The notes under the pieces were generated by a model. The model saw only the letters and a list, made by a program, of their open reading frames with translations, was not told the DNA's origin and made no database searches. From positions 1 through 64,000 of the forward strand of contig NZ_JAAQPH010000020.1 in the NCBI RefSeq assembly GCF_011683915.1: DNA of 64,000 nt, given 5' to 3'. Made by a program: the position numbers and the translations under genes. Within the stretch, counting starts at the first letter, position 1. Every line of letters begins with the position of its first letter. The DNA comes from Pelagibius litoralis. GTDB taxonomy: Bacteria > Pseudomonadota > Alphaproteobacteria > Kiloniellales > Kiloniellaceae. This document shows, one piece after another, positions 1-64,000 of this stretch.

Positions 1-434
1 AGGCAGGCATCCAAGGTCGGAACCGCCCGCATGTAGTGCACGTAGGTCCGGCCGTCGCGCTCCTCCAGCCGGATCGTTTCCATGCTGTCGAAGGACTGGC
101 CGGCAAAGCTACGCGTCAGATAACCCAGCAGTACGCCGCGCTCCGCCTCATTCGGCCGGTTTTCAGGGTTACGCGCCCTCAGTGCCGGGCGGCGGATTTC
201 CCAGCCGGTCTCGGCGGCAACCTCAGCAGCGATCTCCGGCGCCAGATGGCGGCAGACCGATGTCGCCTCCGCAGGACCGACTTCGCGCACGGCCTGTTGG
301 AGATGTTCCATCATCACCTGCCGCAGTTGTTGGATTGCGGCACGCGCCTCGTCCGTGTAGGCGCTCAAATCCTGCGCAACGGCACTGCCGCCCGATATCA
401 GGAAGGCGACTACCAAACAAAGCTTCCTGAGCAT
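1..434 (-). CDS. Tll0287-like (DUF3365) exported protein, 3' end outside window
   Basis: The first 144 residues are visible; the rest lies beyond base 1. The start ATG at 434-432 has AGGAGG six bases upstream, which decides it over an in-frame ATG at 449. An N-terminal signal peptide (hydrophobic residues 4-18, cleavage near SAVAQ-D) implies export. It is followed by a helical stretch and the hallmark run CRHLAPEIA ... GWEIRRPALRARNPENRPNE, typical of the Tll0287-like/DUF3365 sensor domain, which is thought to bind small ligands or haem. Here the cysteine sits in C-R-H rather than CxxCH, so haem attachment is uncertain. Reads towards the left edge with no visible neighbour in its operon. Confidence 0.8.
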   Translation of the reverse strand, partial: MLRKLCLVVAFLISGGSAVAQDLSAYTDEARAAIQQLRQVMMEHLQQAVREVGPAEATSVCRHLAPEIAAEVAAETGWEIRRPALRARNPENRPNEAERGVLLGYLTRSFAGQSFDSMETIRLEERDGRTYVHYMRAVPTLDAC

Positions 435-1258
435 TGCCGCCTCCTGCATCCCGCCCAGCATGCCCGCGGCCACCGAGATTTGTGGAAAAGGTTAACACCC
501 TTTGCTGTTCGAGGCCTTGAGTTGCATCAAAAAGTGTTGCCGTTCCGCAGTAGTATTCTAGCAGCGGCAATGAACGGCCCGGTAGGGATCCAAAACAAGG
601 AGACCGCTATCTGCGCCAACTGCTGATTATTTACGCCCCCTTCATTCTTGGCGTTGCAAAGAGACCACGCACAGCCGATGACACCTGGGTTATTGATCAT
701 CACGAACAAGCCGCTGCATCCGTTTAACTGATTTGCCAATTCAAAGCTGACATCCAACCCTCGATCCCGGACGCCCCTAAGGGTCGACTTGAGCCGCTTG
801 TCGTGGCCCCCGCTGGTCCCGCTCGACCCAACGCGCTCGGCGGCAAGGTTCGGCCAGGAACGGTCGTTCGCTTACAGTCTCTTGTGCTGCAACTCGAGAC
901 CCATTCCAGTCATCTTTCGTCAAACGCTGCGAGTCCGCCCACCTCAACGAGATGGATTCCATCCTTTCCGCGAATTGGTGGTGTAGCTGAGGAAAAGCCC
1001 CTGGCTTGCCCAGTATTCTGTTGTGCTTTTGGGACCGTATGCGCCCGCAGCGATCGGCAGGGGCGGTCATTTCGTCCATGGAATCGTTTCGATGTAGGTC
1101 TCGGTTATGGCAGGCGTTCCCGATTGTCGCGGCGGAGACGCTTGTAACTGGTGCAGTTGATTTTTCAACCGGAGAGATTAACCAAGGAGTCACTTTCACT
1201 ATGTTTATTGCTGCAATCAATGCAATTAAGCAAAACCTAATAAACCAAGGAAGAGAAA
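435..1258. other. gene-poor interval before the chemoreceptor
   Basis: No convincing gene in 824 bases; open frames here lack ribosome sites and recognisable composition. It holds one copy of the dispersed repeat (781-870). The last 60 bases become A-rich and include the AAGGAAGAG ribosome site of the chemoreceptor gene. Confidence 0.6.
781..870 (+). repeat. dispersed intergenic repeat, copy A
   Basis: Near-complete copy. Left block GGGTCGACTTGAGCCGCTTG, middle block CGACCCAACG...CGGCGGCAAGG, right block TTCGGCCAGGAACGGTCGTTCG. The same blocks recur at 18991-19090 and 22111-22209 and in shorter form at 4057, 16581, 17557 and 23481. All copies lie between genes. Confidence 0.8.
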
Positions 1259-2758
1259 ATGTCAGCCAACTGGATGAAAAAGATTAATGCCGGGCGCTCC
1301 GCAGATATAAGCGTCCACAAGCAGATGGTCGATAACATGCCCGTCTGCGTTCTGCTTTGCGATCTAAAGAACTTCACGATCACTTATGCGAACAGCGCTT
1401 CGATCGAGGCTTTGAAGGGCATCCAGCATGCCCTGCCGATCGCGGCGGAGGACATCGTCGGTCAGTCGATCGACGTCTTCCACAAGAACCCGGCGCATCA
1501 GCGTAAGTTGCTCGCCGACCCGAAGAACCTTCCTTACACCACCAAGATCACCATCGCCGGGGAGTGGCTCGATCTCCTGGTAACGCCGCTCTACGACACC
1601 AAGGGCAACTATATGGGCCCGATGCTGACCTGGAGTGTGATTACGGCCCAGGTGAAGAAGGAACGGGAAACCGAGCAGCTGCTCGACATGCTCGACAAGA
1701 TGCCGGTCAATGTGATGCTGGCCGATAAAGACAGCCTGGAAATCACCTATGTGAACAAGACCAGCATCGAGACGCTGAAGCCGCTGCGCCATCTGCTGCC
1801 GGTGGCGCCGGAAGACCTGAAAGGCAGCTGTATCGATGTCTTCCACAAGAACCCGGCCCATCAGCGTGCGCTGCTTGCCGATCCGAGCAATCTGCCGTTC
1901 CAGGCAAACATCGCCTTGGGTGACGAGAAGCTGTCGCTGGAGGTGACGGCCCTGACCGATCCCGACGGCAACTACGTGGCACCGATGCTGACCTGGAATG
2001 TGGTCACCCAAAACCTGCGCATGGCGGAGAACGTGTCGACGGTGGTGACGGCGGTGTCGGCGGCGTCGACCGAGATGCAGAGCTCGGCCAATTCGCTGAC
2101 GTCGACGGCGGACCAGACAAACCATCTCGCCTCGACGGTGGCTTCCGCCTCCGAGGAGCTCAACGCTTCGATCTCGGAGATTTCGCGCCAGATCTCCCAT
2201 TCGACCGAGATCGCCAGATCGGCGGTCGACGCGGCGCAGGAGGCAACCACGATGATCAACGGCCTGGCGACGTCGGCCGAGAGCATCGGCACGGTGGTGA
2301 GCATGATTCAGGACATCGCCGAGCAGACCAACCTGCTGGCGCTCAATGCCACGATCGAGGCGGCGCGGGCGGGCGAGGCCGGCAAGGGCTTCGCGGTGGT
2401 TGCCAGCGAGGTCAAGGCCCTGGCCAATCAGACGGCCAAGGCGACCGAGCAGATCGCTGAGCAGATCGGCCAAGTCCAGGGCGCGACCGGCTCGGCGGTT
2501 TCCGGGATCACCACGATCACCAAGACCATCGAGGAGATCAGCAGCGTCACCACGGCCATTGCCTCGGCCGTGGAAGAGCAGGGCGCCGCGACACAGGAGG
2601 TCAACCAGAACATCTCCGGGGTCTCCGATGCTTCCGGTGAAACCGGGCGGATGTCCAAGGATGTGTTGGAGGCGGCGGCGGAACTCTCCTCCCAGGCCGG
2701 GGCCTTGGAAGGCCATGTCTCGGAGTTCCTGGGCACCATGAACGCAAAAGCAAGCTGA
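1259..2758 (+). CDS. soluble methyl-accepting chemotaxis protein with two PAS-like domains
   Basis: 499 residues with no signal peptide, membrane segment or HAMP domain, so a cytoplasmic receptor. Two tandem PAS-like domains (about 20-140 and 148-258) share the repeated motif [11 protein letters not shown] and the ending APMLTW, showing an internal duplication. A coiled-coil signalling domain follows (about 265-490), with the conserved hairpin tip at about 350-392 ([19 protein letters not shown], then GKGFAVVA) that contacts CheA and CheW. The ligand is unknown; the paired PAS domains suggest a small molecule or cofactor. Start chosen by AAGGAAGAG upstream of ATG 1259. A 14-bp hairpin follows at 2829-2862. 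No other chemotaxis genes are near, so it is an orphan receptor feeding an array encoded elsewhere. Confidence 0.93.
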
Positions 2759-2828
2759 TCGCGCTCACCTTCAATATGGTAAGGCGTGATCGTTTTTGAT
2801 GGCCACACTCGAGAACAATCGCGCTGCA

Positions 2829-2862
2829 AGGGCGGCAAAACCTTAGCGGGTTTTGCCGCCCT
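2829..2862 (+). terminator. hairpin downstream of the chemoreceptor gene
   Basis: A perfect 14-bp stem (AGGGCGGCAAAACC / GGTTTTGCCGCCCT) with a six-base loop, 70 bases after the stop codon at 2758. No strong T-run follows, so termination strength is uncertain. Confidence 0.65.
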
Positions 2863-3089
2863 ACGCGCAAACTTCTGTCGGCAACAGCCGAACCGCGTGC
2901 CGATCTCGGCGCCTGCCCGGTTGGCGACACGATGTCGAGCAGGATAACCGCTAACGGCCAGGAGCGGTCACCCCTCTTATGCTTACCAACGTCCGATTGC
3001 CGAATGAAAAGCGGCCGTTCGGACAACGCCCCTTATGGCGCGATCTCATCTTATTCCGAATATCAGGCCGGCAGGGTATCATCTTCGGC

Positions 3090-3980
3090 ATGATGGTATA
3101 TCAATCTATTCGATCCGGCTTACTTACTGGGTTTCTCAGCGTTCTCTCGACCTGCGCCGCGTTCGCGACTGAAGCTGTCCAATTCAAAGGCGCTAATGAC
3201 CAGACACTGCTGACGGGTTTTCTTTCCGTGCCCACGGGCTCAAACAAGGTACCGGCCGTTGTCTTCCTTCACGGTTGTAGCGGGCTGGGGGGCGCCGGCC
3301 AGATTTACGCCACGTACACTGCGTGGGCTAGATATCTGAACGATGCCGGATATGCCGTCCTTATGATCGACAGTGCTGGTCCACGTGGTTTCCGAGCGAC
3401 TTGCGGCCCGAGCGAAGCGCGGCGGGTCATGTACCGTGAGCGGCCCGGAGACGCCTATGCCGCCCTGGCTTTTCTTCAGTCCTCGTCGCGCATTGATCCT
3501 GCCCGTATCTCCCTGATGGGATGGTCGCAAGGTGGCGGCATCACGCTCTTGACCATCGTCTCCAAGAGTATTGGCCGGCCAATTCCGCCGCCTGCTCACG
3601 ACTTCCGAGCGGCCATTGCCCTGTATCCGAGTGCTTGCAGTGATCGACTTCAGTCCCGGCCATCTACGGATGTCGAGCCTGGCAGCTGGTCGCCGGTTGC
3701 TCCCCTGCTCGTACTGCAAGGAGACGCCGACAATTGGACGAAACCCAGACCATGCATTGTATTCATAGAGGCGGCTCGGAATCGAGGCGAGCCGGTTGAG
3801 ATCATTGTCTATCCCGATGCGGTGCATTCGTTCGACGCACCAGACATGCCTCTTCGAGAAAGACTCGGGGCAACGACTGCGGATGGCGAGGCGCCGCTGG
3901 TCGGCACTAACGAAGCGGCCCGCTCAGACGCCTTTGCACGAGTGCTGAGGTTCCTGAAAGATAACGCCTCAACGAAGTGA
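3090..3980 (+). CDS. exported dienelactone-hydrolase-family alpha/beta hydrolase
   Basis: 296 residues from ATG 3090. An N-terminal signal peptide (LLTGFLSVLSTCAAFA-TEA) predicts a periplasmic enzyme. The fold markers are in order: oxyanion segment FLHGCSGLGG, nucleophile elbow GWSQGG, acid in LQGDADNW and catalytic histidine in DAVHSFD. That is a complete Ser-Asp-His triad of the dienelactone hydrolase group, which cleaves esters or lactones; the substrate cannot be told. The frame is open upstream to 2979, but only the start at 3090 (or 3093) places the signal peptide at the N-terminus; the ribosome site is weak. Isolated gene, with dispersed-repeat fragments on both sides. Confidence 0.85.
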   Translation: MMVYQSIRSGLLTGFLSVLSTCAAFATEAVQFKGANDQTLLTGFLSVPTGSNKVPAVVFLHGCSGLGGAGQIYATYTAWARYLNDAGYAVLMIDSAGPRGFRATCGPSEARRVMYRERPGDAYAALAFLQSSSRIDPARISLMGWSQGGGITLLTIVSKSIGRPIPPPAHDFRAAIALYPSACSDRLQSRPSTDVEPGSWSPVAPLLVLQGDADNWTKPRPCIVFIEAARNRGEPVEIIVYPDAVHSFDAPDMPLRERLGATTADGEAPLVGTNEAARSDAFARVLRFLKDNASTK

Positions 3981-4056
3981 CCGAGCGCCGCAGCTGGACG
4001 AACGGGCTACGATCCGATAGCCGACGTTGAGTGCATGTGCCCCGAATGGCCAAAGA

Positions 4057-4110
4057 GGGTCGACTCAAGCCGTTAGCATGAGTCTCCGAACGGCCAGGAG
4101 CGGTCATTCG
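4057..4110 (+). repeat. dispersed intergenic repeat, short copy B
   Basis: Keeps GGGTCGACTCAAGCCG and AACGGCCAGGAGCGGTCATTCG, but the middle block is deleted. It lies between two converging genes. Confidence 0.7.
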
Positions 4111-4142
4111 TCGGGTTTGCAGCGAATGGCCGATCTGAGCCC

Positions 4143-4553
4143 CTAGCTGACGGTGCCGACACGATCAACTTGGGCAAATTCGATCAAGTCCCAGCGGTTT
4201 CCCCATGGATCCGTCCATACTGCAACACGTCCGTACGGCTCGTCGCGTGGCTCGGTCTCGAAGCGGATTCCCACATCTTGCATGCGTGAGAAATCAGTAT
4301 CGAAATCGGTTGTTTCGAGGAACAGCCAGACCCTACCACCTCCTTGCTCTCCTATCACTGCGCGTTGCCGTTCCCCTACCGCACGAGCAAGCAATATCTC
4401 GGTCTCCCCACCGCGAGGGGCAATCCGAACCCAACGCTTCCCGTTGCCGAGATCAGTGTCTTCACGGCACTCGAAACCAATGCGCAAGAAGAACGCGAGT
4501 GCTTCATCGTAGTTAGGAACAAGTAGAGAAAATAGAGCGAGGCGATTGGGCAT
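4143..4553 (-). CDS. VOC (glyoxalase/bleomycin resistance) family protein
   Basis: 136 residues from the ATG at 4553-4551; the frame is open further upstream, but the domain begins at MPNRLALFSLLVPNYDEAL. It shows one full VOC module: a first beta strand with LVPNYDEALAFFLRIGF, and a last part with AVWTDPWGNRWDLIEF, where the C-terminal Glu/Asp normally binds metal. Such short proteins dimerise to form metal-dependent lyases, dioxygenases or drug-binding proteins; which one cannot be told. No operon partner. Confidence 0.8.
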   Translation of the reverse strand: MPNRLALFSLLVPNYDEALAFFLRIGFECREDTDLGNGKRWVRIAPRGGETEILLARAVGERQRAVIGEQGGGRVWLFLETTDFDTDFSRMQDVGIRFETEPRDEPYGRVAVWTDPWGNRWDLIEFAQVDRVGTVS

Positions 4554-4770
4554 GAAAATACAGTACCGCGGAGTGGTGAGCCGGAAACCTATCACAGCGA
4601 CAAGGAGTAGCAATGCCTGGCTAGTTCCGCACATCGGTCATTCGTGTCGTCTAATCCCAACATCCGCGTTCGGCCATAAACGGTCTGTCGTGGTGGGCGC
4701 AGGAAATGTCCGCTTACGGATCCCTAAGCGCCCGCTCGTCCTACTCGCCTCTTAGCGTCGGTTTTTGCGA

Positions 4771-5103
4771 TTATCCCCTAACTACCAGACGCGAGTCGCA
4801 AAGATCCATCCCGTCACGAACACCGGGCTCAATGCCGTCGAGAAAAACACGGACGCGGATGCCAAGTTTGCGCCATTGGGGAAATGATCGCAACTGCGCT
4901 GGCCGCCTCTTCCTGATCTCTCCTGCGAAGGCCGGACCGAAACGGTTCCACCAGAACCGCACCGTCTCGTGGCAGATATTGATCCCGCGCTCGAAGAGAA
5001 GGTCTTCGACCTGCCTGAGCGACAAGGGATAGCGGACATAAAGCATCACCGAGAGGCGGATGACCTCAGGCGAGTTGTTGAAATAGCGAAAGGGGTTCGG
5101 CAT
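4771..5103 (-). pseudogene. IS6-family transposase, N-terminal fragment
   Basis: From the ATG at 5103 the frame encodes an IS6-type N-terminus: NPFRYFNNSPEVIRLSVMLY, then YPLSLRQVEDLLFERGI, and HETVRFWWNRFGP up to RSFPQWR (about residue 76, base 4875). There the next expected step (WHLDEVFVKING, carrying the first catalytic Asp) is absent and unrelated sequence runs to a stop. The DDE core is missing, so it is inactive. A C-terminal piece of an IS6 transposase lies at 6395-6515 on the same strand, but in the wrong order to be the rest of this copy. Confidence 0.85.
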
Positions 5104-5300
5104 TGCCGGAGACTACGGGACGCCCTGTTTCGGCTCAAGCCGATTTTCTCTGACATCGCCGCGGGAACAGTTTTGATCTCGGCCGGTTTGGCGTCAATCG
5201 GCATTGGAAAGACTTTCTTTACGGAAGGATTGTACCCTATCAGGGCTGGTGATTCTGTATCTTATCAGGGTCGGCGATTCTATTGCGATTGAGTGAACCG

Positions 5301-6374
5301 ATGTCTGGCTGGAGCCTCTGTATCGCAACACGATGCCGCTACACCGTCGGCGGTATTTTGTTTGGCGTGACGTTTCCGATTGGGACATGGATATTCCAAT
5401 CCATTCTCAACCAGCAGATGCTGTCATTTGATAGCATCCTGGCGATGCATCGGAGCAATCCAGTTAACTTCGTTGTCGATTTGGCCCCCTTCGTTCTCGG
5501 TGCCATGGGGTACTTCATCGGTTTCAAGCAGGCGGCACTGGAACACCTTACCCATTCTCTTCAAGACGAAATCACACAGCAGACTCAGGAACTGAGGCTC
5601 GCCAACGATGCAAAATCACAATTCCTGGCGAATATGAGCCACGAGCTGCGCTCGCCACTTAACGCGATTCTTGGGTTTTCAGAGATTATAAAGGATCATA
5701 CTTTCGGGAAAGATGCCCCGGACCGCTATAAGGAATATGCTAACGACATTCACCAAAGCGGTAGCCACTTGCTCGCTTTGATCAACGATATCCTAGATCT
5801 TGCGAAGATCGAGGCAGGAAAGATCGAGCTGGAGCCCGAGCTCCTTGAAGTCGAATCACTTCTTGAAATCTGCAAGAGGATGTTCGGTACACGAGCGACA
5901 AAGCTTGATTTGGCTCTCGATCTTCAAGTCTGTACTCAAACCCCTCTTCTCTATGCCGACAATCGCGCAGTAAGACAGATCATTTTCAACCTCCTATCCA
6001 ACGCACTAAAGTTCACACCGGAGGGTGGCAAGATTTCGATTCGGGCGCGGCGGGTGCCGGACGGTGGCGTAGAGATCGTCATCCAGGACACTGGAATCGG
6101 CATCCCGGCAGATCAACTTCATAAAGTGTTGGAACCTTTCGAGCAGATCGACAACAGGTATGGAAGCTTGGCGGATGGCACCGGCCTGGGTATGGCTCTG
6201 GTGTGGGAGCTCGTCAAGGCGCACGGTGGAACAGCCGCGATTGAGAGCGAAGAGGCGGTTGGCACAACCGTGACGATCGTGTTTCCGCCAATGCCAGACT
6301 CATCAGTTTCCCAGCAAGCAGGCAATCGGGCGGTCTCCACGGCACTGTCAGACAAACCTGAATTGGCCTGCTAA
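5301..6374 (+). CDS. membrane-bound sensor histidine kinase
   Basis: 357 residues from ATG 5301; a TTG 18 bases upstream is also in frame. Two membrane segments (about 14-35 and 56-76) enclose a short periplasmic loop, followed by a coiled coil. The HisKA motif NMSHELRSPLN has its phosphoacceptor near His114. The HATPase domain has the N box NLLSNALKFTPEGG, G1 DTGIGIP, F box FEQID and G2 GTGLGMAL. There is no receiver domain and no response regulator beside it, so it is an orphan kinase. It sits between two decayed IS6 fragments, suggesting it was carried or rearranged with them. The stimulus is unknown. Confidence 0.9.
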   Translation: MSGWSLCIATRCRYTVGGILFGVTFPIGTWIFQSILNQQMLSFDSILAMHRSNPVNFVVDLAPFVLGAMGYFIGFKQAALEHLTHSLQDEITQQTQELRLANDAKSQFLANMSHELRSPLNAILGFSEIIKDHTFGKDAPDRYKEYANDIHQSGSHLLALINDILDLAKIEAGKIELEPELLEVESLLEICKRMFGTRATKLDLALDLQVCTQTPLLYADNRAVRQIIFNLLSNALKFTPEGGKISIRARRVPDGGVEIVIQDTGIGIPADQLHKVLEPFEQIDNRYGSLADGTGLGMALVWELVKAHGGTAAIESEEAVGTTVTIVFPPMPDSSVSQQAGNRAVSTALSDKPELAC

Positions 6375-6394
6375 TGGGTGCCGGGCTGAGGCGA

Positions 6395-6515
6395 TCAGAT
6401 TACCAACTGACGCCACTCGGCCAGGGCGGCGGAGCGTTTCTGCTTGAACATGTCGCGGCAACTAAAGTACCGGTCCCGATTGAAATGATTGTGTATCGAG
6501 GCGTGAACGGTGGCT
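6395..6515 (-). pseudogene. IS6-family transposase, C-terminal fragment
   Basis: The minus strand reads ATVHASIHNHFNRDRYFSCR, then FKQKRSAALAEWRQLVI and a TGA stop at 6397-6395. This is the recognisable C-terminus of IS6-type transposases, where similar ...HNHFN...R...K..RSAALAEWR endings occur. A stop codon lies a few codons upstream in the same frame, so nothing more of the protein remains. It has decayed and been detached from the N-terminal scrap at 4875-5103. Confidence 0.75.
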
Positions 6516-6664
6516 GTCCGTCGTCAGGGATTTTGGGCCATTTGCGGCGGTCTCCTCAGTGACCGGGTCGAGCGGTTCGCAAGCATTGGTTCGTTGCTTG
6601 CGAAAGGTTGGGTTACATCTTCGCGTTTCGGCACTTACGCGACGCGGGGGCTCGCAGGAGAGTG

Positions 6665-7285
6665 TCACGCCGATGCCCCGCCTATTGAAGATGTAAGTCC
6701 AATGTCCCACGGTGCCTCGTCATCGTATAGATCTGCATCAGCCAGGACCGAGAAGTGCGCATGCCTTGTATGAGGATTGCTCCCGAAATACGGGCGCCAT
6801 GTCCAGGGTGGCTGCCCTTCATATTCGTATGAACTGCAGATCTCGCGATTGTAGATGATGTACTTGATGCGCGGATCTCTCGATCCGGCGATTGCTCGTG
6901 TCAGCACCTGCATATCGCACCCGGATGCCGGATCGTGTGTCAGATCGAGCGCGGCGACAACTCCGATGCCGTCATCGATGATGTTCGGGCAATGATCTGA
7001 GGGGCCAGGGCAATGCGCCTCGTCTCCAATCGTGCCGTCACTGGTCTTGTTACGGCTGGGATATGCCGCATCCACCTGATCCCGCAGCACAAGCAGCGCA
7101 TTGGCGACACGCCAGTCAGTCAGAGTTTTCGGATCGGGAAATTGATCGCCCCGCGGGTCGCTTTCGAACGTTTCATTGAAGGCGTCGACATCGTCCATAC
7201 GACCGGCTTCGGCAAACTCCGATGCGACTGGTTCCAAGGCATCCTGATGGCCCGAGAATGGCGTTTTTTTGGTCTTTGAAATCAT
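6665..7285 (-). CDS. M15-like (D-Ala-D-Ala peptidase fold) hypothetical protein
   Basis: 206 residues; start ATG 7285-7283 with GGAGG seven bases upstream. The C-terminal half has the pattern of phage-type peptidases of the Hedgehog/M15 fold: SDHCPNIIDDGIGVVAALDL and HDPASGCD, then SRDPRIKYIIYNREI, then PWTWRPYFG and NPHTRHAHFSV. The spaced His and Asp residues (H in SDH, D in ALDLTHD, the HxxHxHxSV end) fit a zinc site. Family relatives act on peptidoglycan cross-links, often as endolysins. There is no signal peptide and no phage genes around, so it may be a stranded phage or defence gene. The function is inferred. Confidence 0.6.
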   Translation of the reverse strand: MISKTKKTPFSGHQDALEPVASEFAEAGRMDDVDAFNETFESDPRGDQFPDPKTLTDWRVANALLVLRDQVDAAYPSRNKTSDGTIGDEAHCPGPSDHCPNIIDDGIGVVAALDLTHDPASGCDMQVLTRAIAGSRDPRIKYIIYNREICSSYEYEGQPPWTWRPYFGSNPHTRHAHFSVLADADLYDDEAPWDIGLTSSIGGASA

Positions 7286-7400
7286 GTCAGTGCCTCCGGT
7301 TGTTTACCCCTTACAGAAGAAAGTCCGAACCGGCTCGTTGCCGCGTTGCGGACCGGCCTTTACTGGGTGTATCGGCTGTCGCCCTGGCCGATATGCTGCT

Positions 7401-8240
7401 CTATTGCCTGGGCCGATCGCGTGGATCAAGGAAGACCAGACCGAACAGCCGCCCCTTCACCATCCACGACACGCCGAACGCCCAGAGCGCGGCGGCCTCA
7501 ACCCAAAATGTGGCGTTGTATTCGGTCCACCACGCCCAAGGCATGTCCGTGATGGCAGAGTTAAGGGCGTTGGCGGCCATGGCGAGCATGGCAACAACGA
7601 TGACCACACCGGAGCTGATATAGAGTCTGTTGCGGGCTTTCTTCACCGGGGTCAGTTCTCCATCTTCGGTGACATGCTCATCTTCGATGACGCGCGTGAA
7701 GACAAAGAAAGTGTAGAAAGCCAGAAACGAGAACAGCAACGCCGCGCTCGTGAAATGGAGGGCATCGGCATAGGGGAAAAGCTGAAAGAACTGCCCGAAA
7801 TCCTCAGCCGGAGAGACCGATACCGCATCAGAAGCCGAGGCTGCTTTAAGATCCGCCAGGATCCTGCCGGAAAAGTCCAGTTCCTCACAACCGCGCCCGG
7901 TGGTCGGAAACAGAGCGATGCCGAAGGCGGAGAATCCGGCGAAAGTGGCAAGTCTGCTCTCTCGCCGGCTCTCGCCGCGATAGGCCACGAGGAATGTGCC
8001 AATGAAAACCAGTGCCGAAACCAGAACGTCGCCAAAGAGTTTTGAATAATAAAAATGGCTGATGGAATCGTAAAAACAGGTGCCGGTCACAACCCCAATG
8101 AGCATGGCAATTGGCAATCCAAGGGCAACGCTTCCCACAACGAACGCCAGGAACTGCTGATCCAGAACGTATCGCTGGTCACTTGCGTAGTTATAGTCCG
8201 GATCCGGCTGAAAGCGCCCCGCACCCGTTTCAAACAGCAT
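7401..8240 (-). CDS. multi-spanning integral membrane protein of unknown function
   Basis: 279 residues from the ATG at 8240-8238, with AAAGGGG upstream. About six hydrophobic helices are seen: around 31-52, 68-88, 97-112, 160-185, 212-232 and 245-270. Conserved-looking signatures are ISHFYYSKLFGD before helix 2, a cysteine-containing loop (GRGCEELDF) and a C-terminal KGRLFG. This resembles a group of uncharacterised bacterial membrane proteins with HFYYT...GDVFVG motifs and is distantly like DUF998. No function can be assigned. Same strand as the M15-like gene, 115 bases upstream of its start. Confidence 0.7.
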   Translation of the reverse strand: MLFETGAGRFQPDPDYNYASDQRYVLDQQFLAFVVGSVALGLPIAMLIGVVTGTCFYDSISHFYYSKLFGDVLVSALVFIGTFLVAYRGESRRESRLATFAGFSAFGIALFPTTGRGCEELDFSGRILADLKAASASDAVSVSPAEDFGQFFQLFPYADALHFTSAALLFSFLAFYTFFVFTRVIEDEHVTEDGELTPVKKARNRLYISSGVVIVVAMLAMAANALNSAITDMPWAWWTEYNATFWVEAAALWAFGVSWMVKGRLFGLVFLDPRDRPRQ

Positions 8241-8345
8241 GAAGCCCCTTTCGCAAGACGGTCATCGAGCCTTGGCCATAGGTTAACCTGGCAAAGGCAT
8301 CTGAAAGCGCCCTTGCCGGGCGACCCATCGCTTCACATCCAGACA

Positions 8346-10358
8346 TCAGGAAACTTGGATCTGAGTCTCCGCATCGCGGACCAGATCGGTGACCGAATCA
8401 ATCTCGCCGGTGCCCGCGTCCGCCAACGTCAACGAGGCGCCATTGTCAAAGGATACAGTCACGTCATTCCCGGCCCCGGTATCGTTGACGGAGGCGACTG
8501 ATCCCACCAGGTCGTCGAGATCGATATCGGCATCGCCGTCCGAATCTATGAGGTCGCTGAATGAGAGGACGTCGGCTTCTCGCTGAAAGTCAGTGATGCG
8601 ATCCCCGTCATCCCCGTTCGCTTGGTCCATCTGCCGGAAGTGGAACGTATCCGCTCCCTGACCACCGGTGAGGCGGTCATCGCCTTCGCGACCGACAAGG
8701 CGGTCGCTGCCCCCACCACCAGCCAGCACGTTGTCGGCCGCGTCACCGATCACAGTGTCGTTGCCACTGCCGCCAACTGCATTCTCGATCGAAACGAGGG
8801 CCTCAGAAGTGTTCCCATAGGTCGCCGTGCCGGCCGTGAGATCGATGTTCCGGCCGGCCGAGGCGGCGCTGTAGTCGATCGTATCGTCTCCACCACCACC
8901 GTCGTAGACGTCGCGGCCCACAGCACTGACAAGGGTGTCGTTGCCTGACAGATCGCGCGCCTGGCCTTGTTCCACGCCATCCAGTGTATAGGCACGGACA
9001 TAATCGACCTTCATCTCCCCCGGCGTTGCTAGGTTGTCACCGGGCCGCCCGGCAATGCCGCCGACAGCAAGATTGAAGATCATATACATGGGTTCGTGCA
9101 TATCGGCCGGCGTATCGGTGCGGGCGACCTCGACCCCGTCGTAATACCAGGTAATCGTCTCCGGACCCCAACGCACGCCATAGTTATGGAAGCCGTCACC
9201 GGCATCTGCCACATCGGCCGTCCGGGCGTCGATGACATGGCTGCCGCTGGCATTGCTGTGCGCCGTCAGAATCAATTCGTTGGGGTTCTGCCCGCGCGTC
9301 TCCACCACATCCAGTTCCTCCGGCCAGGAGCCGTCTGCCGGCAGCAGCCAGAAGGCCGGCCACAGCCCCTGGGCCCCTGGCATGTCGGCACGAATCTCGT
9401 AGTAGCCATAGGTCTGCGTGAACGATTCGTAGCTGGTCAGCATGCCCGAGGTGAACTCATACCCATTGATTTGAGACCGGATCCCGTCCGGCGCCTCGGC
9501 GGCGGTGATCGTCAGGACACCGTCATCAACGCTGAAGGGATTGACGCCGCGCGTCGGCCCGTAGTCGTGGTCGATGTACCACTGCAGCTCGTCATTGTTC
9601 TCAAGGGTCGATCCGTTTTCCTGACCCCACCAATAGTTCGAGTCCCAGGTGCCGCTCTCTCCATCCCAAAGGTTGAGGCTGTTGAAATTATCCTCGAAGG
9701 AAAGTGTCAGCTTCGAGCGGTCGAGATTCAGGTTGAACTGCTTCTCATTGAACTGATCGACGGTCTTACCAGCGAAAACCAGAATCTCCCCATCGCCCAG
9801 ATCAAGACGCGCGTCAGAACCGGACTGGGTCATTCTTTCCTGAACTCCGCCAAACGATGTGAAGTCATAGCCGGTCAACCGCACGACATCGTCGGCACCG
9901 AAGTCGCGAATCAGGTCGCTGCCGTTGCCTTTCTCCACGACAAAGATATCCGCTCCGCCGGCGCCTGCCAGCACATCGTCACCCCCGCGACCATCGATGG
10001 TCTGTTGGCCGTCGCCACCGGATATGATGTTATCCGCGCCGTTGCCGTAAGCATGGCGCTCGGCGCCAGTGACCGTGAGGTTCTCGATATGAGCCGGCAA
10101 GGTGAAGCTCATCCAGGTATCGACCGAGTCGATACCGTCGCCGGCGGCTTCGACGGCACGGTTGTTGCTGGAATAAATGTGGTAGATATCGTCGCCAGCC
10201 AAGCCGGACATCGTCACATCGAAGTCCGGGTCTCCCCAGAAACTATCGTTTTCGGCGGTTCCGGACAGTTGCGGTCCGGAGTCGGTTGCTGAAAGGCTGT
10301 TGACGGAAGAGGCGCTATAGGAAAGGGGGATACCCCTGGCATTCAAGACCGTACTCAT
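8346..10358 (-). CDS. secreted GH16 endo-beta-glucanase with RTX calcium-binding repeats
   Basis: 670 residues. N-terminal RTX-like repeats (about 50-165, e.g. GGDGQQTIDGRGGDD), a GH16 laminarinase/licheninase domain (about 218-458), then further haemolysin-type repeats (about 485-575) and a C-terminal acidic tail. The catalytic motif EELDVVE places nucleophile E348, D350 and acid/base E353. There is no N-terminal signal peptide; the RTX repeats and the C-terminus point to type I (ABC) secretion, with folding triggered by calcium outside the cell. The arrangement is like ExsH/ExoK-type glycanases that trim or cut exopolysaccharide. No secretion genes lie in this window. It stands alone. Confidence 0.92.
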   Translation of the reverse strand: MSTVLNARGIPLSYSASSVNSLSATDSGPQLSGTAENDSFWGDPDFDVTMSGLAGDDIYHIYSSNNRAVEAAGDGIDSVDTWMSFTLPAHIENLTVTGAERHAYGNGADNIISGGDGQQTIDGRGGDDVLAGAGGADIFVVEKGNGSDLIRDFGADDVVRLTGYDFTSFGGVQERMTQSGSDARLDLGDGEILVFAGKTVDQFNEKQFNLNLDRSKLTLSFEDNFNSLNLWDGESGTWDSNYWWGQENGSTLENNDELQWYIDHDYGPTRGVNPFSVDDGVLTITAAEAPDGIRSQINGYEFTSGMLTSYESFTQTYGYYEIRADMPGAQGLWPAFWLLPADGSWPEELDVVETRGQNPNELILTAHSNASGSHVIDARTADVADAGDGFHNYGVRWGPETITWYYDGVEVARTDTPADMHEPMYMIFNLAVGGIAGRPGDNLATPGEMKVDYVRAYTLDGVEQGQARDLSGNDTLVSAVGRDVYDGGGGDDTIDYSAASAGRNIDLTAGTATYGNTSEALVSIENAVGGSGNDTVIGDAADNVLAGGGGSDRLVGREGDDRLTGGQGADTFHFRQMDQANGDDGDRITDFQREADVLSFSDLIDSDGDADIDLDDLVGSVASVNDTGAGNDVTVSFDNGASLTLADAGTGEIDSVTDLVRDAETQIQVS

Positions 10359-10672
10359 CGAACCTCGCTATCCTGCGTTTCATTGGTAGCTGCTTGCTTT
10401 CCCTATCTCTCACGTTCTGACTTGATCCCTCTCTCCCGGCTCTTCCGGCGCATGGCAGACGGTTTGGCCACGCGCCCAGTGAAGCTTCGGCGACTGTATC
10501 GACACTCAGGAACAGCCGCATTAGATGCACCTGTTGGTGGGACGCTCCAGTTCGAGAAACATTCCAACTATCGCGATATCGGATAAAAAGCGCGGCGCGG
10601 GTAAACAAGCCGGACAGCGCAAGGGTTGGATCGGGCCGTCCGCGATGTGCTCTTTCCACAGCGCTGGGAGGC
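10359..10672. other. intergenic, no gene seen
   Basis: 314 bases upstream of the glucanase start and downstream of the small membrane protein. It should hold the glucanase promoter (leftward), but no clear -35/-10 pair or operator is obvious. Confidence 0.4.
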
Positions 10673-11143
10673 CTAGTCTTTGCCCTGTACTACTCCTTCC
10701 GGATTTATGCCTGGAACTGCGCTGGAAAGGGATGCGGCAAGGCTGTACCACCATGCAGCGACCAAGCCCCAGACGGCATTTGCTACCAACACAAGCACCG
10801 GTGTCAACGTACCAAGGTTCAGGCCAGCCATGCCCGGGCCTTGATCTCCACTGGTCAGCATAGGAAAAAAGAAAAACAACGTTGCCGCAGAGGCCAGCAA
10901 GCTCAGGATCAACCCCCGCACCACCCAGTTCCCACCCAAAAGCGGCACCGCAAGCAGGATGCCCCAAAGGCCGCCCCACGCTACTTGCTTATAGAGAAAG
11001 GCCGGCAAGGCGGGTTCAGGCAATTGAATGCTCATCGCAGCGATTAGGCCGCCTGCGCCCGCCGCGATCAGGAATCCGACATTCGCAAGCGCGCCGAGGC
11101 TGCCGGCTGCGAAGCCCAGTGAAATCTGATTTGGGAGTCTCAT
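10673..11143 (-). CDS. small four-helix membrane protein, unknown function
   Basis: 156 residues from the ATG at 11143-11141, preceded by AGAGGGAAACG; this start was preferred to an upstream in-frame ATG at 11188. Four hydrophobic segments are seen: about 8-36, 50-72, 78-98 and 110-135. The first is Gly/Ala-rich (GFAAGSLGALANVGFLIAAG). It looks like uncharacterised proteobacterial inner-membrane proteins; I recognise no family with a known role. Isolated gene. Confidence 0.65.
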   Translation of the reverse strand: MRLPNQISLGFAAGSLGALANVGFLIAAGAGGLIAAMSIQLPEPALPAFLYKQVAWGGLWGILLAVPLLGGNWVVRGLILSLLASAATLFFFFPMLTSGDQGPGMAGLNLGTLTPVLVLVANAVWGLVAAWWYSLAASLSSAVPGINPEGVVQGKD

Positions 11144-11590
11144 GATGCGTTTCCCTCTCATGGTTGAACTGAAGTCATTCCATGGCAAGGAACATGCTCC
11201 TGCCCACGGCCGCTCGAAGAGATCAACTCTATGAAAAAACAGGGGTATAAGGACATGACGCCGAAGCGCTCGAGTTCTTCCATCAAACTAGACTGCTTGT
11301 TGGAGCTTCCAGATATTCTTTGAGGGAGGCCAGACATGTCGCCTCGTTGAGCTTGCGGTCTTGGTTTCAAGCGTCCAACAGACGGTTACAGCTATAGGTT
11401 CTCCGCCGCTATACAGTGCGGGCGGGGGGTGTCGTGGGCACCCACGGAATGACCAGCCTTGCCCAGTCCCTGCCATCCGGGGCGGCGATCGGGCTACATT
11501 CGTTCATCCGGCCGGCGACCTGCTCTTGGCTGTAGTGTTTGGCTGCGAGCCGCACGCCTTGTCGCCCGGGTCGAACAAACACGGGGAGGG
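11144..11590. other. intergenic, no gene seen
   Basis: 447 bases between two leftward genes. Open frames are short and without ribosome sites. No repeat copy, tRNA or strong hairpin recognised. Confidence 0.45.
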
Positions 11591-12163
11591 CTAAGCAAGC
11601 TTAGTCACCACATCGCCGACACGAATCGTCCCTGCTTTCACTATCTTGGCATAGACTCCGCGGAGATGGAGCTGCTTGCCAGTGCGAGAATTGACGAATT
11701 GCGCAGCAGCCTTACCGTACCTTTCAACGAACTTCCCACACGGACCATGCGGCACCGCTGAAACCTCCAGAACGGCGGTACCGACCCCCAAGCGCTGGCC
11801 GCTTGGCACGTTCGAGTCGGAAAGGTCGAGATCGACAAAGAGGTTGTCGCCCGACAACTGCCAGCGTTCTTCCTGATTGGCGATGAGCCCTATGGTGCGA
11901 GCACTCATTATGGACACCTGGACGTCTGGGTGTGGGCGGCCGTCGGGTAGCGTCATCCAACTTTCATGCGCCCAACGATCGCCGTGCACACCACCTTCGG
12001 GGCTAAGTTCACACGCCAGGAGTTGGCGCCTTTCGTCGGTGCTTGGTCGAATGACGATCGCTTCTAGGAGGCCACGGTCCTGCGGAGAGTCTTGAATATG
12101 TGGCAGGCAAGCGTCAAGTTCCTCTCGGCTCAGGTGCTTAATCACATTCAGAACAACCCACAT
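11591..12163 (-). CDS. MOSC-domain protein
   Basis: 190 residues from the ATG at 12163; another in-frame ATG lies five codons upstream. MOSC domains (molybdenum cofactor sulfurase C-terminal) handle sulfur or bind molybdopterin, as in YiiM and the mARC proteins. The hallmark is present near residue 147: VPHGPCGKFVERYG, with the conserved cysteine in a basic context. GVGTAVLEVS before it and LRGVYAKIVKAGTIRVGD after it complete the beta-barrel pattern. The N-terminal part HLSREELDACLPHI ... LEAIVIRPSTDERR matches stand-alone MOSC proteins. No cofactor genes are nearby, so the substrate is unknown. Confidence 0.85.
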   Translation of the reverse strand: MWVVLNVIKHLSREELDACLPHIQDSPQDRGLLEAIVIRPSTDERRQLLACELSPEGGVHGDRWAHESWMTLPDGRPHPDVQVSIMSARTIGLIANQEERWQLSGDNLFVDLDLSDSNVPSGQRLGVGTAVLEVSAVPHGPCGKFVERYGKAAAQFVNSRTGKQLHLRGVYAKIVKAGTIRVGDVVTKLA

Positions 12164-12212
12164 TTCTTGAAACAACAATTATTGCAGAGGAGCTGCAACC
12201 GACTGCTCTTCT

Positions 12213-12262
12213 CAGATACGAGACCATGGAGCCTCCTCAGATACGAGACCATGGAGCCTCCT
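12213..12262. repeat. exact tandem duplication of 25 bases
   Basis: The unit begins CAGATACGAGACCATGGAGC and is present twice head to tail, at 12213-12237 and 12238-12262. It lies in the 432-base gap upstream of the MOSC gene, where no gene is visible. Probably a recent slippage or recombination duplication. Confidence 0.85.
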
Positions 12263-12595
12263 GCAAGCATCGAAAAATATTCTACGACCTCGAACGTGGG
12301 ACCTGTGCCTGGCTCGGTCAACGACTGCCCCTTGCACTTACCTGTCTACTACGTCGTCACTTACGAACTCGATCCCCGCCACCACCTTGCGGACGGTGCG
12401 GGCGTGCCCGCCATTAGGCGCGGCAGCCTCCGGCCAGAGGCTGCCGTCTGTCGCGACCTCACCCAAAGTCCGCTTGCAGATAACAAAGCGGCCACTTGCA
12501 CAGCCCAGCTGATACCAGCGTTCTTGAGCTCAAGGATACACTTGAGGTCTATAGATCTCCTCGCAGCAATGGCTATATCCGAGCCGTTATGTGCG

Positions 12596-13534
12596 TCATT
12601 TGCCCGCTTGGCCGGCTCCTGGGCCGACTGTCCCTAGCGCCTCTCCCAGCATCGCAACCAAGGCGCGGATCGTGGAGCCGTCCTCCACTCCATGCGTGGG
12701 GTTGACCTCCGCGATGGTGAGTGCCGAGAGACGTGGATCCGCCGCGAGGACTGCAAGGGTGCGCGCAGTCTGATCGAGCGTTAAGCCAGTACCGCGGCCC
12801 GTCGTGTCCTCTGAGAGCGGTGCGTCGAAAAAATCGAGAACGTCGACATCGAAGTGAACCAGAAGCTGGTCGAACTTGGCGCTCCAGCGGTCCAAAAGCT
12901 TCGCCGTCTCGCCTTCGGGGTCGCGCGCAATCGCGTTCCAAGTGACGACGTCGAGGCCGAGCTCCTGGATCTGTCTACGTTCGAATTGCGTTGCGCGCTC
13001 CGGTTCGAACCCGAACAGCGCCAGGTCACCCGGTTGGAGCAGCGGACGGCGAGGGCCAATGTCGGCGAGCTCACGTCTCGCACCCTCGATATCAAGCATA
13101 TGGGCGACGCCCATCCAATCGAGTGCTCCGTCCGGGACCGCTTCCGGAACGTTCATGTCGGCGTGAGCATCAAGATAGACGAGCCCGATCCGCTGACCGG
13201 CGTCGAGATGGGCTGCGACCACACCAAGCTCTATCGTGCAGTTCCCTCCGAGCACGAGCGCCAGGTTTCCCTCAGCAAGCACCCGCGCAATCCGTTCGCG
13301 GGTGTAGCCGACATACTCGATCGTCGGGGCAAGATTCTGGGCCCTGAGATCGGTTGGATCCGGACGCCATCGCCAGACCGGGGGATCATCATTCCTGTCG
13401 ACTACGTCGCACCCTGCGGAGCGAAGGACCTCGGCAAGTCCCGCCGCGCGCAAGGCGGCTGGTGCTTTCTCCTGACCAGGTGCATAAGAAGCGGCACTTG
13501 TAGGAATTCCGATAATCTCGATCGGCTTCTTCAT
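12596..13534 (-). CDS. arginase/agmatinase-family protein, copy 2
   Basis: 312 residues, second gene of a tandem pair; its start overlaps the stop of the upstream copy by four bases, so they are co-translated. The ureohydrolase fold is clear: VLGGNCTIELG (95-105), YLDAHADMN (120-128) and HFDVDVLD (227-234). Manganese ligands D122, H124, D126, D229 and D231 are kept. The first metal-ligand histidine of the usual GGDHS motif is replaced by Cys99 (GGNC). Substrate could be arginine, agmatine or another guanidino compound; the Cys change makes activity uncertain. Followed by an intergenic gap, preceded by its paralogue and an MFS transporter on the same strand. Confidence 0.85.
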   Translation of the reverse strand: MKKPIEIIGIPTSAASYAPGQEKAPAALRAAGLAEVLRSAGCDVVDRNDDPPVWRWRPDPTDLRAQNLAPTIEYVGYTRERIARVLAEGNLALVLGGNCTIELGVVAAHLDAGQRIGLVYLDAHADMNVPEAVPDGALDWMGVAHMLDIEGARRELADIGPRRPLLQPGDLALFGFEPERATQFERRQIQELGLDVVTWNAIARDPEGETAKLLDRWSAKFDQLLVHFDVDVLDFFDAPLSEDTTGRGTGLTLDQTARTLAVLAADPRLSALTIAEVNPTHGVEDGSTIRALVAMLGEALGTVGPGAGQAGK

Positions 13535-14493
13535 TGCCGTTCTCCGGTATACGAGCTGAAGGCTGTCGCAAGCGCCTTGATGAATGCCTGCAATGCCCGC
13601 CTGGACGAGTCGTCCTCTGCGCCACGGACGGGGTTGATCTCAGCGATCGTAAGGCCGGCAAAACGAGGGTCACCAACAAGAATGGAGAGCGCTCGAGTGG
13701 CTTGCTGGAGCGTCAACCCAACATCGCGAGACGCCGACGTGTCGGCAATCGGCGTTTCCGTAAAGTTGAGAACATCGACGTCCAGATGAACGAGCACATG
13801 CTCAAACTGATCACTCCAACTGCCTAGAAGTTCGATCATCTCCCTTTCAGGATCGCGCGCGATGGTCGTCCAATCGATCACACGAATGCCCAGCGCATCG
13901 ATTTGGTGGCGCTCGAAATCGGATGCCTGCTCAGGAACGAACCCGATTACAGCGACATCGGACGGAGCGAGCAGCGGACGCCGAGAGCCGATGCCGGCGA
14001 GTTCAGTCACAGCGCCCTCCAAATCCAGCATATGGCCGACGCCCATCCAGTCGAGGGACTCCAGGAACTCGCCCGTCCCCTCGGGCACTGAACCCGGGAC
14101 GTTCAGATCGGCGTGGCCGTCGAAATAGACAAGCCCGACTCGATACTCGGCATCGAGATGAGCGGCGAGCGTGCCGATCTCGATCGTACAGTCCCCTCCA
14201 AGAACAAGCGGTAGATTCCCTTCACCTATCGCACGGGTCACGCGTTTGCGTGCGTGTTCGACATACGCAATCACCGCTTCGGTGTTGGACGCTGTCACAC
14301 CGCCCGTGCCGGCTCGCCACTGCCAGACTGGCGCGTCATCGTTTCGGTCGATCACGTCGAGACCGGCTTCACGAAGTGAATCGGCGATTCCAAGCTCTCG
14401 GAGCATGGCCGGCGCTTGTTCAATTCCAGCAGTGTTGGCGCCAGCGCTGGAAGGAATGCCAATGATTTCGATTTTTCGTTCCACGGTTCGCAT
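13531..14493 (-). CDS. arginase/agmatinase-family protein, copy 1
   Basis: 320 residues, clearly paralogous to the downstream gene (shared IEIIGIP, VIDRNDDAPVWQW, GLTLQQATRAL and TIAEINP...GAEDDS). Ureohydrolase motifs are LVLGGDCTIEIG, VYFDGHADLN and HLDVDVLNF. As in its partner, the His of GGDH is a Cys (GGDC), while the Asp/His metal set of DGHADLN and DVDVLN remains. Starts at ATG 14493; a run of ten G lies just upstream (14521-14530). It lies 39 bases below the MFS stop, so the order MFS - arginase 1 - arginase 2 suggests uptake or efflux linked to a guanidino substrate. Confidence 0.85.
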   Translation of the reverse strand: MRTVERKIEIIGIPSSAGANTAGIEQAPAMLRELGIADSLREAGLDVIDRNDDAPVWQWRAGTGGVTASNTEAVIAYVEHARKRVTRAIGEGNLPLVLGGDCTIEIGTLAAHLDAEYRVGLVYFDGHADLNVPGSVPEGTGEFLESLDWMGVGHMLDLEGAVTELAGIGSRRPLLAPSDVAVIGFVPEQASDFERHQIDALGIRVIDWTTIARDPEREMIELLGSWSDQFEHVLVHLDVDVLNFTETPIADTSASRDVGLTLQQATRALSILVGDPRFAGLTIAEINPVRGAEDDSSRRALQAFIKALATAFSSYTGERQ

Positions 14494-14532
14494 CCTTCTG
14501 TTTGAGGAAAGAAGAGCTTTGGGGGGGGGGCA

Positions 14533-15741
14533 TCAGCTGCAGAGGCTCGGGTTGGCGGAGCGGACGCGGCGTCCCCGTGCGCGCCGGCTGATCAGCCAAA
14601 TCGTGGCGCAGGAGGCGGCCAGTGCGAAGACGACCATGGCGACCACGAATCCATGCGGTCTCCAAAGATCCATCGCAGCGCCCGCAACACCGGGGCCGAC
14701 AACCGAGCCGGCCTGGTAGATCATGAGGAAGGCAGCGTTGGCGACGGCCAGTTCGCTCACTGGCACCCGAGTCCCGAGCACGATCAGCCCAACCGAGTAA
14801 AAGCCAAGCACGGCGCCACCAAGCAGAAACGTGAGCACAAGGCGCGGGACCTGACTGTCAATGGCCGCTGCTGCGGCAATTGCGAGAACGGCGCAAACGA
14901 AACCCATGCCGATCATGACGGCATCGCGAGAAACCCGATCGCACAGCCAGCCAACTGCGAACTGCAAAACAATTCCGCCGACCATCAGCGTGCTGAGCAG
15001 AACGAGACCATCCGCTCCCGTAAGGCCTGCGCCGAGCGCATAAACCGGCAGCAACGAAAAGTAACCAAGTTCGGTGATACCGCCAGCAAACGCGCCAATC
15101 ATGGCTATCGGCGCGAGACGGATGGCGCCCAAGAGCCCGCTTTGCGGATGCGGCTCCAGAGCAGGTGCAAGGTTCCAGGCCGCCAGCAGCGGCACCACCG
15201 TCGCAACCATAGCGCCGACACCGACGGCATAGGGCGCGAAGCCGTCTGTGCCGACAGCGTTGAGCACGAGCGGGCCGGCCGCATAACCGGTGAACAGCCC
15301 CATCACATAAAGCGCCATCATTCGTCCACGGGCCGACTCGGTCGTAACCGTGTTGATCCAAGTCTCGCCAACCAGCCACGGGAAGGTCATGCCCGCGCCG
15401 ATCAAAAAGCGCAGTAGGATCCAGGCCTCCACGCTCTGGAACACCGGCATCAGCAAGAAGCCTAGAGTGGTCAGCGTGCAGCCGATCACCATGGACTGAA
15501 CGGCGCCAATGCGGCCGATTATGCGCGGCAGGACTGGCAACAAGAGGAACACCGCCAGGGCCGGCATGCCGCCGGCGAGGCCGATGAGCCAGCCGGGCGC
15601 GCCCCACTCTTCGAACTTCAGCGCCGTCAATGGGTAGCCAACGCCGTAGGACAGGCCGAGTCCGACGGTCGAAACAATCACTGCAGTCAGGCTTAAAGCC
15701 CGCTGACGGGCGGTCATGGCTTGAGCGGCAAGTGCGGTCAT
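14533..15741 (-). CDS. MFS transporter, TetR-controlled
   Basis: 402 residues from ATG 15741, preceded by AGGAGGGG. Twelve hydrophobic helices are visible, in the YcaD-like part of the major facilitator superfamily. Signature regions are RFLIGAGMTFPWLVGETWI in helix 4-5 and the loop GWLCDRVSRDAVMIGMGF between helices 8 and 9. It probably exports a small molecule. It is divergent from the TetR gene at 15866, and its leftward promoter carries an operator between -35 and -10 (see 15808-15851), so repression by that regulator is the natural reading. The two arginase-like genes follow on the same strand. Confidence 0.88.
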   Translation of the reverse strand: MTALAAQAMTARQRALSLTAVIVSTVGLGLSYGVGYPLTALKFEEWGAPGWLIGLAGGMPALAVFLLLPVLPRIIGRIGAVQSMVIGCTLTTLGFLLMPVFQSVEAWILLRFLIGAGMTFPWLVGETWINTVTTESARGRMMALYVMGLFTGYAAGPLVLNAVGTDGFAPYAVGVGAMVATVVPLLAAWNLAPALEPHPQSGLLGAIRLAPIAMIGAFAGGITELGYFSLLPVYALGAGLTGADGLVLLSTLMVGGIVLQFAVGWLCDRVSRDAVMIGMGFVCAVLAIAAAAAIDSQVPRLVLTFLLGGAVLGFYSVGLIVLGTRVPVSELAVANAAFLMIYQAGSVVGPGVAGAAMDLWRPHGFVVAMVVFALAASCATIWLISRRARGRRVRSANPSLCS

Positions 15742-15807
15742 GGGGTACCCCTCCTGAGTTTTGGGCACGCCAAAGCGATGGCGTCTCGGCGTGGCATGAG
15801 CATTGAT

Positions 15808-15851
15808 TTCTACACCGAAGAGATATAATTTCTACAGCGGAGAATCGTCAA
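15808..15851 (-). promoter_or_regulatory. MFS promoter with paired TetR-type operators
   Basis: Two copies of TTCTnCnnnGnAGA lie 22 bp apart: TTCTACACCGAAGA at 15808-15821 and TTCTACAGCGGAGAA at 15830-15844 (partly palindromic). On the minus strand TTGACG (15851-15846) and TTATAT (15828-15823) form a -35/-10 pair with a 17-base spacer, and the second operator sits exactly in that spacer. On the plus strand TTGATT (15803) and TATAAT (15824-15829) could serve the tetR gene. A third half site (TTCTAC) is at 15858. Confidence 0.75.
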
Positions 15852-15865
15852 GTGGAATTTCTACG

Positions 15866-16516
15866 TTGTCGAAAAAACTGACGCGTCCTGGGCCAAAAGG
15901 CATCTCACCCAACGAAATCGTCCGAGCCGGCATCGCCTTGATGGAAGAGGAAGGGGCGGACGGCTTCAGCGTTCGCAAACTCGCAAACACGTTCGGCTGC
16001 GACCCGATGGCCGTGCTCTATCATTTCAAATCGAAAGTAGGGCTGGAGCGTGCCATGGCCGACGCGCTAAACGCCGAGGTGAAACCGGTTGACCCCAACG
16101 CCCCTTGGCGCGAACGCCTTGCTGACATGGCCCATCAATACCGGGCGTTAGCGCTGCGCTATCCGCAGACCTTCCCCCTCCTTACCCGTTTCTGGATGAC
16201 GGGACCATCGGACTACAGGCACGCGGAAATGGTCTATCAGGCCTTGGACGACGCGGGCCTGAACGATCAGCAGATATCAACTATCTGCTGCGGTTGGTAT
16301 GCGAGCGTGCTCGGGCTCGCTACGGCCGAAGTGGGTGGCATGTTGCAATCGGCGACGCAGCAGGACATTGCTGAGGTGGAGGCGCTGCCTGCCGACCAGT
16401 TTCCTGTCGTCAAACGGCTTGTTCCGGTCTTCAAGACGCAAAAACCGGGGCAAGTTCATGCGGTTATGGTTGAGATGATCCTCGATGCAATCGAGCAGCA
16501 GCTGACAGCTTCATAG
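15866..16516 (+). CDS. TetR-family repressor
   Basis: 216 residues from a TTG at 15866 (frame open from 15803, but that would cover the operators). The N-terminal helix-turn-helix is typical: GISPNEIVRAGIALMEEEG, then SVRKLANTFGCDPMAVLYHF. The C-terminal ligand-binding helices resemble the TetR_C class (FPLLTRFWMTGP). It is divergent from the MFS gene, and the shared gap holds two operators, so it likely represses both itself and the pump until the pump's substrate binds. Confidence 0.9.
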   Translation: MSKKLTRPGPKGISPNEIVRAGIALMEEEGADGFSVRKLANTFGCDPMAVLYHFKSKVGLERAMADALNAEVKPVDPNAPWRERLADMAHQYRALALRYPQTFPLLTRFWMTGPSDYRHAEMVYQALDDAGLNDQQISTICCGWYASVLGLATAEVGGMLQSATQQDIAEVEALPADQFPVVKRLVPVFKTQKPGQVHAVMVEMILDAIEQQLTAS

Positions 16517-16580
16517 GCGATCTCCGCCGTCAGACGGCCGTTTTGCGATCTAAAAGCTGACGCTCGCGCCAAGGATCATG

Positions 16581-16650
16581 GGCGGCCGCTTCGGGTCGAC
16601 TTGAGCCGATCCAAGTGGTCCCAGACCGGCCAGAAACGGCAGTTTCTGAC
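16581..16650 (+). repeat. dispersed intergenic repeat, copy D
   Basis: CCGCTTCGGGTCGACTTGAG, then CCGATCCAAGTGGTCC and ACCGGCCAGAAACGGCAGTT. Middle block shortened. Lies between the TetR gene and a leftward VOC gene. Confidence 0.75.
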
Positions 16651-16685
16651 AGGCACTCCAATGACCGCACAGAGCCCAAATCGGA

Positions 16686-17327
16686 CTAGCCTGCACTTCC
16701 CGCGAAGCAAATCAGATTGCCGTCGGGGTCTTGCACGATGAAAGTGCGGGCACCCCATGGCTCAGTCTTCAAGGTCTGGTGAAACGCAACGTTTGCTTTC
16801 TGGAATTCCAGAAACAGTGGCTTGGCATCGTCGAGGGTTAGCGTCGCGGACAGAGCATCACGCTCTCGGGTCCGAAAGTCGCTGTTGAAGACCGGCCCGC
16901 CAACCTTCCGCAGATTCAAACGCCCTCCATCGCGATAGACCTGTGCGTAAAATGGTGGTTCTCCATAGGAGAACCCGATCTTGAATCCGAGCCTTTCAGT
17001 ATAGAACCGGCAGGCAAACTCGATGTCGGAGACGAAGAGTTGAGGTTCAGCCGCCATGATCGTTGACGCGCTAGCTTTGGATGGCGGTGATATCGCCATT
17101 GTTTCAATACCTTTTTTGAGCGTTGGCCAGTTCTTGAAACCGTGCTTTTTGGCTACAAGTTCCTGGGCATCGCTGAGCTTGAAATCAGCGTCCAAGACTT
17201 CCCTATCGGACAAGTCTCTGTATCGGACCAAGAACCGGCTGATCTGCGCCGCGACAGGGAAATATCCTTCACGGTGCCATCGCCGATAAAGCTTGGCTTG
17301 CTTTCTGAGATTTTCGATGGTTGGCAT
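16686..17327 (-). CDS. two-domain glyoxalase-superfamily protein
   Basis: 213 residues from ATG 17327; a longer frame starts at 17366. The N-terminal 75 residues form a helical module (LRKQAKLYRRWHREGYFPVA, then RYRDLSDREVLDADFKLSDAQELVA and HGFKNWPTLKKG) that precedes VOC domains in many proteobacterial proteins. The C-terminal VOC domain (about 90-213) has AEPQLFVSDIEFACRFYTER, LGFKIGFSYGEPPFYAQV and an end of FIVQDPDGNLICFAG with the terminal metal position. Similar proteins are often annotated as bleomycin-resistance-like; the substrate is unknown. Confidence 0.82.
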   Translation of the reverse strand: MPTIENLRKQAKLYRRWHREGYFPVAAQISRFLVRYRDLSDREVLDADFKLSDAQELVAKKHGFKNWPTLKKGIETMAISPPSKASASTIMAAEPQLFVSDIEFACRFYTERLGFKIGFSYGEPPFYAQVYRDGGRLNLRKVGGPVFNSDFRTRERDALSATLTLDDAKPLFLEFQKANVAFHQTLKTEPWGARTFIVQDPDGNLICFAGSAG

Positions 17328-17761
17328 GGGCTCGTTGCTTGTTGGGACTTTGTCGTAGGCGGGCAATGCCCCTCCGGCTCACGAGCCGATGTGCCCTACA
17401 GCAACATCTGTGACGCTAGGCAATTGTGACCTTGGCGTCAAGGTATCGAGTTGCTTGGACGCCGCCCTTCAATCGAACCGCCCGCCACGCAGCGATCCGG
17501 CAAGGGCAGCTCCGTCCACTTTTCAGTCGTTCAAGTTGCTCAGTCTGAATGGCTGGGTTGGGTCGATTTGAACCGCCTGTGGTGCCCTTGGCTGGGTCCC
17601 GCTCGGACCGCTGTCATCAGCAACAAGATTCAGCCAGAAGTGATCATCATGGTCCCTGAAGGCGGCGGCTTGTGAGCAAAAGGCGGCGGCTTTCAGGGCT
17701 CTCCTCTATTTTGGGATCGCAGGCGGCCTACCGCGAAATTGATCTGTGCTACACTCGTAGA
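17328..17761. other. intergenic with one repeat copy
   Basis: 434 bases between divergent genes. Holds repeat copy E (17557-17620); no other gene is supported. Confidence 0.5.
17557..17620 (+). repeat. dispersed intergenic repeat, copy E
   Basis: Diverged copy: GGGTCGATTTGAACCGCCTG, GTGGTGCCCTTGGCTGGGTC, CCGCTCGGACCGCTGTCAT. Recognisable by alignment with copy A, right block decayed. Confidence 0.6.
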
Positions 17762-18121
17762 ATGAATGCAGAAACGGAAATCGCCGAAGTGCTGCACACT
17801 TTGGAAGCTCGCTTATTGGACCCCCTAGTTCGATGCTCGCCGAGCGAGGTCGATCGCCTCTTGTCCGACGACTTCGTTGAATTCGGGAGCTCCGGTCGCG
17901 TTTACGACAAGGCGATCATGATAGAGGCTTTGCGCCAAGATCCGGGATTTGACGGCCCCCGTACGATCATCAACTTCAAGGCCCTCGAGCTTTCATCTTT
18001 GGTCGTGCTTGTCACCTACCGGATTCGCGAGACAGGTACCCTTCGAAGTTCGATTTGGCGGTCTAACGGGGAGCATTGGGAGATGGTATTTCATCAAGGG
18101 ACCTGTTCTGCGTCCGGGTAA
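17762..18121 (+). CDS. DUF4440 / SnoaL-like (NTF2 fold) protein
   Basis: 119 residues from ATG 17762; the frame continues upstream to 17672 but without family similarity. It has the DUF4440 pattern: a first helix HTLEARLLDPLVRCSPSEVD, then LLSDDFVEFGSSGRVYDK and the strand-rich LVTYRIRETGTLRSSIWRSN ending in WEMVFHQGT. NTF2-like single-domain proteins serve as small enzymes or ligand-binding dimers; the role is unknown here. Stands alone. Confidence 0.82.
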   Translation: MNAETEIAEVLHTLEARLLDPLVRCSPSEVDRLLSDDFVEFGSSGRVYDKAIMIEALRQDPGFDGPRTIINFKALELSSLVVLVTYRIRETGTLRSSIWRSNGEHWEMVFHQGTCSASG

Positions 18122-18186
18122 GTGGTGACGCCTTTCGGCTAGAAGCGGTCATCAGTGACGGGCGTGACAGTCCCAGAATGCACGCA

Positions 18187-18861
18187 CTAAGTTTTCGATT
18201 CCGGGCTACTCTGCCCCAGGCGCGACTCTGTCCCAGCCAGCAGCCGCTGAATGTTGGCACGATGCCGCACAATCACATAGATGCTACCTGCAGTCACCAA
18301 TAACTGATAGGGCAACGGTTGCTCCAAGCCATAGATGAGGGCGATCGCAGCCAACGCCGCTAGCATCGAACTAAGGGAAACAATCCGAGAAACAGCCAGC
18401 ACAATGCCAAAAACCGTCGCAGCACCTAAACCAACTGGCCAAGACATGGCCAGCAACACGCCTAGCCCCGTCGCAGCGGATTTGCCGCCTGTAAAGTTCA
18501 ACCAAATCGAACGGCCATGCCCCAACAACGCGGCAAGCCCGGCCAAGCAAACAGCCCAAGGCAGCCAGGTTTGCAGATCAAGCGCTGTCGGTGGCGTGAC
18601 GGACGGCAATGTATAGGACCAAGGATAAAACCAGCGGGCAAAGACGATCGCCCCCGCACCTTTCAGCACATCTACTAAGAGCACCACCAACGCAGGCCAT
18701 TTCCCCAGGGTTCGCAATACGTTCGTTGCACCAGTGGATCTGGAGCCATGCTCTCGGATATCGATGCCCTTGAGCAGTTTCCCCGCCAGATAGCCCGTGG
18801 GCGTAGAGCCGAACAGATAAGCGATCGCCAAACCAACCACACTCGCTATCCAGAAAACCAT
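18187..18861 (-). CDS. plsY: glycerol-3-phosphate acyltransferase PlsY, cyanobacterium-like
   Basis: 224 residues from the ATG at 18861, with GAGGTGG five bases upstream; an upstream in-frame GTG (18870) is less likely. PlsY transfers an acyl group from acyl phosphate to glycerol-3-phosphate at the inner membrane. The three conserved motifs are present: YLFGSTPTGYLAGKLLKGID, HGSRSTGATNVLR and LGHGRSIWLNFTGGKSAATG. The wording of the motifs (GSTPTGYLAGK, LNFTGGKSAATGLGVLLAMS, RHRANIQRLLAGTE) is that of cyanobacterial PlsY and not of the shorter alphaproteobacterial form. With its isolated position this suggests transfer. It may be a second copy beside a native plsY elsewhere. Confidence 0.92.
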   Translation of the reverse strand: MVFWIASVVGLAIAYLFGSTPTGYLAGKLLKGIDIREHGSRSTGATNVLRTLGKWPALVVLLVDVLKGAGAIVFARWFYPWSYTLPSVTPPTALDLQTWLPWAVCLAGLAALLGHGRSIWLNFTGGKSAATGLGVLLAMSWPVGLGAATVFGIVLAVSRIVSLSSMLAALAAIALIYGLEQPLPYQLLVTAGSIYVIVRHRANIQRLLAGTESRLGQSSPESKT

Positions 18862-19419
18862 GGGATCCACCTCGACGCACTGATTTCAGGCAATCATCAA
18901 TTGGTCGTCTAGGGCACATACGATCATTTGACTAACTTAGTCGGATAACCGTTTCGACCGCTTCCCGGTCGTTCCGACCGCCCAATGCCGCTGGCCGCTT
19001 CGGGTCGACTTGAGCCGCTTGTGGTGGCCTCGACTGGCCTTGCTCGACCCACCGCCGTCGGCGGCAAGGTTCGGCCAGAAACGGTCATTGAATAACGAGA
19101 GTCTTAAAGACCGCATTGAGCCCATCACGGACGCCGTGCGTGACCGCGCTTACCCGCCGTCTTCGGTATCCAGACAAACACAATGTCAGGCTGGTTGAGG
19201 GAAGAAAAGTACGCTTTACGGTATGAATTTGCGTAGCGGTACAGCCGAGGGGCCTCCTTTTTTATGGATTTTTCCACCCGCCGGAACGGCCCCCTCCGGA
19301 TGGGGTAAGCATTGCCGCGCAAAGGAGCGGGAGTCAGCAAGACGCGGAGCGATGCATAGGTTTCTCCTTAACTGCTGTGGTGGCTCGACCGCTGTGCGGG
19401 AGCTCTCGTTGCGATCCGG
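18862..19419. other. intergenic with one full repeat copy
   Basis: 558 bases between the plsY start and the MarR gene end. It contains repeat copy F (18991-19090). No gene supported in the rest. Confidence 0.5.
18991..19090 (+). repeat. dispersed intergenic repeat, copy F (most complete)
   Basis: Full-length copy of about 100 bases: CTGGCCGCTTCGGGTCGACT, TGAGCCGCTTGTGGTGGCCT, TCGACCCACCGCCGTCGG, CGGCAAGGTTCGGCCAGAAA and CGGTCATTG. It aligns end to end with copies A and G. Confidence 0.85.
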
Positions 19420-19929
19420 CTAAGCTGGCGGTTCGGTCGCCCGTCGACGGCGCTTGCGCGGGGTGGCGGCTTTCGCAAGGGTCTTTGCATGGCCTCGGCC
19501 AGGGCCCCGACCGCCAAGCTGGTCGCGCAGCTTGTGGGTCAGTCTTGCCAGCGCTTCAGCATCCTCGGCACCGATCGCATTTTCGATGATCACGTCCACC
19601 TCGCGCCAAGCGGCTTTGACATCCTTAAGAAGCGCGCGGCCGCTGTCGGACAGACGCAGCACGTTGCTACGCAACTCATCCGGGTTCGTCGTGCGGAGGA
19701 TGAAGCCTGCTTCGATCAGCCGGGCCGACATCGTGCTCATGCTCGCGGCGCTGACGTCGAACTCGCGCGCAAGCTCGACCTGTGACACCGACCCCATGCG
19801 GTGGAGGGCGTCTAGGACCCGCGCTTGCCGCGGTCTGACGCCGAGCGGCGAAAGCTGAATCCGCAGCCGCTCCTCCAACAAATCGGCGGAGTGCAGCAGC
19901 AGGTGGAATCTCGAGCCTTGACTTAACAT
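19420..19929 (-). CDS. MarR-family transcriptional regulator
   Basis: 169 residues from ATG 19929; the frame is open upstream to 20154 but lacks similarity. Winged-helix core: ERLRIQLSPLGVRPRQARVL, then SVSQVELAREFDVSAASMSTMSARLIEAGFI (recognition helix) and the wing RTTNPDELRSNVLRLSDSG. The C-terminal tail is rich in Arg/Lys (ATPRKRRRR). The start codon is preceded by an AT-rich stretch, CTAATAATTAATATCC, with CTAAT/ATTAG half sites, a plausible autoregulatory operator. It is divergent from the YHYH operon (20015 onward), so control of that operon is possible. Confidence 0.88.
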   Translation of the reverse strand: MLSQGSRFHLLLHSADLLEERLRIQLSPLGVRPRQARVLDALHRMGSVSQVELAREFDVSAASMSTMSARLIEAGFILRTTNPDELRSNVLRLSDSGRALLKDVKAAWREVDVIIENAIGAEDAEALARLTHKLRDQLGGRGPGRGHAKTLAKAATPRKRRRRATEPPA

Positions 19930-20014
19930 ACTAATAATTAATATCCTAACGATTAGCTGCCCGCAAGGCACATTTGCCTCGGCAAGCGAGATTCCCTCTC
20001 GCAGAAGGCGCACG

Positions 20015-20277
20015 ATGATCAGATATTTTTTTTGGCCACATGTCTTTCGATCGCCTGCACTGGGCCGGCATCGGCGCAGGAGACCGGCATGAGCTTCTTC
20101 GTCACAAGCCAAAACCCGGGCAAGGGGGCCGACCTTGACGGTGCTGACGCTCATTGTACCGCCCTCGCCGAGGCCGCTGGCGTGATGGGCCGGATCTGGG
20201 CCACCTATTTGTTGTCGCGCCGTTCCGTAGCGGGTGGCACGTGTACCTACCAGCCCAAACGCAAGGATGACCCATGA
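20015..20277 (+). pseudogene. exported lectin-like protein, broken at a T8 run and truncated
   Basis: ATG 20015 has AGAAGGCG nine bases upstream and begins MIRYFF, then a run of eight T (20026-20033) shifts the frame. With one T more, the frame would join LATCLSIACTGPASAQETGM into a proper signal peptide and continue MSFFVTSQNPGKGADLDGAD, AHCTALAEAAG. That is the start of a family of secreted proteins annotated as lectins. After GRIWATYL the family sequence ends and the frame closes at 20277, overlapping the next gene by four bases. So there are two defects: a homopolymer frameshift and a lost C-terminal half. The frame from TTG 20032 could still give an unexported 81-residue peptide. Confidence 0.7.
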
Positions 20278-20915
20278 TACGCTCCATCGCAGCCATGACG
20301 CTCATGTCTTTATCGCCAGCCGTCGCCTGCGCGGAGCCCTACTCAGCGGACGTCTGGGCCGACAACTGGTTTGAGATGCGGATCGACGGCGTCCAAGTCG
20401 CCCAGGACAGCGTGCCGATTACGACGGAGCGGTCCTTCAATGCCGAAAGCTTCCAGTTCGAGGCCGAGCCCCCCTTTGTCATCGGCATCGTGGCGAAGGA
20501 CTTCATGGAGAACGATACGGGGCTCGAGTACATCGGCACGCGGCGCCAGCAAATGGGAGACGGTGGCGTTATCCTGCAGATCAAGGATGCCTTGGGCGAA
20601 ACGGTCGCCGTCAGCAATGCGGCCTGGCAATGTCTCGTCATTCACTCGGCGCCTTTGGACAAGTCTTGCGAACGGGAAGCTGATCCGGTGGCGGGCGTTG
20701 GCGCCTGCACCTTTGACGCCATGGAGGAGCCTGCGAACTGGGACCAGGCAGGCTTCGATGCGTCGGATTGGCCGCAGGCAGATGTGTATTCCGAACGCGA
20801 GGTCAGCCCGAAGGACGGGTATGACGAAGTCGAGTGGTCTGACGCCGCCCAACTGATTTGGGGGCCGGATCTTGAACAGAGCAATACGGTTCTGTGCCGG
20901 TTGACGGTCGAGTAG
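20274..20915 (+). CDS. exported protein of unknown function in YHYH operon
   Basis: 213 residues with a signal peptide (MTLMSLSPAVACA-EPY). The mature part starts SADVWADNWFEMRIDGVQVA and contains IGIVAKDFMENDTGLEYIGT, GGVILQIKD and three or four cysteines, ending LIWGPDLEQSNTVLCRLTV. It resembles conserved secreted proteins found next to YHYH-domain genes; no activity is known. It overlaps the broken lectin-like gene by ATGA and precedes the YHYH gene by 37 bases, forming an operon. Confidence 0.75.
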   Translation: MIRSIAAMTLMSLSPAVACAEPYSADVWADNWFEMRIDGVQVAQDSVPITTERSFNAESFQFEAEPPFVIGIVAKDFMENDTGLEYIGTRRQQMGDGGVILQIKDALGETVAVSNAAWQCLVIHSAPLDKSCEREADPVAGVGACTFDAMEEPANWDQAGFDASDWPQADVYSEREVSPKDGYDEVEWSDAAQLIWGPDLEQSNTVLCRLTVE

Positions 20916-20952
20916 CCGCTGCAATCGATCTGCCTGCTTTGGATTTGGACAT

Positions 20953-21927
20953 ATGAGCATCAAGATGACCCGTTCCACGCTGTTTGTGACGACCGCCCTT
21001 CTGGGAATTGGCGGTGCCTTGGCTGCGGCCGCCCATGAAGATCACTGCGCCGCGGTTGCCGCATCGGTTGCCGAGGCGGGTTTTGGCGACAGTGTCACGG
21101 TCACCTGCACGGACGAACACGCGATTATTCGATCCGACACCTATCCCGATCACACGATGATGACGGGAATCGTCGGAACGAATGAACAGGTGCCGGTGCC
21201 AGCTGAATATGGCGCGCCGATCCTGCTGGAGCCGCGCCTGGGCGACACGCCGCTGACCCGCGACGCGGCACTGGGCGTGGCGGTAAATGGGGTGCCAATC
21301 TACGACTACACCGCCGGCGGTGAGATGAGCCAGGAAGACCTGGCCCATCACCAGACTCGTCACGATACGGTTCAGACGGGGCAGCTCGATGTCTGTGGCG
21401 GCCATGCCGGGCGCGGCGACGATTATCACTATCACGCCAAGCCGACCTGCATGATCGAACAGATGGCCAATGCCGGGCACGATGCCATTATCGGTTGGGC
21501 GTTCGATGGCTTTCCCATCTATGGCGACAACAATCCGGATGGGACCGTGATTGCCGAGGGCGATCTGGGAGTGTGCAACGGCCAGGCCGACGACACGTTC
21601 GGCTATCGCTACCACACTTCGGCGGAGGCCCCTTACATCGTGCAATGCCTGATGGGCGAGGTGCCCGAGTTCGATGGCCTTCCACGGGTGCGGCCGCTCT
21701 CCGCTGCCGATGGGGGCGGGACAGCCCCCGGACGACCGCCTGAGGGCGGGGTCGAAAACCTCGACTTCTCGGAAGAGAGCGATGGACGCCGGAGCATGGA
21801 CTACAGCTACCGGGGCCAAGACTACTACATCCGCTACGCGCCGTCAGATACAGACGGATGCTACGATTTTGTCACGCGAACGGTCAGCAATGGCGGGGAG
21901 ATACATACCGGAGAGTACTGTCGCTGA
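20953..21927 (+). CDS. exported YHYH-domain protein
   Basis: 324 residues with a signal peptide (LFVTTALLGIGGALAAAA-HED). The name-giving motif is present as GRGDDYHYHAKPTC near 155, followed by AIIGWAFDGFPIYGDNN and YRYHTSAEAPYIVQCLMGE, the usual order of the YHYH domain. The histidine-rich core and paired cysteines suggest a metal-binding extracellular or periplasmic protein; no enzymatic function is established. Last gene of the three-gene operon starting at 20015. A C-terminal extension after about 250 (GGGTAPGRPPEGG linker) is less conserved. Confidence 0.88.
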   Translation: MSIKMTRSTLFVTTALLGIGGALAAAAHEDHCAAVAASVAEAGFGDSVTVTCTDEHAIIRSDTYPDHTMMTGIVGTNEQVPVPAEYGAPILLEPRLGDTPLTRDAALGVAVNGVPIYDYTAGGEMSQEDLAHHQTRHDTVQTGQLDVCGGHAGRGDDYHYHAKPTCMIEQMANAGHDAIIGWAFDGFPIYGDNNPDGTVIAEGDLGVCNGQADDTFGYRYHTSAEAPYIVQCLMGEVPEFDGLPRVRPLSAADGGGTAPGRPPEGGVENLDFSEESDGRRSMDYSYRGQDYYIRYAPSDTDGCYDFVTRTVSNGGEIHTGEYCR

Positions 21928-22467
21928 CCACGTCAGTATCCTAATTGAAAGGCATGTAGGTCGTGCTTTGGGCACTGCCGGCTCACTACTGAGTTCTCAG
22001 CGTAGCGAACTTCTGCTTCCCAGTTATACCTTCGACGTTTCGGCAGGTGCAGCGAACGGCAGCTTCGTCCCGCACCGCAGTCATTCAACTGGTCAGGGTC
22101 GAACGACTGCTTGGGGTCGACTTGAGCCGCTTGTGGTGGCCTCCGCTGGACCCTTCTCGGCCCCGCCGATGGCTGCGTCTCGGTTCGGCCATGAAGGGCC
22201 GTTCGTTTGAGGCGCTCGCAACGTCGGCTTTCTGGTCCGAAGGCAGATGCTCGAAGATCGCTGCAGGGACGGTGAAAAATGACCCTTCGGGGCATATCAC
22301 TGTTCAATTGCTGTTTTCCGGATTACGGTCAATGAGTCACGCGCGAATGGATGGCTTATCCGTGACATCATGGTTCAACGTCGCTCGCCAGTATGGCCAG
22401 TATGAACGTCGGTCATCTCTTATGACGAAAACCTACCTAAGGTTTACAGCCGGAACTGGAATCGAGG
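21928..22467. other. intergenic with one full repeat copy
   Basis: 540 bases between two rightward genes. Repeat copy G covers 22111-22209; no gene supported elsewhere. Confidence 0.5.
22111..22209 (+). repeat. dispersed intergenic repeat, copy G
   Basis: TTGGGGTCGACTTGAGCCGC, TTGTGGTGGCCTCCGCTGGA, then a diverged middle and CGGTTCGGCCATGAAGGGCC, GTTCGTTTG. Nearly full length. Confidence 0.8.
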
Positions 22468-23244
22468 ATGGCGGTGCTTCAGGATGAAATGGTCCGTCAG
22501 GGCGGACTCCTCTTTCACTGGCGGAGCTTTATTCCGCTGATGCTGGCCCCGGTAGCGCTTGCAGCGATCTGGGAGTTCGGCGTTTTTGATTTCTGGTTTG
22601 GCGAGGCGGGCGAGGAAGCGTGGGTTCTGTTCTGCTTTTTCTTGGCAGTTGCGGGACAGACTATTCGCGTTCATATCGTGGGGCATGTACCGCCGGGTAC
22701 CTCAGGACGAAACACCCGACTGCAGCGAGCAGACGAGCTAAACACCTCGGGTTTCTACTCAATCTGCAGACACCCTCTGTATCTTGCCAACTTCATCGTC
22801 TTCGCGGGTATTCTGCTTGCGGTGCAAGTATGGTGGTTCGTTCTGGTAGGCGTCCTCGCGTTCTGGGTTTACTACGAACGCATCATGGCTGCGGAAGAGG
22901 CATTTCTGCACCAACGATTTGGTCAGGCCTTCGAAGATTGGGCAAAGGCGACGCCCGCATTCATTCCGGTAGTAAGCCGCTGGCGATCACCGGAACGGAC
23001 ACTTTCATGGAAGACCATCCTGCGGCGCGAACCCTACGGCTATTTTGCGATCATCGCGGTTTTCTTTGTCATGGAAGTCATGAGCGACCTGGTCGTGGAA
23101 GGCGATTCACTGGAGCAATGGCTGCACACAGACTTTATCTGGCCAACTCTGTTCGCTGTTGGCGCGATCGTATTTGTGGTTTTGCGCACGCTCAAAAAAA
23201 CGACAAGGCTGTTCTCAATCACCTCGCCAGAGAATGACTCTTAG
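22468..23244 (+). CDS. isoprenylcysteine-methyltransferase-family (ICMT/PEMT-like) membrane protein
   Basis: 258 residues; ATG 22468 is used, though ATG 22489 seven codons later is equally placed. About six hydrophobic helices. The SAM-binding signature of the ICMT/PEMT superfamily lies in the middle: LNTSGFYSICRHPLYLANFI, then YYERIMAAEEAFLHQRFG and FEDWAKATPAFIP. Members O- or N-methylate lipids or prenyl cysteines in the membrane; in bacteria the substrates are often lipids. A C-terminal pair of extra helices (about 185-250) goes beyond the core. No operon partner. Confidence 0.85.
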   Translation: MAVLQDEMVRQGGLLFHWRSFIPLMLAPVALAAIWEFGVFDFWFGEAGEEAWVLFCFFLAVAGQTIRVHIVGHVPPGTSGRNTRLQRADELNTSGFYSICRHPLYLANFIVFAGILLAVQVWWFVLVGVLAFWVYYERIMAAEEAFLHQRFGQAFEDWAKATPAFIPVVSRWRSPERTLSWKTILRREPYGYFAIIAVFFVMEVMSDLVVEGDSLEQWLHTDFIWPTLFAVGAIVFVVLRTLKKTTRLFSITSPENDS

Positions 23245-23480
23245 CTCTTCTGTGGCCAAGTGGACGCCCTAACCCCGATGCTCCCGCTGCAACTAAATCG
23301 GACGCCTGTCGGGCGAAACATCTGACTCAAACTCGAAAAAGCTCCTGTTGTGTCGGTTGGTTTCTCACTGCGGGCGCCCGTCTGCACCTCCAATACTGGC
23401 TCTTCTTGCCCGTTCCGCCCATGCATGCTCGACGGTGAGTCTGCCATACGAAAATGGACGTTCGCGCTAGCAAGCCTAAC

Positions 23481-23517
23481 CGGCCGCCATGGGTCGACAT
23501 GAGCCATTTGTGATGGC
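23481..23517 (+). repeat. dispersed intergenic repeat, partial copy H
   Basis: Left block only: CCGCCATGGGTCGACATGAG, CCATTTGTGATGGC. It is cut off exactly where the truncated solute-binding-protein fragment begins (23513). Confidence 0.6.
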
Positions 23518-23735
23518 TTCAGAAGAGCTTGTGGTTGTTGCAACCGGGGGAGGATTCGGCGATGCCTTGAAGGAGCACTTCTACGACCCCTTCACCGCTG
23601 CGACCGGCATCGAGATAGTCACGGTACCGGCCGCCGTTGCCGAGCAGAATGCCAAACTGCGTGCCATGCGCAAGGCCGGAGATGTCGAATACGACGTGTT
23701 GACCACGACTGCTATGGCGGTCGTGTCGGACGGCG
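23513..23735 (+). pseudogene. extracellular solute-binding protein fragment (spermidine/putrescine type)
   Basis: Reads ASEELVVVATGGGFGDALKE, then FYDPFTAATGIEIVTVPAA and EQNAKLRAMRKAGDVEYDVL. This is the N-terminal mature part of a periplasmic binding protein of the PotD-like group, about 70 residues of an expected 340. The signal peptide is missing at the left, where repeat copy H abuts, and unrelated sequence replaces the rest after about 23735. It is dead, and marks a deletion on both sides. Confidence 0.75.
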
Positions 23736-23792
23736 ATGTCGAGTGTTGTCATCTCTTCCTGCTGGCTCACAGGCGACCGCTGACTCACGACA

Positions 23793-24617
23793 CTAAGATG
23801 AATTCATCGCGTCGAGCGCCTGATCGAGCAGAGCCGGAGAGGATGCGCTTACGAGGCTCCCGGCAAAGACTAGCTCATCAGTGCAACCGCGCATGTCGGC
23901 GACACAGCCACCGGCCTCACGGACGCAGGGGATCAACGCCGCGCTGTCCCAGGGCTGCATGATCGCGTCGATGGCAAGGTCGATCCGTCCCCGGCAAACC
24001 AGGGCGTGCTGGACGCAGTCACCCAGGACGCGCAGCTTTCGCGCATGCCGAACGAGGGAGGCCAGACTGTAGGGCGCCGCACCATCGTTGGCTTGAATCT
24101 CGGTGGCATGGAGACCGGAGGTCGACACGAAGGCGTCCTGAAGTTGCACCACCTCGCTGACCCGAACCCGGACAGGCGGCTCGTCATCGATCTCCAACCA
24201 GCAGCCGCAGCCCACGGCAGCGGAGATCGTCTCTCCAAGAGCTGGGAGATGGATCACTCCGACGACGGGCTCCCCGTCGCGAAGCAGGGCGATCAGCGTT
24301 CCGTACATCGGTGAGCCGACCGAGAACGGCGTCGTGCCGTCGAGCGGATCGACGACCCACTGATCGCCAAGTGCGGGCTTCGCCTCTCCGCCAAACTCCT
24401 CTCCAAGCACCGGCGCGCCGGCATATGCGGCTTCAAGCCGTTTGCGGATGTGGGTCTCGGCCTCGGTGTCCGCCTGCGTTACCTCCGTCCCGTCCGACTT
24501 GAAGCGCGTCACGATCTTGTGACGCCATGACTGGATGATCACACCGGCTTCGACCGCGATTTCGATCGCGAGGCGGCGTGCATCGTCTAGCTCTTTGTTC
24601 CCGTCCTTGGAGGTCAC
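23793..24617 (-). CDS. inositol-monophosphatase-family phosphatase (HisN-like)
   Basis: 274 residues from GTG 24617, with AGGAGAGG about a dozen bases upstream. Magnesium-dependent sugar-phosphatase motifs: GEEFGG near 72, DPLDGTTPFSVGSPMYG near 91 and the C-terminal WDSAALIPCVREAGG. The early strand FKSDGTEVTQADTEAE fits too. The DGTTPFSVG wording with YGTLIAL after it is closest to the histidinol-phosphate phosphatase (HisN) subgroup, but inositol phosphatase or another sugar phosphatase cannot be excluded. Neighbours are pseudogenes, so context does not help. Confidence 0.88.
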   Translation of the reverse strand: MTSKDGNKELDDARRLAIEIAVEAGVIIQSWRHKIVTRFKSDGTEVTQADTEAETHIRKRLEAAYAGAPVLGEEFGGEAKPALGDQWVVDPLDGTTPFSVGSPMYGTLIALLRDGEPVVGVIHLPALGETISAAVGCGCWLEIDDEPPVRVRVSEVVQLQDAFVSTSGLHATEIQANDGAAPYSLASLVRHARKLRVLGDCVQHALVCRGRIDLAIDAIMQPWDSAALIPCVREAGGCVADMRGCTDELVFAGSLVSASSPALLDQALDAMNSS

Positions 24618-24901
24618 TTGATTCGAGCCTCTCCTAAAGAACCTAATTGAGTTGGCGCCGTCGATACTGTCCGCTATCCGTCGGCAAGCTGGTGCCGGCC
24701 CGGCGCAAACCTAGTGTATCGACCTCAGAGCGCTAGCGACACTGTGCAAATCTTGAGTGCCTTCAATCGGGGTGTCTGGATACTGTCTCGACCGCCATGC
24801 GAGTTACCGGACAACTCGCGAAACGGCGGTTCTCAGCCAACAAGGGGCAGGAGGCAGGTTGCCCCCCGCCAACAGCCGAAAAAGACCACAATGATAATCC
24901 C

Positions 24902-25251
24902 CTAGGACTCCGTCCAGATACGTCTCTTGTTCACATCTTCCTTCGCTCGAAAGGACGCCTCCAGGTCAAGGTCGTACCGGTTTGCCACCGCACAAACATA
25001 GATCAGGATGTCGGCTAGCTCGGATCCGACCTCTTCGCCGGGAACGTCAACCTTGAGTCCCTCCCGGGTACGGACGGCTCGCTACCCTCCACATGGCCGG
25101 CGACCAAACTGTACTTCCCATCTTCGTATCCCGTATTGAACCGCCGCAGCATCAAGACCGCATCGCCTTGGAACAGCACGAGATGAACTTCGCAGATCAG
25201 TCTGAATCCGGCCATACGTGACTTCCCAATTGGAGAACAATAATAGAACAT
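24902..25251 (-). pseudogene. scar of a NUDIX hydrolase and a MazG-like pyrophosphatase
   Basis: The start of the scar (25251 down to about 25075) gives [44 protein letters not shown], the N-terminal half of a NUDIX domain up to the first Glu of the Nudix box. Then the reading moves to another frame, giving [40 protein letters not shown] and AKEDVNKRRIWTES with a stop at 24902, the C-terminal part of a MazG-like NTP pyrophosphohydrolase. Both pieces are incomplete and out of frame with each other, so a deletion has joined two neighbouring nucleotide-cleaning genes. Confidence 0.7.
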
Positions 25252-25854
25252 TGCGATGTTGGTGCAAGCCCATTTGGAGGTTCGAATGGCTGCGCCCCGC
25301 CGTGCGCGACGCTATGCGAAGGGCCGCTTTCTGATCCATGATCAGACCTTTCCTAAGAGCACGATAAACGGCGGCTACTGGCCGATCTGAGACCAATTCA
25401 AATGGCCCTAGGCAACTCGTCTCTGCAATTCATTATCACTGGCGCAAACGTCAACTTTCGAGTCGTCAACCGGTCGTCCAATGGTGGCAGCCGGCTAGAC
25501 GGTTGAACGCCATGACCTGACATTTGGCAAGTCTTCCTGAAGCTGGCTCAGAGATCCAAGGGCATAGTTCGCAAAAAAAGAACTTCTGCTCTTTGAAGGC
25601 GCAGAATCGGAGCGTGAATACCGCGCAGCCCAGCGCTAAATTCGCGCAGGAAATCCAGGCGCTTAAGTTTCGCCGCTTCGATCAGTAAGCTCTACCTTCG
25701 AAATACGTACTAAGAATCAACAAGATAAATGCATAGCAGCATTGGTGGCATAGTAGTTGCAGCCATACCTACCGTGAATGTGCTGGAGCGACACCAAGAA
25801 GAACAACGCACCCAGCCAAAGGGAAACGATTTAAAAAATAGAGGAGGCTGTCAC
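25252..25854. other. intergenic, no gene seen
   Basis: About 600 bases between the NUDIX/MazG scar and the truncated solute-binding-protein gene. No convincing gene, repeat or hairpin; it should hold the promoter of the rightward gene. Confidence 0.45.
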
Positions 25855-27054
25855 ATGAAAGTTAAATGGATCGCCTTGGGCGCCGCGGCCATGATCGCGC
25901 TGCCATTGGCCAGCGCCAACGCTGCGGAACTGCGGGTCGGTTTCACCGCCGATGCGCTGACCCTCGATCCGGCCAACCACCGCAATCGAGAAACAGAAAC
26001 CATCATCCGCAACATGTCCGACGGCCTGCTCACCCGCGACTCGGCCATGAATGTCGTGCCCGAACTGGCGGAGTCGTGGTCCGCCGTCAACCCGACCACC
26101 TACGAGTTCAAGCTGCGCCAGGGCGTGACCTTCCATGACGGCAGCGCGATGACTGCCGAGGACATCAAGTTCACCTTTGACCGCCTGATCCAGGACGGCG
26201 CCATGGGCGGGCAGACCAGCCCGCGCAAGAGCCTTCTGGGACCTTTGAAAGAGATCAACGTCATAGACGATCACACGGTGCATATGATCCTGAAAGAGCC
26301 CTGGCCGATCCTGCCGGCCATGCTGCCATTCCAGGAAATCGTGTCGAAGGCGCACGTCGAGAAGGTCGGCACCGAAGGCATGGCCGGTGCGGTGAACGGT
26401 ACCGGTCCCTTTAAGCTGATCGACTGGCGCCGCGGCGATTCGGTCATCATGGAGCGCTATGACGGCTACTATGGCGGCGCCACCGACATCGCACCTGTAG
26501 GCAAAGCCTGCGTTGACCGCGTGATCTTCAAGGTCATTCCGGAGAACGCCTCGCGTGTCGCCGCGCTCCTCGCCGGCGATGTCCATATTATCAATTCCCT
26601 ACCGACCCACAACGTCAAGCAGGTCGAAAACAATCCGGGCACGCAGGTGATGGCGGTCAATGGCACGCGTTCCACCTTCATCGCTCTCAACAACCAGGTC
26701 GCGCCTTTCGACGACGTGCGCGTACGCCACGCCATGGCCCATGCACTGGACCGCGAGTTGATCGTCGACAAGATCCTCGATGGCAAGGCGACATTAATCG
26801 ACGGTATCCTCAGTCCCGACGCCTTCGGCAAGAACAAGAACCTTCCGGCTTATGCCTACGACCTCGACAGGGCCAAGACCCTGCTGGCTGAGGCTGGTTA
26901 TCCGGACGGGCTCGACGTTACTCTCGACGTGGACGGTGCCAACAAGGAGACGGCCGAGGCCATCGGCTCACTGCTCACCAAGGCGGGGATCCGCACCAAG
27001 GTGACGGTCAGCGAAGCCTCCTCGCCGGCTTCCTGGAGTTCGTCTCCGCAAACC

Positions 27055-27084
27055 AAAAACCCGCCACGGGAGGCCGTGGCGGGT
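27055..27084 (-). terminator. rho-independent terminator behind the tRNA remnant
   Basis: A perfect 11-bp stem (ACCCGCCACGG / CCGTGGCGGGT) with a four-base loop, followed on the minus strand by TTTTT. It lies 28 bases past the 3' CCA of the tRNA piece, as expected for the end of a tRNA transcript. Confidence 0.85.
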
Positions 27085-27111
27085 CTGGAACTGCGGGATC
27101 GCAATTTCCGT

Positions 27112-27170
27112 TGGTTGCGGGGGCAGGATTTGAACCTACGACATCCAAATTATGAGCTTGAAATTCTGTC
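27112..27170 (-). pseudogene. 3' part of a CAU-anticodon tRNA (Met-like), 5' part missing
   Basis: The minus strand ends GTAGGTTCAAATCCTGC, CCCCGCAACCA: a complete T arm, 3' acceptor strand and encoded CCA. Before it a seven-base loop CTCATAA (anticodon CAT) has a weak stem TCAAG/TTTGG. No D arm or 5' acceptor strand follows. The acceptor end looks like an alphaproteobacterial initiator tRNA, while the anticodon stem lacks its GC pairs. This is the shape left when an element integrates into a tRNA 3' end, or when such an element is partly lost. Confidence 0.7.
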
Positions 27171-27384
27171 AACCTGACGAAAGTTGGGCGCCGCTGTCGT
27201 CAGCACCCACAATGCTCTTAGCTGTAGGATTCTGGTCCCCCACAAAGTGTTCCTAAGAAGCCCTTTTTTTATAGTGCGAACAATCAATCACTTAGGGCTC
27301 GCAAACTCTCTTTCGATCCATTGTCTATTTCTTGTGGTTTTGAGCCTTTATGTGAGACGCCACAGCCGGTGTGACGCCCTATGT

Positions 27385-27414
27385 TTGACAAAAGCCCACC
27401 TCATATGATATGTT
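27385..27414 (+). promoter_or_regulatory. likely promoter of the Xre/RES toxin-antitoxin operon
   Basis: TTGACA at 27385-27390 and TATGTT at 27409-27414 with an 18-base spacer. The spacer and -10 region hold TCATATGATATG, a small palindrome that could bind the Xre-type antitoxin. The gene start is 28 bases further on, with AAGAGG as ribosome site. Confidence 0.6.
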
Positions 27415-27441
27415 AATCACAATCATAAGAGGATTTGTATT

Positions 27442-27855
27442 ATGGTCATTGATGTCACCGAGGCTGGGCGTCAAGCTTTGATGCCGCTCAATGAGCAAGA
27501 CAGGATCGATGCCGTGGTGAAAGCGGTCGTCCGCACCGCGGAGGCCTGGCAGCTGTCCAATCAGGAGGCTGCCGCATTGTTCGATGTTCCCATGGCGACT
27601 TGGGGCCGGATGAAGGCCGGCACATTCAGGGGCAAGCTGGACCAGGACAAGGTCACACGCGCGAGCTTGCTGCTCGGCCTCTATAAAGGCCTGAGGCTGC
27701 TTTTCAATGGACCGCTGACCTATGGCTGGCCAAAGACGGCAAACAGCGGAGCGGGCTTTGGCGGGCGCAGCCCTGTCGATGTGATGACCGCCGGCGGCAT
27801 TCCGGCCATGATGGCTGTTCGTCAGCACATAGATGCGCTTCGAGGCGGGGTGTGA
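27442..27855 (+). CDS. Xre/MbcA/ParS-type antitoxin
   Basis: 137 residues. N-terminal helix-turn-helix-like region (LSNQEAAALFDVPMATWGRMK) and the C-terminal toxin-binding domain with the strongly conserved ending SPVDVMTAGGIPAMMAVRQHIDALRGG. It neutralises the RES toxin encoded just downstream and represses the operon. Stop and toxin start overlap by four bases (GTGA), so the pair is translationally coupled. Complete. Confidence 0.92.
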   Translation: MVIDVTEAGRQALMPLNEQDRIDAVVKAVVRTAEAWQLSNQEAAALFDVPMATWGRMKAGTFRGKLDQDKVTRASLLLGLYKGLRLLFNGPLTYGWPKTANSGAGFGGRSPVDVMTAGGIPAMMAVRQHIDALRGGV

Positions 27856-28559
27856 TCTCCGCCAGTGGCTTGCCAATCGTTCAGTTCGCCGAACCTGACA
27901 CGATCCGATTGATTTCCACGGCCTATATCAGTGAACCGGCTTTGAAACCCCTGGCCGATGATGACGGCGACTTGGCTTACCTGGAAGAGCTCGAGGGCTT
28001 GACGTCACCCAGAAGGCGACTCACTACCCCGGTCCCGGGTGGCGTTCATCCTGATGAGCTCCTGAGCGAACGACACGGCTTTGGCTGGAGCTACGTCAAC
28101 GCGGCCTTCTGCTATACCCGTGCCAGCGGAAACAGGTTCAACCGGCCGGAGCGGGGCGCTTGGTATGCGACCTGGGGCCCGAATGCCGTCGAGACCGCAC
28201 AGTCGGAGGTCGCCTGGCATCTGACGAGGGAGCTGGATGCTACAGGCATCTATGAGAACATCACGGCCTACTGCGAGCTGATTGCCGGCTTCACGGTGCG
28301 GTTTCATGACCTGGCCAGTTACGAGGGAAAGGCGGTTCTCGACCCCGATCCCGATAAGGGCTATCCCGCCGGGCAGGCACTCGCAGCAGAGCTGTTTCAG
28401 AGCGGCAGCCAGGGTGTGATCTATCCCTCTGCACGGAAAGAAGGGGGCAGCTGCCTAGCGGCCTTTCGCCCACACATCGTCCAGAATATTCGTCAGGGCG
28501 ATACCTGGTCCTTCGTCTGGAGCGGCGGGCAAGAGCCGGCTATCACTAGGAAGGCGTAG
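27852..28559 (+). CDS. RES-domain toxin (NAD-degrading or ADP-ribosylating)
   Basis: 235 residues from a GTG overlapping the antitoxin stop. RES-family motifs are in place: CYTRASGNRFNRPERGAWYA with the Arg and Tyr residues of the NAD pocket, AQSEVAWHL, and the late GSQGVIYPSARKEGGSCLAAFRP with the family-naming Ser region. RES toxins phosphorolyse NAD+ or modify proteins with it, causing growth arrest. Here the protein is full length, with about 30 more N-terminal residues than the shortest members. Activity is inferred from the family. Confidence 0.92.
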   Translation: MISASGLPIVQFAEPDTIRLISTAYISEPALKPLADDDGDLAYLEELEGLTSPRRRLTTPVPGGVHPDELLSERHGFGWSYVNAAFCYTRASGNRFNRPERGAWYATWGPNAVETAQSEVAWHLTRELDATGIYENITAYCELIAGFTVRFHDLASYEGKAVLDPDPDKGYPAGQALAAELFQSGSQGVIYPSARKEGGSCLAAFRPHIVQNIRQGDTWSFVWSGGQEPAITRKA

Positions 28560-28686
28560 AGCTCTTCCGGCATCATTCGCATTCGCGGAGACCGGATCAC
28601 CCTGGCGGGTGATTCGAAAAGTGATCCTGGCTGCCACTTGAAACTCGTCCAAGCTAAACGTGAGTTTTTGAGGATCAAGTCACTCC

Positions 28687-28959
28687 ATGACGGTCGTCCT
28701 AAAAAAGATCATCATGGAGAAGCTGAAGCTGACGGGCGATGACCTCTCTGCGGCGACCGTCCGATTTGATTCCGGACAGTCCGTTATACTGATGGCTGCA
28801 GAGGGTGCACTGGGTCACATTCAGGTCATTCGCCGCAGTAAGAACCGCTTCGAAGTGGTGATGGACGATGACAGCGAGGTCGAAGTCGATGCAGTCATCC
28901 GTTACACCTCGATCACCAGTCCGGGATCGAATGCGGGATTGAGTTCTCTCGGAAAGTAG
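28687..28959 (+). CDS. small hypothetical protein
   Basis: 90 residues; ATG 28687 or ATG 28714. The sequence VRFDSGQSVILMAAEGALGH and FEVVMDDDSEVEVDAVIRY looks like a small mixed alpha/beta domain with an acidic patch. The end overlaps the 3' end of the converging phosphoesterase gene by 58 bases. I recognise no family, and the ribosome site is weak. Confidence 0.4.
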   Translation: MTVVLKKIIMEKLKLTGDDLSAATVRFDSGQSVILMAAEGALGHIQVIRRSKNRFEVVMDDDSEVEVDAVIRYTSITSPGSNAGLSSLGK

Positions 28960-29669
28960 CCGCGCGGATTGCAGACAACCCGCGTCCTGCCGATGCGGTA
29001 ATCGCAGCTGTCATGGGTATGCCCGTGGATCCAGAGTGCCGGCTGCCGCTCTTCGATCAGCGCCATCAGATCCGAACAGAAGTAGGGATTCAACGGATCG
29101 CCCTTGAACCTCTCCGAGATCGACTGGCGCGACGGCAGAAAATGCGTGATGACGACTGTCTCTCCACCAAACGGTTTGGCCAGTTCGGCTTCCAGAAACG
29201 CCCGCGACTGTTCATGCAGAAAGAGGGCATCGCTAGGCTGGAACCTGCGTCGTTCTTCTTCGGGGCCGACGATCGTGATCATACGGAAGTCATTGATCAT
29301 CCGTCCTGCCATGTCCATGGCATCGTACTGGCGATCGCTGTCGCCATTGAGCCTGAAGTCGGCCCAGAGGATCGCGCCGACAAAGCGAACACCGCCGACC
29401 ACGATGCTGTCATTCTCGAGAAAGTGCTGGCCGGTTTCGACTGCCGCAGCACGGCAGGCTGCGATCACGGCATGATATTCCGCCCCGTAAAACTCATGGT
29501 TACCCGCGATGCAGACTGTGCGCTCCGGTGGGAAGAGCTGGCGCGCCCAAAGCAGCCCAGCGGCAGACTTCGATATATCGCCCGCGAGCACGAAGACATC
29601 GGCTTTCACATCAACCGCTGTAAAGTCGCCGAATTCGAGATGGAGGTCGCTGAGAACCGCAATGCGCAT
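28902..29669 (-). CDS. calcineurin-like metallophosphoesterase
   Basis: 255 residues from ATG 29669; the frame extends four codons further. The five metallophosphoesterase motifs appear in order: AVLSDLHLEF (D, H), VFVLAGDIS (GD), CIAGNHEFYG (GNHE), VVITHFLPS (H) and LWIHGHTHDS (GHTH). These bind two divalent metals and cut phosphodiesters or phosphomonoesters. No signal peptide. The substrate is unknown; similar single-domain proteins are common in accessory regions. Confidence 0.92.
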   Translation of the reverse strand: MRIAVLSDLHLEFGDFTAVDVKADVFVLAGDISKSAAGLLWARQLFPPERTVCIAGNHEFYGAEYHAVIAACRAAAVETGQHFLENDSIVVGGVRFVGAILWADFRLNGDSDRQYDAMDMAGRMINDFRMITIVGPEEERRRFQPSDALFLHEQSRAFLEAELAKPFGGETVVITHFLPSRQSISERFKGDPLNPYFCSDLMALIEERQPALWIHGHTHDSCDYRIGRTRVVCNPRGYFPRELNPAFDPGLVIEV

Positions 29670-29903
29670 GACGTTACCCACAGTCTTGGCGGCAAGCCGC
29701 CGATCACGAGGACAGGAACGATCCCGTCATGAAGCAGCCCGATGGCAGAACTGCCGTCAGGAAACGCCTTGGCAGAAAACGCTTTGGATAGCGGTTAACC
29801 GGAAGAGTATCCAGGCCCGAAACACTAAACGGAACGCCAACCCGGAAGGGGGTTGAAGTTTCCGGCGGCGGCTATCCGGCTTCTCGGGAAAGCATACCAC
29901 GGA

Positions 29904-30341
29904 TCATTCCGTGCGCGGCGTGACGCTATGCTTCTTGGCCCGATAGAAAGCTACGAGCCGGTCGCGTATCTGCCCAAAGAGTTTCGGCGGCAGAAAGCCA
30001 TAGGCAACCGCTCCATCGCGCCTGCCCTGAATCGGCCTGAGATCCGGGCCCGGCCAGACGAAGCGGTTGGTCTCGCTGATCACCACCCAGGAACGGTCGT
30101 CGTCCAACCCAAGCCGCCTTTTCGTGGCCAGAGGGATCTCCACGGCGACACCGGGCGCTGTCGGTGGGGTATGGGTGACCGGGGCAACGGTCACAACGGT
30201 TTCCCCCTCGGACGCTTCCACAGCCAGAACGATCGCGCAGGGACGATCCTTTGTGCCTTCCTCCTGACCCGCCTGCGCCTCTTCGTACCACAGGTAAGCG
30301 TAGCGAATGACTAGGCCCGGCTCCGGTTTGGGGAACCTCAC
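29904..30341 (-). CDS. PemK/MazF-like toxin of a Phd-linked pair
   Basis: 145 residues. The segment GTKDRPCAIVLAVEASEGET, VVTVAPVTHTPP has the shape of the PemK/MazF fold, where RPxxIV and a conserved TH/T strand occur. It continues LDDDRSWVVISETNRFVWPG and ends with a basic helix. It lies seven bases below the stop of a Phd/YefM-type antitoxin and shares its operon, which supports a toxin role, presumably as an endoribonuclease. Similarity is weak, so the activity is inferred from context. Confidence 0.65.
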   Translation of the reverse strand: MRFPKPEPGLVIRYAYLWYEEAQAGQEEGTKDRPCAIVLAVEASEGETVVTVAPVTHTPPTAPGVAVEIPLATKRRLGLDDDRSWVVISETNRFVWPGPDLRPIQGRRDGAVAYGFLPPKLFGQIRDRLVAFYRAKKHSVTPRTE

Positions 30342-30348
30342 CGCCCGA

Positions 30349-30600
30349 TCAATCCAGCTCCAGGTTCAGATCTTCGTGGCCTGACGGAACCTCTGCCCGG
30401 CCGATCGCTTCGATATCGGCGTCGCTCATCTCCTCAGTGCGCTGCACGATCCGCGCGCGCCGCCGCAGCCGCCGATATTCCTCAGCCGATAACAGCACCG
30501 TGTGGGCGCGCTTTCGTTTCATGACGATCACCGGCTCGATCTGGGCCTGATCCTGATACAGACCGACGCTGCGGATAAACTGCGACGATGTGACTTTCAA
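30349..30600 (-). CDS. Phd/YefM-type antitoxin
   Basis: 83 residues from TTG 30600, with GAGG nine bases upstream. Phd/YefM pattern: an N-terminal DNA-binding part (KVTSSQFIRSVGLYQDQAQI), EPVIVMKRKRAHTVLLSAEEYRRLRRR and a flexible acidic C-terminus (EDLNLELD) that would wrap the toxin. The start is preceded by a long palindromic operator at 30621-30655, a usual site of autoregulation. First gene of the pair with the PemK-like toxin. Confidence 0.82.
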   Translation of the reverse strand: MKVTSSQFIRSVGLYQDQAQIEPVIVMKRKRAHTVLLSAEEYRRLRRRARIVQRTEEMSDADIEAIGRAEVPSGHEDLNLELD

Positions 30601-30620
30601 GGTTTGCTGCCTCTATTGAA

Positions 30621-30655
30621 ATTCTAATAATACGAATTAGTCGTGTTATTAGAAT
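30621..30655. promoter_or_regulatory. palindromic operator of the Phd/PemK-like pair
   Basis: Arms ATTCTAATAATACGA (30621-30635) and TCGTGTTATTAGAAT (30641-30655) pair at 14 of 15 positions around a five-base centre. It is 20 bases upstream of the antitoxin start and strongly AT-rich within GC-rich DNA, fitting an autoregulatory site overlapping the promoter. Confidence 0.8.
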
Positions 30656-30760
30656 TTACTGAACACCGCTGCCGATGTCAAGTGCCCGGGGTTCCAATCG
30701 AGAGCGTGACGCAACGCCCTAATTTTCCCCCTTCCGACCCCAAGGGCGAGAGGTCTACCT

Positions 30761-30774
30761 TTAGAGATCTCTAA
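30761..30774. promoter_or_regulatory. perfect 14-bp palindrome at the integrase start
   Basis: TTAGAGATCTCTAA, whose last base is the A of the integrase ATG. Possible operator, or a recombination or processing site of the integrase gene; only the symmetry is seen. Confidence 0.45.
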
Positions 30775-31820
30775 TGAGAGAATACCGATCTCCGGAGGGT
30801 ATTCCCGTGCCCGCAATTCCTGGCTTGGCGGCGCTTGGTAAAAACGTCTCGGTGTTTCCCATCCGTGGTCTGTCACCTGCCGGATCCGACGAGGCGGTGC
30901 GCGCCTACCTCGAGCGGATCGCTCCGGCCTATGCCGTGCGCACGCGGCGCGGACTCGCCTCCGACTGGCGCCTCTTCAGCAACTGGTGCCGCCAAGAGAG
31001 AAAGATGACCTTGCCGGCAGCGCCCGATACTGTCTGCGCTTACATCGACTCGCTCGCTCCCACCCATTGTCCCGGCACCATTCGCCGGCATCTGGCGAGC
31101 CTTTCCCACCTGCACCGCGCCTTCGGGCTCGCCAATCCGGTCGACAGTCCCGAGGTGCGCCTCGCCTGGCGCGCCCTCACCCGGCGCCGGGAGATCCGAC
31201 CGGCAAGACGGCGGGCGCCGCTGCGCCGCGGCGAGATCGAACGACTGCTCACAGGCCTCGGTGACAGCCTCATCGACCGGCGCGACCGTGCCTTGCTCTT
31301 GGTGGCACGCGATAGCCTGGCCCGCCGCAGCGAACTCACCCGCCTCACCGTGGCGGACGTCATCTGGCAAGCGCCCAAGGGCGGCGCGCAGGTTCTTATC
31401 CGCCGCGCAAAGAACGACCCATCAGGCGAGGGCCGCCTGGCCTGGCTCGCTCCCGCGACGCGGGTCGCCCTCAGCGATTACCTCGTCGCCGGACGGATCA
31501 GTGAGGGGACGCTCTTCCGGCGGGTGATCGCGGGGTATCGGCTCGGCAATGACCTCCGACCCCAGACGATCGCCCGCCGCTTCAAGGCGCTGGCCAGGCG
31601 GGCGGGGATTGACGCAGGACAGATCTCAGCTCACTCGACCCGCCTCGGCATGACGCTCGACCTGGTGGGCGACGGCCAATCCCTCGTCGCCGTGCAGCTC
31701 GCCGGCGGTTGGCGGAGCCCCGCCATGCCGGCGCTCTACGCCCGCCAGTTGCTGCCCGAACTGGGGGCCGTCGCGCGTTACTATGCCAGTGGCCAAGAGC
31801 GCAGCCTCGCAGCGCCCTGA
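30774..31820 (+). CDS. tyrosine recombinase/integrase
   Basis: 348 residues from ATG 30774. N-terminal SAM-like core-binding domain (about 35-130: YLERIAPAYAVRTRRGLASD...) and a C-terminal catalytic domain. Catalytic set: Arg in DSLARRSELTRLT, Lys in RRAKNDPSGEG, HSTRLGMT (His and second Arg), Trp in GGWRSPAMP and the nucleophile Tyr in ALYARQL. All are present, so it may be active. It resembles integrases of plasmid and island type with the HSTR variant. The last 195 bases are overlapped on the other strand by the transposase gene, suggesting an element joined here. Confidence 0.88.
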   Translation: MREYRSPEGIPVPAIPGLAALGKNVSVFPIRGLSPAGSDEAVRAYLERIAPAYAVRTRRGLASDWRLFSNWCRQERKMTLPAAPDTVCAYIDSLAPTHCPGTIRRHLASLSHLHRAFGLANPVDSPEVRLAWRALTRRREIRPARRRAPLRRGEIERLLTGLGDSLIDRRDRALLLVARDSLARRSELTRLTVADVIWQAPKGGAQVLIRRAKNDPSGEGRLAWLAPATRVALSDYLVAGRISEGTLFRRVIAGYRLGNDLRPQTIARRFKALARRAGIDAGQISAHSTRLGMTLDLVGDGQSLVAVQLAGGWRSPAMPALYARQLLPELGAVARYYASGQERSLAAP

Positions 31821-33467
31821 GGAGGGCGTCTCTGGATCAGCGCAGGTTGTCTGGCTGCGCGGAGAAGCTTCACCAGCCGGCCGCGTCTCGGCATTGACTT
31901 TACACTCTGCGCGCTTGCGTTCGCGAGTTGCCCGTTTCTCACGCTTCAGTTCCTCGCGGGGGCCGACCGTGCCATAGCTGAAAGCGGCAATCATCTGCGC
32001 CCGCAGCTGATCCAGCGAAGCAGCGCGCGCCGGGCGGTGGCGTTTTCTGATCTCCCGGTTCAGCGACTCGGCCAGACCGCTGGTGAGAGAGAAGGCCTCC
32101 CCGAAACGAACGAGCGTCTCGGCCTTCATGTCGAAATAGTTGAGAATATGCTCACGTCCGTTTTTCAGATATTTCACCACTTCCTGAAAACGGCGCCGCA
32201 GTGGTCCTTTGAGATCCTTCAGCCATTGATCGAGTTCGGCTTCAGCCTGCTGGCGGTCCGACAGCACATAGAACTGACGTAGGCGGGTATAGGCTTCGTA
32301 AACCGGCTTAAGCTCGGGAAAGTGTTTGAAAACCCGCTTCAGCAGGCGGCGCTGCGCCTGGCGCTTCTTCCGGCGCTCTTCCTGCGTCTTGCTCCGCACC
32401 TTCTTGCTGGACAGTTTGCCCCTGCCAGCCGCCTGGATGGTTTTGGGATCCCCGTCAAGGTCGTCCCAGGGTGCGTCCTCGAGCACATAGCGAGCCGAGT
32501 TCAACAGCTCGATCAATTTCTTTTCTTCAGGGATCTCCTTGTTGAGCTTACGCAGCGCGGCCAAGCGCGCCTTGCGCATCGGCACGACTGCATGGTTCTT
32601 GACATGCCAGCGATCGCGCACGAGGCGAACCTTCTTAAAAACCGGGTTTTGCTTGGCCGCAACCTCAAGCGCCAGCGTCATCACCGCTGCCACCACCGGC
32701 TCACCGTCCATCGTGATGGCCAGCAGGGCTTCAGGGTTGGGCATGGTCAGCAAAACGCCCGCCACGTCGCGCACCACGTGACTACCGGTGGTAAACGGCC
32801 GCTTGCCGCGCGACATATCGATCATTTCTAGGAAGAAGTGGAGCTTCAGCTCGTGATCGCTGGCCGCCATGGTCAGCAATGCGCGCTTCTCACGCCGATT
32901 GCGCGCACCGGCGACGGGGTCTACCGCAATTACCTGAGGCGCGGCGTTCGACATTGCCAGCTGATCGCGGTTCTCCGCAATCATATGAGCGCAGATCGGC
33001 GCGATCTGGGCGCGGGGGATATCCGTGGCACGCCGGATTTCAGCGACACTCTGCGAGGCGAGTCGTTCCTTCACTTCCTGAACCAGCTCAGCGCAGAGAC
33101 GGGTCTCCTCGTCGAAGCTCGATGGCAGCACCACCTTGCGCCGGCGGTCGGCCAGCTTGATTACGCGGGCCCAGAGAATGAGTTGGCAGGGGCAGTTGGC
33201 CCTGGAGGGCAGGCGCAGCTTGCACCGCTTGAAACCATCGCGCACCCAGGCCTGCCCTTTGGCGGCCTCATCAAGCACTGCATCGCTCGGATCGAAGCAG
33301 GCAAAGAACGCCTTTCCCTTTACTCTTGTGTTTTCGATGATGTCGCAGAAGTCCTTTATGTCATGGGTGACGACCCACTCATAATCGAGCTGATGCGGCC
33401 TCACATGAGGGTTTTTTGCCGGTGGGCTGTAGCGGCTGGCTTTGGGGTGATCGGGCATGACGGCCAT
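31626..33467 (-). CDS. ISL3-like DDE transposase
   Basis: 613 residues from the ATG at 33467 with CGAGGAG nine bases upstream. Layout as in ISL3 transposases: N-terminal zinc/HTH region (PSRANCPCQLI with paired cysteines), first Asp in QVIAVDPVAG, second Asp in LVRDRWHVKN (ISL3 usually DRFH), and Glu in TSGLAESLNREIRKRHRPAR. The middle is a long basic coiled coil (RKKRQAQRRLLKRVFKHFPE). Its last 65 codons run antisense through the integrase, and give meaningless protein, so its true C-terminus probably lay near 31820 and the stop was lost. No clear terminal inverted repeats were found. Confidence 0.6.
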   Translation of the reverse strand: MAVMPDHPKASRYSPPAKNPHVRPHQLDYEWVVTHDIKDFCDIIENTRVKGKAFFACFDPSDAVLDEAAKGQAWVRDGFKRCKLRLPSRANCPCQLILWARVIKLADRRRKVVLPSSFDEETRLCAELVQEVKERLASQSVAEIRRATDIPRAQIAPICAHMIAENRDQLAMSNAAPQVIAVDPVAGARNRREKRALLTMAASDHELKLHFFLEMIDMSRGKRPFTTGSHVVRDVAGVLLTMPNPEALLAITMDGEPVVAAVMTLALEVAAKQNPVFKKVRLVRDRWHVKNHAVVPMRKARLAALRKLNKEIPEEKKLIELLNSARYVLEDAPWDDLDGDPKTIQAAGRGKLSSKKVRSKTQEERRKKRQAQRRLLKRVFKHFPELKPVYEAYTRLRQFYVLSDRQQAEAELDQWLKDLKGPLRRRFQEVVKYLKNGREHILNYFDMKAETLVRFGEAFSLTSGLAESLNREIRKRHRPARAASLDQLRAQMIAAFSYGTVGPREELKREKRATRERKRAECKVNAETRPAGEASPRSQTTCADPETPSSGRCEAALLATGIVTRDGPQFGQQLAGVERRHGGAPPTAGELHGDEGLAVAHQVERHAEAGRVS

Positions 33468-34097
33468 TGGAAAGTACTCCTCGGCTTTGACATGCCAGAG
33501 AAGTGGGTTCGAGGATTGCATCATGGCCCTTGCAAGGCAGGGCGGTGTTAAGAACAACCGACAAAGCCGTGGCGATCTGCGGATCCGAGGAGCCGCGCGA
33601 TACGGCGTTTCAGGCGCTCTCGTGTCGGAATAAGCGGAAGGGAGGATCGCGGGATATCACTTCTGAAGCATTGCTGCTACGGCTACCGGCCACACAGTCG
33701 GTAAATGCCATACAGTCGGTAAAAGAAGGTGCAGCGGGATCACAGACGACGTCAGCGCTTGGCCGATCCCTCGTGAAGGCTCTCTGTAATTTTGGTGGGA
33801 CGGGCCCTGGCCCGCCAACTGTATTAATCGGGCTTAACCAACGTCTGCCGCGCAAAACCGCGGGCGCGGCTCGCGCCGGCCCCGGCCGCGGCTGGCATCT
33901 TTTATTGGCCACCCTCGAAAAAGAAGGCATCCTTTACACGCGTACTTCAGGTTTATTCTTCATGGTTCACGAAATTAGAAATAATAGATCAAATTTTATT
34001 ATATTTTATTTGGAATTTATCGAAATTTTTCTTGACTATTTATTTACCATGATTTTTCATCAGAAGCCTTCTTGCTTGTCCCAGCGGAGGCGCAACG
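33468..34097. other. intergenic with a strongly AT-rich block
   Basis: 630 bases between divergent genes. The last 140 (33955-34070) are very AT-rich against GC-rich flanks and hold a TTGACT-like -35 near 34032. No gene supported. A natural place for promoters of the rightward GIY-YIG gene or a horizontally acquired junction. Confidence 0.5.
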
Positions 34098-34742
34098 ATG
34101 ATCCTCTATTGCACGACGAACCGTGACCTTGAACTTTGGTACCTCGATCTGGCCGGCGCACTGGCCCGTCCTCCGGTTGCTCCTACGGTCTACGCGCTGG
34201 CCTCTTTTGAGTCCGATTTCGTGCGCTACTACGTCGGCTCGAGCCGGCGCCTGACCGCCCGCCTCGGCGCCCATCTCTCGTTTGCACGCAGTATCAAGCT
34301 GCGCGGCCACTCGGCCGGCGGGCGTCTTCTCGCACCAGTCGTTGCACAACGTCAGCGGGCGCTGGTCATCGTCCTCGAGACCTGCCCTGGGGCAACCACG
34401 TCCACTTTACAGCGCTGCGAACAGCCCTGGATGATCGCCGCAACCCGCGACAACGGTGCCGCAGCCCTCGCCTATCAAATGCCCATCACCAGCGCCCCGG
34501 AGCGTGGTCCTCAGGCCCCTGCCACCCTGGCCAAACGGCGCCACTGGCCGACCGCCTGGGTCGAAGCCTTGACGGATTTCTTTCGTGAACCCTGTTCGCC
34601 ATCGCTTTTGTATTCGGCTCGCCGGCGAAGGCTCAACGCCAGCGGTAACACAGCGCGCGACAACACATCCGGCACCAAGCGGTCCAGCCGCCTCACAACA
34701 GACAAGTCCGCCGGCCCGGCCGTACAAGAGAAACGACGGTGA
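34098..34742 (+). CDS. GIY-YIG-like nuclease-domain protein
   Basis: 214 residues. The N-terminal half has a GIY-YIG pattern: TVYALASFESDFVRYYVGSS (V-Y-A and Y-Y-V-G), followed by RRLTARLGAHLSFARSIK with the conserved Arg and a later LETCPG Glu. The C-terminal half is basic and low in structure (RRRRLNASGN...). GIY-YIG domains cut DNA in repair, homing or restriction roles. First of a small rightward group with an AlpA-like factor and an integrase, so a mobile-element gene is likely. The assignment rests on short motifs. Confidence 0.55.
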   Translation: MILYCTTNRDLELWYLDLAGALARPPVAPTVYALASFESDFVRYYVGSSRRLTARLGAHLSFARSIKLRGHSAGGRLLAPVVAQRQRALVIVLETCPGATTSTLQRCEQPWMIAATRDNGAAALAYQMPITSAPERGPQAPATLAKRRHWPTAWVEALTDFFREPCSPSLLYSARRRRLNASGNTARDNTSGTKRSSRLTTDKSAGPAVQEKRR

Positions 34743-34988
34743 AACATCCGTTGTTCACCACGTCCAAGGAGGACACCACGACCATGACTTTCCCTAGCTC
34801 TGCCCGGACCGGCCGTCCTGCGCCAACACTCGGAAATCCCACCGCAAGGCGATCGCCGGCACTTATGACGTCGTCCGCAACCTTCGGTAATATATTGATT
34901 CTATGTGATTTTCTGATCTTTCTGCCGAAAAGAGAAAATTACGCAAAGCCAAGGGCCCAATGCGCTTGGACGAACCCACCTCTACACC

Positions 34989-35294
34989 ATGGAGACGCCG
35001 AACACCCCTGCTGGCCAACCCAGCCTTGCGCCCTGCGTACTGCGCGCCAGCGAAGTCGCCAAGCTGCTGGGCTGCGGGACTTCGACCTTTTACCGCAAGC
35101 GCGCGGCACTCGAGCAACGCGGCTTTCCACGACGCAGCCCACTGCTCCGTGGCTGGCACCGCGAGGCCGTGCAGGCCTGGCTTGCCGGCCACTTCGGGTT
35201 CGCCGCCGCACCCACCGATCCCTACTCCCGCGAAGCCAGCAGAAAGAAGCTGAGAAATGTCTCGTTCAAAGCGAAGCGCCACAATGGCCGATAG
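34989..35294 (+). CDS. AlpA-like DNA-binding protein (excisionase type)
   Basis: 101 residues. One winged helix-turn-helix of the AlpA/MerR type: LRASEVAKLLGCGTSTFYRK, RAALEQRGFPRR and LRGWHREAVQAWLAG. Such proteins act as excisionases or as activators of integrase genes in satellite elements. It overlaps the start of the integrase gene by about ten bases, which fits a recombination directionality factor. Confidence 0.78.
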   Translation: METPNTPAGQPSLAPCVLRASEVAKLLGCGTSTFYRKRAALEQRGFPRRSPLLRGWHREAVQAWLAGHFGFAAAPTDPYSREASRKKLRNVSFKAKRHNGR

Positions 35295-36519
35295 ACCGCG
35301 CTATCTGAAGACCAGGCGTAAGACGAACAAGCACGGTGAGACTCGGGTCTACTACTACTGGGTTCCGCGCAAAGCCGATGCCGAGCGCTACGGCCTGCCG
35401 CGCCAAGTACGCCTGGCCGCCAAGCATGATGCGCGCTGCGGCGATGGCAGTGCCTATTTCCAGGCCTGTCTGGAAGCGGAAGAATGGAACGCCAAGCTCG
35501 AACGCAAACGCCACGGCGGCATGGGTGAGATGGCGACGGCCCCCGGCACGTTGCCCTACCTCATTAAGGTCTTCAAGAACACCGGCGACTATACCGGTCT
35601 CGCCGAGTCGACCCAGAAGGGGACCTACGAATACGGCTGGCGTGTCGTGCTCAAGTGGTCGGAAGCGCTCGATCACATCCCCGTCAAACGCGTCACCCGC
35701 GGCCATTGCCGTGACTTCTACGAAAACCTCTGCGAGACGGACGATGAAGGCTATCGCAGTTATGCGCGCGCCAAGAACGTGATGGCATCGCTGCGGCGGA
35801 TTCTCAGCTATGCGGTCGACAAGGAGGAGATCGAAACGAACCCAGCGCTGAAGCTGAAGCTGAAGTCGCCCGAGTTACGCCTGCGCAAGTGGGAACCCGG
35901 AGAGATCGAAGGCTTCGTGACGGCCGCTGACAAGGCTGGCAGACCTTCCCTGGCGCTGGGCGTGGAGATCGCTGCGGTGATCGGCCAACGCCGCGCCGAC
36001 ATGGTGGCGCTCTGCTGGGATCAGTACGAGAACGGATGTTTCAAGATCATCCAGCAGAAGACCGGCGCGCGCATCCAGGTACCGGTGACGCCCGAGCTGG
36101 TGGCCAGGCTCGCAAAGGCACCACGGCACAAGTCGGGCCACATCGTCTATGATGAAAAACGTGATCGGCCTTATAAGCTCCGGCACTTCAACCGGGTTTT
36201 CCGGGAGATTGCCGATGCGGCTGAGCTCTATGACCTTTGGTTCCACGACCTGCGACGCACGGCGGTCTACGAACTCGCGCGCGCCGGCGCGACGGTACCC
36301 GAGATCATCGCGGTCACCGGGCACAGCTTGGAAAACGCCACACGTGTGCTGAAGCACTATCTCTTCCCGGACAGCAAACTGGCCGAAACGGCGGTCCAGA
36401 AACTGGTCGAGAAGAATGCGCTGGACCGTCGGCGCGCGCTCAAGATCGCTCCCGAAGAATCGGAAGGGAGACTCGATCTTACCAACGTTATCCGATTCAA
36501 GGTGCCGGAAGCAGCCTGA
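35284..36519 (+). CDS. phage-type tyrosine integrase
   Basis: 411 residues from ATG 35284 (an in-frame ATG at 35257 is possible). N-terminal DNA-binding domain (PRYLKTRRKTNKHGETRVYY), core-binding region, and catalytic residues: Arg in IGQRRADMV, Lys in IIQQKTGAR, HDLRRTA, TGHSLENA and Tyr in VLKHYLFPDS. All five are intact. It follows the AlpA-like gene and precedes DUF6634, and is the likely integrase of this island, with tRNA-Arg at 57631 as candidate target; a matching repeat of the tRNA end was not found. Confidence 0.92.
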   Translation: MADRPRYLKTRRKTNKHGETRVYYYWVPRKADAERYGLPRQVRLAAKHDARCGDGSAYFQACLEAEEWNAKLERKRHGGMGEMATAPGTLPYLIKVFKNTGDYTGLAESTQKGTYEYGWRVVLKWSEALDHIPVKRVTRGHCRDFYENLCETDDEGYRSYARAKNVMASLRRILSYAVDKEEIETNPALKLKLKSPELRLRKWEPGEIEGFVTAADKAGRPSLALGVEIAAVIGQRRADMVALCWDQYENGCFKIIQQKTGARIQVPVTPELVARLAKAPRHKSGHIVYDEKRDRPYKLRHFNRVFREIADAAELYDLWFHDLRRTAVYELARAGATVPEIIAVTGHSLENATRVLKHYLFPDSKLAETAVQKLVEKNALDRRRALKIAPEESEGRLDLTNVIRFKVPEAA

Positions 36520-36564
36520 GCGCTGCGCCGCTCCCCGCGTCAAAACAGTCTCGGGAGATCAACG

Positions 36565-36879
36565 ATGCCTCATGATCCCAAGATACTTGAGCGTCTGCGT
36601 GACGCCACAGCAGCGCTCACCCGCCTCGAACGCGGCGAAGAGCCGAGCCCGGAGGAACTCAAGGCAGCCCCCAAGCTCGACTGGTGGTACCTGACCGAGC
36701 ATCACGGCGCTTTGGCGCTGGGCGGCGTGGTCACCGGCCATCCGACGCTGCCGGAAGGAGCGCATATCTACACCAGCTGTCTCCTGTGGGTGGCCGAGGA
36801 TCAGCGCGCTGCCCGGACTCTGTCCCGTTTCTACAGGCTCGGCACACCCTTGGACGACGTGTTGGCAACCAAGAACTGA
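36565..36879 (+). CDS. DUF6634-family protein
   Basis: 104 residues. Family pattern: LKAAPKLDWWYLTEHHGALALGG, VTGHPTLPEGAHIYTSCLLW and the strongly conserved ARTLSRFYRLGTPL ending. Function unknown; the family occurs in alphaproteobacteria near integrases and in plasmids. Ribosome site GGGAGATC before ATG. Followed by a strong hairpin at 36922-36950. Confidence 0.82.
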   Translation: MPHDPKILERLRDATAALTRLERGEEPSPEELKAAPKLDWWYLTEHHGALALGGVVTGHPTLPEGAHIYTSCLLWVAEDQRAARTLSRFYRLGTPLDDVLATKN

Positions 36880-36921
36880 CTACCGCGGCACGCCCAGAGC
36901 GGCGGCGCGATCGGGTAGGGC

Positions 36922-36950
36922 AATGGGGCGCAATTTGATTGCGCCCCATT
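36922..36950 (+). terminator. hairpin after the DUF6634 gene
   Basis: A perfect 12-bp stem (AATGGGGCGCAA / TTGCGCCCCATT) with loop TTTGA, 42 bases after the stop. No T-run. Confidence 0.7.
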
Positions 36951-36961
36951 CAGCCGTCACA

Positions 36962-37891
36962 TCAGGAGAAGATGATGACACGTATCAAAGGACTGAATGA
37001 CGGCCCAGGTGAGAGCGCTGCCGACGTTGCATTGGCGCTTCCGGACATGATGAGTCGACCGTCCCGGCAGAGAATCTCGGAGGTTTTGGCGTGCAGCTTG
37101 TGGTCGTCACCTGCCGAAAGCTCTGAGATGGTGATGGGAATCACCTCAACCTGCGGGGAGGTCAGCCAGTTCGATCCTACCTGGCCCAAGACCGATCCGC
37201 CGGAATGGACGTGGAGGTGGACGGCGTCCAGGCCAAGGCGCTGGCAGAGGCGGTCGATCGCCGCGCCGGAGTCCCAGAAGGGCGCGGCGACTGAGAGGTG
37301 CAGGGCGCCGCCAGGCTCTTCTGCAAACTCAGTTAGCCGGGCGCCGATCGCCCCATCGAGGCTGTGAAGGATCCGGATCTCGCCGCTGTGCGGCTTCCTT
37401 GCCGCGGCTCGGGAAAGATCCTCGCTGAGGGCAAGGCAGCTGTCGCTGAGGCCATGCGCGACTTTGGGGCTTTCGGCCAAGCTCCTGAAAAATTGGGCCG
37501 CATCGTCGAATGCATCAGCGGCGAAGGAAGGGTGAAGGTGCTCGGCGAGCTCAAAGTTGCCGCCCCAGCCGTTGAAAGTGAGATTCCCCGAACCCACGAC
37601 GAGGTGGCAGTCGTCCTCGCCAAACAGCGCTGTTAGTTTGGGGTGAAAGGCGCCGGTTGTAACGGCGACAGGTTCGAGCTCGTAGTCCCGCCCGACTCGC
37701 TGTGCTCCTTGCTCCGAAAGCCCGGCGCGCACGCCCTGAAGGTCTGCGAGGATCAGGGCTTCCTTGCTGCCGCCGCGGACGAGGTTATCGAGGACGACGG
37801 ATTCGAAGAACGACAAGCTGAGCGCATAGGACGTAAAGACTGCTTTGCGCCAGGGATGAGCGGCAATTAGGTCTTCGGGCGTAAACGCCAA
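36962..37891 (-). CDS. phospholipase-D-fold protein (DrmC-like), 3'-truncated
   Basis: 309 residues. Two HKD-type motifs: HPKLTALF...VVGSGN (H83, K85) and HAKTSEIL...IMSGSAN (H267, K269), the active site of PLD-superfamily nucleases. It is the last gene of the leftward operon that includes helicase, methyltransferase and HNH genes, which fits DrmC of DISARM. Right after the second motif the family sequence ends: the tail SPGPSFSPLIRVIIFS is not PLD-like. The DNA beyond about 37015 on the other strand begins a different gene (36972), so the gene has been cut at an insertion or deletion edge. Function may be damaged even with both motifs kept. Confidence 0.82.
   Translation of the reverse strand: MAFTPEDLIAAHPWRKAVFTSYALSLSFFESVVLDNLVRGGSKEALILADLQGVRAGLSEQGAQRVGRDYELEPVAVTTGAFHPKLTALFGEDDCHLVVGSGNLTFNGWGGNFELAEHLHPSFAADAFDDAAQFFRSLAESPKVAHGLSDSCLALSEDLSRAAARKPHSGEIRILHSLDGAIGARLTEFAEEPGGALHLSVAAPFWDSGAAIDRLCQRLGLDAVHLHVHSGGSVLGQVGSNWLTSPQVEVIPITISELSAGDDHKLHAKTSEILCRDGRLIMSGSANATSAALSPGPSFSPLIRVIIFS
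36972..37015 (+). pseudogene. 5' stub of a rightward gene
   Basis: Ribosome site AGGAGAAG and ATG 36972 open MMTRIKGLNDGPGESA, after which the DNA becomes the antisense of the PLD gene. About 14 codons of an unknown gene remain, marking the breakpoint between the integrase-side DNA and the defence operon. Confidence 0.55.
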
Positions 37892-38069
37892 GTTAGTTTG
37901 CCTTACTGCTGCTTGTCGATCGAGATTCTACTTCAAAACGACCTCAGTCTGGTATGGCTGCTCAAAAGCCACGTAAAGACCGGCCGCTGCAGAGTTGTCA
38001 GATCATTTCTGCCCTAATTCCCAATAATCCAAGGTCATTGCCGTTGGGTCATTCACGGGCGCTTTCTTC

Positions 38070-38834
38070 TTAGGAGACGTCCGTTTTGTTGAAGTGATTC
38101 GTTCTGTGCCAGGCGAGCTTTTCCCTGTGCTGCGGCGTCAACGGAATTGGTTCACGCCATCGCAGTTCCGCGCGGGACGCTTCGCTTAGAGCAGGGGAGA
38201 ACTCTGGGCGTCCGTCGTCGTGGAAGGTGACGAGGCCGCGGTCGAAGGCGGCATCCCATAGGGCCGAGAGAAGCAGACCATTGTGCACGTCGAGCCGTTC
38301 GGCATCGCAGGAACAATCCTTCCAAGGAATGATGTGGGAGGCGCGCAAGAGCGCTGGGTCGGTGATGCCAGTGAGCGAGCATTGACCGTTCCAGTATTCC
38401 AGGAGGCTGGTGCGAAAAATGTCCTGCCCAATACGCTGCACGACAAGACGCTCGGTCTCGGTTGTTTTGGGGAGCCCCTGTACTTTTGTCTGGAACGTGC
38501 GAAGGGGCGCATCCGGAAGGCTTGCGGCAAGCCGGTAAATCCGAGGCAGGATCGAATAGAGTTCCCGCATTGCCCCAAACCGGAAGCGCGATAGGCCGGG
38601 GCCTTGCAGCGGGTCGGCTGCCAGGCCCATCTCCCTGATCACGCCTCCATGGTCGAGCGCGAGGAACCATGGGCCAGCCGGACCTTCGGCAGCCAGCCAG
38701 ATCGTTCCCTGCGCCGTCGTCGACTGAAACGCCGCCCACCCATCGGTCTCACCAAGCCGACGCCGAAAGCCATGCTGCTCAGCGGCCTTGCTGCACTCGG
38801 TTGAGACAATGAAGGATTGAGGGCTTTCGATCAT
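38070..38834 (-). CDS. HNH endonuclease of the DISARM-like operon
   Basis: 254 residues; the start ATG shares one base with the stop of the ATPase gene. A C-terminal HNH domain is clear: LLEYWNGQCSLTGITDPALL, RASHIIPWKDCS and LDVHNGLLLSALWDAAFDRGL. This is the layout of HNH nucleases such as those in type IV-like restriction enzymes; the N-terminal 130 residues (TIWLAAEGPAGPWFLALDHG) may read a modified or structural DNA feature. Its position after a Rad50-like ATPase suggests a paired nuclease. A 178-base gap separates it from the PLD gene. Confidence 0.9.
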   Translation of the reverse strand: MIESPQSFIVSTECSKAAEQHGFRRRLGETDGWAAFQSTTAQGTIWLAAEGPAGPWFLALDHGGVIREMGLAADPLQGPGLSRFRFGAMRELYSILPRIYRLAASLPDAPLRTFQTKVQGLPKTTETERLVVQRIGQDIFRTSLLEYWNGQCSLTGITDPALLRASHIIPWKDCSCDAERLDVHNGLLLSALWDAAFDRGLVTFHDDGRPEFSPALSEASRAELRWREPIPLTPQHREKLAWHRTNHFNKTDVS

Positions 38835-40795
38835 CAGAAGTCCATCGCAAACAACCGCGCCTCAGGTGGTGTGGACGAGAGCTGCAAACGCATCGCTTCG
38901 TGAGCACGCGCCTGCTGCGAAGGGGCTGTCGTCGTGGTGACGATATACTGGAAGGGCGGAGGGCTTGCCTTTCCTTCGAGGCTCAAAACGAAATCAAAGA
39001 GGTTCGAGTATATATCGGCATCCAGATCCGCTTCGCGCGGGCTGTCATGTATGAGCAAGGATGGCATCCTCGCCTTGCCATTCACAGAAAGGATCATTGC
39101 AGCCAAGTCGAATGCTACGATTTTGAACGACTCAACCGCAGCCGTAGACAGGCCGACGCCTCGGTCGAGGAGAATATCTGTGTGAAGACCATTTCCGTCC
39201 AAGCGGATTTTCCCCGAACACCCCTTGGGCATCAAGCTGGCTACGAGCTGCTGAAATACGATTTCCAGGTCACCGATTGCTGCCGTTACTCGCTCCTGTT
39301 CCAGCTTGATGGATTCGCGCAGGCCTTCAATTTTGTTTTCAACCGCATCGAGACGTCTGATCTCCGCGTCTCGTTTAACCATCTGACGGTCAAACCAATT
39401 CGCCTCTCTTACAAGCTCGCGTGCTGCGCTGACCTTTCCGTTGGTCTCGGACAGTTGCTTTTCAAGGCGCTCAAATTCCTTATCGACGGCCTCCAACTCC
39501 TGATCGACACGCGCAATCTCTGATCCGAGATTTTCAATCGTTTTGGGAAGGGCAGCTTGTTGCTTGATCAGCTCGGCCATATTCTGTTCCGCAAGTTTTA
39601 TGCGATTTCGAACCGCATCAAGGTCACACCGTTCGAGAGAGATTTTACATCCCTTCGCGAGCACATCATCGATGTTGACCTGACAGATAGAGCATCTGAC
39701 GACTACGCCACTTTCCAGACGAGCTTGTTCTGTACCCTGTTCCGCCCGCGCGGCGGAAATTTGCACTGGAAGCGCCGTATGTAGGGCTTGGGCGTTCGCC
39801 TGCTTTTCGAAGGCCTTGTTCCTTTCAGCTTGGAGCCGCTTTCTTTTTGCCTGCAAGTCCACCCCCGACGATTGACCCTTCGCGTGAGTCGCGCCGGTTG
39901 CCTTCGCCAATTCTTCGTTGGCTTTGTCGATCAACTCCATTCTGACGGTTTCGTCTGAAGGATCGCGATCTTTCGGCAAGGAAAGCCCCTCGCACAATTC
40001 TTCGAAGCGATGTCTTTGGAACCAATCAAGGTGATTGAGTTTCTGCTTGAGATCATCGCGCCCCCGCGCGAACGATCTGACTTGAGCGTTGGCCAAAACT
40101 TCAGCGGCCGACAGCGCCCCAATGGCGAGCCGAACGACCGCAAGCTTTGCGTCGAGAGAGAGCTCCTGCGCGGGTGACCCCGACCCAGACCGTTTTGATC
40201 GCCAGTCGAACACATCATCCAGTCGGCACTCCTGATCGCGGGCGAGCCATGCGAGCAGTACGTCCCAAACCTGGTCCGCTCTGAGATTGTCTGGCACCTG
40301 TTCGCGATAGTCGGTGCAGAACCGATCAGAAATCACGGGGGCTATCGTCGGTGGATAGGTTACGACCAGCAGCTGGTCGAACGAATCTTCGATGCGATCA
40401 GCGCGCACGGAGCGCGACGGCAGGTTCATGCCGATCGGACGGGTCACAATCCAACATTCGCCGTCGATCATGATCTCAGCGCCGACAAACCCGTCGGGCA
40501 GTTTTTGTTGCATCAGCGGGCGCTGGTCTTCGTTGGAAAAATGCCGCTCCCCGAGGCAATAACGGATCAGGCGGCAGAACGTCGACTTCCCGCTCCCATG
40601 CGGTGTGGCGCCCTTGCCATTGGTCGAAAGATCGGGCGACCAGATAATGTTGACGCCCGGGCGCAGCGAAATGTCACGAAGCAGCGTTGAGGCATCCTGC
40701 CAGAGGGCAATTCGCCTGACCCATAGCCGAGGCCCATGCTGGCCTTTCGGCATGGTGAACTCGATCTCTTCTCGCTGGAAAAAATCAGGCTGCAA
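38834..40795 (-). CDS. Rad50/SMC-like ATPase with zinc-hook motif
   Basis: 653 residues. A Walker A motif GATPHGSGKST (62-72) directly follows an SMC-like start (RLWVRRIALW...LRPGVNIIWSP). A long heptad-rich coiled coil (about 210-520) carries CSIC near 366-369, the CxxC of a Rad50-type zinc hook. The C-terminal ATPase lobe has LLIHDSPREAD (Walker B, near 580) and a following His-like switch. It is therefore a complete coiled-coil ABC ATPase that could dimerise over DNA. Overlaps the methyltransferase stop by 11 bases and the HNH start by one, so translation is coupled. It is not a standard DISARM subunit. Confidence 0.85.
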   Translation of the reverse strand: MQPDFFQREEIEFTMPKGQHGPRLWVRRIALWQDASTLLRDISLRPGVNIIWSPDLSTNGKGATPHGSGKSTFCRLIRYCLGERHFSNEDQRPLMQQKLPDGFVGAEIMIDGECWIVTRPIGMNLPSRSVRADRIEDSFDQLLVVTYPPTIAPVISDRFCTDYREQVPDNLRADQVWDVLLAWLARDQECRLDDVFDWRSKRSGSGSPAQELSLDAKLAVVRLAIGALSAAEVLANAQVRSFARGRDDLKQKLNHLDWFQRHRFEELCEGLSLPKDRDPSDETVRMELIDKANEELAKATGATHAKGQSSGVDLQAKRKRLQAERNKAFEKQANAQALHTALPVQISAARAEQGTEQARLESGVVVRCSICQVNIDDVLAKGCKISLERCDLDAVRNRIKLAEQNMAELIKQQAALPKTIENLGSEIARVDQELEAVDKEFERLEKQLSETNGKVSAARELVREANWFDRQMVKRDAEIRRLDAVENKIEGLRESIKLEQERVTAAIGDLEIVFQQLVASLMPKGCSGKIRLDGNGLHTDILLDRGVGLSTAAVESFKIVAFDLAAMILSVNGKARMPSLLIHDSPREADLDADIYSNLFDFVLSLEGKASPPPFQYIVTTTTAPSQQARAHEAMRLQLSSTPPEARLFAMDF

Positions 40796-43700
40796 GGCGG
40801 CCCTCCTGAATGAATGGGAGGATGTTGGCCGACACCCGCGTCAATCCCTGTTCCAGATCGACGGCCTGAAGCCTCGACCACGCGAACAGCGCCCGTCCGA
40901 CTGCCGGGTTGTCAACGTTCAAGGTTGATTGGTCGAGCCTCTGGCCCGCGCTCCATTCGTCTCCGTTCGGCGACACATCCAGAACGGCCGACGACACAAG
41001 CTCGTTGAAGGCCGCGCCCCACGCCGCGTTGGTTGGCGGCTCCAATTGCGTCACGCCGGACGGATGCGCCACGATCCGTCGCCACTCCTGGCGATCTGCA
41101 TCAGAGAGGAAGCCGTCGAGTAGGCTCGGTTGTAAGCAGGCCAGCGTCGCGAGACGCACACGGCGGACGTCGGAGGGCTTCGGCAAAATGCCGACCAGCG
41201 CCCGAAGCTGGGTACGGACGCGGTCACGCTCATCGATACCTTGCGGCCATGCCCAGACGTCAGCGGGAATTTGCTCAAGTGGCGGGAGTTGGATGGGTTG
41301 CGGGACGGGCGTCCCAACAGCGTCAGCGAGGCTAAGTTCGACGAAGGTGCCATCCGCTTCCATCCGGTCCCAAGCGGCGAGGACGAGGCGGCGGGTGCGG
41401 TATTCGCCGTGCTGGCGGATTTCCTTTTCCTTCAGGACGCGGAAGGTCTCCGAAGGGTAGTCGGGGCCCTTCACGTCGGCGGGGTCGAGGATGTAACGCA
41501 GCTCGTCGCGGGTCAGGCCATAAGCGCGGGCGTAGAAAGCGTCGAGATCGGCGCGCAGGTGGGCGCGTCGATCCTCGTCCCAGGCGAAGGGCGGGCCGTA
41601 ATGGCCCAGATCACGGGCGAAGGGGGCGAGGCTGTGCGAGGTATAGGTGAGTTCCAGCACCTTCGGGGTGATGAAGGCGAGGCGGGGTTCAGTGTAATAG
41701 GAGGGATCAAAGATTGGCAGTTGCTTCATCAGACTAAGCGTAAGGTGGGTTCCACCCAAAAGCTGACGGGCACAAAAATCCAACGGAATCGAGTTGAAAT
41801 TGGCCATGAGGCAAGCGCCATCCTGGCGATTCCGACGTGGAAATATTAGAGTGGCGGTATGGCTTACTGCAGTCCTCGGGAGGATCGAGGTGATCGTAGT
41901 TCTCTCATTTGAAGCGTTGGTAATTTCTCTGACAGCGAGAAGCCAGCCGCTCTTCCAGCCCTGGCCCACGAGCCTCTTTTCTATTTCAGAGAGAGGCACC
42001 CAGTATCGCGGAAGCGACTCGCAATCGATGCATTCCTTTGCTTCCAGATCAATCGATTGAGCCTGATCAGTGTCAAAAGGATAGGTTGTCCATCGGTGGT
42101 CGAATAAATGAAACGTCTTTGCTTCATAGAGAGGCGCATAGTTGACGCTATCGCTTTCGCATATTGCTGCAGGAATTCCGTGACCCGACGAGACTAACTT
42201 CAATTCGATTTTCTTCTGTGCACTGACATTGTTTTCGCTGGGAAGAGAGGCAAACCAATCGGCATCTTCACCCATATTCCAGAGCCTTGTATGGAAATCT
42301 ATCTGCCACGGGTTCCCCTTTTGATCTCCGTCTAGAATAAAGGTTGCTGAATTCGAGAAAATCTTTGCTGTTAAGGTAGCATCTCCCCGCGTTCTGAAGA
42401 CCGGTGCAGTGCGAGTGTTTGGGTTGAGCCTAGAAATTGTCTCGGCTGAAAGCGTGAAGCTCCTCTCTGGATCGGTGATCTGAGACGGTTCGCTCAGAAA
42501 GAAAGCAAAGCGAGCTTCATATTCATCGTAACCTATTGTTAACAGGGAAAATTTGAACATGCGGTGGACACTAGGGAAGATCGGCAACCGGTTATCAAAA
42601 TCCACTAGGTGTGCCAAGCGCTTGCCCTCAACAAGCGAAGAAAAGAATTCCGCAGTGCTCGCATCCGTGGCTATACCAGTAGGTACGATCACCCCGGCAT
42701 GGTCACGCGCAAGATTGGCGAAGAGTTCTGCAAAAAGGGCGTAGGTGTTCACTTTCCCGCGTGCCGTTTTGGCAAAACGGCCAGAAGCCCGCGCAAACTC
42801 GTTCCCAGCCTCCGAAGTCCTTACGGCTATCTGAAATGCTGCAAATGCGGGAGGGTTTTCGCGTTCTAGTACTTCGATTGCGCGCTTTCTAGCCGCCCCG
42901 ACAAGAGACGCAATTTCCGGGTGACGGGCGGCAAAGTACTCTCTCTCGGATAGCTGCATGACTTCCCACGGCGGGTTGCCCAACACCACATTGAACCCGC
43001 CGCGTTGCATCACATCGGGGAACTCTAGCGGCCAGTGAAAGGCGCGGGCGCGGCGGGCGGCCTTGGGGGCATCCACCATCGCCTGGCGCATCTTGCCGTG
43101 ATTGAGGGCCATCCACAGTTCCTCGGTCGTCGGCACCGTGCGGGCCGAGGCCCCCGCCGGTGCGCCGCCGACCTTGGGCAACTGGAAGGCCGCGACATAG
43201 AGGTTCGCCGCCGCCGTCGCCCGGACAAAGGCCTGCCCCTTGCGTAACTCCCTGTACCGCGCGGCCTTGGCCCCGATCTGCTCCACCGTATCCTCGGGCA
43301 GGTCTCGGAAACCCGAGAAATCCAGCGCCAAGGGCTTCATCGCCGGCATGGCGACCTGGCCGGTCCCGAAGTCGAACCCGCCCTGGCCCTTTTTTGCGTC
43401 CCTGTTGGCCTGCAGGTAATATTTGGCCGTGTCCTTGTCGTCGCCGGTCAGCGGCTTGTAGGCGGCATCAGGGATGCCGTCTCGCAGCACCTTCAGGTCG
43501 AAGACGCCGAGCAGCGCATCGCCGCAGCGGATCTGTGCGTCGAAGAAGCCAAGGGGAAGGCCGGGATCCACGGTCTCGATCCAGAGCGCGACCTTGGTCA
43601 GTTCCACTGCCATCGGGTTGCGGTCCACCCCGTGCAAACAGGATCGCGCGACATCGCGCAGGGCATGGCGGAAATCGGCGAGCGACGGCGTGCCATCGGC

Positions 43701-45239
43701 GCGAATACGGGCAAGGCGCGTGGCGATGCGGCGGGCAGCGGCCAGCAGGAAGTGGCCTGAGCCGCAGGCCGGGTCGATGGCCGAGAGTTTCAGGAGCGCC
43801 TTCGCGGGATCGTCCGCCTCGGCCTCGGTCCTGTCGAGCACGGGGTCGAGCGCAGTGTCGAGCAACGCCTGAACGAGGCTGTCGGGCGTGTAGTAGGAGC
43901 CGGTGGTCTTGCGCTGGTTGCCCTTCTGCTCGGCGGCCTCGGAGGCGAAGAGCAGCGTCTTTCCGTCATCGCCCAGCTGGGGCTGGAGCTCGAGGAGGGA
44001 TTCATACACGGAGCCCAGCTCCTCGGTCTCCATCGCGCGCCAGTTCACCGGGACCATGCCGCTTTTGTCGGAGAGCCAGGAGAGGCGGTAGAGCGCCTCC
44101 ATGAAGGCGCGGTTGCGCAAGTGGGCGGTTTCCAAGTGGGGCAGTTTGTCGTCAGAGAAGAGGCCGCTGAGGGCCGGGAGGGCGAGTGCCTCTTGCCCGT
44201 GGGCCAGCGCGCGGAAGACGATCTTGATACCCTCATAGCGGTCGTGGTGCTTGTCCCACGAGGCAGCGCGGTAGCATTGGGCGCGCAGGGCGGCGAGGCT
44301 GTAGCCTTCGGCATAGAGCTTGCGGGCGTCGGGCTTAGCCTCTTCGGGGTGCAGGAGGTTGCGATCCTCGGCCACCATGAGGAAGATCAGGCGATAGACG
44401 AGGCGCAGGAGCTCGTTGAACCATTCGGTGAGGTTGACCTCGCCGGACTTCAGCCTGGTGGCGAGATCCGGGTTGGCTTCCAGAAACCCGGAGCCGAGGA
44501 GCTTCAGCGCGATCTGGACCTGATCGGCCAAGCGGTCCCGCGCCGCCTCGCCCTCGCGCGACCCGGCCTCACGCCAGCGTTCAAGAGCGCAGTCCGTTGC
44601 GGGCGTGCCTGCCGCGCCAAAACGGCTGCGGTGGATCATCAGCCACAGGATCGCGAAGGAGGCGGCATCCTCGTTGGCAAAGATCTGGGCAAGATCGGCT
44701 TCGACATAGGCCGGACGGGTCAGTGACGCATTGTCCCGCATCAGGCGAATCAGGACACCGTTGGTGACGAGGCCCCACAGCGCTTCGTCGTGATCGTTCA
44801 GGTGATCCTGGAGGGCGAAGGCGGGCGAGCGGGACCGGTCGGTCGACAAGGTCGGGCTGCGGCGATCGAGCTTCTCGTCGGCTGGCGGGACGACCAGGAT
44901 CGGCACACGCCCTCCGGCGGTGAACGACAGCATGCCATCGCCCGGAGCGAGCTCGTGGAAGCCGAAGGTTTCCTTCAGGAACTCGCGGACAAAACGCCGG
45001 GTCGCTTCGACGGACGGGTTCTCCATCCTGGCGAAGGTGTCGAAGTGGGACTGGCCGACGCGGAAAGCGGTCGAAATCTCTTCCCGGATCGTCAGCCCCT
45101 TTCGGATGCCGTAGCTCTCCCGCGTGTCGGCATCGTCCTTCGGCGCCGAAATCTGCGCGACCATTGCGGGCGCGATGAGGTTGCCCTCCAGCGTGAGCGA
45201 GGGCCACGCGGACATGTCGGTGATGGGTTTGCGCGCCAT
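40785..45239 (-). CDS. large adenine-specific DNA methyltransferase (DrmMI/PglX-like)
   Basis: 1484 residues. SAM-binding motif I SAIDPACGSGHFLLAAARRI (about 487) and the catalytic NPPW (GFNVVLGNPPWEVMQL, about 755) mark an N6-adenine methyltransferase of the large type with an inserted domain, as in PglX and DrmMI. The N-terminal 480 residues (helical, HRSRFGAAGTPA, AEDRNLLHPEE) and the C-terminal 600 (target recognition and helical regions, e.g. REITNASNERTTITSILPRT) match that organisation. It would mark host DNA so that the other subunits spare it. Starts three bases after the SNF2 helicase stop. Confidence 0.9.
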   Translation of the reverse strand: MARKPITDMSAWPSLTLEGNLIAPAMVAQISAPKDDADTRESYGIRKGLTIREEISTAFRVGQSHFDTFARMENPSVEATRRFVREFLKETFGFHELAPGDGMLSFTAGGRVPILVVPPADEKLDRRSPTLSTDRSRSPAFALQDHLNDHDEALWGLVTNGVLIRLMRDNASLTRPAYVEADLAQIFANEDAASFAILWLMIHRSRFGAAGTPATDCALERWREAGSREGEAARDRLADQVQIALKLLGSGFLEANPDLATRLKSGEVNLTEWFNELLRLVYRLIFLMVAEDRNLLHPEEAKPDARKLYAEGYSLAALRAQCYRAASWDKHHDRYEGIKIVFRALAHGQEALALPALSGLFSDDKLPHLETAHLRNRAFMEALYRLSWLSDKSGMVPVNWRAMETEELGSVYESLLELQPQLGDDGKTLLFASEAAEQKGNQRKTTGSYYTPDSLVQALLDTALDPVLDRTEAEADDPAKALLKLSAIDPACGSGHFLLAAARRIATRLARIRADGTPSLADFRHALRDVARSCLHGVDRNPMAVELTKVALWIETVDPGLPLGFFDAQIRCGDALLGVFDLKVLRDGIPDAAYKPLTGDDKDTAKYYLQANRDAKKGQGGFDFGTGQVAMPAMKPLALDFSGFRDLPEDTVEQIGAKAARYRELRKGQAFVRATAAANLYVAAFQLPKVGGAPAGASARTVPTTEELWMALNHGKMRQAMVDAPKAARRARAFHWPLEFPDVMQRGGFNVVLGNPPWEVMQLSEREYFAARHPEIASLVGAARKRAIEVLERENPPAFAAFQIAVRTSEAGNEFARASGRFAKTARGKVNTYALFAELFANLARDHAGVIVPTGIATDASTAEFFSSLVEGKRLAHLVDFDNRLPIFPSVHRMFKFSLLTIGYDEYEARFAFFLSEPSQITDPERSFTLSAETISRLNPNTRTAPVFRTRGDATLTAKIFSNSATFILDGDQKGNPWQIDFHTRLWNMGEDADWFASLPSENNVSAQKKIELKLVSSGHGIPAAICESDSVNYAPLYEAKTFHLFDHRWTTYPFDTDQAQSIDLEAKECIDCESLPRYWVPLSEIEKRLVGQGWKSGWLLAVREITNASNERTTITSILPRTAVSHTATLIFPRRNRQDGACLMANFNSIPLDFCARQLLGGTHLTLSLMKQLPIFDPSYYTEPRLAFITPKVLELTYTSHSLAPFARDLGHYGPPFAWDEDRRAHLRADLDAFYARAYGLTRDELRYILDPADVKGPDYPSETFRVLKEKEIRQHGEYRTRRLVLAAWDRMEADGTFVELSLADAVGTPVPQPIQLPPLEQIPADVWAWPQGIDERDRVRTQLRALVGILPKPSDVRRVRLATLACLQPSLLDGFLSDADRQEWRRIVAHPSGVTQLEPPTNAAWGAAFNELVSSAVLDVSPNGDEWSAGQRLDQSTLNVDNPAVGRALFAWSRLQAVDLEQGLTRVSANILPFIQEGRLAA

Positions 45240-45242
45240 GGC

Positions 45243-48011
45243 TCAAACCTCACTCGGCATCAGGACGAAGAGGCCGATCACGTCCGGCGGCGTGACGGCC
45301 TCGACGGTGACGCGCGAAGCGGAACCCGCAGCGGCGCGAAGGCGGGCATGGTCCTGGGCGAGTTCGTCGGCGCGTGACCGCACGAACCCGGTCAGCGGCC
45401 CCTCCAGCAGGGCCGGGAGCTCCTCCTTCGCTCTGTCTATGAAGCGTTCGCGGGCCGAGGGAGCAAGGTCGGCGGCGGCTGGCGTATTGAGAAGTTCCCG
45501 CGCCGGTTCGCCCGTGGCCGTGATCGTGTTCCCCTCGATCGCGACGAGGGCGGCCTCTTCAGCAAGAAGGAGGCGCTCTTTGCGGGCGTGGATCGTCAGT
45601 TTGTACCGGATGCGGAGCAGCACAAGCCGGGTCATCCGCTGCACGGCTGTCGTCGGCCATGCGCCGACCCGACCGACGCCCAGACCCGACAGCGACTCGG
45701 GATCGAGTGACGCTTCCACCAGAGCTTCGGCCAGCGTCGCCGTCAGGGGATGCGTCCGGGTCAGGAGCGCTGTTCCCGAGGGAGCAGGCTCCGCCATTGC
45801 GAGGCGGACGGAGCCCGTCAAATTTCTCTGGGACAGCCGCTCCTTCAATGCGCTGTCGAGCGCGTGCACATGCGCCAACAGCAAGGATTTCCGGGGTTCC
45901 AGCGGTACGCCGAAGCGCGACATCGCGCGCTCGATGAAGAGCTTCACGTCGGCCGGGGAACCCAGCAGCGACTGCGCCTTCTCCCACTCGGGCGCGACTT
46001 CCTGCGGCTTCATCGCGTTTTGCGCAAAACGAGCCCGGGATTTCTTCTCGTTTTCGGAAGCATCCCGCCAGCGGGCCTCCATGGCCCTGGTTCCATCGTC
46101 GAGCCGGAGATCAAGCGCCAGCTGCCCCTTGTCGCCACCCCGCCGCAACATCATCGAAGCCATCAGCGCATCGGTAACCGGTCCACGCTCGTCCGGGAGC
46201 GGGACAGTGACACCTGTCGTCTTCCGAATTTCTTCGGCCTTGCGGAGGATAACATCCAGAACAGCGCCATCGATGGCGCTGTCTGGCGAGAACATCATGA
46301 TCGAATGCACCAGTTCGGCTGGCTGACCAAATCGATCCACCCGACCTTCTCGCTGCTGGTGCCGGGTCGGATTCCATGAAAGGTCGTAGTGGACGACGGC
46401 ATCGAAAAGCTGCTGGAGATTGATGCCCTCCGAAAGGCAGTCCGTCGCGACCAGGATGCGTTGGACCTCCTTCTCGCCTTCGACCGGTCCCATGTCGGCC
46501 ACGCGATCACGGCGCTCGTCCGGCGTCAGAACGCCGGTCACGGCCTCGATGATCAGCTTCGGAAAGGCCTTGCGCAGTCCATCGCGGACATGCTCCGCAG
46601 TGGCCAGATAGCGGCAGAAGACAACCGGGTTGGCCCCCTTCTTGATCAGCGGCGTCAGTGCATCGATCAACGCCGACAGCTTCGGGTCGTGTTTTCCGAC
46701 GAGTTCCTCGGCACGTTGGACCAAAGACAGCAGCGCCGGGTTGGTCTCGAAGTTAGAACTCGGCTCAAGGTCCACCGCATCTTCATCATCCCCATCTTCG
46801 TCATAGATCTGGGGTTCGAGACGTTCGCTTTCGTTGGAGGCCCGGTTCCGAAGAGCGCTCAGGGCGGCTGCCGGCGAGGAGCCGACGCATCGCATCAGAG
46901 CCAGGGTGCCCCAGAACGCAAGACGACGCTCGCGCTGACCGGTGCCTGCCTTGGACACGACGCCGAAGCAATAATCGAGAACGGTTTCCTGGAAATTGAG
47001 GTGATCCCGCGAGAGTCTATAGGGGAACTCGGTCGTCTCGTGCTTCGCAAAGGCCCGGTCCTCTCCCCAGTCGCTGGAGATGAGATCGATGCGACGGCGC
47101 TGAACGAAGTGACGGGCGAGACGCTCGCGATATCTGGCACCCTCGAAGTTCATCGACCCGAAGAAGGGGTCGACTAGCGAAAGAAGCCGCGCAAAAGCCT
47201 CTTCGTCTCCCGAGTGTGGCGTAGCGGTCAGCATGACGATCCGCCGCTCGGGATCTTGCGCCAGTCCCGACAGGAGCGCGAACCGCTGCTGCTTACCCTT
47301 GTGGGTGCCCACACAGGCATGGGCTTCGTCGACGATCACGAAGTCCGGGCAGGCGCGGGCAAATCCCTCCCGGCGCCTTTCGGCTTTGATGTAGTCGAGA
47401 CTGACCACCGTGTGGGGGTAGGCATCGAACAGCGTCTGGGCGAGAGGCAGGTTACGCTCGAGTCGCGCGGCCGTGCCCGAGGTGACGGCGACTACCTCTA
47501 TCCCGAATCTAGTGCGGAGCTCAAGAACCCACTGCTCGACCAGGTGTGGCGGACAGAGCACTGAGAAGGCCTCAACCTCGCCACGGTCCATCAGCTCCCG
47601 CAGAATGAGGCCCGCCTCTATGGTCTTTCCGATGCCGACGTCATCCGCAATGAGAAGGCGGGGCACCTGAAGCCGTAGAGCCATCAGGAGAGGAACCAGT
47701 TGGTATATCCGTGGCTCGAAGGCGAGCTGAGTTGCCGAGCGAAAGGGACCTGCCCCACGCCGAAGAGTCAGACGCATGGCATCCGCCAGCAGGGCGGCCT
47801 TGGCCTGAACGGTCATCGCAGCATCGGCCGGCAAGTCGAAGCGGGCCGGTTCTACCGGGAGAAGCTCGAGCTTCGGATCCAAGATAACCGTGTCGTTTTC
47901 ACTGCCAGAAAGTGGCCGCAGAGCCAATATACCGTCGCGAGGGGACGGAAGTGCTACCCATTCGCGACCGCGAGCACGGACCAGGTCTCCAGGGGCGAAA
48001 TGCAGGGTCAT
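45243..48011 (-). CDS. SNF2-family helicase (DrmD-like)
   Basis: 922 residues from ATG 48011; the frame is open further upstream but that part is antisense to nothing real and lies inside the previous gene. Walker A ADDVGIGKTIEAGLILREL (about 122), IVDEAHACVG (DEAH, about 225), MLTATPHSGDEEAF, and the C-terminal lobe FCRYLATAEHV ... YDLSWNPTRHQQREGRVDRFGQ. This is the RapA/DrmD type of SNF2 ATPase. It starts four bases after the large helicase stop. DISARM class 1 contains such a DrmD protein next to an adenine methyltransferase, exactly as here. Confidence 0.9.
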   Translation of the reverse strand: MTLHFAPGDLVRARGREWVALPSPRDGILALRPLSGSENDTVILDPKLELLPVEPARFDLPADAAMTVQAKAALLADAMRLTLRRGAGPFRSATQLAFEPRIYQLVPLLMALRLQVPRLLIADDVGIGKTIEAGLILRELMDRGEVEAFSVLCPPHLVEQWVLELRTRFGIEVVAVTSGTAARLERNLPLAQTLFDAYPHTVVSLDYIKAERRREGFARACPDFVIVDEAHACVGTHKGKQQRFALLSGLAQDPERRIVMLTATPHSGDEEAFARLLSLVDPFFGSMNFEGARYRERLARHFVQRRRIDLISSDWGEDRAFAKHETTEFPYRLSRDHLNFQETVLDYCFGVVSKAGTGQRERRLAFWGTLALMRCVGSSPAAALSALRNRASNESERLEPQIYDEDGDDEDAVDLEPSSNFETNPALLSLVQRAEELVGKHDPKLSALIDALTPLIKKGANPVVFCRYLATAEHVRDGLRKAFPKLIIEAVTGVLTPDERRDRVADMGPVEGEKEVQRILVATDCLSEGINLQQLFDAVVHYDLSWNPTRHQQREGRVDRFGQPAELVHSIMMFSPDSAIDGAVLDVILRKAEEIRKTTGVTVPLPDERGPVTDALMASMMLRRGGDKGQLALDLRLDDGTRAMEARWRDASENEKKSRARFAQNAMKPQEVAPEWEKAQSLLGSPADVKLFIERAMSRFGVPLEPRKSLLLAHVHALDSALKERLSQRNLTGSVRLAMAEPAPSGTALLTRTHPLTATLAEALVEASLDPESLSGLGVGRVGAWPTTAVQRMTRLVLLRIRYKLTIHARKERLLLAEEAALVAIEGNTITATGEPARELLNTPAAADLAPSARERFIDRAKEELPALLEGPLTGFVRSRADELAQDHARLRAAAGSASRVTVEAVTPPDVIGLFVLMPSEV

Positions 48012-48015
48012 CACA

Positions 48016-51000
48016 TCAGTCCTTGAGCATCGACAGCATCGCAGCTGGAACGCCGGCGGAGATGTCCGGTGGCAACTCGAATAGTGACCAGCCCTTGCCT
48101 TGGGCGATGTCGCGCACCGCGGTCGCGACTGGAGCAGTGGTAGCAGCGACGAAATGGCTGCGCCAGACGAACTGCATTTCCTGCTCGCTGAAGCTGACGG
48201 CAGCAGCATCAGGCTCCGGGATACCCGCATCCTTAAATGCGGTCTTCCATCCTTCAGGTTCTTCGGAATGCGTCCGAGCGGTGGCAAGAACGACCTCACC
48301 CCTTGCTAGGTCGATCAGGAGCTGCTTGGTCTCGTCGTTGGTGCGATCGATCAGCTCGTGGTCGGGCTGGTTGTAGTAAGATAGGAGGCAACGATAGCAA
48401 CCGCGGACACAGGCCTTATCCCGATCGACAAGGATCGCAGCGTCGCCTGCAGCGATTGCTTCGTCGACCTTGTCAAAATGCATCAATGTGAGCACTTCCC
48501 GTGCCACCCGGCCGAGCGCCGCCGGATCATCCACTAGGCGGCTCAGCACGCCTGCACCGCCTTCCGTCGCTTCGTAGGCAAGAATCGACCGACGATTGTC
48601 GCGGGCCGGCAATGGCTCTCCAAGGATCTCGCCTTCTTCCAGCTGATAGACGACCTCAATTCCACGCAACAAAGCATGGTGCACGGTTGCAATGGTTTCA
48701 GGAGCATAGGCCTCTGGTTCGCGGAAGCGGAACAGCAGGGCGTTCTTGTGGTCGCGAACTATTGGGACGATGCGAACAGGTCTGATCGCATCCGGCGACA
48801 AGTCGACGTCCGGATCTTCGTCTTCCGCTTTGGCCCAGTAGCCGGTGCGAGGGTCGATGTTAAAACCGAAGACAGTCTGGTTCCTGCGCCGCTTCAGTCC
48901 CTTGTTGATCCGGCTGATCTCGGCGCTGTTGGCGTACTGCAGCCAGAGTATGGTGCTCTCGCCGCAGCGAAAATCTGCCTCCGTGATCTGCGTACGGCCA
49001 TCCCGTTTCGGCCAGGAAAAAACCGTCTGAATGTCAAAACCCTGACGTACACGCTCTTCGTCATTCGCTGTGATTCGCTCAGTCGGGGCAGCTTCAACGT
49101 TGTCGATCCTGAGTGTCCGCTGCACCGGGACCTCACCCGCCATCGGATTGTTGCAGGCGTGACAGCGCTCGACCTCGCCCTCATGACAGGCACCGCAGCT
49201 GGAGCAGATGTAAATATCCTTCGTTGCAAGCTCCGACCCGTCGCTCGTCCGAACTTCCGGCGGCAGCTTTGCCTTCATGACTCTATAAGCGCGGCCTTCG
49301 TGATAAATTAGGCTGCGAGGTCCGAATTCGGAAATGGCGAGGAACCTCGCGCGTTGCAGGAACGAACCGCTCTTTCCTTCACCGGGTATAAATGCGTAGA
49401 GAGGCAGCCTGGGGAAATTATAACCGGGCAAGAAGCCCTCAGTTGCAAGATACCGGTAGGAGTAGAAATCCGAACCGCTCGTGGCTCGACCCTGTTCAAG
49501 GATAGCAATCTGATCGCTTGCCTGCATCTGGGCGGCCTTGATCTTGCGTCTGTCGGCACCGGAGAGTCCGGTGATCTCAGAGCGGGCATTGGCCTCCTGC
49601 AGTTGGGTGCGCGCTGAGTTGTATAGTTCCCGCCAACGGTCGAAGGCTTGATTGAGTTCCTCGGGTGCGCGCATGGCGACTTCGAGCACAAATTCCTCGG
49701 GGTCCCCCATCCAAGCCGGCTTTACACCATCGACTGCGGCCAGAATCTGATCGAGTACTCGTCTCATCGGCGCCCGCACCTTCGTTACTAGACTAGGTCG
49801 GCTTATGACATCGAGGATTTCTTGCTTCAGCGGGTAGTCAGCCTGCTTAAGATCGAGAGTTTCAGGAATGTCCGGCGAGAGTGCCAACTTTGCCTCCGCC
49901 AGCCAGACTGCATGGAGGTGCGACCGGACTAACTCCTCATTGGTAATGTCTAGCGCCGGCGGGCGAACGACCCCGGCAACCATGTCGTTGCGGCGCTCAA
50001 AGAAATACTGGTCATGAGGAGACTGGGCCGCACAGTAGGTCACAATAACTGCAGCCTGGCCAGACCGCCCTGCCCGGCCCGCGCGCTGAACGTAGTTCGC
50101 GGGCGTGGGCGGAACGTTGCGAAGATAGACCGCATTCAGTGCCGATATGTCTACGCCGAGCTCCATGGTAGGCGAGCAGAAGAGGGTGGGTAGAAATTGG
50201 TCTGACTCACCCGCTGCCTTGATCTCCGCAGTATTCTCTTCGAGGTTTGCTCTGTCATCATCCTCGTAGCGGAACCGCCATTCCCGCCACTCACGTTGTC
50301 TTTGCGAGACCTGAGCCGTGTGCTCGCGGCCTTCGAGCCCCCAGTAAGTGCTTCGGCCACGTGTCAGATCGCGAGCGATTGCATTGTATAGGTCGTGGAA
50401 GTAGCGGTTTCCCAAAGCAGCGCCGCTGTGGATTGCTTCTCCAGGAACCAAGCGAATGGCTGACGGAGAAAGCCGCCAGCCATGAAGATCGGCCTCAACT
50501 TCAACAGGAGACACCAGGCCCTCGCGAGCCAGGAGCTCCATGATGCCGGTCATAACAGTTAAGTAGTCGGCTCTGTTGAGTTTTGTGCCGATTAGACTTT
50601 TGCGATTGATAAGCCGCCCAATGCGGGAATTGTGGCCAGCGCGAACGATGGTCTGCTCTTCTCTCAGCCCTGTCCGATTTCGGCCCGGGGCTTGAAGGAA
50701 GAGAGTCGTCCTGCTTCTTGGCATCTCTTTCTGATCAATGGCCCAGGGAGCGCGAAGCAAGTTGCGGGATTTCTGAGCGACAGTGTCAAGGACCGTCAGA
50801 TCAAGGGCCTCGGTGCTCACGGCAAGGCCCTCTAGGGTCGCACCGAGGATCTCCCTGAGGACCTTCTTTCTCGTTGCAAATTCAAGAGTGCCAAGTTCCG
50901 GCAAGATTGTAGCAAGGCTCTCCTTGTCCTTCGCTATCTCACCGAGACCAATAAACTCGACGTCGATAAGCTTCAGCACTGATAGGCTCGGATTGGTGTA

Positions 51001-53184
51001 GCGCCAACCGCGGCGTAGGTCCGTCCAGACCCTATGCGCCAAGACCTTGGCCAAAGCGCGTTGCGCGTCCTCTCGAATGACTGCGCCAGCCTCGGGATCC
51101 AGCATCCAGTGGATTCGTGCCTCCTTGTTCGAGGCGGTGAACCCAAGCGCCTTCAAGACGCGCAGGCCGAACTCATCCTCTGTCAATCCAGAATCATCGG
51201 CATCGAGGACAGCACGCAGAATGGCCCCGCGAAGGAGACTAACGAAAAGGAAGTCGTTGAAATGGCCGGCTTGAAGAGCAGCGTCCTGGCGATTGTCAGT
51301 GAAGCCAAGAAGCTTGCGCTTGTCCTCGGGAACGCCGCTGTTGTCGCCGTTCATCCATTCGAGCGCAGTGGATACCAGCAGAGTGGTAGCGGAACTGCGC
51401 CCTTCGCCAGAAAGGCCGGCCAATTTTGTTCGTTCCCGCATGCTGGGGTGAGGTTGATCGAGACAGCAGAGACAAAAGCCAAATCGCCCGGGAATGAACC
51501 AGAATGTCTTTCCAGATGGATGAAGTCGGCCGTCAGGGCTCACAGTCACATGCTGAGGCACGCGAGCCTTTCGGTTCGAGCGGAGGCGTTCGACCCCATT
51601 CCGCTCCTCACGCCAGTCTTCAGGATAGGACTCAAGCTCACCGGTAAAGGCGTACTCGGGATCTTCACTCCCGGTGGGTGTCAAGTAGCCGGCTTGATCT
51701 TCATCGTGGTCGTCGAGCGGCGTATCGTCGATATTGCGTGGTAGGAAGTGGACGCCATCCTTGTCATCGGTCTTGGTCACCACATGGACTTCATGACCAC
51801 AATCCCTGCAGAATCGTGTGGGATAGAGGCGGTTGCCTGGCGCATCGGGATCTTCAAGCTGTCCCTCGAACAGGACTCGTCGGGGACGCGCGGTAAGGGT
51901 TGTGAAGATCTCGCTCGCACCAGAGATAAACCTGTGCAGCTTGAAGGCAAGGAATGCCGCCGACCCCGTTCCGCCCCGTTCCGTCTCCGGTAGGCTAATG
52001 CGCGTCAGAAACCGCTCAAGGCTGATTTGGCAGATTTCTACATCCACGCCGCTATCTTCTGATAGCAATTCGACCGCTTTGCTAAAGGGGATGGGCTTCT
52101 TGCGTTTCAATTCCTGATTATCGTCAAGGCCAATTGCAAGTTCGACCCAAACCGCCAGAGGATGTTGGTGCAGTAGCTCGTCTGAAAGGCGTTCAGGAAG
52201 GTCGTTCGTCAAGATCTCCGCGAGCTTCGGTTTTACGTCCTTGAGCTTCAGCAAGTCGTCCGTAGCGCGTTCTAAGGACTCGTCGATGACCGATTCAGGG
52301 CCGATCGGGGTTCCGAACAGGCGTGAAGCGACATCCGCGACCGCCTGAACTCGCCCGGCGCCCGCTCCTTCATTGGACATAGTGGCAGAGGTTCCGATGC
52401 AGATCGGAGCGCCGTCTGGATTACAGCGGTTCCGCAAGCGTCGAACAAGAATGGCTACGTCGGCACCTTGCCGTCCCCGGTACGTGTGCAGTTCATCGAG
52501 GACGATGAATTCGAGCCCGTTGGCGTTTTCGATAACCTTGGAATCGAGATCGTCCTGACGCGTGAGCAGCAGCTCAGCCATCATGAAGTTCGTGAGCAGG
52601 ATATCCGGTGGATCGTCGGCAATAGATTGCCGCTGATTCTGGCTTTCTTGGCCAGTATAGCGCTTTACAACAGGCTTCAAATTGTCCGGTAGGTCCGACT
52701 GCGCGATAAAACGCTCAATTTCTTTGATCTGGCTATTGGCCAACGCGTTCATCGGATAGACGATGATAGCTGTCGTCTTACGCGGTCGCCCGCTCTTGCG
52801 AGCTCTGACGATGGCATCAACAATCGGCACAAAGAAGCAGAGCGATTTTCCTGATCCGGTGCCGGTGGTCACGACGTAGCTTTGACCCGCACGAGCCTTG
52901 GCGATGGACTGCGCCTGGTGTCGGTGAAACTGAATAGGGTCTGCGCCGAACCGGAATATCTTGCCAGTGGCTTCGTAAAGATTGCCGGAATGAACCAGTT
53001 CGTCGATGGTTGGTCCGGAGAGAAATCGCGGGTTCAGCGAGAGTAGGGCATCGGGCCAGAAGCGCCCGGCATCATACTGGCGTTCGACCTCAAAGCTCAG
53101 ATCGCCAGCACGAATGGTAGTAAAAGATCGAGAGAAACGGGCGTAGGAATCGATCAAGTGGTGTTCGAATTCGAAGGCCTTCAT
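48016..53184 (-). CDS. large SF2 helicase with DUF1998-type C-terminus (DrmA/DrmB-like fusion)
   Basis: 1722 residues from ATG 53184 (a TTG one codon earlier is possible), with AGGA eight bases upstream. N-terminal helicase lobe: HRHQAQSIAKARAGQSYVV, TTGTGSGKSLCF (about 106-117), LDELHTYRGRQG (DExH, about 228) and GTSATMS. The second lobe has MELGVDISALNAVYLRNVPP and YVQRAGRAGRSG (about 1031). A zinc ribbon CSSCGACHEG...CHACNN lies near 1325-1345, and the C-terminus has CVRGCYRCLLSYYNQPDH (about 1591), the cysteine signature of DUF1998. In DISARM the helicase (DrmA) and the DUF1998 protein (DrmB) are separate; one long chain here would combine them, as in MrfA and DruE. First gene of the operon. 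Confidence 0.9.
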   Translation of the reverse strand: MKAFEFEHHLIDSYARFSRSFTTIRAGDLSFEVERQYDAGRFWPDALLSLNPRFLSGPTIDELVHSGNLYEATGKIFRFGADPIQFHRHQAQSIAKARAGQSYVVTTGTGSGKSLCFFVPIVDAIVRARKSGRPRKTTAIIVYPMNALANSQIKEIERFIAQSDLPDNLKPVVKRYTGQESQNQRQSIADDPPDILLTNFMMAELLLTRQDDLDSKVIENANGLEFIVLDELHTYRGRQGADVAILVRRLRNRCNPDGAPICIGTSATMSNEGAGAGRVQAVADVASRLFGTPIGPESVIDESLERATDDLLKLKDVKPKLAEILTNDLPERLSDELLHQHPLAVWVELAIGLDDNQELKRKKPIPFSKAVELLSEDSGVDVEICQISLERFLTRISLPETERGGTGSAAFLAFKLHRFISGASEIFTTLTARPRRVLFEGQLEDPDAPGNRLYPTRFCRDCGHEVHVVTKTDDKDGVHFLPRNIDDTPLDDHDEDQAGYLTPTGSEDPEYAFTGELESYPEDWREERNGVERLRSNRKARVPQHVTVSPDGRLHPSGKTFWFIPGRFGFCLCCLDQPHPSMRERTKLAGLSGEGRSSATTLLVSTALEWMNGDNSGVPEDKRKLLGFTDNRQDAALQAGHFNDFLFVSLLRGAILRAVLDADDSGLTEDEFGLRVLKALGFTASNKEARIHWMLDPEAGAVIREDAQRALAKVLAHRVWTDLRRGWRYTNPSLSVLKLIDVEFIGLGEIAKDKESLATILPELGTLEFATRKKVLREILGATLEGLAVSTEALDLTVLDTVAQKSRNLLRAPWAIDQKEMPRSRTTLFLQAPGRNRTGLREEQTIVRAGHNSRIGRLINRKSLIGTKLNRADYLTVMTGIMELLAREGLVSPVEVEADLHGWRLSPSAIRLVPGEAIHSGAALGNRYFHDLYNAIARDLTRGRSTYWGLEGREHTAQVSQRQREWREWRFRYEDDDRANLEENTAEIKAAGESDQFLPTLFCSPTMELGVDISALNAVYLRNVPPTPANYVQRAGRAGRSGQAAVIVTYCAAQSPHDQYFFERRNDMVAGVVRPPALDITNEELVRSHLHAVWLAEAKLALSPDIPETLDLKQADYPLKQEILDVISRPSLVTKVRAPMRRVLDQILAAVDGVKPAWMGDPEEFVLEVAMRAPEELNQAFDRWRELYNSARTQLQEANARSEITGLSGADRRKIKAAQMQASDQIAILEQGRATSGSDFYSYRYLATEGFLPGYNFPRLPLYAFIPGEGKSGSFLQRARFLAISEFGPRSLIYHEGRAYRVMKAKLPPEVRTSDGSELATKDIYICSSCGACHEGEVERCHACNNPMAGEVPVQRTLRIDNVEAAPTERITANDEERVRQGFDIQTVFSWPKRDGRTQITEADFRCGESTILWLQYANSAEISRINKGLKRRRNQTVFGFNIDPRTGYWAKAEDEDPDVDLSPDAIRPVRIVPIVRDHKNALLFRFREPEAYAPETIATVHHALLRGIEVVYQLEEGEILGEPLPARDNRRSILAYEATEGGAGVLSRLVDDPAALGRVAREVLTLMHFDKVDEAIAAGDAAILVDRDKACVRGCYRCLLSYYNQPDHELIDRTNDETKQLLIDLARGEVVLATARTHSEEPEGWKTAFKDAGIPEPDAAAVSFSEQEMQFVWRSHFVAATTAPVATAVRDIAQGKGWSLFELPPDISAGVPAAMLSMLKD

Positions 53185-54016
53185 CAATGATTCCTACTCA
53201 TGCTGTTCACAACCCCGCCGAATACGATTGTCTCCCGGTGGAGCGGAACGATTCGCTGATCTGTGGGGTGGCGTACAGCTGAGCTTGCGTCGTGCCCTAG
53301 GCTTTACGCCTGTCCGACGTTAGCGCCGCCCCTCACGGGAGACACAAGCTAGGCGGTCGCAGGCACGGCACCCAGTACGTGCGCTGCGCCTCGGACTCCG
53401 CATGCAGTTATACTCACCGATTCGCTTTCCCGACTAGTCCTTGCCACGACCCCACGTTGAGAGAATACCAGCTTCTGGCGGGAGATGGGACCCTGCAGAT
53501 CTCGCAGGGATCTCTATCAGCTCATCAAAAGGTGGCGCGCAAAGACCATTTTTGATTGTATAGATATTTATGAAATCTATCTACGGAAGCAGCGTCGGTG
53601 GTCGCGTACCCCGCTCCTCTTCGATCTCGTGCCCTACAAGGCAATCCAGGTGCTCCGCGAATGTGGGCGGATGCGCGAGTATGGGCCTGGCCTGTTGCAG
53701 CGGCTCCACCGACTGCGGTATCGGCTGCGCTGCCAGCAGTGCAATCGAGGCGACGGCTTCGCCATCACCATCATCCGCACTCCGGGACGCGGCGACAATC
53801 GCCAGAAGCGGGCAGAGCGGCTGTTGGTCGCTCGGCCCAGGTGAATCGGCCGTGCAAGGGGACGGCGCGTCTCGCCGCGTGGCCGGCGCACGCCACTGGC
53901 GGCTCTTTCAGGGGAGATCGCCTGACTTGCGATATGGGGAACTTATCGAAAGTCAGCGGCTGGGGCCTCGACAATGAGGGGAATCCGAAGCGGCCACTTA
54001 GTCAAGAGTCGCGTCC
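53185..54016. other. long gap upstream of the defence operon
   Basis: 832 bases containing the presumed promoter region of the helicase gene and the left copy of a 26-base direct repeat (53942-53967). Open frames in 53480-53850 on both strands show no recognisable family; a decayed mobile gene is possible. Confidence 0.5.
53942..53967 (+). repeat. 26-base direct repeat, left copy
   Basis: CTTATCGAAAGTCAGCGGCT, GGGGCC. The same sequence with two changes is at 55742-55767. The two copies bracket the HEPN-like gene and the amber-interrupted gene. Confidence 0.75.
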
Positions 54017-54736
54017 TCAGGCTGCCGCCTTCGCAATACCGACTCTTTCCAACCATGAGACCCAGAGCTCGAGGAAATCGCGGTAGTCGGTCTCTGTGAT
54101 CCTAAGAAAGTTGAGCGCGATCAAAGGCCCCCGCTCTCCCCGGCAAGCTACTTCGGGATGATAAGGGCACGGACCGAAGTCAAATTTCCCGCTCACAAAC
54201 GCATACATCTTGACTGGCTTGCCGTAGCTGCTCCGGCCCTGCTCATCTAAATATGCTACCCCGCCATGAGCAAGGGCATTGCGCAGTACGCTAATCCACT
54301 GGCTGGCGGGCATCGCTCCGGCGTTTGTGATGGCTTCGGCTGCATCTAGAGCACTCGCTATATCTGCGGGAAGTCCGCGGGCGATATTCCTTGCCCCTCC
54401 ACGGTATTGGACAAAACGCCAGGCGCCCCGTTTATAGAACGGCGCCTGACTGAGTATTCCCTGCTGAATGATATTCTGGAACGCCTCTACAGCGCTTATG
54501 TTGACGTGCCGGTCGTCCGCATAGCCTTCGCCGTCACCCTGCACAATTTGCCGTTCAATGCGTTCGACCGGCAAGTTCAGAATCGGCATCGACATCGAGA
54601 GCAGGAATGTCGAAGTTAGCGGGCCCAATTCAGGTTGGTTGCCACCGTATGCTTGAGCAGCTACATCCCCCAGTCCATTGATGAGCGCGAGACAACGTTG
54701 TGGCAGTTCAATTCCATAATGTTGCGGATTACCCAT
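54017..54736 (-). CDS. HEPN-motif protein of unknown function
   Basis: 239 residues from ATG 54736, ribosome site GGGAAG. An all-helical-looking protein with the sequence SVLRNALAHGGVAYLD: R152-N-A-L-A-H157 is the Rx4-6H motif of HEPN-domain ribonucleases and toxins. The remainder (TSTFLLSMSMPILNLPVERI, FRITETDYRDFLELWVSWLE) is not recognisable. Same strand as the defence operon and upstream of it, separated by 832 bases. HEPN proteins are common effector RNases in abortive infection, so a defence role is plausible; the assignment rests on one short motif. Confidence 0.6.
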   Translation of the reverse strand: MGNPQHYGIELPQRCLALINGLGDVAAQAYGGNQPELGPLTSTFLLSMSMPILNLPVERIERQIVQGDGEGYADDRHVNISAVEAFQNIIQQGILSQAPFYKRGAWRFVQYRGGARNIARGLPADIASALDAAEAITNAGAMPASQWISVLRNALAHGGVAYLDEQGRSSYGKPVKMYAFVSGKFDFGPCPYHPEVACRGERGPLIALNFLRITETDYRDFLELWVSWLERVGIAKAAA

Positions 54737-54890
54737 TATGTTCTTCCCACAATTTCCTGCAATCGGCCAAAGTCACCGATTGTAAGCTAGCTCTGTCAAA
54801 TACTGGCGTTTTACGATAAGCGAAGTGATTGGCTGCGCAAGCAACCCCTTGATGCCAGACCCAGATATCGCAGGTCACTCAGAGTACAAG

Positions 54891-55610
54891 CTAGACTTTC
54901 CAAAACTCGAGCACCTGACGGACGGCGTCTCGAGGACACTCTGTGTAGGCCTCCGTCTGAAGACAATGTGCGATTTTCCGCTTGCGATCCCTGATCTTGC
55001 GCCTAATCGTCTCTGTGAATGGTCCCGTACCTGGCGGCAACACACTGCGATCGCCCGTCGGCCAGTCGTCGGGATATCCCTCTGGAACCTCTCCCGACCG
55101 TATGATTGCCGCTTCTCGCGCAACATCCTCGTGCTCGCAAACCCCGCCATAAAGATGAAACGCGCAGACCCGCAGCTAACGTTTGATCTCCAACACCGTA
55201 TCGGTGAACCCTTTAAGCGGCGTGGGCAGCAGCACCATATTGCCGACGCAAGAATAGAAACGTCTATCCTGTACGATCCGGCTTTTACCGATGAAGGCGC
55301 TGTCGTCATATCCCCAAATGTGACAGGTGGTCCAGTTGGGTGGTTTCTTCCCAACAACCCCAAGCGCGGCGAGAAGCGACTGCTGCGCTGCAACGTTTCC
55401 CTCATGCTTCGCTGTGCCGTTGTTAGTCGCCGGCGTTACCCAATCTGCTTTGTAGAGCGGTGAATTTCGGGCGGTGTCGGGCCTCCACACCGGCAATTCT
55501 TTAAACACTTCGGGATTCACCCAGCACGCCGTCCCGGCAACCATTTTCATAATGACCGGCATTTCATGCTTAATCTCTTTGAGCCCGTCAGGTATTTTGT
55601 TTCGGTCCAT
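54891..55610 (-). pseudogene. conserved protein interrupted by an in-frame amber codon
   Basis: Reading from ATG 55610 gives MDRNKIPDGLKEIKHEMPVI ... WTTCHIWGYDDSAFIGKSRI, QDRRFYSCVGNMVLLPTPLKGFTDTVLEIKR, then TAG at 55178-55176. The same frame continues without a gap, LRVCAFHLYGGVCEHEDVAR ... PFTETIRRKIRDRKRKIA, to a TAG at 54893-54891. The text on both sides has the same style as one protein, and the resemblance of VxxxK-x-LRVCA to other such proteins suggests the stop replaces a sense codon. It may be a true pseudogene, or suppressed. Histidine and cysteine spacing (CHIWG ... SCVGNM) hints at an HNH-like fold, but the role is unknown. Confidence 0.6.
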
Positions 55611-55741
55611 CTGCGTCGCTCGCCCCCTCGGATTCAGACCATTCACAATGGCCGGTAAGTAAAATGCCCGCCGCGTCGTGTCTCGCGCGCTTATCCTGCT
55701 AGCCGATCGTTAGTTCAAGATCAAAAATCGTGTAAGAGAGC

Positions 55742-55767
55742 CTTATCGAAAGTCAGTGGCTGGCGCC
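55742..55767 (+). repeat. 26-base direct repeat, right copy
   Basis: CTTATCGAAAGTCAGTGGCT, GGCGCC; two changes relative to the left copy exactly 1800 bases away. Confidence 0.75.
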
Positions 55768-55961
55768 CGGTAAAGACCCGCCTAAAGTATCTATGGCTGG
55801 TTGAAATTCGCAAAACGCGACGAACGCGTGGTCTTGTTTTGATCCCAACAATGCGCCCGAATGCATGTCGTGGGGTTCGATTTGCCCGGCGGGCAGAGCC
55901 GGCAGCCGGATTTGAGATCGACACGCGGGCTCGGTGCCCCTCGTTAACAAGGAGTTGGATC

Positions 55962-57230
55962 GTGACGAAAGGGACGCTGCGACTTACTCGGCGTGAGCTT
56001 TACGACCGGGTCTGGAAGACGCCCGTCGACCAGCTGGCAAAGGAGCTTGGCATGTCGGGACGCGGCCTCGCCAAGGTTTGCGAGCGCCACGGCATCCCGG
56101 TGCCTCCCCGAGGCTATTGGGCGCGTAAAAGCGCGGGGCAAAGGGTCAAGCGTCCGTCCCTCCTCGACATTGCAGACCCGCGGTATCCCGAGGTGCCTGT
56201 CAACCTGCGCCTGCGCAAGCCCAGCGACACCCCTGTCGAGGAACAGACCCCGATAACTCCTAGCCCGGGCCGCGAGCTCTTCGACCGGCTGCTGGAGGAG
56301 ATCGGCCCACTCAAGGTGCCGCGTCAGCTCAGAAATCCGCACCGGATCATCAGGGACTGGCTGAATGAGGAGCAAATCGAGCTGGAGCGCACCCGCGACT
56401 CCCTCTATGGGCGGCGCAAGTCAAAGTCAGTCCTGGCAACCCCGCTTGCGCGCCGACGTCTGCGCATCCTCGACACGCTGTTCCGAGAACTCGAGCGCCG
56501 CGGCTTCAAGGTCCAGGCAGAACGCAGCCACTGGGCAGGGGTCTGGGCACTCCACGGTCATGATCGCGTCGACATGAACTTCTACGAGCGGGTCCTCTCT
56601 CAACGCCAGCGTCTCAGCCCCGAAGAAGCGGCGAAGATGGGCTTAGCCGGTCGCAAGTGGATAGAGACGAGAGAGGCCACCGGGGCGCTGGATTTCTCGG
56701 TAAAGAGCTGGCTTCCCAAGGACGTTCCCTCTTCCTGGGGCGACGAGGAAGGAAAGCCCCTGGAGACCAAGATTGCTGAGATGCTGGCCGGGATCATGGC
56801 GGCCGCGGGTCAAGAGGCCGCAAGGCGGGAGCAACGGGAGGAAGAGGAGCGCCAGAGGTATCGGGAGGCGGAGGAGCAGCGGAGGCTGGAAGCGGAGTAC
56901 CGAGCCGAGAGACTCAAGGAGGTCGCCCTCCAGCAGCGGGCCGCCGCTTGGCGCCTCGCTGGCGACCTGCGCAGTTACGTGGCAGCCATTCTGTCAGCCG
57001 TGGCCGATGGCGGGTTGCAAGCAAACGAGGAAGATCTCGAAAGGTGGTTAACCTGGGCTCGTGGCCATGCAGATGCCATCGATCCGCTGAGTTCAGGCGA
57101 TGCACTCGGAACAGAACTGCTGTGCGAAGAAGACGCCGTACAACACGATTCGCACACGCATTTCAGCCCCACCAATACACTTGCCGATCCAGGCTGGTTT
57201 TGGGGGCATCGGTGGTGGCTGAAGGGGTGA
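55962..57230 (+). CDS. hypothetical protein with N-terminal HTH and coiled coil
   Basis: 422 residues from GTG 55962 with AAGGAG seven bases upstream; an upstream frame from 55839 lacks support. The N-terminal 60 residues are a helix-turn-helix-like module: LRLTRRELYDRVWKTPVDQL, AKELGMSGRGLAKVCERHGI and PVPPRGYWARKSAG, a combination seen in many island-borne proteins. The middle is mixed, then a highly charged coiled coil (about 315-365, EEEERQRYREAEEQRRLE). Function unknown. It is transcribed away from the defence operon, beside tRNA-Arg, so it belongs to the island cargo. Confidence 0.75.
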   Translation: MTKGTLRLTRRELYDRVWKTPVDQLAKELGMSGRGLAKVCERHGIPVPPRGYWARKSAGQRVKRPSLLDIADPRYPEVPVNLRLRKPSDTPVEEQTPITPSPGRELFDRLLEEIGPLKVPRQLRNPHRIIRDWLNEEQIELERTRDSLYGRRKSKSVLATPLARRRLRILDTLFRELERRGFKVQAERSHWAGVWALHGHDRVDMNFYERVLSQRQRLSPEEAAKMGLAGRKWIETREATGALDFSVKSWLPKDVPSSWGDEEGKPLETKIAEMLAGIMAAAGQEAARREQREEEERQRYREAEEQRRLEAEYRAERLKEVALQQRAAAWRLAGDLRSYVAAILSAVADGGLQANEEDLERWLTWARGHADAIDPLSSGDALGTELLCEEDAVQHDSHTHFSPTNTLADPGWFWGHRWWLKG

Positions 57231-57630
57231 CGGAGATGGCAGGGAATCCGAGCCCAACTCGTGGGCGATGACATTCCTCCGGCAGGATTCCCTCAACGGC
57301 GCCGGCGGCGCGGTGCGCTTCTGCCCAGAGGCCAGAACGGAAGGCGACACAGCGATTCTGCGCCGCTGCAGGGCCGGCGAACATGGACCTTGCAGCGTGC
57401 GAGCACCCCACCGGCCCAATTTGTCCTGGTCGTGCTGGAACCAGCTCCGAGCCCTGATCGGCCTCGCAGCGGACCGGGAGCGCACAGCGAGATCGAGCCC
57501 AACGACAGCGCAGGGCTGTGCCGCCGGCGCAGGGAGTTAGAACGAATCGGGAAAAGTGGAAACCACTGGCGAAAAAAGTGGAAACCGAAAGTTTTCCTAC
57601 CCCGTTTTCTTTTTATTTTTCAGCGGGGTA
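57231..57630. other. intergenic between island cargo and tRNA-Arg
   Basis: 400 bases without a supported gene. The end is AT-rich and holds two copies of AAAAGTGGAAACC 22 bases apart (57552 and 57574), plus TACCCCG/CGGGGTA arms just past the tRNA 3' end. Likely island border sequence. Confidence 0.5.
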
Positions 57631-57707
57631 TGGCGCGCCCGGGAAGATTCGAACTCCCAACCTCCTGATCCGTAGTCAGACGCTCTATCCAGTTGAGCTA
57701 CGGGCGC
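57631..57707 (-). tRNA. tRNA-Arg (anticodon ACG)
   Basis: The minus strand forms a complete cloverleaf of 77 bases: acceptor GCGCCCG/CGGGCGC, D arm AGCTCAACTGGATAGAGC, anticodon arm CTGACTACGGATCAG with loop CTACGGA (anticodon ACG), T arm GGGAGTTCGAATCTTCCC, discriminator G and encoded CCA. Its 3' end faces the accessory region, the usual orientation for a tRNA used as an integration target. Confidence 0.93.
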
Positions 57708-58012
57708 AAATAAAAGCAAAACTCCGCCTTGGCGGCATAGTTTCCGCCGCGAAGAGGCCGGACATTACTCGAAGCCCCGGGCCCTTGCAAGCGCTTCGCC
57801 ACGCCCCGTAAGGTCATGGATTCCGGCCCGGAATCGGGATTCCGGCACCAATCTGGCCAAGGAAATGGCTCTTGTACCCCCAGAATCCATACTCTACTAT
57901 CTCGCGATCTTCCTAGGGGGGCTGGGATAGCAAGAATATGTAAAGACTTAGATGGTTAATCTGCAAGTCGTTACCTGGTTGTGCTGTCCCGTAAATCTGT
58001 ACGGAAATCTCT
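57708..58012. other. intergenic between tRNA-Arg and the lipoprotein gene
   Basis: 305 bases with no gene. A 17-base palindrome GATTCCGGCCCGGAATC lies at 57819-57835 with a third GATTCCGG half site just after it. The lipoprotein promoter should be in the AT-richer end. Confidence 0.5.
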
Positions 58013-59188
58013 ATGTCGAATAGACACTCCTTGCCCTTTCGCCGCACTGCGGTGGTCATCGGCGCGCTTCTCCTCGTCACCGGCTGTGCCATGCCGCAAA
58101 AGGAGTCGAGCACTGCGAGCAGCAGCGCCGAAGCCCCGCCGGCTGAGACCGCCACAACCACCCAGAGTGCTGCGGTAGAGACCGCACCGGCACCGCCGCC
58201 GGCTGCCCCGTCGACACCGGTGCCCCAGATTCTGGGTACCACCGATTTCAAGCCGCCCACCGTCAGCAACATGCGGCCGACGGGAACCGTCGTCGGGCAA
58301 AAGATCGAAGGCCTGAGAAGCGATCTCCTGCGGCTTCAGGGCGAATTGTCGAGCGAAAACAATTCGCTTCAGGGTCTGCGGGTTTCAGCACGCCAGTTTG
58401 CCGGCAACTATCATTCCCTGAAGGCGGCGATGAATGCCCGCCTGCAGGTCGGCACCACGCCCGGCAACCCGGAGCTGGTGGCCCAGTGGAATCAGGCCCA
58501 GTCGGAGCTTCAGCAGGTCGGCGCATCGATCGCCGCGTTGAACACCCTGGCCAGCCAGGTGTCCGGCACCGCATCCCTGTCAGCCTTCCTGCTGGAATCC
58601 ACCAGCACGACCTTTGAACTGCGCGGCGCGGTCGAAGAGGACCACCGCCAGTTGGCCGTGCTGGAAGACGAGGTCAACAAGACCGTGGTGATCATCGACC
58701 GGCTGCTCAACGAGCTGACCGACGACATCGCCCGTACCCAGAACTACTTTGCCAACGAGCGGCTCAATCTGACCGCCATGCAGGTGGCCATCGACAACGG
58801 TGAGTACATCGGCGGCAGCCTGGCCAATCGGTCTTATGGCGTGCCGGCGCCGGCACCGGCAGGCGGGGCCGCCAGTCAGGTGGGCCAGCGCCAGCCCCTG
58901 GCGGTGATCCGTTTCGACCGGCCCGATGTGCAGTACGAGCAGGCACTCTTCACCGTCGTCGGCTCGGCCCTCGAAAGGCGCCCCAACGCGGCCTTCGACA
59001 TCGTCGCCGTATCGCCCAGCCAGGGCGATGCCGCCCAGGTCGCCCTGGACACCACACGCTCACGCCGCAATGCAGAAGGCGTGCTGCGGACCCTGACCTC
59101 CATGGGCCTGCCGGCGGACCGTATGACGCTGTCGGCAACCAGCAGCGCGCAGGCGCAGGTCACCGAGGTTCACGTCTACGTCCGATAG
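58013..59188 (+). CDS. outer-membrane or periplasmic lipoprotein with OmpA-like C-terminus
   Basis: 391 residues. Signal peptide with lipobox LLLVTGC (Cys25 lipidated), then a Pro/Ala/Thr-rich linker (APAPPPAAPSTP), a long helical coiled coil (about 90-260, e.g. KIEGLRSDLLRLQGELSSEN) and a C-terminal OmpA-like region. The latter shows ALERRPNAAFDIVAVSP and LDTTRSRRNAEGVLRTLTSM, GLPADRM, as in peptidoglycan-binding OmpA modules, where a conserved NA..V....G motif occurs. It may span from the outer membrane to the cell wall. It appears to be core chromosome. Confidence 0.8.
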   Translation: MSNRHSLPFRRTAVVIGALLLVTGCAMPQKESSTASSSAEAPPAETATTTQSAAVETAPAPPPAAPSTPVPQILGTTDFKPPTVSNMRPTGTVVGQKIEGLRSDLLRLQGELSSENNSLQGLRVSARQFAGNYHSLKAAMNARLQVGTTPGNPELVAQWNQAQSELQQVGASIAALNTLASQVSGTASLSAFLLESTSTTFELRGAVEEDHRQLAVLEDEVNKTVVIIDRLLNELTDDIARTQNYFANERLNLTAMQVAIDNGEYIGGSLANRSYGVPAPAPAGGAASQVGQRQPLAVIRFDRPDVQYEQALFTVVGSALERRPNAAFDIVAVSPSQGDAAQVALDTTRSRRNAEGVLRTLTSMGLPADRMTLSATSSAQAQVTEVHVYVR

Positions 59189-59316
59189 ACAACCCGTGCC
59201 GCGAAAGCGGCAGCGGTACCATCTGCGGCTTCCAAGGGCCGTTCGATCAGCTGCTGATGTTTGCGGCTGACTGAACGGCCCTCAGTCTTTCCGGTACGCA
59301 GTTTTTGGAGACTGGG

Positions 59317-59345
59317 GCTTTTCGGGACCCCAGCTTTTCGGGACC
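59317..59345. repeat. short tandem repeat GCTTTTCGGGACC
   Basis: Two copies 16 bases apart (59317-59329, 59333-59345) in the gap upstream of the DUF4864 gene. Confidence 0.6.
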
Positions 59346-59405
59346 GGGGGGCTGGTCCCAAGCCCGCTCTGATCTATTTGCTTAGAAAAGACAGGAGGGG
59401 GTTCT

Positions 59406-59897
59406 ATGCTTTTTGCGTTCATTTCACGGTTTCACGCCAATCTGGGCTTCATCTTTACCGTTGTATTCATCAGCCTCGCGCTGGGTGGCGGCGCACCGCC
59501 CGTCTGGGCCCAGGCTTCCTCCCCCCAGGAGAGCGGCCAGCCGGTGCCGGCCGACCGCCAGGCGATCCTGCGCACCATTCAGTCCCAGCTCGATGCCTTT
59601 CAGGCCGATGACGGGGCGCGGGCCTTTTCCTTCGCCACACCGCGCTTGCGCGAAATGTTCGGCACGCCGGACAATTTCATGGCCATGGTACGCGGCGGCT
59701 ATATGTCGGTTTATCGGCCACAGTCGGTCGAGTTTCTCGATGCGCGGGTGGTCTCCGGACGTACCGGTCAGGCCGTGCGCTTCGTCGGCCCGGACGGCAA
59801 CGCCGTGATCGCGATCTACACCATGGAAATGCAGCCCGACGGCTCCTGGCGGATTGCCGCGGTTCAGTTGGTCCCAACCGGCGAAATTTCCAGCTAG
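59406..59897 (+). CDS. exported DUF4864 protein
   Basis: 163 residues; AGGAGGGGG precedes ATG 59406. Signal peptide or N-terminal anchor (IFTVVFISLALGGGAPPVWA-QAS). Family core: AILRTIQSQLDAFQADDGAR, AFSFATPRLREMFGTPDNFM, AMVRGGYMSVYRPQSVEF and a last strand WRIAAVQLVPT. DUF4864 proteins have an NTF2-like fold and are of unknown function, common in alphaproteobacteria. Confidence 0.9.
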   Translation: MLFAFISRFHANLGFIFTVVFISLALGGGAPPVWAQASSPQESGQPVPADRQAILRTIQSQLDAFQADDGARAFSFATPRLREMFGTPDNFMAMVRGGYMSVYRPQSVEFLDARVVSGRTGQAVRFVGPDGNAVIAIYTMEMQPDGSWRIAAVQLVPTGEISS

Positions 59898-60167
59898 ACG
59901 CTTTTCGGTTTAGACGGCACCGGCCCGCTCCCCCTCCCGGCCACCCAACGCCAGTATCCTATGGGTGGCCGGGTGGGGGAGCGGGCCGGAACCGCTTCGA
60001 CGTCAGTCGAAAAAGCTCTAGGGCATTTTCCAGATTTGACAGCCTGCCCCCGGCAGCGAATAAAGGCCTCTGCGAGCCTGCGTTTCGGCAGGTATCAACA
60101 GCCTTCCGCTGCTGCCCCGCGGTCATCCACCCGGCGCGGCCCGGAACAAGGGGGAAACAGACGTAAA

Positions 60168-60653
60168 ATGGCGCAGGCAGAACAGAGAAGCTTTCCCGTA
60201 TCCTGGGACCAACTTCACCGCGATTCACGCGCGCTGGCCTGGCGCCTGGTCGAAAAAGGGCCCTTCAAAGGCATCGCTGCGGTTACCCGCGGCGGCCTGG
60301 TGCCGGCAGCGGTGATCGCCCGTGAGCTGGACCTGCGCATGATCGATACCCTCTGCATCGTCAGCTATCGCGACGACAATACCCAGGGCGAGTTGGAGGT
60401 CCTGAAGAACGTCGACCACGACAGCGAGGGTTGGTTGATCATCGATGACCTGGTGGACACGGGAAAGACCGCCTCGGTGGTCCGTGAGTTGATGCCCAAG
60501 GCCCATTTCGCCACGGTCTATGCCAAGCCCGCAGGGCGGCCGCTGGTGGACTCCTTTGTGACCGAAGTCAGCCAGGACACCTGGATTCTGTTCCCCTGGG
60601 ATGCCGAACTGCAGTCGGTACCGCCGATCATCCACAATTCACGCAAGGGCTGA
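60168..60653 (+). CDS. gpt: xanthine/guanine phosphoribosyltransferase
   Basis: 161 residues from ATG 60168 with AAGGGGGAAA upstream. It salvages xanthine or guanine using PRPP. The signature is [19 protein letters not shown], with [19 protein letters not shown] before it (purine-binding loop near [11 protein letters not shown]) and WILFPWD near the end. These match the E. coli Gpt type rather than the Xpt type. It is convergent with the regulator gene below. Confidence 0.93.
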
Positions 60654-60693
60654 GCCCGGCCGGACAGACAGTGGCAGGAAAATCGGCAGGCCG

Positions 60694-61446
60694 CTAGAAA
60701 CCGCCGGCGATCTCTTCCAGATCTTCGCGCCCTGACAGCTCCACCTTGCTGTCGGGCAGCAGGCGAATCAGGTTGCTCTTCTTCAACTGGGTGAAGGTAC
60801 GGCTCACGGTTTCGGTCGTGAGGCCCAGGAAATCGCCAATGTCCGTGCGGCTCATCGGCACGAAAACCGGGTTGTCATTCACGCCGCGCTGACGCGCGCG
60901 CCTGGCCAGCAGTATCAGGAAAGAAGCGATCTTCTCGCGCGCTGTCTTGCGCCCCAGCAGCAGCATCTGATCCTGTGCCGCCGCCAGCTCGTTGCTGGCG
61001 ATGTTCAGCAGCCGCTGCTCGACCCTGGGAAAGCGCTCCATCAGGTTTTCCAGCTTACGCCGGGGAAAACGGCAGAGATTGCAGAGCGTCACCGCCTCGG
61101 CGCTGTAGGCATAGGTTTCCTGGTTGGCCAGCCCAAGAAAATCACCGGCGAAGAGAAAACCGGTTACCTGGCGCCGCCCATCCGGCAAAAGTTTGTAAAC
61201 TTTCACGGTGCCGGCTGTGACGTTAAAGACATGATCAGCCGGCTCACCCTCATCGAACAAGGGGTTGCCGGACTGCAGTTCGACGGTGCTGACAATGGCT
61301 GCCATCTGCGTCTGCTCGATGTCGTTGAGCGGCGCGCAGATCGTGAGGCTGCGGATTTCGCAGGCGCTGCAGGGCGACGGCCCCGCGCCCTCCCGCGGAA
61401 CCGCAGGGGAAAGACTGCCCACGTGCTTGACGTCAAATACAGCCAT
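60694..61446 (-). CDS. fnrL: FnrL/FixK-type Crp-family regulator with iron-sulfur cysteines
   Basis: 250 residues from ATG 61446. N-terminal cysteines PCSACEIRSLTIC (C26, C29, C37) and further cysteines in VTLCNLCRFP (near 122-125) are the set that binds a 4Fe-4S cluster in Fnr proteins, so it senses oxygen. Cyclic-nucleotide-like sensor domain (about 60-150) and a winged helix with the recognition element DIGDFLGLTTETVSRTFTQL. The TTGAC-N4-ATCAA box at 61524-61537 upstream fits its own binding site, so autoregulation is likely. It would switch genes for low-oxygen life. Confidence 0.92.
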   Translation of the reverse strand: MAVFDVKHVGSLSPAVPREGAGPSPCSACEIRSLTICAPLNDIEQTQMAAIVSTVELQSGNPLFDEGEPADHVFNVTAGTVKVYKLLPDGRRQVTGFLFAGDFLGLANQETYAYSAEAVTLCNLCRFPRRKLENLMERFPRVEQRLLNIASNELAAAQDQMLLLGRKTAREKIASFLILLARRARQRGVNDNPVFVPMSRTDIGDFLGLTTETVSRTFTQLKKSNLIRLLPDSKVELSGREDLEEIAGGF

Positions 61447-61523
61447 TTAGACTAGATCCTCCCACCTGACCTTCCCAAGCTCTCCGTCCCTGCATGACAT
61501 GCAGGTAGGTAATAATTCCACGA

Positions 61524-61537
61524 TTGACGCAGATCAA
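61524..61537. promoter_or_regulatory. Fnr/FixK box
   Basis: TTGACGCAGATCAA matches the TTGAC-N4-ATCAA consensus. It lies 78 bases upstream of the fnrL start and 53 bases upstream of the divergent GNAT-like gene, so it could act on both. Confidence 0.82.
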
Positions 61538-61589
61538 GGACGCGGCCTCGGCTTCACGCCCACCCTTTGCCTGTCTCTCTATCATTAGG

Positions 61590-62081
61590 ATGCCCTTGAT
61601 TTTGCGAAAACTCAACGTCAGTCTTTTATCCAACGAAGAGGTGGATCGCGCCTATCCCCTGGTGCAGACCGTTCTGCCGGACGCCTCGATCGAGGCTTGG
61701 CGGCGCTTTGCGGAGGCCCGCCTTGCGCGGGAGGCACGGGACAGAGCGGGCATCCTTTCGGTACGCAACGAACAAAGTTGTATCGTCGGCCTGGGGGCCT
61801 ACCTCCTGGCTGAAGACCTGCTGCACGGCCCGATCCTCTTCGCCGATCATTTCTGCGCCCTGGATATCATGGACCCCACGAGCGTCGCCCGGGCGCTGGT
61901 GCGCGCGATCGAACGCGTGGCAGAACAACAGGGTTGCTCTGCCATCCATACCACATTGATGCAGACGGAGGCGCGGGGGGCGGACAGCTGGATATCCAAT
62001 GTCCTGCATGAACGCGGCCACTGCGTAAAAGGCCTGCAGATGTGCAAGCTCATCGCCTCCGCGACCCGTCCGGTTTGCTGA
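61590..62081 (+). CDS. GNAT-like acyltransferase or related protein, divergent from fnrL
   Basis: 163 residues from ATG 61590; a longer frame starts at 61524, but that would cover the Fnr box. The pattern SNEEVDRAYPLVQTVLPDAS, SCIVGLGAYLLAEDLLHGPI, LFADHFCALD...ARALVRAIERVAEQQGCSAIHTTL resembles a GNAT fold with shortened motif A. Relatives are found beside fnr-type genes in alphaproteobacteria. The substrate is unknown; oxygen control through the shared box is likely. Confidence 0.65.
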   Translation: MPLILRKLNVSLLSNEEVDRAYPLVQTVLPDASIEAWRRFAEARLAREARDRAGILSVRNEQSCIVGLGAYLLAEDLLHGPILFADHFCALDIMDPTSVARALVRAIERVAEQQGCSAIHTTLMQTEARGADSWISNVLHERGHCVKGLQMCKLIASATRPVC

Positions 62082-62293
62082 CAACACGCCCGGTCCCGCT
62101 GCCCCGATCTTCCCACTGTGCGCGTCTTCCCGCGCGCTGCAGTGTTGCCTCTTATTCTTCCCCTGGTAATGGCCGCCGGTCTGTCCGATGCTAGCGGATG
62201 GTCGTTTCTGGTTGAACAATCGAGACTGTGAATCAAGCCCCGGGACCGTCCCGCCCCGGGATTCCCACTGCGCCGCTGAAAGAGGACTGCGTC

Positions 62294-64000
62294 ATGTTTC
62301 ATATCTCCTGCCTCGCGCCAACACCGCTGCGCCGGGCCATCACCAGCCTCGCAGCAGCAACAGTGCTCATCGCCGGCTGCACGGCACCCGGCGAAACAAC
62401 CACCACTGAAGGAGAATCGCCGCAGCACATGGTGGCCGCCGCCAATCCCCTGGCCGCCGAAGCGGGCATGCGCATGCTGCGCCAGGGCGGCTCGGCCGTC
62501 GACGCTGCCATCGCCACAGCCCTGGTGCTGGGTCTGGTGGAACCACAGTCTTCCGGCATCGGCGGTGGCGCCTTCCTGATGCACCATCAGGCCGACAACC
62601 GCAGCGTCACCGCCTATGATGGCCGCGAAAGCGCGCCCAGCGAGGCCGGTGAGGACCTGTTTTTGAAAGCCGACGGCGAGCCCATGGCTTTTTGGGATGC
62701 TGTGGTCGGCGGACGTTCGGTGGGCACACCGGGCCTTCTGCGGATGCTGGAATTGGCCCACCAGGACCATGGCCGCCTGCCCTGGGCCGACCTCTTCGCC
62801 CCGGCGATCGAACTGGCCGAACAAGGCTTCGCGGTCTCACCCAGGCTCCACGGCCTGATCGCCGGGGACAAGTATCTGAAGCGCTATGACGAGACCGCCG
62901 CCTACTTCCACGACGCCGCCGGGGAGGCGCTGGCGGTCGGAACCCTGCGCAAGAACCAGGCCTATGCCGACACCCTGCGCGCCGTCGCCGAGAACGGCGC
63001 CGATGCCTTCTATACGGGACAGATCGCGGTCAATATCGTGAACCAGGTGCGCGCCGCTTCCGGCAACCCCGGGCTGCTGAGCTACAGCGACATGACGGGT
63101 TATCAGGCCAAGCGGCGCAAGCCGGTCTGCGCGCCCTATCGTCAATGGCAGGTCTGCGGCATGCCGCCGCCGACCTCCGGCGGGGTGGCGGTGCTTCAGA
63201 TCCTCAGCCTGCTGGAGCCCTTCGACCTGCCGGCGATGGGCGCCGCCTCGCCGGAAGCGATCCATCTGGTTGCCGAGGCCGGCCGCCTTGCCTTTGCCGA
63301 CCGCAACCGCTTTCTGGCGGACAGCGATTTCGTCGAGGTTCCGGTGGAGGCGCTGCTCGACCCGCAGTACCTGGGCGAACGCGCAAAACAGATCTCCCCC
63401 GCCGGCAGCCTGGGCAAGGCCGAACCGGGTCTGCGGATGCAGCAGGCCCACAGCCCGCAGCAGCTCAACCCGCCCTCGACCTCGCACCTTTCAGTGGTCG
63501 ACAAGGATGGCAACGCGGTTTCCATGACCGCCTCGATCGAGAGCGCTTTCGGGTCGCGGGTCATGGCGGAAGGCTTTCTGCTGAACAACGAGCTGACCGA
63601 CTTCTCCTTCCGGCCTTCCGTCGACGGGCTGCCGGTCGCCAACCGCGTCCAGGCCGGCAAGCGGCCGCGCAGTTCCATGTCGCCGACGCTGGTGCTGGAC
63701 CGCCAGGGCCGCTTCGTCATGGCCATCGGTTCGCCCGGCGGCAGCCGCATCATCGGCTACACCACCAAGGCGATCGTCGGCGCCCTGGACTGGAATCTCT
63801 CCATGCAGGACGCCATCGACCTGCCGAACTTCGTCAACCGCAACGGGGCGACCGACCTGGAGGAGGGCCGCGGCCTCGAAGCCGCCAAGACGGCGCTGGA
63901 AGCCCTGGGCCACGAGGTCAATCTGCGCGACCTGACCTCCGGCCTGCACGGCATCCGCCTGACCGGGGACGGGCTCGACGGCGGTGCCGACCCGCGCCGC
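62294..64000 (+). CDS. ggt: gamma-glutamyltransferase, lipoprotein form, 3' end outside window
   Basis: 569 residues visible and still in frame at the window edge. ATG 62294 follows AAAGAGGA. Lipobox TVLIAGC (Cys29) indicates a lipid-anchored periplasmic enzyme. The GGT core begins MVAAANPLAAEAGMRMLRQG, with GGSAVDAAIATALVLGLVEP, SSGIGGGAFLM, and the catalytic site PPSTSHLSVVDKDGNAVS, where the Thr before SHLSVVD becomes the N-terminal nucleophile after self-cleavage. Also GSPGGSRIIGYTTKAIV near the end. It breaks down glutathione or transfers its glutamyl group. Confidence 0.93.
   Translation, partial: MFHISCLAPTPLRRAITSLAAATVLIAGCTAPGETTTTEGESPQHMVAAANPLAAEAGMRMLRQGGSAVDAAIATALVLGLVEPQSSGIGGGAFLMHHQADNRSVTAYDGRESAPSEAGEDLFLKADGEPMAFWDAVVGGRSVGTPGLLRMLELAHQDHGRLPWADLFAPAIELAEQGFAVSPRLHGLIAGDKYLKRYDETAAYFHDAAGEALAVGTLRKNQAYADTLRAVAENGADAFYTGQIAVNIVNQVRAASGNPGLLSYSDMTGYQAKRRKPVCAPYRQWQVCGMPPPTSGGVAVLQILSLLEPFDLPAMGAASPEAIHLVAEAGRLAFADRNRFLADSDFVEVPVEALLDPQYLGERAKQISPAGSLGKAEPGLRMQQAHSPQQLNPPSTSHLSVVDKDGNAVSMTASIESAFGSRVMAEGFLLNNELTDFSFRPSVDGLPVANRVQAGKRPRSSMSPTLVLDRQGRFVMAIGSPGGSRIIGYTTKAIVGALDWNLSMQDAIDLPNFVNRNGATDLEEGRGLEAAKTALEALGHEVNLRDLTSGLHGIRLTGDGLDGGADPRR

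Follow-up and report, generated by a model that had tools for sequence, protein, structure and literature searches.

Positions 36,962 to 53,184 of the window, by which we mean the whole 64,000-nucleotide stretch analysed, carry six leftward genes, all of which (6/6) proved present and open in an ORF check. Their coordinates agree exactly with the arrangement that an earlier note on this DNA had described, gaps and overlaps included: the helicase and SNF2 genes are 4 bases apart and the SNF2 and methyltransferase genes 3, the methyltransferase and ATPase genes overlap by 11 bases and the ATPase and HNH genes by 1, and 178 bases separate the HNH gene from the PLD gene.

48016..53184, minus strand: YprA-family SF2 helicase, 1722 aa, with an MZB/DUF1998 zinc domain; last ~95 residues a decayed Vsr/DUF559-type nuclease domain (PADLOC, Pfam, C-terminal comparisons)
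45243..48011, minus strand: SNF2/RapA-like helicase, 922 aa, BrxHII/DrmD-like (PADLOC PDLC02853, labelled DpdE; DrmD profiles)
40785..45239, minus strand: PglX-like N6-adenine methyltransferase, 1484 aa, with a middle segment (about 700-1200) that is exchanged and, at the C-terminus, a ~180-aa tail linked to the ATPase (Eco57I, DrmMI, tail statistics, identity profiles)
38834..40795, minus strand: Rad50/Lamassu-LmuB-like coiled-coil ATPase, 653 aa, an optional module (LmuB, PDC-M68B, DUF2326, motifs)
38070..38834, minus strand: HNH nuclease, 254 aa, proposed as the effector, acting in trans (HNH_2, 6YEX match, 64/75 loci)
36962..37891, minus strand: truncated PLD-family gene, 309 aa, remnant of a separate two-gene unit (0/75 loci, relatives of 783-784 aa, ZacB/DrmC-like by profile)

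Genome contigs of 75 related loci were fetched with the methyltransferase, and their neighbouring genes were detected by tblastn. The core genes and their order were conserved across these loci, and the HNH gene (64/75) and the ATPase gene (34/75) occurred with gene order unchanged, a recurrence of the cluster that far exceeds chance. All 11 of the 75 loci without an HNH gene stop less than 1 kb past the last detected gene. In 31 of the 32 loci with ATPase ahead of HNH, the distance between the edges of the two matches is 3-34 bases, and a four-gene form with HNH but without ATPase is found in nature. The HNH gene belongs to the operon. The earlier note would have been refuted had the extra ATPase and HNH genes been lacking from all close homologous loci, and the counts show both to recur there. 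The single operon of the earlier note is likewise real, with the exception of its PLD member: a search for the same six-gene order elsewhere recovered HNH and ATPase in place and the PLD gene in none of the 75 loci.

Both helicases were identified as that note had read them. The first contains Pfam DEAD, Helicase_C and MZB domains within one 1722-aa ORF, carries Walker A, DELH and motif VI, and matches the PADLOC profiles DruE1 (270 bits) and DrmA (61 bits). The absence of a separate DrmB, also claimed earlier, holds in that DUF1998/MZB lies within the helicase itself; the idea that DrmA and DrmB had fused does not, since, according to the main text of the Bell et al. 2025 preprint (PMC12458937), YprA helicases usually carry DUF1998 on the same chain, and it is DISARM, with its consistent DrmA/DrmB split, that departs from the family norm. 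The SNF2 protein carries a DEAH motif and matches PADLOC PDLC02853 (labelled DpdE) at 632 bits over nearly the full profile length and DrmD at 252 bits, the NCBIfam DrmD score of 282 bits lying under the cut-off of 610. Viral contigs searched with helicase patterns gave no match. In the same preprint's main text, a YprA-family helicase, then a BrxHII/RapA-like SNF2 helicase, then a PglX-like methyltransferase make up ARMADA Type I, with WP_108720193.1 as a reference sequence; judged by sequence and gene order, the three-gene core is already known under that name.

The methyltransferase was confirmed by the motifs DPACGSG and NPPW, by Pfam Eco57I (63.8 bits) and by PADLOC DrmMI (235 bits). Identity profiles show its middle segment, at about 700-1200, to be exchanged between conserved flanks, and this segment is presumed to be the target-recognition region; loci such as L006 and L037 combine nearly identical cores with different middle segments. 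The HNH assignment rests on the motifs ASHIxPW and HNGL, on Pfam HNH_2 (46 bits) and on a match of the HNH half to the solved HNH endonuclease 6YEX (VcaM4I, an EVE-HNH endonuclease; E 4e-15 over 127 residues), with the conserved residues kept across 78 aligned rows. Whereas its HNH half resembles that of VcaM4I, the window protein has N-terminal ~120 residues in which Pfam recognised no domain, and its gene sits in an operon.

The PLD gene has a different history. Its product, at 309 aa, is a fragment of what elsewhere is a protein of ~784 aa. Two annotated relatives measure 783 and 784 aa and each has a second gene after it; in the ~12.9-kb stretches that hold them, none of the genes is annotated as an ARMADA component. 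One plasmid has a PLD unit of this kind adjoining an ARMADA operon, on the opposite strand and with its own partner gene. By profile the piece is ZacB/DrmC-like, its DrmC similarity being weak (26 bits, PADLOC), and a literature search on the name ZacB returned no relevant paper. Because the gene is truncated and missing from 75/75 relatives, we do not count it as a member of the system; the sixth subunit of the earlier note becomes a truncated remnant of a separate two-gene unit. These observations also bear on the reading of the locus as a six-gene DISARM variant with the PLD protein as its nuclease. The DrmC-like score, the similarity of two core genes to DrmD and DrmMI and the plasmid on which the two units are neighbours would suit such a variant, but the truncation, the empty count among relatives, the plasmid copy's opposite strand and own partner, the missing separate DrmB gene and a helicase that scores far higher with DruE1 than with DrmA make it exceedingly improbable.

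An island bounded by the tRNA-Arg gene (57631-57707) and an integrase (35257-36519) was also considered. The sequence 57560-57780 has no exact 14-base match elsewhere in the window, and 29001-40000 and 53001-64000 share no 18-base repeat; on these grounds a bounded island is not supported.

The ARMADA I helicases described in print have a Vsr nuclease, predicted to be active, at the C-terminus, and whether membership requires it is unstated in the main text (PMC12458937). In the window helicase and its clade the domain is decayed and the operon holds an HNH gene. At the C-terminus of the window helicase the Vsr motifs are lost and Pfam gives no match to the domain. Profile comparison indicates that this dead domain is homologous to intact Vsr via an intermediate group, the direct match between the window clade's domain and intact Vsr being weak (probability 57); a sequence search of the intact Vsr C-terminus against solved structures found no Vsr structure.

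We then set the state of this domain against HNH presence in 110 helicase C-termini, drawn from 123 loci after dropping 13 in which the helicase was absent or its best ORF shorter than 1300 aa (L005, L008, L009, L038, L057, L059, L063, L064, L066, L071, L075, L078, L113). Dead domains with HNH accounted for 71 rows and intact domains without HNH for 28, 7 of these being weak negatives; no row combined an intact domain with HNH, 10 were dead without HNH in the stretch, and 1 was partial. The count retains two duplicates (L091 = L023, and L070 = L077 with identical scores). Among the ten dead rows without HNH, seven stretches end less than 1 kb past the methyltransferase; L082 has its HNH located across its plasmid's origin, IS21 is inserted in the L088 stretch, and L111 consists of the helicase only. 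In L115, which lacks HNH, the Vsr domain is partly changed. The C-terminus is visible in five of the 13 dropped loci and dead in all five (3 with HNH, 2 cut). A later hold-out of 5 judgeable non-duplicate loci, omitting L136-L138 as contigs of L018, L010 and L024, was consistent with the rule throughout.

Phylogeny limits how these counts can be read. A 78-row tree, which omits every second genome-contig locus, L023, L077, L091 and rows shorter than 1600 aa, and in which L032, L072, L011, L012, L061, L033 and L042 were kept or added, placed 3 Vsr-to-HNH changes; L082 and L115, the partial case, stood apart. A 29-row tree gave 2 changes, and constraining all dead rows together raised the likelihood by 8.06 (p-AU 0.68), which speaks against several independent swaps. 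A single evolutionary event, assumed rather than proven, probably underlies the swap, so the rule does not amount to many independent observations. This near-single origin favours a reading in which HNH plays an auxiliary or back-up role, for instance as a modification-dependent nuclease, Vsr decay is unrelated, and an unrecognised activity of the helicases or methyltransferase cuts. The resemblance of the HNH half to modification-dependent VcaM4I, and the auxiliary HNH nucleases described around BREX and BREX-related systems in the available text of PMC12839542, point the same way. That reading is nonetheless improbable given that this HNH occurs in 0/28 intact-Vsr rows, that it lies so close to the ATPase gene in 31/32 loci, and that a natural four-gene form carries HNH alone.

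A second rule concerns the ATPase. Its Walker A, CxxC hook and Walker B motifs bear out the coiled-coil, Rad50-like protein proposed earlier; LmuB (76.5 bits) and PDC-M68B (51 bits) are its PADLOC matches, DUF2326 falls just under the cut-off, and against solved structures its profile finds coiled coils for the most part, Rad50 and SMC appearing only at E 0.027 and 0.042. The ~180-aa methyltransferase tail is present in 40/40 loci with the ATPase and 0/48 without it, and tail and ATPase switch jointly in 12/12 independent pairs. The 110 rows include 34 with HNH and no ATPase and 6 with ATPase and no HNH, as in the later locus L134; by sequence, this Rad50/Lamassu-like module is optional and occurs beside either nuclease type. 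This independent occurrence leads us to reject a single ATPase-HNH cargo unit, in which the two genes would form a separate two-gene defence system (the PADLOC candidate PDC-M68 or an ATPase-HNH dyad) carried in an ARMADA operon. Such a unit is suggested by the PDC-M68B and LmuB matches and by dyads of an OLD-type ATPase with HNH described near BREX in the available text of PMC12839542, yet the tracking of ATPase presence with the methyltransferase tail further argues against it, and we consider it very unlikely.

Combined, these results suggest a restriction-modification-like defence, most likely one in which the HNH protein cuts unmethylated invading DNA in trans. The methyltransferase would mark host DNA at a motif that its exchangeable segment determines, and unmarked incoming DNA would be engaged by both helicases, which may translocate along or unwind it. 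This complex would recruit the HNH protein, perhaps through the dead Vsr domain, and HNH would cut the incoming DNA; where present, the ATPase would dock on the methyltransferase tail and add DNA sensing or gating. More tentatively, and at somewhat less than even odds in our estimation, the dead Vsr domain may have been retained as an HNH docking site, turning a helicase-nuclease chain into a split effector, alongside an exchangeable cassette of recognition segment, tail and ATPase that alters what is recognised and how, such that ARMADA I would be a modular platform on which nuclease and sensor can each be interchanged.

The two rules, which pair a dead Vsr with HNH and the methyltransferase tail with the ATPase, indicate which protein probably cuts and which probably touch, and so make a testable mechanism out of a gene list whose pieces current profile libraries would name DruE, DpdE, DrmMI and LmuB. 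They further suggest that helicase-based defence systems can change their nuclease and their sensor independently of each other.

Profile searches against defence systems returned similarities to DruE1, DrmD, DrmMI and LmuB, and no full DISARM, Druantia, BREX or Lamassu set among the matches listed for the six proteins. The locus is related to DISARM Class 1 through its SNF2 helicase, methyltransferase and YprA-family helicase; it differs in having the helicase, with DUF1998/MZB, as one chain instead of a separate DrmB, no functional DrmC-type PLD in the operon, and extra HNH and ATPase genes. The earlier note's DISARM-like label is right as to kinship, but the operon is not DISARM. DruE is the helicase's best PADLOC profile, whereas the window differs from Druantia in its SNF2 and methyltransferase genes, and no other Druantia profile was among the PADLOC matches listed (best 25 per protein). 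BREX-related (BR) systems also pair an SNF2 helicase with an N6-methyltransferase, and in them the in-cis nuclease can be missing and nearby nucleases, HNH included, are termed compensatory by the authors (PMC12839542, available text). They are, however, based on a DUF499 ATPase, and the words YprA, MrfA, DrmA and DISARM are absent from that text; neither PglZ nor a DUF499 ATPase was among the Pfam, NCBIfam and PADLOC matches listed for the six proteins. Lamassu shares with the window an SMC/Rad50-like, LmuB-type ATPase with coiled coil and CxxC, here linked instead to a methyltransferase tail, and no LmuA was among the matches listed. No Dpd 7-deazapurine DNA modification gene appeared among the six proteins' profile matches.

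The earlier suspicion of a match to a published cluster was correct for the three-gene core and not for the PLD part. ARMADA Type II, for which alone phage protection is in print according to the main text of PMC12458937, places SNF2 and methyltransferase first and a GajB-like helicase with a RelE domain last; the order here differs, and no such gene is among the six. With ARMADA Type I the window shares the single-chain YprA-family helicase with DUF1998/MZB in first position, the SNF2 and PglX-like methyltransferase genes after it in the same order, and no GajB-like gene following. It departs from that type in its decayed Vsr, its added HNH gene and its optional Rad50/Lamassu-like ATPase, and word searches of the main text of the ARMADA paper brought up neither of these genes (PMC12458937). 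Given the lost Vsr motifs and the lack of a Pfam match to the domain, we file the locus as a variant and not as a typical member: quite probably, an ARMADA Type I system with a swapped nuclease.

Six leftward open reading frames occupy positions 36962-53184 of the window with the spacing claimed in an earlier note, in a source genome of 6.03 Mb in 64 contigs. Profile searches assigned their products as follows, listed here with other features near the operon and in the window:

48016-53184, leftward: YprA-family SF2 helicase with an MZB/DUF1998 zinc domain
45243-48011, leftward: SNF2 helicase
40785-45239, leftward: Eco57I/PglX-type methyltransferase
38834-40795, leftward: coiled-coil ATPase near LmuB/DUF2326
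38070-38834, leftward: HNH_2 nuclease
36962-37891, leftward: PLD piece
36565-36879: DUF6634 gene, near the operon
35257-36519: phage-type integrase, near the operon
31626-33557: ISL3-family transposase, near the operon
57631-57707: tRNA-Arg, in the window

Because none of the six proteins reached a curated NCBIfam cut-off (matches at E ≤ 0.001), name-based annotation leaves the system unsettled. The SNF2 protein matched PADLOC model PDLC02853, labelled DpdE, over nearly its full length (632 bits); PADLOC may name SNF2 genes of ARMADA systems DpdE. ARMADA was defined by Bell et al. (2025; PMC12458937), whose main text gives the Type I order as generally YprA helicase, BrxHII-like helicase, PglX-like methyltransferase. 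The earlier note rightly singled out a system that is real and widespread, but its DISARM-like label is wrong: we class the locus as a variant of ARMADA Type I in which the nuclease has been swapped and to which a Rad50/Lamassu-like module may be added.

A single scan of genome contigs with the methyltransferase as query yielded 75 related loci, in which tblastn with the six proteins detected the HNH in 64 and the ATPase in 34. All 11 loci lacking the HNH (L008, L021, L028, L040, L057, L060, L064-L067 and L075) stop at most 1 kb past the last detected gene. Additional loci were drawn from plasmids and genome searches. At E ≤ 1e-100, these searches recovered the helicase from 14 of 398 genomes in the phylum, from 7 of 385 in the class, from 14 of 146 in the phylum of a cyanobacterial genome, and from 8/48, 8/248 and 8/321 in three further sets; each count includes the central genome, and the sets partly overlap. 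The minimal form observed comprises only helicase, SNF2, methyltransferase and HNH; one example (L110) is carried by pISP0, a conjugative plasmid from Sphingomonas sp. MM-1.

The presence of the HNH gene closely tracks the state of a Vsr/DUF559-type nuclease domain at the helicase C-terminus. In alignments, Deinococcus, Rhodococcus, Paraburkholderia and Chroococcidiopsis loci without HNH retain the motifs PDF and DGxxH (intact), whereas these motifs and about 10 residues are gone from HNH-bearing loci (dead). Among 110 helicases from 123 loci (13 were left out), 71 combined a dead domain with an HNH gene, 28 had an intact domain and no HNH, 10 were dead although no HNH was seen, and one, from a Streptomyces locus without HNH (L115), was partial. 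Seven of the 10 dead rows without a visible HNH stop at most 1 kb past the methyltransferase. For L082, located at the origin of its circular plasmid, the other side of the origin holds an HNH gene (118 bits), and L111 shows the helicase but none of the other operon genes. In the Kozakia baliensis locus (L088), where the helicase Vsr is dead, an IS21 element (24899-27281) directly follows the methyltransferase and a search for the HNH gave no match, so the system there probably lacks a nuclease. Of the intact loci, 21 show at least 2.5 kb beyond the methyltransferase, and the other 7 are weak negatives. Five of the 13 omitted loci show the helicase C-terminus, dead in every case, three with HNH (L005, L009, L113) and two cut (L066, L075). 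Among non-duplicate loci fetched after the rule was set, all those judged agree (L131, L133, L134, L139, L142); L132, L135, L140, L141 and L143-L145 were beyond judgement. The loose motif pattern applied to these later loci flagged L143 in error, its C-terminus being dead on inspection by eye.

In Pfam searches, DUF559 scored above its cut-off in four of six intact domains, below it in one and without a match in one; the window's C-terminal domain had no match, and that of L093 none of DUF559 kind. Compared directly, the profile of the window clade's domain matched the intact domains weakly (probability 56.7), yet a distant HNH-bearing group matched both the window clade (98.9) and the intact domains (95.9). 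These stepwise matches make a decayed nuclease, rather than an unrelated tail, the best reading of the window's domain. Separately, McrBC-type genes come next at two intact loci, from Deinococcus radiodurans (L084) and Nocardioides (L114), and the text of PMC12458937 mentions such an association.

In a 78-row tree the dead rows cluster together (support 90), with L082 and the partial L115 as exceptions. In a 29-row tree under a mixture model, constraining all dead rows together was not rejected (p-AU 0.68), and the likelihood was higher with them held together. HNH-bearing loci span Alphaproteobacteria, Acidithiobacillus caldus, Acinetobacter soli, a Campylobacterota plasmid and a Synechococcus symbiont; given these distant taxa, the simplest reading is a single swap followed by wide horizontal spread. 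The rule is thus strong as a description, yet based on about one event.

Within the HNH protein, the histidine of the ASHIxPW motif, which we take to be the catalytic residue on the pattern of HNH families, is conserved in 99% of the rows in a 78-row alignment. The first ~120 residues of the protein contain no recognised domain, and its HNH half is similar to VcaM4I, an EVE-HNH endonuclease of solved structure (PMC7897488).

The ATPase is tied to the methyltransferase, not to the nuclease. In 37 rows it accompanies the HNH, and in six it stands next to an intact Vsr with no HNH, L134 being a further case of the latter kind. Among loci whose methyltransferase tail is measurable and which continue for more than 2.5 kb past it, 154-201 residues follow position ~1300 in 40/40 ATPase loci, against -7 to 37 in 48/48 loci without ATPase. 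A tail profile matched 45 loci, 43 with the ATPase and two (L021, L057) that stop at the contig end; it missed five of 48 ATPase loci (L093, L094, L097, L099, L100), whose tails are diverged but equally long. On a 64-row tree the ATPase state changed 14 times, and the tail changed with it in 12/12 independent pairs (p 0.0005), while the HNH state was equal in 10-11 of the same 12. All later loci judged for this rule agree (L130, L131, L134, L142). The coding segments of tail and ATPase are adjacent and may move as one piece; even so, the absence of tails where there is no ATPase suggests that the two are physical partners.

Identity profiles per 100-residue bin in six locus pairs point to a further exchange, within the methyltransferase itself. 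L006 and L037 have helicases 96-100% alike per bin and HNH halves 86 and 98% alike; their methyltransferases agree at 97-100% over the first 800 residues, then at 72, 42, 35 and 38%, then at 81%. L032/L011 behave similarly (91-100% from 100 to 800, then 63, 41, 42, 47, 65 and 88%), and L058/L047 and L053/L024 drop to 22-34% without recovery. L022/L029 are a less close pair overall, and L043/L049 the weakest case, dropping only past 1100 to a minimum of 51%. Median per-bin identity to the window methyltransferase across 60 loci was 95% at 400-600, 32% at 1000-1100 and 89% at 1200-1300. Target-recognition domain exchange is known from restriction-modification enzyme families, and a variable middle segment is what such an exchange would look like.

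The slot between methyltransferase and HNH, occupied by the ATPase in the window, elsewhere holds M78/IrrE-type domain proteins (a 10-locus cluster), CBS-domain proteins (3 loci), HD-domain proteins (L029 and L035) or a GmrSD enzyme (L022); the first three assignments each come from scanning one member of the group. The M78/IrrE-type metallopeptidase-domain protein is often seen there (L009, L026, L035, L037, L039, L041, L045). Just upstream of the helicase, 14 loci (one scanned), including L011 (1170-2045), encode a WYL-domain protein that may regulate the operon; the 239-aa open reading frame upstream of the window helicase (54017-54736) had no Pfam match. In Acidithiobacillus caldus (L083), the SNF2 and methyltransferase genes flank a VapC-type toxin-antitoxin pair (21109-21743).

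The PLD gene, counted in the earlier note as the sixth member, does not belong to the operon, being found by tblastn in none of the 75 related loci. Its relatives came from 23 plasmid records; two that were inspected encode 783 and 784 aa and have a second gene after them, and PADLOC returned ZacB, PDC-M27B and DrmC at low score. These pairs resemble a two-gene unit not yet described. Such a pair was seen together with ARMADA only on a Rhizobium gallicum plasmid (L112; pair at L146 321-4577), where PLD and partner frames (866 and 551 aa) are divergent from the helicase, on the strand opposite to it and ~0.4 kb away, which speaks for neighbouring systems rather than a single operon and leaves the odds of the nuclease swap unchanged. 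Matching repeats that would mark an element boundary at the tRNA-Arg gene were sought in the window, and none was found.

Our best reading of the window system is that methylation would label self DNA, the helicases would engage unmarked invading DNA, and the HNH would cleave in trans. ARMADA Type II protection, according to the text of PMC12458937, requires each of four genes. Our literature search found no account of an HNH at this operon position in the titles, abstracts and passages it covered; in the main text of PMC12458937 'HNH' occurs once, inside a reference title, and 'Lamassu' is absent. An earlier description, for instance in supplementary files, is possible. BREX-related systems offer a precedent for the exchange proposed here: the text of PMC12839542 describes loci without the fused nuclease that have other nucleases nearby, termed compensatory. 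In ARMADA Type I as published (main text of PMC12458937), the helicase C-terminus carries a predicted active Vsr nuclease, whereas that of the window appears decayed.
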